Positions 1 through 33,852 of a stretch of DNA of 33,852 bases are shown piece by piece (position 1 is the stretch's first letter; every line of letters starts with the position of its first letter). The DNA is taken from positions 1 to 33,852 of the forward strand of contig JANYGO010000228.1 in NCBI GenBank assembly GCA_025362325.1. Reading direction: 5' to 3'. Under the pieces are notes generated by a model, which was given only the letters and a program-made list of their open reading frames with translations, searched no databases and had not been told where the DNA came from. The DNA comes from Cyanobacteriota bacterium (GTDB lineage: Bacteria; Cyanobacteriota; Cyanobacteriia; Cyanobacteriales; Microcoleaceae). A program made the position numbers and the translations under genes.

Positions 1-805
1 AGTATTTGAACTAGGAAAAGCCTTTAGAAATGAAGGTATTGATAGCACTCACAATCCCGAGTTTACCTCTTTAGAAGTTTACCAAGCTTATGCTGATGTT
101 TTCGACATTTTAGGAGTTGTCGAAGATGTGATGTGTTTCGCGGCGGCGGCTGTCTTTGGCGATGTCCTGGAAATTGAGAATCAGGGAGAAACGATTAGTT
201 TAGAGCGCAAGTTCGACTACAGCGAAAAATATCCGGGTTTTAGCGGCAAACACTGGCAAGTGAAAACGATGGTAGAAGCTGTTAGAGACGAGTTTGGGCT
301 GGATTTTGACAGTTTGGACTTAGAAAGTGCGATCGCCTCTGCAACCAAACTAGAAATGCACCTATCTCAGCTAGAAAAACAGAGTTTAGGCTACGTACTC
401 TACGCAGTTTTTGACAAATTAGTTGTCCCCAAACTAATTCAACCGACATTCATCATCGACTATCCTGTCGAAGTCAGTCCCTTAGCCAAAGGACACCGCA
501 GCAAACCGGGATTTGTAGAACGTTTCGAGCTGTTTATTAACGGTACGGAATACTCGAATGGCTTCTCGGAATTGAACGATCCGAAAGAGCAAAGAAAGCG
601 GTTTGAGGAACAGTTAGCACAGAAAAATGCAGGCGATGACGAAGCGCATCCCATGGATGAAGACTTTATTCAAGCTTTATCTTTGGGAATGCCTAATTGT
701 GCGGGAATGGGCATCGGCGTAGACAGATTGGTGATGCTTTTAACTAATACTCAAAGCATCCGCGATGCGGTGATGTTCCCGACAATGCGGCCTGTTAAAG
801 ATTGA
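1..805 (+). CDS. lysS: Lysyl-tRNA synthetase, class II, C-terminal part (5' end cut by window edge)
   Basis: This enzyme charges tRNA-Lys with lysine in the cytoplasm, using ATP. The reading frame is open from base 2, upstream of any internal Met. It begins with class II motif 2 (FRNEGIDSTHNPEFT, bases about 26-70) and ends with motif 3 (GMGIGVDRLVMLLTN) and the RDAVMFPTMRP tail typical of bacterial LysRS. Between them lies the usual catalytic-domain insertion, including FIIDYPVEVSPLAK and an ELFINGTEYSNGFSELNDP block. About 267 residues are present of the roughly 500 to 560 expected, so the N-terminal OB-fold anticodon-binding domain and motif 1 lie outside the window. The stop is TGA at 803-805. 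The identity is secure. The truncation is a window edge rather than a mutation, and the mirror copy is cut at the same base. Confidence 0.95.
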   Translation, partial: VFELGKAFRNEGIDSTHNPEFTSLEVYQAYADVFDILGVVEDVMCFAAAAVFGDVLEIENQGETISLERKFDYSEKYPGFSGKHWQVKTMVEAVRDEFGLDFDSLDLESAIASATKLEMHLSQLEKQSLGYVLYAVFDKLVVPKLIQPTFIIDYPVEVSPLAKGHRSKPGFVERFELFINGTEYSNGFSELNDPKEQRKRFEEQLAQKNAGDDEAHPMDEDFIQALSLGMPNCAGMGIGVDRLVMLLTNTQSIRDAVMFPTMRPVKD

Positions 806-821
806 TTGAAGTAGCTTTTTA

Positions 822-899
822 AACCGCAGATATTTGCGGATGAACACAGATTAACGCAGATAGAATTTCATCTGTGTTAATCTGCGTTAATCTGCGGTT
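822..899. repeat. Inverted repeat downstream of lysS
   Basis: The arms AACCGCAGAT and ATCTGCGGTT bracket internal ATTAACGCAGAT / ATCTGCGTTAAT type repeats, so the 78-base stretch can form a long imperfect hairpin just after the lysS stop. It may act as a terminator-like or mRNA-stabilising structure, but it has no clear U tract and resembles a dispersed genomic repeat. The rest of the 806-1128 gap holds the heptamer array at 1056-1097 and no convincing gene. Confidence 0.6.
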
Positions 900-1055
900 C
901 AAAACATCTTCTTTCATATTAAATAGCCTTTCAAGCGAAAGATGAGGTACTATCGGGCATAGGGAATAGGGCATAGGCCTCCGTGGGCATACCTCACTTT
1001 TGTGAGAACCGCTATATCGTTTCCGGTTGCATCGGAATAATAAAATCGAGTCAGT

Positions 1056-1097
1056 AGTCAACAGTCAACAGTCAACAGTCAACAGTCAACAGTCAAC
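1056..1097. repeat. Heptamer tandem repeat, six units of AGTCAAC
   Basis: Six uninterrupted AGTCAAC units run head to tail. This is a short tandemly repeated repetitive (STRR-like) heptamer of the type common between cyanobacterial genes. It lies in the gap between the convergent lysS and TerD genes. A related heptamer (TTGACAG, one base different on the opposite strand) lies downstream of dnaN. Confidence 0.9.
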
Positions 1098-1128
1098 AAT
1101 TGCGGTATGAGTGCAACCGGAATTAATC

Positions 1129-1728
1129 TCACCGCATAAACGAACCGACAACGCCATTCATATCTTCAGTCAAAGGATTTCCCAAAGCCTTAAATTTCCA
1201 CTCGCTACCTTCTCGATAAACTTCTCCCATCAACATATTTAATTTGCCTTCATAGGAAGGGTCATTTGACAAACGATAGCGAGCGATTTCTTTCCCACCT
1301 CCATCTACAGCCCTCACGTAAGCATTTTCTACCAGGCCAAAATGCTGTTTTCTTTCTTTGCCATTGTAGATATTTACACCCAAGATAATTTTATGATATT
1401 GTGCTGGCAACGAGCCGAGTTTCACCAATATTTGTTCGTCGTCACCGTCTCCCTCCCCGGTGAGATTGTCGCCGGAGTGTACAACAGTTTTGTCCTTTGA
1501 TTCTAAATGAGAGTAATAAATTACATCTTCTTTGTAAGCTTTTAATTTGCCATTTTCCCCCAGCAGCAAAGCGTAGGAATCTAGGTCAAAATTTAAACCG
1601 CTGCTTCTGGCGAAAAGACCTTTTTTAACTTGCGCGACATCCCAGCCCAAAGCCATTGTCAATCGGGATAAGTCGTATTCACTTTTGCTGAGTACGATTG
1701 ATTGTCCTTTTGTCAAGTTGATAGCCAT
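1129..1728 (-). CDS. TerD-domain (tellurium resistance / stress) protein
   Basis: The 199-residue protein is a single TerD domain. It starts MAINLTKGQSIVLSK, has an ALGWD motif, a FDLDSYALLLGENGK strand and an acidic GDNLTGEGDGDDEQ loop. In this family the Asp-rich loops bind calcium. TerD proteins are cytoplasmic and are linked to tellurite resistance, phage and colicin tolerance and general stress, but the biochemical activity is not settled. The ATG is preceded by an A-rich leader with no strong Shine-Dalgarno. The next gene upstream on the same strand (1958-2530) is a second TerD protein, and the two are separated by a palindromic repeat. The LDSYALLLG version of the motif departs from the more usual LDASVFMLG, so this may be a divergent paralogue. 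The family call is secure and the role is inferred. Confidence 0.9.
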   Translation of the reverse strand: MAINLTKGQSIVLSKSEYDLSRLTMALGWDVAQVKKGLFARSSGLNFDLDSYALLLGENGKLKAYKEDVIYYSHLESKDKTVVHSGDNLTGEGDGDDEQILVKLGSLPAQYHKIILGVNIYNGKERKQHFGLVENAYVRAVDGGGKEIARYRLSNDPSYEGKLNMLMGEVYREGSEWKFKALGNPLTEDMNGVVGSFMR

Positions 1729-1820
1729 TGTTTTGTGATTTTGTAAGGTTTATCGTGCAATATGGGATTGATCAAAAGACCGGGCGGTTTCAACAGTACG
1801 TCCGATTTGTTTATTCCCAA

Positions 1821-1922
1821 GAGATCCCTTGCAGCATCCCCCTTAAGAAAGGGGACGAAAGATAACTCTCTTGTCCCCTCCCTTTTTTAAGGGGGAGTAG
1901 GGGGCAAGCTAAGGGGGGATCG
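1821..1922. repeat. Palindromic intergenic repeat (copy A, TerD-TerD gap)
   Basis: Short inverted arms built from CATCCCCCTTAA and TTAAGGGGGA surround a core with CTTGTCCCC. It resembles the elements at 3185-3275 and 7903-7987, which share the order GATCCC, CATCCCCC, CTTGTCCCC, GATC. It is a dispersed cyanobacterial small repeat lying between two co-oriented TerD genes. Confidence 0.7.
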
Positions 1923-1957
1923 ACTTTATCTGAACCGTATTGTTTTATATCGACCTT

Positions 1958-2530
1958 TTATCCGGCATACTTGTCTACAAAGCTTTGCAAGCCTGCATTG
2001 TAGCCTTCTCCGACTGCTTGGAACCTCCACTCGCCATCTTTCTTGTAAAGTCTGCCAAATTCCATCGCAGTTTCCCTCGAAAAATCCTCATCCAAATCGT
2101 ACTTAGTGACTTCTACATTAGTCGTAGTATCATAAATCCTGATAAAAGCATTGCGAACTTGACCAAAGCCCTGTCTCCTCGATTCAGCTTCATGAATTGT
2201 CACCACAAACACAATTTCTTGAACGGCTGGATCGACTTTGGTTAAATCGACTGTAACGGTTTCATCATCGCCCAATCCTTCTCCGGTTGTGCTATCTCCC
2301 AGGTGTATTACAGAACCGTCCGGCGACTGTTTGTTATTGTAGAAAACAAAGTATTTTTCGCTGGGAATTTTGCCATCAGAACCCAACATAAACACGGAAG
2401 CATCTAAGTCAAAAGCCCCGCCTGTGTCTGAATCATTGGTATCCCATCCCAAACCAATCCCGGCATTTTTCAGCCCTGGTGCTTCTTTAGATAGATTGAT
2501 TCTCCCGCCTTTTTCCAAGTTGATAGACAT
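1958..2530 (-). CDS. TerD-domain protein (TerD/TerE type)
   Basis: The 190-residue protein has the canonical TerD layout: MSINLEKGGRINLSK at the start, GLGWDTND, FDLDASVFMLGSDGK, and the acidic calcium-loop signature GDSTTGEGLGDDE. It is closer to classical TerD/TerE than its neighbour at 1129-1728. It is expected to be a cytoplasmic calcium-binding stress protein. The upstream sequence, read on the minus strand, carries GGAGGGCG close before the ATG, a good Shine-Dalgarno that supports this start. It lies about 55 bases downstream of def on the same strand, so co-transcription from def is plausible. Family membership is secure, while any role in metal or phage tolerance is family knowledge only. 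Confidence 0.92.
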   Translation of the reverse strand: MSINLEKGGRINLSKEAPGLKNAGIGLGWDTNDSDTGGAFDLDASVFMLGSDGKIPSEKYFVFYNNKQSPDGSVIHLGDSTTGEGLGDDETVTVDLTKVDPAVQEIVFVVTIHEAESRRQGFGQVRNAFIRIYDTTTNVEVTKYDLDEDFSRETAMEFGRLYKKDGEWRFQAVGEGYNAGLQSFVDKYAG

Positions 2531-2585
2531 TCGCCCTCCTATTCACAACATCAATCTTAGTTACCGATCGCCATTATATCAATTC

Positions 2586-3119
2586 TCACAGGAGCTTGAC
2601 AAATTGCTGCTGGTACTCATCCTCTGACATCAGTTCTCGGGTATTTTCCACCCTGTCTAAAAATACGATGCCCTCTAAATGGTCGTATTCGTGTTGAAAA
2701 ATCCGGGCTACAAAGTCTGTAAGTTCTTGTCTGTGGACTTTGCCGTCTCTACAGGTGTATTCTATCTCGATCGCCCTACTTCTGGGCACCAACCCGCGAA
2801 TCCCCGGAATACTCAAACAGCCTTCCCAGTCTTTGACTGTTTCTGTGGATGCAGCGAGAATCCGGGGATTAATCATCGCCGTCGGTTCCATGTGCGGTGC
2901 TTGGGGATAGCGCAGGTTGGGGCGGGATGCGACGATGAACAGCCGATCGCACTTCGCCGCTTGGGGGGCCGCAATCCCTACTCCGTTCGCCTGTTGTACG
3001 GTAAAAATCAGGTTGTCGATTAGCTGTTTAATGCGATCGTCCTTAACATTCTCCACAACTTGAGACGGTTGGCGCAGTACGGGATTTCCTAATTGAGAAA
3101 TTTGCAAGATTTCAGGCAT
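2586..3119 (-). CDS. def: Peptide deformylase
   Basis: This enzyme removes the formyl group from the initiator Met of nascent proteins at the ribosome. All three metalloprotease motifs are present in the 177 residues: GVGIAAPQ (about 46-53), EGCLS (99-103, metal ligand Cys101) and QHEYDH (about 142-147, ligands His143 and His147, catalytic Glu144). The length is normal. The tail EDEYQQQFVKLL resembles other cyanobacterial deformylases. The gene follows htrA on the same strand after a repeat-containing gap of about 250 bases and precedes a TerD gene. No defect is visible. Confidence 0.96.
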   Translation of the reverse strand: MPEILQISQLGNPVLRQPSQVVENVKDDRIKQLIDNLIFTVQQANGVGIAAPQAAKCDRLFIVASRPNLRYPQAPHMEPTAMINPRILAASTETVKDWEGCLSIPGIRGLVPRSRAIEIEYTCRDGKVHRQELTDFVARIFQHEYDHLEGIVFLDRVENTRELMSEDEYQQQFVKLL

Positions 3120-3184
3120 ATTAATTAGTTATTGGTGTTAAGTTAAGCCTCGAAGCATTAAAAAATCTCGTTTTTATCCTCTTG

Positions 3185-3275
3185 CCAGATCCCCCTCGCA
3201 TCCCCCGAAAGCAAGGGGGACTTTGATCAGAATCTTGTCCCCCCCGAAAGCAAGGGGGGTGCCAGGGAGATCTGG
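3185..3275. repeat. Palindromic intergenic repeat (copy B, htrA-def gap)
   Basis: The outer arms CCAGATC and GATCTGG are perfect complements. Inside are two GAAAGCAAGGGGG modules and a CTTTGATCAGAATCTTGTCC core. The architecture matches copy C at 7903-7987, where the GAAAGCAA motif is replaced by TTAATAA. Confidence 0.8.
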
Positions 3276-3366
3276 GCCTAATCGTCAAACAGCAGTCTCT
3301 GACTACGTTTGAGCTAAAACTGAAACGAATCGGTAATGAGGAATTGGTAATTAATCTTCCTTCTTC

Positions 3367-4608
3367 CTATCGAACTTGTTGAACTGGCAAACTCCCCGGT
3401 TTAACAGTCAAATTAACTATTTGCCCATTCCGATTAATCTCCATTTGCAACAAGCCGCCAACCTTAGCATTTTGCACGAATTCCTGAACAGCTTCCGACT
3501 GAATAATCGGCTGATTATTCAGCTTTTGAATCACATCACCAGCCCGCAAACCTGCTGCGGCTGCGGGAGAATTAGGAACCACACTCACAATCGCCACACC
3601 GCGATCGACTGCAACTCGCAGATTACTGTTAGCATTGCTGTTAATTTGCTGCTTAACCTCCGCAGTCAGCGTCGCCATTTCAATTCCCAAATAAGCGTGT
3701 TCGACTTTCCCAGTCGAAATCAGTTCCTTCGCCACCTGTTGCGCCGCCTGAATTGGAATCGCAAACCCCAATCCTTGCGCGCCTTGAATAATCGCCGTAT
3801 TCATCCCAATAACTTCGCCCGAAGCATTCAGCAGCGGGCCGCCGGAATTCCCCGGATTGATTGCAGCGTCTGTTTGAATAAAACCGATCCGCTTGTCAGG
3901 TACGCCCACCTCGCTACTCGATCGCCCTGTAGCGCTAATTATCCCCGCAGTTACGGAATTGTCCAAACCCAAAGGATTGCCGATCGCGATCGCCCATTCC
4001 CCAGGCAACAGCTTATCAGAATTGCCGATCGCCACCACGGGCAGAGCATTCGCCTCAATCTTCACCACAGCAACATCCGTCACCTTATCCGCCCCCAACA
4101 CCTGGCCCTGATAGCCGCGGCCGTCCCTGAGAGTTACATTTACCGTATCCGCGCCCTCTACAACGTGAGCATTCGTAAGAATCACGCCGTCAGCCCCGAT
4201 CACAAAACCCGAACCAGTGCCCCGTTCAATCCCGCCCCGGCCGCCCGAATTCGGTTGTCCACCAAAAAAATCCTCCGGCGAAACACCTTGATTTCCCGGT
4301 TTTACCCGGCGCGAAGCATCTATCCGCACCACCGCCGGGCCAACTTTGGCCACCGCAGCCACAATAAAATTTACATTAGCCGTATCCCCCGACAAGGGCA
4401 CAGGCGGCAAGACTTTGCTAGCTTGAGGCTTACTATTAGCAGGCACTTGCAATCTCGGTTGCAGCGCCGTTTGTCCTGAATCGCCCGAATTTGCACGTAA
4501 TTGAGAAACCGACAGCCGATCGCCCAACATGGCGGCTCCGGCTCCCGTTACCAGCAGCAATATGTAAATTGCCGGTTGCTTCCAAAATTTGCCAGTAGAA
4601 CTCTTCAT
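3367..4608 (-). CDS. HtrA/Deg-family trypsin-like serine protease with PDZ domain
   Basis: This is an envelope or lumen quality-control protease that degrades misfolded proteins. The 413 residues begin with a positively charged stretch and a hydrophobic segment (about 12-28), either a signal peptide or a membrane anchor. A low-complexity linker follows, then an S1C protease domain with the triad His148 (NAHVVEG), Asp178 (TDVAVVK) and Ser255 ([10 protein letters not shown]). One C-terminal PDZ domain covers about 305-400 ([20 protein letters not shown]). A single PDZ fits the cyanobacterial HhoA/HhoB/HtrA group, and I cannot tell which paralogue it is. It diverges from dnaA across 207 bases and reads towards def. 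No catalytic residue is missing. Confidence 0.95.
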
Positions 4609-4815
4609 CGCGACGTTTTAAGGCTTTCCTGCCAAATTTAAATACTTGCCTAGCAGCTCTTCGATACCTGCTATATCCACAGATCCGCAAAATTTTTGGG
4701 CGATGGCGTCCCGCCCCGCAAGCTACGGCAGACTCCCTTAAACTTTAGCATCAGAAGACTAAACTTTCTAGACTGTAGAATTAATCTCTTGAATGCCGAT
4801 CGGCAAAGGTAAGCA
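4609..4815. promoter_or_regulatory. Divergent htrA/dnaA intergenic region
   Basis: These 207 bases separate the divergent starts of htrA and dnaA and must hold both promoters. ATATCCACA at 4673-4681 differs by one base from the classical TTATCCACA DnaA box and could mediate dnaA autoregulation, but a single near-match is weak evidence. I could not place -10/-35 elements with confidence. Confidence 0.5.
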
Positions 4816-6186
4816 GTGGACATTACCCTCGAAAGTCTGTGGAATCAGATACTTGAACGTCTCCAGGTACAACTGAGCAGACCTAGCTTTGAGACGTGGA
4901 TCAAAACAGCCAGGGCTGAACAACTGGAAAATAACTGTTTGATCGTCAGCGCCCCCAACCCCTTTGCTCGCAATTGGTTGCAGAAATATTACGTCAAAAT
5001 CATTGCCGATGCAGTTGAAGAAATTCTTGGCTATCCCGTAGAAATTTACTTGACAATTGCCGGGGGCACCGAAACAGGTGGCAGCAACGACTCCGCCATG
5101 ATTTGGCCGTCCCCGATCGCCGATCGCCCCGAAAGCCACTCGCTACACCCACCTAAACCAGCCCATTTAAACCCCAAATACGTATTTTCCCGCTTTGTCG
5201 TCGGTTCCAACAACCGCATGGCTCACGCAGCATCCCTCGCCGTAGCCGAGTCTCCGGGCCGAGAATTCAATCCCCTCTTTTTGTGCGGAGGCGTTGGTTT
5301 GGGGAAAACTCATTTGATGCAGGCGATCGGTCATTATCGCTTAGAAATCGACCCCAACGCCAAAATTTTTTACGTTTCTACTGAGAAATTCACTAACGAT
5401 TTAATCGCAGCTATTCGCAAAGATAGTATGCAAAGTTTCCGCGATCACTATCGCGATGCCGATGTTTTATTAATAGATGATATCCAGTTTATCGAAGGCA
5501 AAGAATACACGCAAGAAGAATTTTTTCACACTTTCAATACTTTGCACGAAGCCGGAAATCAAGTCGTTTTAGCTTCCGATCGCCCGCCGCAGCAAATCCC
5601 CCGCCTGCAAGAGCGTTTGTGTTCCAGATTTTCCATGGGATTAATTGCCGATATTCAATTGCCAGACTTAGAAACTAGGATGGCAATTTTGCAGAAAAAA
5701 TCTGAATATGAAAATATGAGGCTGCCGCGAGATGTGATTGAATACATTGCTTCTAGCTATGCTTCCAATGTGCGGGAATTAGAAGGAGCTTTGATACGGG
5801 CCGTAGCATATCTTTCCATTACCGGTTTGCCGATGACAGTTGAGAATATCGCCCCAGTTTTGAATCCGCAAACTGAAACCGTACAGGCGACTCCCGATGC
5901 GGTAATTGCAGTTGTGGCCGAGGCGTTTGATGTTTCTGTGGAAGATTTGAAGGGGATTTCCCGCAGGCGAGAAATTAGCTTTGCCCGTCAAATTGGGATG
6001 TATTTAATTCGGCAACATACTGGTTTGAGTTTGCCAAAAGTTGGCGAAGTTTTCGGCGGCAAGGATCACACGACTGTGCTTTACAGTTGCGATAAAATTG
6101 CTCAGTTGCGCAACACCGATCCAACTTTAGCCCAAACTTTGCGTCAATTGAGCGATCGAATTAACGTTGTCAGCCGCAAAAGTTGA
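4816..6186 (+). CDS. dnaA: Chromosomal replication initiator DnaA
   Basis: DnaA is the AAA+ ATPase that binds DnaA boxes at oriC, melts DNA and loads helicase. The 456 residues show all domains: domain I (1-85, starting [17 protein letters not shown]), a short linker, the AAA+ domain with Walker [10 protein letters not shown] (about 158-166) and Walker B LLIDDIQF (about 218-225), and DNA-binding domain IV with the signature [15 protein letters not shown] (from about 414). The start is GTG, chosen because it gives the conserved N-terminus and has AAAGGTAAG just upstream. Instead of dnaN, a repeat cluster and an accessory block follow it. The protein appears intact. The window also carries an identical mirror copy. 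Confidence 0.98.
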
Positions 6187-6270
6187 GCAGAACAAAGAAG
6201 GAAGAAGGAAGCCATGACAGGGATTCGGACTGGTGCATTTCAATGAGTATAAATATACCCGTAGGGGCGA

Positions 6271-6436
6271 AGCATTTCGGTAGTCAATCTCTGATTATCA
6301 CTAATAAATTATGTGCCGAAATGCTTCGCCCTTGCAAAAATGAGATGCACCCAGCATTTCGGTAGTCAATCTCTGGTTATCACGAATAAATTATGTGCCG
6401 TCAGGTGCTTCGCCCTTGCCAAATAGAGATGCACCC
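6271..6436. repeat. Two direct copies of an 83-base repeat downstream of dnaA
   Basis: Copies at about 6271-6353 and 6353-6436 share AGCATTTCGGTAGTCAATCT, then (with scattered changes) TTATCACTAATAAATTATGT, and end GATGCACCCA. GTAGGGGCGAAGCATTTCGG at 6261-6280 is the inverted partner of the CCGAAATGCTTCGCC segment inside copy 1, so a hairpin is also possible. This is a cyanobacterial interspersed repeat. The 6187-6451 gap contains no convincing gene. Confidence 0.8.
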
Positions 6437-6451
6437 AAGGCTGTTCTGTTG

Positions 6452-7183
6452 TTAGAGTTTTACAGCCTGCGGTAAAGACGCTAACCAATCTTCCCACAAC
6501 TTCCCTGCTTGAACTGATAACTGTCCAGCATAACGAATGGTATCCTCTCGAAGTTTAGCGACTGTGAGATCCGGCGTTGCTCCAATTTCACACGCATGAC
6601 CAATGAACCACCGCTCTAATCCTTGAGCTGTGACTTCTGGATGAAACTGCAATGCTAATCCTGCTTGTTTCCAGGAAAAAGCTTGGTTGTGGTAAATCGC
6701 GCTAGCCGCTAAATGAGTGCTATCAGTAGGCAGATCGAAGGTATCTCCATGCCAGTGGAGAACGGCTGTTTTATCTCCTGCTAAGTGAGCCAGTGCTGTT
6801 TGCTGGCCTTCTAGACTCATCTTTAGAGGAGACCATCCAATCTCTTTTTGCGATCCAGGATAGACTTTCGCCCCTAAAGCACGAGCCATCAACTGTGCCC
6901 CCAAGCAAATCCCTAGCGTAGGCAAATCGTTAGCAAGACGATATTCCAATAGATGTAACTCATCAATTAGGAATGGATAATCTTGCTCATCGTAGGCTCC
7001 AATTGGGCCTCCAAGAATCACTAGCAAATTTGTGTTGCGATCGATCTGAGTCAAATCATCCGATCCAGCTTCTAGATATCTGACTGTGTAGTTTTTGTGA
7101 TGCAATGCTTCAGCTAAAGTTCCCAGATCCTCAAAGGCAATATGTCTAATGACAGTGGCGTGTTTCAAAGTAGTCACCCTCAA
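6452..7183 (-). CDS. Class I glutamine amidotransferase (GMP-synthase-like)
   Basis: This protein probably hydrolyses glutamine to supply ammonia, or acts as a related peptidase. The 243 residues form one GATase1 domain. The nucleophile elbow LGICLGAQL holds Cys93, and the His/Glu partners sit in LQFHPEV (His181, Glu183), so the triad is complete. An oxyanion strand LLVILGGPIGAYD and the WHGDTFDLP segment place it among stand-alone GMP-synthase-like amidotransferases, with no synthetase domain attached. The coding frame overlaps the end of the AurF-like gene by 4 bases, indicating one transcript. The start codon is uncertain: TTG at 7181-7183, or GTG two codons later. The acceptor substrate cannot be named from sequence. 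Confidence 0.88.
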   Translation of the reverse strand: MRVTTLKHATVIRHIAFEDLGTLAEALHHKNYTVRYLEAGSDDLTQIDRNTNLLVILGGPIGAYDEQDYPFLIDELHLLEYRLANDLPTLGICLGAQLMARALGAKVYPGSQKEIGWSPLKMSLEGQQTALAHLAGDKTAVLHWHGDTFDLPTDSTHLAASAIYHNQAFSWKQAGLALQFHPEVTAQGLERWFIGHACEIGATPDLTVAKLREDTIRYAGQLSVQAGKLWEDWLASLPQAVKL

Positions 7184-7719
7184 ATCAATTCGTAATCTGC
7201 GAAAACTTGCTCAATTGTACGATCGTCGAACACTCCAGCGGCTGCAAACATTTTTAAGGTTGGATTGGCAGTTCGTCGAACAAATTTAGCAATTTGGCTG
7301 GGTACGTAAACCTCTTCTAGAATTCCTTCCGAATCGTTTGCATTAAAGCCTAAACGCCGCAGAATACTGTATTCTAATTGGCGATCGGAACCCAGAAATG
7401 CCCAGATTAGTTGTGGCAGTAATTGTCCCATTTCCTCTTGCTCATAGGATGCAAGGCTTTGCCAAAGGATGGGGAACAAGCCACGGAAATAAACGCTGTG
7501 CAACGCTTCGTCAGCCGCATGATCGCCGACAACCGCACGGACAATAGGAGAGACTTGAGGATCGTGGGGAACATTGTTAAGAACCTTTGTCACCAGAGTT
7601 TCTGAGATCGTGACAAAAAACAGTTGAATGAGATGGGGCGACAGCCGAGTTTGATGTTCAGCAATAATTTTCTCGATGAGAACGCTCCTTGACATTAAGG
7701 GAAACAACGTTACAGGCAA
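7180..7719 (-). CDS. AurF-like diiron oxygenase, N-terminally truncated (probable remnant)
   Basis: AurF-type enzymes are cytoplasmic diiron oxygenases that oxidise aryl amines. In this 179-residue product a Glu at 40 (ISETL), then His67, Glu71 and His74 (GDHAADEALH) reproduce the ligand spacing recalled for AurF Glu196, His223, Glu227 and His230. The first ligand pair (a Glu and an ExxH helix) has no counterpart, because the protein starts just before the third ligand helix. Family members are about 300 residues long, so about 120 residues are missing. A MITE-like element begins 77 bases beyond the start codon. An internal ATG at 7693-7695 is an alternative start. The gene is translationally coupled to the amidotransferase. 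It is probably inactive alone. The family assignment is by motif only. Confidence 0.6.
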   Translation of the reverse strand: MPVTLFPLMSRSVLIEKIIAEHQTRLSPHLIQLFFVTISETLVTKVLNNVPHDPQVSPIVRAVVGDHAADEALHSVYFRGLFPILWQSLASYEQEEMGQLLPQLIWAFLGSDRQLEYSILRRLGFNANDSEGILEEVYVPSQIAKFVRRTANPTLKMFAAAGVFDDRTIEQVFADYELI

Positions 7720-7795
7720 TAAATATTTACAATTTTCAACCAGCTCCGTTTCATTTGTTACGAACGTTTACTACTATAGATGATACCGGCTCATT

Positions 7796-8136
7796 GGACT
7801 TATGTAATGATCCAATTCGATATATTTTGAGTGTACCAATTCTGGGATATTTCCTCAGAATGCTTGGTCTTATACCAATTTAATGTGAAGTTCCACATAT
7901 CTCGATCCCCCTCGCATCCCCCTTAATAAGGGGGACTTTGATCGGAATCTTGTCCCCCCCTTATTAAGGGGGGCGCCAGGGCGATCGGATTCTACGGGGC
8001 CTCATAAAAAATTGGTCTTAGTCCTAAAAGTTTCGTTGAAAGTTCGAGATTTATTAAGTAGTCTGAACTGTAATCTTGCCCTTTGTGGCAAATTGGTACA
8101 CAAAAAATATCCTAAATTGGCTCATGACATAAGTCC
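7796..8136. mobile_element. MITE-like non-autonomous element with terminal inverted repeats
   Basis: The left end GGACTTATGTAATGATCCAA and the right end, read inverted (GGACTTATGTCATGAGCCAA), match over about 45 bases, including GTGTACCAATT. Both ends are flanked by ATT (7793-7795 and 8137-8139), a plausible 3-base target duplication. The 341-base interior has no gene but contains palindromic repeat copy C. It lies between the truncated AurF-like gene and the MOSC gene. With the flanking sequence this accounts for the 7720-8177 gap. Confidence 0.65.
7903..7987. repeat. Palindromic intergenic repeat (copy C, inside the MITE-like element)
   Basis: The outer arms CGATC and GATCG enclose two CCTTAATAAGGGGG-type modules around CTTTGATCGGAATCTTGTCC. 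The core is nearly identical to copy B at 3185-3275, so the two belong to one repeat family with variable inner arms. Confidence 0.8.
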
Positions 8137-8177
8137 ATTACTTAGATATGATGGCATCCATTGCACAAATTTTTCTT

Positions 8178-8897
8178 ATGAGTTTGATAGATAGGGCCTA
8201 TTTAGTTTCAATTCAAGTGGGTTTGCCTAGAAATCTAGGGACAGAAAGTGCTCTTAATCCAATGGATCGTCCTTGGTTTACTGGATTTTTTAAAGAGTCG
8301 ATCGATCGCTCTGTATGGCTAGGGAAAACGAATTTAGATGGTGATGGACAAGCCGATTTACGCCATCATGGCGGATCTGAAAAAGCCGTACTTGCTTACG
8401 CGACTGAACATTATCGCGAATGGCAACGGCAATTAATGCTTCCAGAATTAGGGTATGGAGCATTTGGAGAAAACTTCACGATTGTTGGACAAACAGAGTC
8501 GTCAGTCTGTATTGGTGATACCTATGAAATTGGTGATGCTTTAGTTCAAGTTTCCCAACCCCGTCAGCCATGCTGGAAATTGTCGCGACGATGGCGCATT
8601 AAAGATCTCGCGTTGCAGGTGCAACAAAACGGTCGGACGGGCTGGTATTTTCGGGTTTTACGAGAAGGATATGTAGCACCAAATCAACTCATCACTTTAG
8701 TCGATCGCCCCTATCCACAATGGACGATCGCCCGTGCTAATGAAATCATGCATCAACATCTCAAAGATCGCGAACTGGCGACCTCCCTAGCTATATGTCC
8801 ACTGCTGGCTCCCAACTGGCAACATACCTTAGCAAATCGAGCTAATCGAGGCATTAATCCCGATTCTAAACCTCGGTTGATTGGTGAAAATGAATAG
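8178..8897 (+). CDS. MOSC-domain protein, YiiM-like
   Basis: MOSC proteins bind or transfer sulfur/molybdenum cofactor. YiiM-type members confer resistance to N-hydroxylated base analogues through the molybdenum-cofactor-dependent pathway. The product has the MOSC core: KTNLDGDGQADLRHHGG, GYGAFGENFTI, and the conserved cysteine in SQPRQPCWKL. A C-terminal helical segment (TIARANEIMHQHL through the end) fits the 3-alpha extension found in YiiM. I prefer the ATG at 8178 (240 residues, MSLIDRAYLVSIQVG); an in-frame ATG pair at 8148 would add 10 residues. The gene starts 42 bases beyond the MITE-like element, so its promoter may have been replaced or altered. glyA follows 36 bases downstream on the same strand. 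Confidence 0.85.
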   Translation: MSLIDRAYLVSIQVGLPRNLGTESALNPMDRPWFTGFFKESIDRSVWLGKTNLDGDGQADLRHHGGSEKAVLAYATEHYREWQRQLMLPELGYGAFGENFTIVGQTESSVCIGDTYEIGDALVQVSQPRQPCWKLSRRWRIKDLALQVQQNGRTGWYFRVLREGYVAPNQLITLVDRPYPQWTIARANEIMHQHLKDRELATSLAICPLLAPNWQHTLANRANRGINPDSKPRLIGENE

Positions 8898-8933
8898 GTG
8901 AATTTCGAGAAGTAAACCATCTTATATTCCATC

Positions 8934-10229
8934 ATGCCTAAATCTAACTTTGATTTTTTGACTGAAACCGATCCCGTAGTTGCTGAGCTGATTGAGTGTG
9001 AACTTCAACGACAACAGAATCATCTAGAACTGATTGCCAGTGAAAATTTTACATCCCCTAGTGTACTAGCTGCTCAGGGATCTGTATTGACTAATAAATA
9101 TGCTGAAGGACTTCCTGGTAAACGCTACTACGGAGGATGTGAGTTTATCGATAAAATTGAGCAATTGGCAATTAATCGGGCTAAACAACTCTTTGATGCA
9201 GCATATGCAAATGTTCAACCGCATTCAGGTTCACAAGCCAATTTTGCGGTTTTCTCAGCTTTGTTAAAACCAGGAGATACTATTCTCAGCCTCGATTTAT
9301 CTCACGGTGGACATCTGACTCACGGTTCACCCGTCAATCTTTCCGGGCAATTGTTTTGTACTGTTCATTATGGCGTTAATCCTGAAACAGAAATGCTGGA
9401 TTATCAGCAGATTCGTGAACTTGCTCATCAGCATAAACCGCAACTGATTATTTGTGGGTATACGGCTTATCCCCGCCAAATTGACTTTAAGCAGTTTCGA
9501 TCGATCGCCAATGAAGTCAATGCTTACTTGCTAGCGGATATGTCTCATATCGCTGGATTGGTTGCCACCGGCTATCATCCCAGTCCAGTTGCCTATTGCG
9601 ACGTTGTGACGACAACCACCCATAAAACCCTGCGCGGCCCTAGAGGAGGTCTGATTCTTAGTCGCGATCCAGAGTTGGGTAAACAACTCGATCGAGCGGT
9701 ATTTCCGGGTACTCAGGGAGGCCCATTAGAACATATAATTGCTGCAAAGGCGATCGCCTTCGCTGAAGCTCTCCAGCCCGAATTTAAGGACTATATTCGA
9801 CAGGTAGTTGCGAATGCTCAAGTTCTAGCCGATCGACTCCAAGCACAGGGAATCAGAATAGTGAGTGGTGGCACTGATAATCATCTTTTGCTTATTGACC
9901 TGCGTCCACTGAAACTGACAGGAAAACAAGCCGATCGACTGCTAAGTAATATTAACATTACTGTCAACAAAAACACCATTCCCTTTGACATCCAGCTACC
10001 GTGGGTTACAAGTGGCATCCGGTTAGGCTCTCCAGCGCTCACAACTCGTGGTATGAGCAGCATCGAGTTTGCAGAGATTGGAGAAATTATTAGTGTATGT
10101 CTTTTGAATCCCAGCGATCTTGCGATCGCCCAACAGTGTCGTCAGCGCATCGCGCAACTGTGTGAAGCTTTCCCACTCTATCCTCATCTCAATCAGAAGC
10201 CATTGTTCCTTGCCTCTGGTGCTTGCTAA
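8934..10229 (+). CDS. glyA: Serine hydroxymethyltransferase
   Basis: This PLP enzyme converts serine plus tetrahydrofolate to glycine plus methylene-tetrahydrofolate in the cytoplasm. The 431-residue product has family hallmarks throughout: [12 protein letters not shown] (about 30-41), the [20 protein letters not shown] block, Asp202/His205 in ADMSHIAG, and the Schiff-base lysine Lys231 in [14 protein letters not shown]. The length is normal and no catalytic residue is missing. It follows the MOSC gene by 36 bases and precedes a TRIC/glycine-transporter-type gene by 19 bases, so these three are likely co-transcribed. Whether it is the only glyA of the organism or a second copy carried by the cassette cannot be told here. 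Confidence 0.96.
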
Positions 10230-10248
10230 GCAACTTTTACTCTGATCT

Positions 10249-10812
10249 ATGAACACTGTGCTCATTTTTGATTTAGTTGGAACATTTGCCTTTGCAGCGG
10301 TAGGAGTTATTGCTGGATTACTCAAAGGGATTGATCTTTTAGGTGCATTTCTCTTGGGCTGTGTTACAGGACTTGGAGGAGGAATTATTCGAGATCTGAT
10401 TTTGGATATTCCGGTTGCAGCCTTCTATAATTCTTGGTATTTACCTATGGTTTTTCTGGCAACAATGATGACGTTCTTATTTTCCACGTTTTTTATTTTG
10501 AATTATCAATTTCTGCTCATTTTGGATGCTTTAGGATTGGGAATATTCGCTGCAATTGGAACAGAAAAAGCAATTCAAAGCGAGACAACTTTGGCAGGGA
10601 CTTTGCTTTTAGGGATGGTTAGCGCAGCAGGGGGTGGAATGTTAAAGGATATGTTGCTGGGAGAGATACCGTCAGTATTATGCAAAGAAATTTACATGAC
10701 AAGTGCTTTAGCTGGTTCATTTGTATTTTGTTTGCTCCATTCGTTACTTCCACTTAATATCAATTTTTTATTTAGTGTGTTGACAACGATTTTTATACGT
10801 CTTTTTTTTTAA
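10249..10812 (+). CDS. TRIC / UPF0126 family membrane protein (putative glycine transporter or cation channel)
   Basis: The 187-residue protein is almost entirely hydrophobic, with about seven membrane segments, and is built from two similar halves. The first holds FDLVGTFAFAAVGVIAGL and GCVTGLGGGIIRDLIL; the second holds LDALGLGIFAAIGTEKA and GMVSAAGGGMLKDMLLGE. The GGGxxRD / GGGxxKD pair is the hallmark of the family, which includes bacterial TRIC cation channels and the Pfam domain described as a glycine transporter. It sits in the inner membrane. It starts 19 bases after glyA, an enzyme that makes or uses glycine, which makes glycine movement an attractive but unproven role. The final codons end in a T-rich run. 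Confidence 0.88.
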   Translation: MNTVLIFDLVGTFAFAAVGVIAGLLKGIDLLGAFLLGCVTGLGGGIIRDLILDIPVAAFYNSWYLPMVFLATMMTFLFSTFFILNYQFLLILDALGLGIFAAIGTEKAIQSETTLAGTLLLGMVSAAGGGMLKDMLLGEIPSVLCKEIYMTSALAGSFVFCLLHSLLPLNINFLFSVLTTIFIRLFF

Positions 10813-10921
10813 AAATGGGAGTGAATTTACCATTTAGATTTTTGCAAATTAAGTGATGTTTATCCAATAATTGAGTAATTAACTTTAATTGGCATCGGAA
10901 CATTTAGTTGATTGATTAGAA

Positions 10922-12190
10922 ATGAAAGTCAAATCTTGTGCATCGATTAATACCTTATCTAAAGAGGAAGTTTTGGAACAGGACAATTTAGACAATTACT
11001 TGATGACGACCTACCGCCGTTATCCGATTACTCTAGAACGTGGTGCTGGCTGTTGGGTCTGGGATGTTGAAGGGCGCCAATATCTGGATTTTGCAGCAGG
11101 TATTGCTACGTGCAGCTTAGGACACGCCAACCCTTTAATGATAGAAGCAGTAACACAACAGATTCAAAAGTTACATCAGGTATCGAATTTATACCACATT
11201 CCATTGCAGGGAAAGTTGGCAAAATGGCTAGTCGAACATTCTTGTTGCGATCGCGTTTTCTTTTCTAATTCTGGAGGAGAAGCCAATGAAACTGCTATAA
11301 AGTTAGCACGTAAATATGCTAAGACTATTCATCAGATTGAAAACCCTATTATTATTACAGCCCACAACAGTTTTCACGGACGCACGTTAGCTACTTTAAC
11401 GGCAACTGGTCAGGGAAAATACCAAAAGGATTTTACCCCTTTAGTACCGGGATTTTACTATGTTCCCTACAACAATATTGCTGCGCTAGATCAAGCAATT
11501 AACGATCTTAATCAAGACGAGCCTTGTATCGCAGCAATTATGCTGGAACCCTTGCAAGGAGAGGGGGGTGTTCATCCTGGTGACTTATCTTATTTTCAGT
11601 ATGTTCGACAACGTTGTGATGATTTAGGTATCCTCTTAGTCCTGGATGAGATTCAGACTGGGATAGGTCGTTCTGGAACGTTTTGGGGATATCAACATCT
11701 CGGTGTTGAACCAGATATTTTGACGGTGGCAAAGGGATTAGGAGGTGGTATTCCAATCGGCGCAACGCTCTGTAAAGAATTCTGCAACGTCTTTGGGCCT
11801 GGGGATCACGGCAGCACGTTTGGTGGAAATCCGCTTGCCTGTGCGGTTGCTCTAACAGTAGGTCAAACACTCTTGGCGGACAATCTACTGAGTAATGTGC
11901 AGCAGCGCGGAGAGCAGCTAAGAAATGGCTTGAAGCAAATTGGCGATCGCTATCCGCAATATATTCAAGATCTGCGTGGCTGGGGACTTTTAAATGGACT
12001 TATCCTTAAGCCAAACAGCACACTCACTCCAACTGATATTGTTCAAGCAACATTGAATAAAGGCTTACTGTTGATTACTACTAATCTTCATGCAATTCGT
12101 TTTGTTCCGCCTCTAATTGTAACTGCTGAAGAAGTCTCTCAAGCACTGCTGGTAATTGAGCGTATTTTTGCCTCACTTAGTTCAACCTAA
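10922..12190 (+). CDS. Class III PLP aminotransferase, ArgD-like
   Basis: This is a cytoplasmic PLP enzyme that probably moves an amino group from an omega-amino acid such as N-acetylornithine or GABA to 2-oxoglutarate. The 422 residues carry the fold-type I class III markers: SNSGGEANE (115-123), HNSFHGRTLATLTATG, EPLQGEGG, LDEIQTGIGR with Asp242, and the PLP lysine Lys271 in TVAKGLGGGIPIGA. The HGSTFGGNPLAC motif near 300 is typical of ArgD. An N-terminal extension of about 20 residues precedes the conserved LMTTYRRYPI. It is followed 167 bases later by a MocR-type regulator, a family often encoded beside aminotransferases. Whether it is the arginine-pathway enzyme or a specialised paralogue is not decidable from this window. 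Confidence 0.88.
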   Translation: MKVKSCASINTLSKEEVLEQDNLDNYLMTTYRRYPITLERGAGCWVWDVEGRQYLDFAAGIATCSLGHANPLMIEAVTQQIQKLHQVSNLYHIPLQGKLAKWLVEHSCCDRVFFSNSGGEANETAIKLARKYAKTIHQIENPIIITAHNSFHGRTLATLTATGQGKYQKDFTPLVPGFYYVPYNNIAALDQAINDLNQDEPCIAAIMLEPLQGEGGVHPGDLSYFQYVRQRCDDLGILLVLDEIQTGIGRSGTFWGYQHLGVEPDILTVAKGLGGGIPIGATLCKEFCNVFGPGDHGSTFGGNPLACAVALTVGQTLLADNLLSNVQQRGEQLRNGLKQIGDRYPQYIQDLRGWGLLNGLILKPNSTLTPTDIVQATLNKGLLLITTNLHAIRFVPPLIVTAEEVSQALLVIERIFASLSST

Positions 12191-12482
12191 GATATTGCAC
12201 CATTCTCGCTTAACGGGATCTCCGGCCAGTTCCACAATCAAGCTGATTAAACTCATCTGGAGGCGGAAATTATTAATTTCCTCAGTCCAGGGGACTCTGT
12301 GCTAGATTGATTTGTCTAATGTCACGATCTAATTAGTGGCTATTTTTATGTACCAATATGCTGCATATCGATTTAGATAAAACCTCTAAACATCTTCCGT
12401 ATTACCTACAAATATTGGAGCAGATTCGCAATGCGATCGCGTCAGGTACACTAGCGGCAGGTACACAGCTACCTCCCAGTCG

Positions 12483-13205
12483 TCAACTGGCGATCGAATT
12501 GGCAATTGCTCGTCGAACAGTTGTTCTAGCGTATGAAGAACTGTGTGCACAAGGGTACTGCACAGGCAAAGTAGGACATGGTATAGCATTTTTTACAAAG
12601 ATGAGGTACAATAACAGCAGTGAGTAAACCAATTCCAAAGATCCGATAATGTAACTTGATTGAAGGCAAACTAAGAGTGCTTTTGCTAATTCTCGATAAT
12701 TAGTCGTCTTGATAGAACGGAGAATGTTTTTGAGTTTTGACCATAAATTTTCAATGGGTGAGAAATCTGGCGAATAGGGCGACAAGTATATTAATTTTGC
12801 CCCTTTCTTTTTGATGGCTTTTTCTATTTCTTCTCCGGTATGAATAGTGCAATTATCCATCACTACACAAGCACCTTTCCATAATTTTGGTACTAACTTT
12901 CGGATGATAAAAGCCTCAAATGTAATTCCATCGGTTGTACCTGTTAAATTGACTGATGTTAGGACTTCATTGACCGATATAGCTCCAATTATTGAGACAT
13001 TTTTTCCGCGTTTATTCGGTTTTAGTCCCTTGGCTCTTGAGCCTTTTAAAGACCGAGCATATAACCTAACCATTGCCAAGTTAACTCCAGATTCATCAAT
13101 GAATATTAAGTCTTTGAAACAAAGTTCTCGGATTTTTTGCCAGAACTCATATCGCAGGCCCTGAACTCTGTCAGTGCCTTTCGCTGACGGGAAAAGTGTT
13201 TTTTT
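12483..13205 (-). CDS. IS630 transposase, frame B (DDE catalytic part)
   Basis: Read after a -1 shift at the A9 run, this frame supplies the DDE domain that cuts and joins DNA. The first Asp is in LIFIDESG, the second in VVMDNCTIHTG, and the Glu is in SPDFSPIENLWSKLK. The first internal Met is at 13079, after the first catalytic Asp, so independent initiation would give an inactive fragment. This argues for programmed frameshifting, as known for several IS630 elements. The frame lacks a stop inside the element: it reads through the inverted repeat and adds about 33 residues from antisense mocR before stopping at 12483. Whether this tail affects activity is unknown. Confidence 0.82.
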   Translation of the reverse strand, partial: KKTLFPSAKGTDRVQGLRYEFWQKIRELCFKDLIFIDESGVNLAMVRLYARSLKGSRAKGLKPNKRGKNVSIIGAISVNEVLTSVNLTGTTDGITFEAFIIRKLVPKLWKGACVVMDNCTIHTGEEIEKAIKKKGAKLIYLSPYSPDFSPIENLWSKLKNILRSIKTTNYRELAKALLVCLQSSYIIGSLELVYSLLLLYLIFVKNAIPCPTLPVQYPCAHSSSYARTTVRRAIANSIAS

Positions 13206-13746
13206 TTCAACGTCATGTTTAAGAGTTTTGCCATTCTTCCCATCGTTGCTATGCTGATGGTAAAACCAATTTTTTGGTAGAGTAAATAACGGAGTTCTTC
13301 GAGAGTTGCATCATTATTTGCTTCAATCAATTCTGCTAAAATCAACAGTTGTTCTGCATTGAGTTTGAGTTTGACTCCGCATCGCTCAGTTCGAGGAGCA
13401 ATATTTTGGGTCTCGCGATACTGTTTAATCAATTTTTGGACGAAACTTAGGGCTACACAAAAACGGTTGGCTATTGCTCTTTGTGACAGCGGTTCATTAT
13501 GGTACACATCCATAATTTTTTGTCTAAAATCAACAGAATAAGTTTTCATTTTTACTAATGTGTGATACTTGCTAAAATCCTTGATACTTGTGATTCGAGT
13601 GACTGCTGTGAATCCCGTCACTCCTCTGGGTCGAGCGACTGCTCCCTCGCGCTCCATTTAATTAGATTGCATAACATTTTGGGGTTTTATATTTTTCACT
13701 CCGTTCAACTCAGTTATATCATACCTCATCTTTCTGATAAATGCTA
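12584..13746 (-). mobile_element. IS630-family insertion sequence, 1163 bases, inserted at TA
   Basis: The ends TAGCATTTTTTACAAAGATG and, inverted, TAGCATTTATCAGAAAGATG are imperfect terminal inverted repeats continuing through AGGTA. The element is flanked by TA at 12582-12583 and 13747-13748, the target duplication expected of the IS630/Tc1-mariner superfamily, and its excision restores the mocR frame. It encodes a transposase in two frames on the minus strand. Inside the right end, GAGTGAC (13597-13603) and GTCACTC (13617-13623) can form a small hairpin. Confidence 0.92.
13106..13549 (-). CDS. IS630 transposase, frame A (N-terminal helix-turn-helix part)
   Basis: The N-terminal half carries the DNA-binding region: MKTYSVDFRQKIMDVY, PLSQRAIANRFCVALSFVQK (helix-turn-helix) and a second domain LTLEELRYLL-like stretch (ATLEELRYLLYQKIGF). 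I start it at the ATG at 13547-13549, where similarity to IS630 proteins begins, not at the upstream in-frame ATG at 13657. A run of nine A residues on the coding strand (13199-13207) lies in the sequence KKK. A -1 slip there would join it to frame B, giving about 355 residues. Without the slip the frame ends at 13106 with a meaningless tail. Confidence 0.85.
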   Translation of the reverse strand: MKTYSVDFRQKIMDVYHNEPLSQRAIANRFCVALSFVQKLIKQYRETQNIAPRTERCGVKLKLNAEQLLILAELIEANNDATLEELRYLLYQKIGFTISIATMGRMAKLLNMTLKKKHFSRQRKALTEFRACDMSSGKKSENFVSKT

Positions 13747-15085
13747 TACTGTCGTTACTCAAATTCCAGTCTTACAACTAGAAGATAAGATTCGCAACAC
13801 AGAGGCATTTCCGAAGTGGCTATTAACTGAAGCCTCCTATACCTTTCAAGCAGACGATCGGGATACAGACAAAATCTGCTTCACACCAAGCCTTGCTCAA
13901 GTCGATCGCCTACCACTCAAGACTATGCAGCAAACATTGAATCAGATGATTCGCCAAGCTATTCCTGAATTGAGTCATTACAAGAAAGATAATGGAGATT
14001 TAGAACTCATTCAGGCACTCTGTCAACAGGTTCTACCGACACGAGGTATTCAAGCTGAACCGAATCAAGTTTTAATTACTCATGGATCGCAGCATTCCTC
14101 TGCTCTCCTGAATCTGCTGGTTGCGCCTTATGGTGGCAGCATTAGCTATGGGACTCCCGGTTATCTAGCTATTCCTCAAAATTTCATCATGCGAGGTATG
14201 AAAGGAATTGCCTGTCCCGTAGATTCGGAAGGAGTGCGCTTAACTGAGGATGCCTATTCTGCTCGAATCCACTACGTGATGCCCGAACATCATTTTCCTC
14301 AAGGTGTAACTCTGTCGCCCAGTCGTCGATCGGCTTTGTTGCAACTGGCCCAAGCACAGGATGCCCTGATCGTTGAAGATGATTATGATAGTGAGTTTTA
14401 TTACGATCGGCATCCATTACCTGCATTAAAAGCTGGAGATTGGGGAGGACGAGTCGTTTACATGGGCACCTTTTCCAAGCTATTATTTAATAGTTTACGA
14501 CTAGGGTAGATTGTGGCTCATCCAGAAATTATTCGGCGCCTAGTTGATATTCGGTGGCAGTTGGATGGTGGGACGAGTTTAGTCTTGCAACGTTGGGTCG
14601 CGAAACTGTTAGAATCTGGAGCTGTGGAACGTCACCTGCGACGGATGCGAATTCATTATCGTCAGAAACGAGACTCGATCGCTACGTATTTACGAGAGTT
14701 GTTTCCAGAGTGGAGTTGGCAACTCCCAGGTGGTGGTATGCAGTTTGGGATTAAGCTTCCACCTAATCAGCCCGCAGACGAGATTGTGGATCTCGCAGCA
14801 GAACGAGGAGTGGGTTTGTGGTCAGGGGAAGCTTATTATGTGCATAAGGTAAAAGAGGTAAATTACTACTTGGTGCTTGGATATGGTGCAGTTACAGAAT
14901 CTGAAATTCATCAAGCATTTCATAGACTTAAGGATTTGAGGCATTGACGGTAAACAATCATGTCCTCACTAGAATTAGCTGAATGCTTAAGTTAGGAACG
15001 GATCTCGGCTCAATACCTCGCTAGAATGTAATGTAACGATCGCCAATTGTAGGGAAACGCTACAGCGTCGTCTCCTGACTGTGGG

Positions 15086-15360
15086 TAATATCAAATTTGG
15101 TGGCATCGGATTTGATATTAGCTGTGGAAAAACCTGTGGACAAATCACCCTAAGTTTGTGAAAAACATTACTGATGCTTTTAACATGGACATTCTCCGAT
15201 ATCATCGACATCCTAAACATCCTTAACTCTCTGGCTGGAAAAACTTTTTGACGTTCGAGAGTTGGGCGATCGACCCAGAGAAACTTTTCCACAAGTTTTC
15301 CACAGGCGACAATCTGACATAAAGCTTGCTGGACAATAATTTCAGATTGGTTTTCCACAG
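15086..15360. other. oriC: Probable chromosomal origin oriC with DnaA-box cluster
   Basis: Exact TTTTCCACA boxes, the form reported for cyanobacterial origins, occur at 15285-15293, 15296-15304 and 15351-15359, with an inverted exact copy at 15123-15131. Near matches are at 15135-15143 (TGTGGACAA) and 15157-15165 (TGTGAAAAA). An 11-base inverted repeat TAATATCAAAT / ATTTGATATTA (15086-15096, 15110-15120) sits at the left edge. The cluster lies just before dnaN. The 14948-15537 gap otherwise shows no credible gene. Origin function is inferred from box density and position. Confidence 0.8.
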
Positions 15361-15537
15361 TTTGCACAGCCCGATCGACCAGAAAATTAACTCAAAAAAG
15401 TAAAAACCTCTTCCACCGCGGCCCCCACCTCCAGAAAAGCAACCCCAGCCCGAAGCTAAAAATCCTGCGGATTGCCCACCGACTTTCTGTGATACGATTT
15501 GCTTCTGTTTCAAATCCGGTTAATTAACCTTCCTCCC

Positions 15538-16677
15538 ATGAAATTGGTTTGCACCCAAAGTGACCTCAACGCCAACCTCTCGTTGGTAAGTCGGGCCGTT
15601 CCCTCCCGCCCGACACATCCGGTACTAGCCAACGTGCTCTTAGTCGCGGATGAGGAAAATCAGCGGGTTAGCCTCACAGCTTTCGATCTCAGTTTGGGCA
15701 TTCGTACCAGCTTCGCAGCAGAAGTGACTGGCGGCGGCAGTTTTACCATACCCGCAAAATTGCTCAACGATATTGTTTCCAGACTCCCAGGCGGAGAGAT
15801 TACTTTAGAAGACGAAGCCGGGGATACCGTAGCTTATCTCACTTGTAGTTCTGGCAGCTACCAAGTCAGAGGCATGGGCCCAGAAGAATTCCCAGAATTG
15901 CCCGCAATCGAAGCCGGAAAAATCCTGAAATTGCCGCCCGAAGCCTTGATAGAAGGACTCAAAGGAACTTTATTTGCGACTAGCCCCGACGAAGCAAAAC
16001 AGGTACTCGCAGGCGTGCATTTAAAGGTACTAAAAGATTGCCTAGAATTTGCAGCGACAGACGGGCACAGATTGGCAGTAGTTCAAACTGCAAATGAAAA
16101 AGCCGCAGCCGAAGAAAGCGCAGAAGAATTTGAAGTAACAGTCCCCGCTAAAGCATTGCGTGAAGTAGAAAGAATGCTAGTGATGCAGCAGTGGACTGAA
16201 CCTGTTACCCTGCATTTTGAACAGGGTCAAGTAGTATTTGAATGGGCCGACCAGCGGCTGACCACCCGCACCTTGGAAGGGCAATATCCCGCATACCGAC
16301 AGTTGATTCCACCCTCTTTTGAGCGGCAAATTACCTTAGAAAGGCGATCGCTTTTAGCCGCAGTAGAAAGAATTGCAGTTTTTGCAGACCAAAAAAATAA
16401 TATTCTCAAATGCAGCATCGACGAGGAGAATCAGGAAATCACTTTGTCGGTAGATGCCAAGGATGTCGGTAGCGGTAAAGAATCAATGCCGGCACAGATT
16501 TCGGGAGACAGCATAGATATTGCTTTCAACGTGAAATACTTAGTTGACATTTTGAAAACTGCTCAGTCTTCCGAAATTCAAATGCAATTAAACGGTGCTC
16601 TTGCTCCTGTAATTTTTCAGCCTTTGGGCGGAGTCAATGCTACATTCTTGGTGATGCCAGTTCAGCTTCGACCTTAA
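15538..16677 (+). CDS. dnaN: DNA polymerase III sliding clamp (beta subunit)
   Basis: The beta clamp is a homodimeric ring that tethers DNA polymerase to DNA. The protein starts MKLVCTQSDLNANLSLVSRA, the standard cyanobacterial N-terminus, giving 379 residues. A TTG-initiated frame from 15499 would add 13 residues without family support, so I reject it. The three clamp domains are visible in order: NVLLVADEENQRVSLTAFDL in domain 1, GVHLKVLKDCLEFAATDGHRLAV in domain 2, and the C-terminal half ending MPVQLRP, which closes the hydrophobic partner-binding pocket. It lies downstream of the DnaA-box cluster, about 9.35 kb from dnaA. It appears complete and functional. Confidence 0.97.
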   Translation: MKLVCTQSDLNANLSLVSRAVPSRPTHPVLANVLLVADEENQRVSLTAFDLSLGIRTSFAAEVTGGGSFTIPAKLLNDIVSRLPGGEITLEDEAGDTVAYLTCSSGSYQVRGMGPEEFPELPAIEAGKILKLPPEALIEGLKGTLFATSPDEAKQVLAGVHLKVLKDCLEFAATDGHRLAVVQTANEKAAAEESAEEFEVTVPAKALREVERMLVMQQWTEPVTLHFEQGQVVFEWADQRLTTRTLEGQYPAYRQLIPPSFERQITLERRSLLAAVERIAVFADQKNNILKCSIDEENQEITLSVDAKDVGSGKESMPAQISGDSIDIAFNVKYLVDILKTAQSSEIQMQLNGALAPVIFQPLGGVNATFLVMPVQLRP

Positions 16678-16717
16678 TTGACAGTTGACAGTTGACAGTT
16701 GACAGTTGACAGTTGAC
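16678..16717. repeat. Heptamer tandem repeat, five and a half units of TTGACAG
   Basis: The array begins at the dnaN stop codon and contains five complete TTGACAG units plus TTGAC. Compared on the same strand with the array at 1056-1097 (TTGACTG), the unit differs by one base, so both arrays belong to one heptamer family. Confidence 0.9.
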
Positions 16718-16748
16718 CGAAGGAACAAGGAAGAGTTGACAGCCGTAG

Positions 16749-16803
16749 GGTGCGTGAGTTTAGTAATTCTGAATCATTATCGAAAATATCATGCTGACGC
16801 ACC
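16749..16803. repeat. Small inverted repeat GGTGCGT ... ACGCACC
   Basis: GTAGGGTGCGTGAG at the left and CATGCTGACGCACCATTC at the right give 7-base complementary arms (16749-16755 and 16797-16803) around an AT-rich loop. It resembles a common cyanobacterial interspersed repeat. From here to the axis at 16926 I see no gene, so the span 16678-17175 across the centre is non-coding. Confidence 0.5.
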
Positions 16804-16909
16804 ATTCATTCCGAGTCTGCATCAGTTATGAGATGAGACTTGAATAGCAAAATAGCTAGAATGCTACTCAAACCCAACCCCACAAAAACCATTTGTTCTT
16901 TTTAGGTAT

Positions 16910-16943
16910 GTTGTTGCGCGAAGAGCGCTCTTCGCGCAACAAC
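16910..16943. other. Palindrome axis (zero-spacer hairpin centre)
   Basis: Around the axis the sequence reads GCGAAGAGC then GCTCTTCGC, with the arms continuing outward as GTTGTTGC and GCAACAAC, without a single unpaired base. This is the join between the two 16.9-kb arms. No protelomerase-like gene or recognisable resolution site is present in the window. Confidence 0.9.
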
Positions 16944-17135
16944 ATACCTAAAAAGAACAAATGGTTTTTGTGGGGTTGGGTTTGAGTAGCATTCTAGCTA
17001 TTTTGCTATTCAAGTCTCATCTCATAACTGATGCAGACTCGGAATGAATGGTGCGTCAGCATGATATTTTCGATAATGATTCAGAATTACTAAACTCACG
17101 CACCCTACGGCTGTCAACTCTTCCTTGTTCCTTCG

Positions 17136-17175
17136 GTCAACTGTCAACTGTCAACTGTCAACTGTCAACTGTCAA
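17136..17175. repeat. Mirror copy: heptamer array CTGTCAA beside dnaN
   Basis: This is the reverse complement of the array at 16678-16717, with the same unit number. Identical length in both arms of an otherwise slippage-prone repeat argues that the arms come from one molecule. Confidence 0.9.
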
Positions 17176-18315
17176 TTAAGGTCGAAGCTGAACTGGCATC
17201 ACCAAGAATGTAGCATTGACTCCGCCCAAAGGCTGAAAAATTACAGGAGCAAGAGCACCGTTTAATTGCATTTGAATTTCGGAAGACTGAGCAGTTTTCA
17301 AAATGTCAACTAAGTATTTCACGTTGAAAGCAATATCTATGCTGTCTCCCGAAATCTGTGCCGGCATTGATTCTTTACCGCTACCGACATCCTTGGCATC
17401 TACCGACAAAGTGATTTCCTGATTCTCCTCGTCGATGCTGCATTTGAGAATATTATTTTTTTGGTCTGCAAAAACTGCAATTCTTTCTACTGCGGCTAAA
17501 AGCGATCGCCTTTCTAAGGTAATTTGCCGCTCAAAAGAGGGTGGAATCAACTGTCGGTATGCGGGATATTGCCCTTCCAAGGTGCGGGTGGTCAGCCGCT
17601 GGTCGGCCCATTCAAATACTACTTGACCCTGTTCAAAATGCAGGGTAACAGGTTCAGTCCACTGCTGCATCACTAGCATTCTTTCTACTTCACGCAATGC
17701 TTTAGCGGGGACTGTTACTTCAAATTCTTCTGCGCTTTCTTCGGCTGCGGCTTTTTCATTTGCAGTTTGAACTACTGCCAATCTGTGCCCGTCTGTCGCT
17801 GCAAATTCTAGGCAATCTTTTAGTACCTTTAAATGCACGCCTGCGAGTACCTGTTTTGCTTCGTCGGGGCTAGTCGCAAATAAAGTTCCTTTGAGTCCTT
17901 CTATCAAGGCTTCGGGCGGCAATTTCAGGATTTTTCCGGCTTCGATTGCGGGCAATTCTGGGAATTCTTCTGGGCCCATGCCTCTGACTTGGTAGCTGCC
18001 AGAACTACAAGTGAGATAAGCTACGGTATCCCCGGCTTCGTCTTCTAAAGTAATCTCTCCGCCTGGGAGTCTGGAAACAATATCGTTGAGCAATTTTGCG
18101 GGTATGGTAAAACTGCCGCCGCCAGTCACTTCTGCTGCGAAGCTGGTACGAATGCCCAAACTGAGATCGAAAGCTGTGAGGCTAACCCGCTGATTTTCCT
18201 CATCCGCGACTAAGAGCACGTTGGCTAGTACCGGATGTGTCGGGCGGGAGGGAACGGCCCGACTTACCAACGAGAGGTTGGCGTTGAGGTCACTTTGGGT
18301 GCAAACCAATTTCAT
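17176..18315 (-). CDS. dnaN: DNA polymerase III sliding clamp (mirror copy)
   Basis: This is the identical mirror of the beta clamp at 15538-16677, read on the minus strand towards the axis. The start is the ATG at 18313-18315, giving MKLVCTQSDLN and 379 residues, and it ends MPVQLRP. The two dnaN copies converge tail to tail across the palindrome centre with 498 non-coding bases between their stops. No amino-acid difference separates them, so it should not be counted as a second gene without independent evidence. Confidence 0.93.
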   Translation of the reverse strand: MKLVCTQSDLNANLSLVSRAVPSRPTHPVLANVLLVADEENQRVSLTAFDLSLGIRTSFAAEVTGGGSFTIPAKLLNDIVSRLPGGEITLEDEAGDTVAYLTCSSGSYQVRGMGPEEFPELPAIEAGKILKLPPEALIEGLKGTLFATSPDEAKQVLAGVHLKVLKDCLEFAATDGHRLAVVQTANEKAAAEESAEEFEVTVPAKALREVERMLVMQQWTEPVTLHFEQGQVVFEWADQRLTTRTLEGQYPAYRQLIPPSFERQITLERRSLLAAVERIAVFADQKNNILKCSIDEENQEITLSVDAKDVGSGKESMPAQISGDSIDIAFNVKYLVDILKTAQSSEIQMQLNGALAPVIFQPLGGVNATFLVMPVQLRP

Positions 18316-18492
18316 GGGAGGAAGGTTAATTAACCGGATTTGAAACAGAAGCAAATCGTATCACAGAAAGTCGGTGGGCAATCCGCAGGATTTTTAGCTT
18401 CGGGCTGGGGTTGCTTTTCTGGAGGTGGGGGCCGCGGTGGAAGAGGTTTTTACTTTTTTGAGTTAATTTTCTGGTCGATCGGGCTGTGCAAA

Positions 18493-18767
18493 CTGTGGAA
18501 AACCAATCTGAAATTATTGTCCAGCAAGCTTTATGTCAGATTGTCGCCTGTGGAAAACTTGTGGAAAAGTTTCTCTGGGTCGATCGCCCAACTCTCGAAC
18601 GTCAAAAAGTTTTTCCAGCCAGAGAGTTAAGGATGTTTAGGATGTCGATGATATCGGAGAATGTCCATGTTAAAAGCATCAGTAATGTTTTTCACAAACT
18701 TAGGGTGATTTGTCCACAGGTTTTTCCACAGCTAATATCAAATCCGATGCCACCAAATTTGATATTA
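18493..18767. other. oriC: Probable oriC with DnaA boxes (mirror copy)
   Basis: The same boxes appear inverted: TGTGGAAAA at 18494-18502, 18549-18557 and 18560-18568, and TTTTCCACA at 18722-18730. If the palindrome were real the molecule would carry two identical origins about 3.1 kb apart, which is biologically unlikely. Confidence 0.75.
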
Positions 18768-20106
18768 CCCACAGTCAGGAGACGACGCTGTAGCGTTTCC
18801 CTACAATTGGCGATCGTTACATTACATTCTAGCGAGGTATTGAGCCGAGATCCGTTCCTAACTTAAGCATTCAGCTAATTCTAGTGAGGACATGATTGTT
18901 TACCGTCAATGCCTCAAATCCTTAAGTCTATGAAATGCTTGATGAATTTCAGATTCTGTAACTGCACCATATCCAAGCACCAAGTAGTAATTTACCTCTT
19001 TTACCTTATGCACATAATAAGCTTCCCCTGACCACAAACCCACTCCTCGTTCTGCTGCGAGATCCACAATCTCGTCTGCGGGCTGATTAGGTGGAAGCTT
19101 AATCCCAAACTGCATACCACCACCTGGGAGTTGCCAACTCCACTCTGGAAACAACTCTCGTAAATACGTAGCGATCGAGTCTCGTTTCTGACGATAATGA
19201 ATTCGCATCCGTCGCAGGTGACGTTCCACAGCTCCAGATTCTAACAGTTTCGCGACCCAACGTTGCAAGACTAAACTCGTCCCACCATCCAACTGCCACC
19301 GAATATCAACTAGGCGCCGAATAATTTCTGGATGAGCCACAATCTACCCTAGTCGTAAACTATTAAATAATAGCTTGGAAAAGGTGCCCATGTAAACGAC
19401 TCGTCCTCCCCAATCTCCAGCTTTTAATGCAGGTAATGGATGCCGATCGTAATAAAACTCACTATCATAATCATCTTCAACGATCAGGGCATCCTGTGCT
19501 TGGGCCAGTTGCAACAAAGCCGATCGACGACTGGGCGACAGAGTTACACCTTGAGGAAAATGATGTTCGGGCATCACGTAGTGGATTCGAGCAGAATAGG
19601 CATCCTCAGTTAAGCGCACTCCTTCCGAATCTACGGGACAGGCAATTCCTTTCATACCTCGCATGATGAAATTTTGAGGAATAGCTAGATAACCGGGAGT
19701 CCCATAGCTAATGCTGCCACCATAAGGCGCAACCAGCAGATTCAGGAGAGCAGAGGAATGCTGCGATCCATGAGTAATTAAAACTTGATTCGGTTCAGCT
19801 TGAATACCTCGTGTCGGTAGAACCTGTTGACAGAGTGCCTGAATGAGTTCTAAATCTCCATTATCTTTCTTGTAATGACTCAATTCAGGAATAGCTTGGC
19901 GAATCATCTGATTCAATGTTTGCTGCATAGTCTTGAGTGGTAGGCGATCGACTTGAGCAAGGCTTGGTGTGAAGCAGATTTTGTCTGTATCCCGATCGTC
20001 TGCTTGAAAGGTATAGGAGGCTTCAGTTAATAGCCACTTCGGAAATGCCTCTGTGTTGCGAATCTTATCTTCTAGTTGTAAGACTGGAATTTGAGTAACG
20101 ACAGTA

Positions 20107-21269
20107 TAGCATTTATCAGAAAGATGAGGTATGATATAACTGAGTTGAACGGAGTGAAAAATATAAAACCCCAAAATGTTATGCAATCTAATTAAATGGA
20201 GCGCGAGGGAGCAGTCGCTCGACCCAGAGGAGTGACGGGATTCACAGCAGTCACTCGAATCACAAGTATCAAGGATTTTAGCAAGTATCACACATTAGTA
20301 AAAATGAAAACTTATTCTGTTGATTTTAGACAAAAAATTATGGATGTGTACCATAATGAACCGCTGTCACAAAGAGCAATAGCCAACCGTTTTTGTGTAG
20401 CCCTAAGTTTCGTCCAAAAATTGATTAAACAGTATCGCGAGACCCAAAATATTGCTCCTCGAACTGAGCGATGCGGAGTCAAACTCAAACTCAATGCAGA
20501 ACAACTGTTGATTTTAGCAGAATTGATTGAAGCAAATAATGATGCAACTCTCGAAGAACTCCGTTATTTACTCTACCAAAAAATTGGTTTTACCATCAGC
20601 ATAGCAACGATGGGAAGAATGGCAAAACTCTTAAACATGACGTTGAAAAAAAAACACTTTTCCCGTCAGCGAAAGGCACTGACAGAGTTCAGGGCCTGCG
20701 ATATGAGTTCTGGCAAAAAATCCGAGAACTTTGTTTCAAAGACTTAATATTCATTGATGAATCTGGAGTTAACTTGGCAATGGTTAGGTTATATGCTCGG
20801 TCTTTAAAAGGCTCAAGAGCCAAGGGACTAAAACCGAATAAACGCGGAAAAAATGTCTCAATAATTGGAGCTATATCGGTCAATGAAGTCCTAACATCAG
20901 TCAATTTAACAGGTACAACCGATGGAATTACATTTGAGGCTTTTATCATCCGAAAGTTAGTACCAAAATTATGGAAAGGTGCTTGTGTAGTGATGGATAA
21001 TTGCACTATTCATACCGGAGAAGAAATAGAAAAAGCCATCAAAAAGAAAGGGGCAAAATTAATATACTTGTCGCCCTATTCGCCAGATTTCTCACCCATT
21101 GAAAATTTATGGTCAAAACTCAAAAACATTCTCCGTTCTATCAAGACGACTAATTATCGAGAATTAGCAAAAGCACTCTTAGTTTGCCTTCAATCAAGTT
21201 ACATTATCGGATCTTTGGAATTGGTTTACTCACTGCTGTTATTGTACCTCATCTTTGTAAAAAATGCTA
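20107..21269 (+). mobile_element. IS630-family insertion sequence (mirror copy)
   Basis: The element has the same TA-flanked 1163-base length and terminal repeats as the left copy, here with the transposase on the plus strand. Because it sits at the mirrored base of mocR, it was not acquired by an independent transposition. Confidence 0.9.
20304..20747 (+). CDS. IS630 transposase frame A (mirror copy)
   Basis: This encodes the helix-turn-helix half, starting at the ATG at 20304 (MKTYSVDFRQK). The A9 slippery run is at 20646-20654, in frame as AAA AAA AAA. A -1 slip leads into TLFPSAKGTDRVQGLRYEFW in frame B. Without the slip the product ends at 20747. Confidence 0.83.
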   Translation: MKTYSVDFRQKIMDVYHNEPLSQRAIANRFCVALSFVQKLIKQYRETQNIAPRTERCGVKLKLNAEQLLILAELIEANNDATLEELRYLLYQKIGFTISIATMGRMAKLLNMTLKKKHFSRQRKALTEFRACDMSSGKKSENFVSKT

Positions 21270-21370
21270 TACCATGTCCTACTTTGCCTGTGCAGTACCC
21301 TTGTGCACACAGTTCTTCATACGCTAGAACAACTGTTCGACGAGCAATTGCCAATTCGATCGCCAGTTGA
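20648..21370 (+). CDS. IS630 transposase frame B, DDE domain (mirror copy)
   Basis: The catalytic residues lie in LIFIDESG, VVMDNCTIHTG and FSPIENLW. The reading frame leaves the element at 21269 and continues about 33 codons into antisense mocR, to the stop at 21368-21370, exactly as in the left copy. Confidence 0.8.
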   Translation, partial: KKTLFPSAKGTDRVQGLRYEFWQKIRELCFKDLIFIDESGVNLAMVRLYARSLKGSRAKGLKPNKRGKNVSIIGAISVNEVLTSVNLTGTTDGITFEAFIIRKLVPKLWKGACVVMDNCTIHTGEEIEKAIKKKGAKLIYLSPYSPDFSPIENLWSKLKNILRSIKTTNYRELAKALLVCLQSSYIIGSLELVYSLLLLYLIFVKNAIPCPTLPVQYPCAHSSSYARTTVRRAIANSIAS

Positions 21371-21662
21371 CGACTGGGAGGTAGCTGTGTACCTGCCGCT
21401 AGTGTACCTGACGCGATCGCATTGCGAATCTGCTCCAATATTTGTAGGTAATACGGAAGATGTTTAGAGGTTTTATCTAAATCGATATGCAGCATATTGG
21501 TACATAAAAATAGCCACTAATTAGATCGTGACATTAGACAAATCAATCTAGCACAGAGTCCCCTGGACTGAGGAAATTAATAATTTCCGCCTCCAGATGA
21601 GTTTAATCAGCTTGATTGTGGAACTGGCCGGAGATCCCGTTAAGCGAGAATGGTGCAATATC

Positions 21663-22931
21663 TTAGGTTGAACTAAGTGAGGCAAAAATACGCTCAATTA
21701 CCAGCAGTGCTTGAGAGACTTCTTCAGCAGTTACAATTAGAGGCGGAACAAAACGAATTGCATGAAGATTAGTAGTAATCAACAGTAAGCCTTTATTCAA
21801 TGTTGCTTGAACAATATCAGTTGGAGTGAGTGTGCTGTTTGGCTTAAGGATAAGTCCATTTAAAAGTCCCCAGCCACGCAGATCTTGAATATATTGCGGA
21901 TAGCGATCGCCAATTTGCTTCAAGCCATTTCTTAGCTGCTCTCCGCGCTGCTGCACATTACTCAGTAGATTGTCCGCCAAGAGTGTTTGACCTACTGTTA
22001 GAGCAACCGCACAGGCAAGCGGATTTCCACCAAACGTGCTGCCGTGATCCCCAGGCCCAAAGACGTTGCAGAATTCTTTACAGAGCGTTGCGCCGATTGG
22101 AATACCACCTCCTAATCCCTTTGCCACCGTCAAAATATCTGGTTCAACACCGAGATGTTGATATCCCCAAAACGTTCCAGAACGACCTATCCCAGTCTGA
22201 ATCTCATCCAGGACTAAGAGGATACCTAAATCATCACAACGTTGTCGAACATACTGAAAATAAGATAAGTCACCAGGATGAACACCCCCCTCTCCTTGCA
22301 AGGGTTCCAGCATAATTGCTGCGATACAAGGCTCGTCTTGATTAAGATCGTTAATTGCTTGATCTAGCGCAGCAATATTGTTGTAGGGAACATAGTAAAA
22401 TCCCGGTACTAAAGGGGTAAAATCCTTTTGGTATTTTCCCTGACCAGTTGCCGTTAAAGTAGCTAACGTGCGTCCGTGAAAACTGTTGTGGGCTGTAATA
22501 ATAATAGGGTTTTCAATCTGATGAATAGTCTTAGCATATTTACGTGCTAACTTTATAGCAGTTTCATTGGCTTCTCCTCCAGAATTAGAAAAGAAAACGC
22601 GATCGCAACAAGAATGTTCGACTAGCCATTTTGCCAACTTTCCCTGCAATGGAATGTGGTATAAATTCGATACCTGATGTAACTTTTGAATCTGTTGTGT
22701 TACTGCTTCTATCATTAAAGGGTTGGCGTGTCCTAAGCTGCACGTAGCAATACCTGCTGCAAAATCCAGATATTGGCGCCCTTCAACATCCCAGACCCAA
22801 CAGCCAGCACCACGTTCTAGAGTAATCGGATAACGGCGGTAGGTCGTCATCAAGTAATTGTCTAAATTGTCCTGTTCCAAAACTTCCTCTTTAGATAAGG
22901 TATTAATCGATGCACAAGATTTGACTTTCAT
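21663..22931 (-). CDS. Class III PLP aminotransferase, ArgD-like (mirror copy)
   Basis: This is the identical 422-residue product to 10922-12190: SNSGGEANE, LDEIQTGIGR and the PLP lysine in TVAKGLGGG are all intact. On this arm it precedes the broken mocR on the minus strand. It should not be treated as a paralogue. Confidence 0.86.
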   Translation of the reverse strand: MKVKSCASINTLSKEEVLEQDNLDNYLMTTYRRYPITLERGAGCWVWDVEGRQYLDFAAGIATCSLGHANPLMIEAVTQQIQKLHQVSNLYHIPLQGKLAKWLVEHSCCDRVFFSNSGGEANETAIKLARKYAKTIHQIENPIIITAHNSFHGRTLATLTATGQGKYQKDFTPLVPGFYYVPYNNIAALDQAINDLNQDEPCIAAIMLEPLQGEGGVHPGDLSYFQYVRQRCDDLGILLVLDEIQTGIGRSGTFWGYQHLGVEPDILTVAKGLGGGIPIGATLCKEFCNVFGPGDHGSTFGGNPLACAVALTVGQTLLADNLLSNVQQRGEQLRNGLKQIGDRYPQYIQDLRGWGLLNGLILKPNSTLTPTDIVQATLNKGLLLITTNLHAIRFVPPLIVTAEEVSQALLVIERIFASLSST

Positions 22932-23040
22932 TTCTAATCAATCAACTAAATGTTCCGATGCCAATTAAAGTTAATTACTCAATTATTGGATAAACATCAC
23001 TTAATTTGCAAAAATCTAAATGGTAAATTCACTCCCATTT

Positions 23041-23604
23041 TTAAAAAAAAAGACGTATAAAAATCGTTGTCAACACACTAAATAAAAAATTGATATTAAG
23101 TGGAAGTAACGAATGGAGCAAACAAAATACAAATGAACCAGCTAAAGCACTTGTCATGTAAATTTCTTTGCATAATACTGACGGTATCTCTCCCAGCAAC
23201 ATATCCTTTAACATTCCACCCCCTGCTGCGCTAACCATCCCTAAAAGCAAAGTCCCTGCCAAAGTTGTCTCGCTTTGAATTGCTTTTTCTGTTCCAATTG
23301 CAGCGAATATTCCCAATCCTAAAGCATCCAAAATGAGCAGAAATTGATAATTCAAAATAAAAAACGTGGAAAATAAGAACGTCATCATTGTTGCCAGAAA
23401 AACCATAGGTAAATACCAAGAATTATAGAAGGCTGCAACCGGAATATCCAAAATCAGATCTCGAATAATTCCTCCTCCAAGTCCTGTAACACAGCCCAAG
23501 AGAAATGCACCTAAAAGATCAATCCCTTTGAGTAATCCAGCAATAACTCCTACCGCTGCAAAGGCAAATGTTCCAACTAAATCAAAAATGAGCACAGTGT
23601 TCAT
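23041..23604 (-). CDS. TRIC / glycine-transporter-type membrane protein (mirror copy)
   Basis: This is the identical 187-residue two-repeat membrane protein, with GGGIIRD in the first half and GGGMLKD in the second. It starts 19 bases after the mirror glyA stop on the minus strand. Confidence 0.86.
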   Translation of the reverse strand: MNTVLIFDLVGTFAFAAVGVIAGLLKGIDLLGAFLLGCVTGLGGGIIRDLILDIPVAAFYNSWYLPMVFLATMMTFLFSTFFILNYQFLLILDALGLGIFAAIGTEKAIQSETTLAGTLLLGMVSAAGGGMLKDMLLGEIPSVLCKEIYMTSALAGSFVFCLLHSLLPLNINFLFSVLTTIFIRLFF

Positions 23605-23623
23605 AGATCAGAGTAAAAGTTGC

Positions 23624-24919
23624 TTAGCAAGCACCAGAGGCAAGGAACAATGGCTTCTGATTGAGATGAGGATAGAGTGGGAAAGCTTCACACAGTTGCG
23701 CGATGCGCTGACGACACTGTTGGGCGATCGCAAGATCGCTGGGATTCAAAAGACATACACTAATAATTTCTCCAATCTCTGCAAACTCGATGCTGCTCAT
23801 ACCACGAGTTGTGAGCGCTGGAGAGCCTAACCGGATGCCACTTGTAACCCACGGTAGCTGGATGTCAAAGGGAATGGTGTTTTTGTTGACAGTAATGTTA
23901 ATATTACTTAGCAGTCGATCGGCTTGTTTTCCTGTCAGTTTCAGTGGACGCAGGTCAATAAGCAAAAGATGATTATCAGTGCCACCACTCACTATTCTGA
24001 TTCCCTGTGCTTGGAGTCGATCGGCTAGAACTTGAGCATTCGCAACTACCTGTCGAATATAGTCCTTAAATTCGGGCTGGAGAGCTTCAGCGAAGGCGAT
24101 CGCCTTTGCAGCAATTATATGTTCTAATGGGCCTCCCTGAGTACCCGGAAATACCGCTCGATCGAGTTGTTTACCCAACTCTGGATCGCGACTAAGAATC
24201 AGACCTCCTCTAGGGCCGCGCAGGGTTTTATGGGTGGTTGTCGTCACAACGTCGCAATAGGCAACTGGACTGGGATGATAGCCGGTGGCAACCAATCCAG
24301 CGATATGAGACATATCCGCTAGCAAGTAAGCATTGACTTCATTGGCGATCGATCGAAACTGCTTAAAGTCAATTTGGCGGGGATAAGCCGTATACCCACA
24401 AATAATCAGTTGCGGTTTATGCTGATGAGCAAGTTCACGAATCTGCTGATAATCCAGCATTTCTGTTTCAGGATTAACGCCATAATGAACAGTACAAAAC
24501 AATTGCCCGGAAAGATTGACGGGTGAACCGTGAGTCAGATGTCCACCGTGAGATAAATCGAGGCTGAGAATAGTATCTCCTGGTTTTAACAAAGCTGAGA
24601 AAACCGCAAAATTGGCTTGTGAACCTGAATGCGGTTGAACATTTGCATATGCTGCATCAAAGAGTTGTTTAGCCCGATTAATTGCCAATTGCTCAATTTT
24701 ATCGATAAACTCACATCCTCCGTAGTAGCGTTTACCAGGAAGTCCTTCAGCATATTTATTAGTCAATACAGATCCCTGAGCAGCTAGTACACTAGGGGAT
24801 GTAAAATTTTCACTGGCAATCAGTTCTAGATGATTCTGTTGTCGTTGAAGTTCACACTCAATCAGCTCAGCAACTACGGGATCGGTTTCAGTCAAAAAAT
24901 CAAAGTTAGATTTAGGCAT
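23624..24919 (-). CDS. glyA: Serine hydroxymethyltransferase (mirror copy)
   Basis: This is the identical 431-residue SHMT with the PLP lysine in [10 protein letters not shown] and the ADMSHIAG motif. It lies between the mirror MOSC and TRIC genes with the same 36- and 19-base spacings. Confidence 0.93.
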
Positions 24920-24955
24920 GATGGAATATAAGATGGTTTACTTCTCGAAATTCAC

Positions 24956-25675
24956 CTATTCATTTTCACCAATCAACCGAGGTTTAGAATCGGGATTAAT
25001 GCCTCGATTAGCTCGATTTGCTAAGGTATGTTGCCAGTTGGGAGCCAGCAGTGGACATATAGCTAGGGAGGTCGCCAGTTCGCGATCTTTGAGATGTTGA
25101 TGCATGATTTCATTAGCACGGGCGATCGTCCATTGTGGATAGGGGCGATCGACTAAAGTGATGAGTTGATTTGGTGCTACATATCCTTCTCGTAAAACCC
25201 GAAAATACCAGCCCGTCCGACCGTTTTGTTGCACCTGCAACGCGAGATCTTTAATGCGCCATCGTCGCGACAATTTCCAGCATGGCTGACGGGGTTGGGA
25301 AACTTGAACTAAAGCATCACCAATTTCATAGGTATCACCAATACAGACTGACGACTCTGTTTGTCCAACAATCGTGAAGTTTTCTCCAAATGCTCCATAC
25401 CCTAATTCTGGAAGCATTAATTGCCGTTGCCATTCGCGATAATGTTCAGTCGCGTAAGCAAGTACGGCTTTTTCAGATCCGCCATGATGGCGTAAATCGG
25501 CTTGTCCATCACCATCTAAATTCGTTTTCCCTAGCCATACAGAGCGATCGATCGACTCTTTAAAAAATCCAGTAAACCAAGGACGATCCATTGGATTAAG
25601 AGCACTTTCTGTCCCTAGATTTCTAGGCAAACCCACTTGAATTGAAACTAAATAGGCCCTATCTATCAAACTCAT
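24956..25675 (-). CDS. MOSC-domain protein, YiiM-like (mirror copy)
   Basis: This is identical to the left copy, with the conserved cysteine in SQPRQPCWKL. The preferred ATG is at 25673-25675; the alternative upstream pair at 25703-25705 would add 10 residues. Confidence 0.82.
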   Translation of the reverse strand: MSLIDRAYLVSIQVGLPRNLGTESALNPMDRPWFTGFFKESIDRSVWLGKTNLDGDGQADLRHHGGSEKAVLAYATEHYREWQRQLMLPELGYGAFGENFTIVGQTESSVCIGDTYEIGDALVQVSQPRQPCWKLSRRWRIKDLALQVQQNGRTGWYFRVLREGYVAPNQLITLVDRPYPQWTIARANEIMHQHLKDRELATSLAICPLLAPNWQHTLANRANRGINPDSKPRLIGENE

Positions 25676-25716
25676 AAGAAAAATTTGTGCAATGGATGCC
25701 ATCATATCTAAGTAAT

Positions 25717-26057
25717 GGACTTATGTCATGAGCCAATTTAGGATATTTTTTGTGTACCAATTTGCCACAAAGGGCAAGATTACAGTTCAGACTACTTAAT
25801 AAATCTCGAACTTTCAACGAAACTTTTAGGACTAAGACCAATTTTTTATGAGGCCCCGTAGAATCCGATCGCCCTGGCGCCCCCCTTAATAAGGGGGGGA
25901 CAAGATTCCGATCAAAGTCCCCCTTATTAAGGGGGATGCGAGGGGGATCGAGATATGTGGAACTTCACATTAAATTGGTATAAGACCAAGCATTCTGAGG
26001 AAATATCCCAGAATTGGTACACTCAAAATATATCGAATTGGATCATTACATAAGTCC
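25717..26057. mobile_element. MITE-like element (mirror copy)
   Basis: GGACTTATG-type terminal repeats face each other with the AAT/AAT flank (ATT on the other strand). The internal palindromic repeat copy is at 25866-25950. It fills the non-coding gap between the mirror MOSC and AurF-like genes. Confidence 0.62.
25866..25950. repeat. Palindromic repeat copy C (mirror copy)
   Basis: This is the reverse complement of 7903-7987, with CCTTAATAAGGGGG-type modules around the CTTGTCC core. Confidence 0.78.
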
Positions 26058-26133
26058 AATGAGCCGGTATCATCTATAGTAGTAAACGTTCGTAACAAAT
26101 GAAACGGAGCTGGTTGAAAATTGTAAATATTTA

Positions 26134-26673
26134 TTGCCTGTAACGTTGTTTCCCTTAATGTCAAGGAGCGTTCTCATCGAGAAAATTATTGCTGAACATC
26201 AAACTCGGCTGTCGCCCCATCTCATTCAACTGTTTTTTGTCACGATCTCAGAAACTCTGGTGACAAAGGTTCTTAACAATGTTCCCCACGATCCTCAAGT
26301 CTCTCCTATTGTCCGTGCGGTTGTCGGCGATCATGCGGCTGACGAAGCGTTGCACAGCGTTTATTTCCGTGGCTTGTTCCCCATCCTTTGGCAAAGCCTT
26401 GCATCCTATGAGCAAGAGGAAATGGGACAATTACTGCCACAACTAATCTGGGCATTTCTGGGTTCCGATCGCCAATTAGAATACAGTATTCTGCGGCGTT
26501 TAGGCTTTAATGCAAACGATTCGGAAGGAATTCTAGAAGAGGTTTACGTACCCAGCCAAATTGCTAAATTTGTTCGACGAACTGCCAATCCAACCTTAAA
26601 AATGTTTGCAGCCGCTGGAGTGTTCGACGATCGTACAATTGAGCAAGTTTTCGCAGATTACGAATTGATTTGA
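26134..26673 (+). CDS. AurF-like diiron oxygenase, N-terminally truncated (mirror copy)
   Basis: This is the identical 179-residue remnant with the ISETL glutamate and GDHAADEALH ligands but no first ligand pair. It overlaps the mirror amidotransferase by 4 bases. The same truncation in both arms shows that the deletion predates the duplication or read fold-back. Confidence 0.58.
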   Translation: MPVTLFPLMSRSVLIEKIIAEHQTRLSPHLIQLFFVTISETLVTKVLNNVPHDPQVSPIVRAVVGDHAADEALHSVYFRGLFPILWQSLASYEQEEMGQLLPQLIWAFLGSDRQLEYSILRRLGFNANDSEGILEEVYVPSQIAKFVRRTANPTLKMFAAAGVFDDRTIEQVFADYELI

Positions 26674-27401
26674 GGGTGACTACTTTGAAACACGCCACTG
26701 TCATTAGACATATTGCCTTTGAGGATCTGGGAACTTTAGCTGAAGCATTGCATCACAAAAACTACACAGTCAGATATCTAGAAGCTGGATCGGATGATTT
26801 GACTCAGATCGATCGCAACACAAATTTGCTAGTGATTCTTGGAGGCCCAATTGGAGCCTACGATGAGCAAGATTATCCATTCCTAATTGATGAGTTACAT
26901 CTATTGGAATATCGTCTTGCTAACGATTTGCCTACGCTAGGGATTTGCTTGGGGGCACAGTTGATGGCTCGTGCTTTAGGGGCGAAAGTCTATCCTGGAT
27001 CGCAAAAAGAGATTGGATGGTCTCCTCTAAAGATGAGTCTAGAAGGCCAGCAAACAGCACTGGCTCACTTAGCAGGAGATAAAACAGCCGTTCTCCACTG
27101 GCATGGAGATACCTTCGATCTGCCTACTGATAGCACTCATTTAGCGGCTAGCGCGATTTACCACAACCAAGCTTTTTCCTGGAAACAAGCAGGATTAGCA
27201 TTGCAGTTTCATCCAGAAGTCACAGCTCAAGGATTAGAGCGGTGGTTCATTGGTCATGCGTGTGAAATTGGAGCAACGCCGGATCTCACAGTCGCTAAAC
27301 TTCGAGAGGATACCATTCGTTATGCTGGACAGTTATCAGTTCAAGCAGGGAAGTTGTGGGAAGATTGGTTAGCGTCTTTACCGCAGGCTGTAAAACTCTA
27401 A
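26670..27401 (+). CDS. Class I glutamine amidotransferase (mirror copy)
   Basis: This is the identical 243-residue GATase1 with the nucleophile in LGICLGAQL and the HPE partner motif. The start is TTG at 26670, or GTG at 26676; the TTGA overlap with the preceding stop suggests coupled translation. Confidence 0.86.
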   Translation: MRVTTLKHATVIRHIAFEDLGTLAEALHHKNYTVRYLEAGSDDLTQIDRNTNLLVILGGPIGAYDEQDYPFLIDELHLLEYRLANDLPTLGICLGAQLMARALGAKVYPGSQKEIGWSPLKMSLEGQQTALAHLAGDKTAVLHWHGDTFDLPTDSTHLAASAIYHNQAFSWKQAGLALQFHPEVTAQGLERWFIGHACEIGATPDLTVAKLREDTIRYAGQLSVQAGKLWEDWLASLPQAVKL

Positions 27402-27416
27402 CAACAGAACAGCCTT

Positions 27417-27582
27417 GGGTGCATCTCTATTTGGCAAGGGCGAAGCACCTGACGGCACATAATTTATTCGTGATAACCAGAGATTGACTACCGAAATGCT
27501 GGGTGCATCTCATTTTTGCAAGGGCGAAGCATTTCGGCACATAATTTATTAGTGATAATCAGAGATTGACTACCGAAATGCT
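27417..27582. repeat. 83-base direct repeat pair (mirror copy)
   Basis: This is the reverse complement of 6271-6436, again next to the 3' end of dnaA. The same substitutions distinguish the two units in both arms. Confidence 0.78.
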
Positions 27583-27666
27583 TCGCCCCTACGGGTATAT
27601 TTATACTCATTGAAATGCACCAGTCCGAATCCCTGTCATGGCTTCCTTCTTCCTTCTTTGTTCTGC

Positions 27667-29037
27667 TCAACTTTTGCGGCTGACAACGTTAATTCGATCG
27701 CTCAATTGACGCAAAGTTTGGGCTAAAGTTGGATCGGTGTTGCGCAACTGAGCAATTTTATCGCAACTGTAAAGCACAGTCGTGTGATCCTTGCCGCCGA
27801 AAACTTCGCCAACTTTTGGCAAACTCAAACCAGTATGTTGCCGAATTAAATACATCCCAATTTGACGGGCAAAGCTAATTTCTCGCCTGCGGGAAATCCC
27901 CTTCAAATCTTCCACAGAAACATCAAACGCCTCGGCCACAACTGCAATTACCGCATCGGGAGTCGCCTGTACGGTTTCAGTTTGCGGATTCAAAACTGGG
28001 GCGATATTCTCAACTGTCATCGGCAAACCGGTAATGGAAAGATATGCTACGGCCCGTATCAAAGCTCCTTCTAATTCCCGCACATTGGAAGCATAGCTAG
28101 AAGCAATGTATTCAATCACATCTCGCGGCAGCCTCATATTTTCATATTCAGATTTTTTCTGCAAAATTGCCATCCTAGTTTCTAAGTCTGGCAATTGAAT
28201 ATCGGCAATTAATCCCATGGAAAATCTGGAACACAAACGCTCTTGCAGGCGGGGGATTTGCTGCGGCGGGCGATCGGAAGCTAAAACGACTTGATTTCCG
28301 GCTTCGTGCAAAGTATTGAAAGTGTGAAAAAATTCTTCTTGCGTGTATTCTTTGCCTTCGATAAACTGGATATCATCTATTAATAAAACATCGGCATCGC
28401 GATAGTGATCGCGGAAACTTTGCATACTATCTTTGCGAATAGCTGCGATTAAATCGTTAGTGAATTTCTCAGTAGAAACGTAAAAAATTTTGGCGTTGGG
28501 GTCGATTTCTAAGCGATAATGACCGATCGCCTGCATCAAATGAGTTTTCCCCAAACCAACGCCTCCGCACAAAAAGAGGGGATTGAATTCTCGGCCCGGA
28601 GACTCGGCTACGGCGAGGGATGCTGCGTGAGCCATGCGGTTGTTGGAACCGACGACAAAGCGGGAAAATACGTATTTGGGGTTTAAATGGGCTGGTTTAG
28701 GTGGGTGTAGCGAGTGGCTTTCGGGGCGATCGGCGATCGGGGACGGCCAAATCATGGCGGAGTCGTTGCTGCCACCTGTTTCGGTGCCCCCGGCAATTGT
28801 CAAGTAAATTTCTACGGGATAGCCAAGAATTTCTTCAACTGCATCGGCAATGATTTTGACGTAATATTTCTGCAACCAATTGCGAGCAAAGGGGTTGGGG
28901 GCGCTGACGATCAAACAGTTATTTTCCAGTTGTTCAGCCCTGGCTGTTTTGATCCACGTCTCAAAGCTAGGTCTGCTCAGTTGTACCTGGAGACGTTCAA
29001 GTATCTGATTCCACAGACTTTCGAGGGTAATGTCCAC
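27667..29037 (-). CDS. dnaA: Chromosomal replication initiator DnaA (mirror copy)
   Basis: This is the identical 456-residue DnaA with a GTG start at 29035-29037, Walker [10 protein letters not shown] and the domain [11 protein letters not shown] signature. Two identical dnaA genes facing each other around two identical origins would be extraordinary in a real chromosome. This supports an artefact. Confidence 0.94.
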
Positions 29038-29244
29038 TGCTTACCTTTGCCGATCGGCATTCAAGAGATTAATTCTACAGTCTAGAAAGTTTAGTCTTCT
29101 GATGCTAAAGTTTAAGGGAGTCTGCCGTAGCTTGCGGGGCGGGACGCCATCGCCCAAAAATTTTGCGGATCTGTGGATATAGCAGGTATCGAAGAGCTGC
29201 TAGGCAAGTATTTAAATTTGGCAGGAAAGCCTTAAAACGTCGCG
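29038..29244. promoter_or_regulatory. Divergent dnaA/htrA intergenic region (mirror copy)
   Basis: This is the reverse complement of 4609-4815, with the possible DnaA box at 29172-29180. Confidence 0.45.
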
Positions 29245-30486
29245 ATGAAGAGTTCTACTGGCAAATTTTGGAAGCAACCGGCAATTTACATATTGCTGCT
29301 GGTAACGGGAGCCGGAGCCGCCATGTTGGGCGATCGGCTGTCGGTTTCTCAATTACGTGCAAATTCGGGCGATTCAGGACAAACGGCGCTGCAACCGAGA
29401 TTGCAAGTGCCTGCTAATAGTAAGCCTCAAGCTAGCAAAGTCTTGCCGCCTGTGCCCTTGTCGGGGGATACGGCTAATGTAAATTTTATTGTGGCTGCGG
29501 TGGCCAAAGTTGGCCCGGCGGTGGTGCGGATAGATGCTTCGCGCCGGGTAAAACCGGGAAATCAAGGTGTTTCGCCGGAGGATTTTTTTGGTGGACAACC
29601 GAATTCGGGCGGCCGGGGCGGGATTGAACGGGGCACTGGTTCGGGTTTTGTGATCGGGGCTGACGGCGTGATTCTTACGAATGCTCACGTTGTAGAGGGC
29701 GCGGATACGGTAAATGTAACTCTCAGGGACGGCCGCGGCTATCAGGGCCAGGTGTTGGGGGCGGATAAGGTGACGGATGTTGCTGTGGTGAAGATTGAGG
29801 CGAATGCTCTGCCCGTGGTGGCGATCGGCAATTCTGATAAGCTGTTGCCTGGGGAATGGGCGATCGCGATCGGCAATCCTTTGGGTTTGGACAATTCCGT
29901 AACTGCGGGGATAATTAGCGCTACAGGGCGATCGAGTAGCGAGGTGGGCGTACCTGACAAGCGGATCGGTTTTATTCAAACAGACGCTGCAATCAATCCG
30001 GGGAATTCCGGCGGCCCGCTGCTGAATGCTTCGGGCGAAGTTATTGGGATGAATACGGCGATTATTCAAGGCGCGCAAGGATTGGGGTTTGCGATTCCAA
30101 TTCAGGCGGCGCAACAGGTGGCGAAGGAACTGATTTCGACTGGGAAAGTCGAACACGCTTATTTGGGAATTGAAATGGCGACGCTGACTGCGGAGGTTAA
30201 GCAGCAAATTAACAGCAATGCTAACAGTAATCTGCGAGTTGCAGTCGATCGCGGTGTGGCGATTGTGAGTGTGGTTCCTAATTCTCCCGCAGCCGCAGCA
30301 GGTTTGCGGGCTGGTGATGTGATTCAAAAGCTGAATAATCAGCCGATTATTCAGTCGGAAGCTGTTCAGGAATTCGTGCAAAATGCTAAGGTTGGCGGCT
30401 TGTTGCAAATGGAGATTAATCGGAATGGGCAAATAGTTAATTTGACTGTTAAACCGGGGAGTTTGCCAGTTCAACAAGTTCGATAG
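29245..30486 (+). CDS. HtrA/Deg-family serine protease (mirror copy)
   Basis: This is the identical 413-residue protease: an N-terminal hydrophobic segment, the triad in NAHVVEG, TDVAVVK and NPGNSGGP, and one PDZ domain. It reads towards the mirror def gene on the plus strand. Confidence 0.92.
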
Positions 30487-30577
30487 GAAGAAGGAAGATT
30501 AATTACCAATTCCTCATTACCGATTCGTTTCAGTTTTAGCTCAAACGTAGTCAGAGACTGCTGTTTGACGATTAGGC

Positions 30578-30668
30578 CCAGATCTCCCTGGCACCCCCCT
30601 TGCTTTCGGGGGGGACAAGATTCTGATCAAAGTCCCCCTTGCTTTCGGGGGATGCGAGGGGGATCTGG
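30578..30668. repeat. Palindromic repeat copy B (mirror copy)
   Basis: This is the reverse complement of 3185-3275, with CCAGATC / GATCTGG outer arms, between the mirror htrA and def. Confidence 0.78.
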
Positions 30669-30733
30669 CAAGAGGATAAAAACGAGATTTTTTAATGCTT
30701 CGAGGCTTAACTTAACACCAATAACTAATTAAT

Positions 30734-31267
30734 ATGCCTGAAATCTTGCAAATTTCTCAATTAGGAAATCCCGTACTGCGCCAACCGTCTCAAGTTGTGG
30801 AGAATGTTAAGGACGATCGCATTAAACAGCTAATCGACAACCTGATTTTTACCGTACAACAGGCGAACGGAGTAGGGATTGCGGCCCCCCAAGCGGCGAA
30901 GTGCGATCGGCTGTTCATCGTCGCATCCCGCCCCAACCTGCGCTATCCCCAAGCACCGCACATGGAACCGACGGCGATGATTAATCCCCGGATTCTCGCT
31001 GCATCCACAGAAACAGTCAAAGACTGGGAAGGCTGTTTGAGTATTCCGGGGATTCGCGGGTTGGTGCCCAGAAGTAGGGCGATCGAGATAGAATACACCT
31101 GTAGAGACGGCAAAGTCCACAGACAAGAACTTACAGACTTTGTAGCCCGGATTTTTCAACACGAATACGACCATTTAGAGGGCATCGTATTTTTAGACAG
31201 GGTGGAAAATACCCGAGAACTGATGTCAGAGGATGAGTACCAGCAGCAATTTGTCAAGCTCCTGTGA
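30734..31267 (+). CDS. def: Peptide deformylase (mirror copy)
   Basis: This is the identical 177-residue deformylase with GVGIAAPQ, EGCLS and QHEYDH. Its orientation here (plus strand, followed by both TerD genes) makes the likely def-terD-terD transcription order easy to read. Confidence 0.93.
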   Translation: MPEILQISQLGNPVLRQPSQVVENVKDDRIKQLIDNLIFTVQQANGVGIAAPQAAKCDRLFIVASRPNLRYPQAPHMEPTAMINPRILAASTETVKDWEGCLSIPGIRGLVPRSRAIEIEYTCRDGKVHRQELTDFVARIFQHEYDHLEGIVFLDRVENTRELMSEDEYQQQFVKLL

Positions 31268-31322
31268 GAATTGATATAATGGCGATCGGTAACTAAGATT
31301 GATGTTGTGAATAGGAGGGCGA

Positions 31323-31895
31323 ATGTCTATCAACTTGGAAAAAGGCGGGAGAATCAATCTATCTAAAGAAGCACCAGGGCTGAAAAATGCCGGGATTGGT
31401 TTGGGATGGGATACCAATGATTCAGACACAGGCGGGGCTTTTGACTTAGATGCTTCCGTGTTTATGTTGGGTTCTGATGGCAAAATTCCCAGCGAAAAAT
31501 ACTTTGTTTTCTACAATAACAAACAGTCGCCGGACGGTTCTGTAATACACCTGGGAGATAGCACAACCGGAGAAGGATTGGGCGATGATGAAACCGTTAC
31601 AGTCGATTTAACCAAAGTCGATCCAGCCGTTCAAGAAATTGTGTTTGTGGTGACAATTCATGAAGCTGAATCGAGGAGACAGGGCTTTGGTCAAGTTCGC
31701 AATGCTTTTATCAGGATTTATGATACTACGACTAATGTAGAAGTCACTAAGTACGATTTGGATGAGGATTTTTCGAGGGAAACTGCGATGGAATTTGGCA
31801 GACTTTACAAGAAAGATGGCGAGTGGAGGTTCCAAGCAGTCGGAGAAGGCTACAATGCAGGCTTGCAAAGCTTTGTAGACAAGTATGCCGGATAA
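31323..31895 (+). CDS. TerD-domain protein, TerD/TerE type (mirror copy)
   Basis: This is the identical 190-residue product. On this strand the Shine-Dalgarno reads directly as AGGAGGGCGA just before the ATG. The acidic GDSTTGEGLGDDE loop is intact. Confidence 0.9.
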   Translation: MSINLEKGGRINLSKEAPGLKNAGIGLGWDTNDSDTGGAFDLDASVFMLGSDGKIPSEKYFVFYNNKQSPDGSVIHLGDSTTGEGLGDDETVTVDLTKVDPAVQEIVFVVTIHEAESRRQGFGQVRNAFIRIYDTTTNVEVTKYDLDEDFSRETAMEFGRLYKKDGEWRFQAVGEGYNAGLQSFVDKYAG

Positions 31896-31930
31896 AAGGT
31901 CGATATAAAACAATACGGTTCAGATAAAGT

Positions 31931-32032
31931 CGATCCCCCCTTAGCTTGCCCCCTACTCCCCCTTAAAAAAGGGAGGGGACAAGAGAGTTATCTTTCGTCC
32001 CCTTTCTTAAGGGGGATGCTGCAAGGGATCTC
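31931..32032. repeat. Palindromic repeat copy A (mirror copy)
   Basis: This is the reverse complement of 1821-1922, between the two mirror TerD genes. Confidence 0.68.
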
Positions 32033-32124
32033 TTGGGAATAAACAAATCGGACGTACTGTTGAAACCGCCCGGTCTTTTGATCAATCCCATATTGCACGA
32101 TAAACCTTACAAAATCACAAAACA

Positions 32125-32724
32125 ATGGCTATCAACTTGACAAAAGGACAATCAATCGTACTCAGCAAAAGTGAATACGACTTATCCCGATTGACAATGG
32201 CTTTGGGCTGGGATGTCGCGCAAGTTAAAAAAGGTCTTTTCGCCAGAAGCAGCGGTTTAAATTTTGACCTAGATTCCTACGCTTTGCTGCTGGGGGAAAA
32301 TGGCAAATTAAAAGCTTACAAAGAAGATGTAATTTATTACTCTCATTTAGAATCAAAGGACAAAACTGTTGTACACTCCGGCGACAATCTCACCGGGGAG
32401 GGAGACGGTGACGACGAACAAATATTGGTGAAACTCGGCTCGTTGCCAGCACAATATCATAAAATTATCTTGGGTGTAAATATCTACAATGGCAAAGAAA
32501 GAAAACAGCATTTTGGCCTGGTAGAAAATGCTTACGTGAGGGCTGTAGATGGAGGTGGGAAAGAAATCGCTCGCTATCGTTTGTCAAATGACCCTTCCTA
32601 TGAAGGCAAATTAAATATGTTGATGGGAGAAGTTTATCGAGAAGGTAGCGAGTGGAAATTTAAGGCTTTGGGAAATCCTTTGACTGAAGATATGAATGGC
32701 GTTGTCGGTTCGTTTATGCGGTGA
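32125..32724 (+). CDS. TerD-domain protein, divergent paralogue (mirror copy)
   Basis: This is the identical 199-residue product, with ALGWD, FDLDSYALLLG and the GDNLTGEGDGDDEQ loop. It is convergent with the mirror lysS across the heptamer array. Confidence 0.88.
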   Translation: MAINLTKGQSIVLSKSEYDLSRLTMALGWDVAQVKKGLFARSSGLNFDLDSYALLLGENGKLKAYKEDVIYYSHLESKDKTVVHSGDNLTGEGDGDDEQILVKLGSLPAQYHKIILGVNIYNGKERKQHFGLVENAYVRAVDGGGKEIARYRLSNDPSYEGKLNMLMGEVYREGSEWKFKALGNPLTEDMNGVVGSFMR

Positions 32725-32755
32725 GATTAATTCCGGTTGCACTCATACCGCAATT

Positions 32756-32797
32756 GTTGACTGTTGACTGTTGACTGTTGACTGTTGACTGTTGACT
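32756..32797. repeat. Heptamer array GTTGACT (mirror copy)
   Basis: Six units, the same count as at 1056-1097. Confidence 0.88.
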
Positions 32798-32953
32798 ACT
32801 GACTCGATTTTATTATTCCGATGCAACCGGAAACGATATAGCGGTTCTCACAAAAGTGAGGTATGCCCACGGAGGCCTATGCCCTATTCCCTATGCCCGA
32901 TAGTACCTCATCTTTCGCTTGAAAGGCTATTTAATATGAAAGAAGATGTTTTG

Positions 32954-33031
32954 AACCGCAGATTAACGCAGATTAACACAGATGAAATTCTATCTGCGTT
33001 AATCTGTGTTCATCCGCAAATATCTGCGGTT
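32954..33031. repeat. Inverted repeat downstream of lysS (mirror copy)
   Basis: This is the reverse complement of 822-899. The 32725-33047 gap contains only this and the heptamer array. Confidence 0.58.
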
Positions 33032-33047
33032 TAAAAAGCTACTTCAA

Positions 33048-33852
33048 TCAATCTTTAACAGGCCGCATTGTCGGGAACATCACCGCATCGCGGATGCTTT
33101 GAGTATTAGTTAAAAGCATCACCAATCTGTCTACGCCGATGCCCATTCCCGCACAATTAGGCATTCCCAAAGATAAAGCTTGAATAAAGTCTTCATCCAT
33201 GGGATGCGCTTCGTCATCGCCTGCATTTTTCTGTGCTAACTGTTCCTCAAACCGCTTTCTTTGCTCTTTCGGATCGTTCAATTCCGAGAAGCCATTCGAG
33301 TATTCCGTACCGTTAATAAACAGCTCGAAACGTTCTACAAATCCCGGTTTGCTGCGGTGTCCTTTGGCTAAGGGACTGACTTCGACAGGATAGTCGATGA
33401 TGAATGTCGGTTGAATTAGTTTGGGGACAACTAATTTGTCAAAAACTGCGTAGAGTACGTAGCCTAAACTCTGTTTTTCTAGCTGAGATAGGTGCATTTC
33501 TAGTTTGGTTGCAGAGGCGATCGCACTTTCTAAGTCCAAACTGTCAAAATCCAGCCCAAACTCGTCTCTAACAGCTTCTACCATCGTTTTCACTTGCCAG
33601 TGTTTGCCGCTAAAACCCGGATATTTTTCGCTGTAGTCGAACTTGCGCTCTAAACTAATCGTTTCTCCCTGATTCTCAATTTCCAGGACATCGCCAAAGA
33701 CAGCCGCCGCCGCGAAACACATCACATCTTCGACAACTCCTAAAATGTCGAAAACATCAGCATAAGCTTGGTAAACTTCTAAAGAGGTAAACTCGGGATT
33801 GTGAGTGCTATCAATACCTTCATTTCTAAAGGCTTTTCCTAGTTCAAATACT
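33048..33852 (-). CDS. lysS: Lysyl-tRNA synthetase, C-terminal part (mirror copy, cut by window edge)
   Basis: This is the same partial frame as 1-805, entering from the right edge with motif 2 FRNEGIDSTHNPEFT and ending with motif 3 GMGIGVDRL. Both arms lose the gene at the same base. That is expected if the contig is a folded read and not expected for two independent genomic edges. Confidence 0.92.
   Translation of the reverse strand, partial: VFELGKAFRNEGIDSTHNPEFTSLEVYQAYADVFDILGVVEDVMCFAAAAVFGDVLEIENQGETISLERKFDYSEKYPGFSGKHWQVKTMVEAVRDEFGLDFDSLDLESAIASATKLEMHLSQLEKQSLGYVLYAVFDKLVVPKLIQPTFIIDYPVEVSPLAKGHRSKPGFVERFELFINGTEYSNGFSELNDPKEQRKRFEEQLAQKNAGDDEAHPMDEDFIQALSLGMPNCAGMGIGVDRLVMLLTNTQSIRDAVMFPTMRPVKD

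Follow-up and report, generated by a model that had tools for sequence, protein, structure and literature searches.

Palindromic contigs are already known as artefacts of assembly. In SPAdes assemblies of Mycobacterium bovis, 81 palindromic contigs were identified and considered a likely assembly error, and sequences with confirmed palindromes were removed while some were still left in the analysis (PMC9455707). A few palindromic contigs have also been described in hot-spring cyanobacteria, where they come from single-cell genomes and are very likely assembly artefacts (PMC12755884). More generally, repeat content has been related to assembly fragmentation (PMC6350398). The contig analyzed here resembles those of M. 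bovis in that the whole contig is one palindrome with its genes doubled as reverse complements. It differs in the organism, and in the M. bovis study the assembler is named; as far as that report describes its contigs, the turning point is not traced to a natural palindrome, whereas here it is (PMC9455707).

The window, meaning the whole stretch of 33,852 bases, is the entire contig C241 from first to last base. It belongs to a draft genome (G000) of 6.37 Mb in 396 contigs, with 94.9% completeness and 1.3% contamination. Aligned with its own reverse complement, the window showed 0 mismatches over 33,852 of 33,852 bases, with the symmetry axis between positions 16926 and 16927 and a spacer of 0, bearing out the perfect whole-window palindrome without spacer that was claimed in the initial annotation. 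A perfect palindrome of 33.9 kb cannot have arisen by chance. Very probably, it is an assembly fold-back at a 46-bp natural palindrome downstream of dnaN and not a chromosomal feature. The window then divides as follows.

1..16926, + strand: the arm taken as real, from the 3' part of lysS to dnaN, based on gene and domain calls
1..805, + strand: 3' part of lysS, truncated at the contig end, with a class II tRNA synthetase domain at window positions 2-805
15499..16677, + strand: dnaN, DNA polymerase III beta subunit, the last gene before the axis, with three DNA_pol3_beta domains
16904..16949, no strand: 46-bp perfect palindrome (23+23) 3' of dnaN, from comparison of the dnaN flank with the flank of contig C328
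16927..33852, - strand: very probably artefactual copy of the arm, its exact reverse complement (0 mismatches of 33,852)

Gene content and outer end of the arm

The arm carries, in order, the 3' part of lysS, two TerD genes, peptide deformylase (def), a trypsin-like/PDZ protease, dnaA, a glutamine amidotransferase (GATase), an AurF-like gene, MOSC, SHMT, a glycine transporter-like gene, a class-III aminotransferase, a MocR-like gene split by an IS, and dnaN. The earlier identification of dnaA and dnaN was confirmed by their Pfam domains. The 25 closest named dnaN loci (L120-L143 and L145) share 90-97% protein identity with the dnaN of the window, and the names on them include Microcoleus, Tychonema, Lyngbya and Oscillatoriales, which marks the source as a Microcoleus-type cyanobacterium. 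When the arm was compared with the rest of its own assembly, setting aside the two arms of the window, the best match was an IS copy at 90%. An Rfam search of the arm returned nothing at the gathering score.

The IS is a DDE_3 transposase element at 12581-13749, mirrored at 20104-21272, with terminal inverted repeats of 33 bp that are 85% complementary. It sits within a MocR/PdxR-like regulator gene whose pieces (12358-12627, 13562-14509 and 14513-14947) match different parts of one family. Near copies of the element (89-90%) are present on contigs C292 and C91, and several contigs have the ends of related elements (83-85%) at their own ends. The distance between lysS and dnaN is 15.5 kb in the window compared with ~7-9 kb in six relatives that have both genes on one contig (G002, G004, G005, G012, G013 and G017; in G012 across the contig ends, if circular), and the arm therefore holds several kilobases of extra sequence.

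Both arms stop at the same base of lysS, as had been pointed out previously. This is true because the contig is palindromic throughout, and it does not count as a separate observation. A search of the assembly for the upstream part of lysS did not recover it: the 1,500 bp located 5' of the lysS match in the relative G010 hit only short repeats, the window's own ends aside. The outer end thus looks like a gap, and lysS was probably cut by an ordinary assembly gap which the mirroring displays twice.

The axis palindrome and the sequence beyond dnaN

The dnaN end of the arm was matched in 54 of 59 genomes, counting that of the window, although some of these matches (e.g., G006 and G040) are a short dispersed repeat near the axis and not dnaN. 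Loci with dnaN were recovered from 27 of 28 same-genus relatives (L010-L036). Three relatives were read base by base (G001, G010 and G016), and in each a short, repeat-rich spacer separates dnaN from a downstream convergent gene that matches a histidine kinase gene on contig C328 of the window's own assembly. By blastn against the C328 kinase region, this convergent gene follows dnaN in 21 of the 27 same-genus loci. Three loci (L014, L030 and L034) are cut by a contig end within ~0.35 kb of dnaN, and the kinase gene was not seen in three others (L028, L035 and L036) with ~1.5 kb past dnaN; its position is therefore not universal. Among 26 named loci, which overlap in genomes with the same-genus set, the convergent kinase gene follows dnaN in 19, three are cut by a contig end (L122, L138 and L140), and four do not show it (L132, L133, L135 and L144). 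In the single-contig assemblies of G018 and G020, of 6.7-6.8 Mb, dnaN and the kinase gene are interior.

Within the draft genome, the best match of the kinase gene is C328 at 3297-4509, with 89% identity to the gene after dnaN in G001. The corresponding ORF (2996-4513) matched histidine-kinase families, below curated cut-offs among the matches listed. Contig C328 is 4,609 bp long and ends in ...AGGTATGTTGTTGCGCGAAGAGCGCTCTTCGCG, which comprises 33 of the 46 bases of the axis palindrome and reaches 10 bases past the axis. Comparison of the flank at dnaN with that of C328 shows agreement over the 23 bases next to the axis, and the bases immediately outside the 46 bp are no longer complementary, which places the axis within a natural short palindrome of 46 bp. 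Since 33 of its 46 bases recur as the end of C328, this stretch is probably genuine, and as read from the two contigs it appears to be a perfect palindrome with no loop in either. A search of the whole genome with the 22-base half-palindrome, allowing up to 3 mismatches, gave three matches, one in each arm of C241 and one at the C328 end, and the word GTTGTTGCGC did not occur on the + strand of the sampled stretches of the assembly besides C241 and C328.

The shared palindrome and the gene order in relatives would together make C328 the true continuation of the arm elsewhere in the assembly, and we infer that C328 follows dnaN in the chromosome. The initial annotation had predicted that a different true sequence would be found beyond position 16926; C328 is a good candidate for it in the same assembly, carrying the gene that comes after dnaN in the majority of relatives examined. 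The view that the palindrome is an artefact gains support from the same two observations, the axis palindrome at the end of C328 and the gene order of those relatives.

In the relative G016, two looped hairpins akin to the axis palindrome lie after dnaN (L019, 2715-2855; GGTACGTTGTTGCGCTTCAGCGCTC... with a near copy, and GGTACGTTGTTGCGC...). Where their stems depart from that of the window, the two sides change in concert, as among members of a family of small hairpin elements.

A probable fold-back in a de Bruijn graph

The ends of the contigs bear on how the assembly was made. Among 193 sampled contig ends, exact overlaps did not exceed 141 bases, C241 with itself excepted. There were two joins of 141 bases and three of 19-22 bases, two of the latter pairing a contig end with itself at a short palindrome. 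There were also ten forks, spanning 137-141 bases, three of them exactly 141. This limit on the overlaps indicates de Bruijn assembly, and its ceiling of 141 bases points to a final K of 141.

A toy de Bruijn graph was built from the inferred true locus (dnaN, 46-bp palindrome, kinase gene). The node at the palindrome was ambiguous at K = 21, 29, 33, 39 and 45, and the locus formed one linear unitig at K = 47, 55, 59 and 141. Where the node was ambiguous, the palindrome contributed exactly K bases to the end of the kinase-side unitig. Withholding the kinase-side edge turned a 2,000-bp arm into a perfect spacerless palindrome of 4,000 bp at K = 39 and 45. For K from 21 to 33, the palindromic unitig measured just 460-484 bp, because the toy graph also breaks at a TTGACAG tandem repeat beside dnaN.

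Most likely, the true chromosome order is dnaN, the 46-bp perfect palindrome and then the convergent histidine-kinase gene. At K below 46 the set of k-mers from such a palindrome is unchanged by reverse complementation, so that a path coming out of dnaN can either enter the kinase gene or return along the opposite strand of dnaN. If coverage at the palindrome was low, as we assume, the assembler probably turned back and wrote the arm twice, giving C241, while the kinase side would have been split off as C328, whose end lies 33 bases inside the palindrome. The outer lysS end would be an ordinary gap that was mirrored. We place the error tentatively at an early stage with small K, about 33, the value that the 33 palindrome bases at the end of C328 would suggest. 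Of the causes offered initially, an assembler walking back along the opposite strand is the best supported, given the overlaps of up to 141 bases and the fold-back of the toy graph.

Other contigs of the assembly were searched for similar structures. The sample held 120 other contigs (first 20 kb of each), or 121 with C241, of the 396. Eleven contigs, all shorter than 3 kb, came as N and were dropped, which left 110, and four contigs above 40 kb (C20, C63, C65 and C73) had their midpoint outside the sampled part, leaving 106 testable. Only one of these 106, C241 itself, was a whole-contig palindrome, and no further fold-backs were found among the other testable contigs. The assembly runs through a 44-bp palindrome in C56 and one of 52 bp in C239 with no fold, so a palindrome alone is not sufficient for a fold-back, and poor local coverage probably contributed to the fold at the axis. 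Contig C340 (L257) ends, like C328, in a perfect palindrome, here of 22 bp (3983-4004), suggesting that a palindrome interrupted the graph there as well.

Alternative origins and consequences

The fold may instead have preceded assembly, by strand switching or self-priming at the palindrome during library preparation or amplification, which would have produced chimeric reads that the assembler then followed. We consider this unlikely, although it is the strongest of the alternatives: the axis sits at a strong hairpin, and the resulting contig would look identical. A self-priming hairpin usually retains some unpaired loop bases, and the axis has none. Amplification chimeras occurring genome-wide should also be commoner than one in 106 testable contigs. 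It is just conceivable that a loop was skipped in both C241 and C328, given that the G016 hairpins are looped; if the true hairpin had one, the case for a pure graph error would weaken and a chimera formed before assembly would gain weight. An unsplit long read or an amplification chimera had been put forward as the cause; neither is needed to explain the contig, but the chimera keeps some likelihood.

Much less probable still is that the dnaA-dnaN region underwent a real inverted duplication, with the 46-bp palindrome as its starting point, in all or only part of the chromosome copies. Inverted duplications are known to begin at short palindromes, and cyanobacteria are polyploid, which could maintain a mixture of chromosome forms. 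A real duplication needs unique sequence past both of its ends, and none is present at either outer end of the window: the same lysS base is reached twice, and no remainder of lysS turned up elsewhere in the assembly. The zero differences between the arms and the zero spacer also speak against it, as does the ordinary dnaN-kinase junction represented by C328. Moreover, no second dnaN match was found in 53 loci of relatives (two sets that overlap in genomes) within flanks of ~1.5 kb or 4 kb, shorter at contig ends. That the contig caught a minority of chromosome copies carrying such a duplication begun at the 46-bp palindrome is similarly very improbable.

A linear replicon closed by a hairpin telomere would, if sequenced around that end, yield a spacerless palindrome with nothing beyond the axis, but this alternative from the initial annotation is contradicted, and is the least probable of all, given the kinase gene that lies beyond the palindrome in C328, in the order of most relatives examined, and the interior position of dnaN and the kinase gene in the single contigs of G018 and G020.

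With C241 read as an assembly fold-back, the second dnaA, the second dnaN and about a dozen other genes in the genome record would be spurious and raise its apparent duplication. The case would illustrate how a de Bruijn assembly can double back along its own path where a chromosome holds a short perfect palindrome, and its importance is one of data hygiene, not biology.
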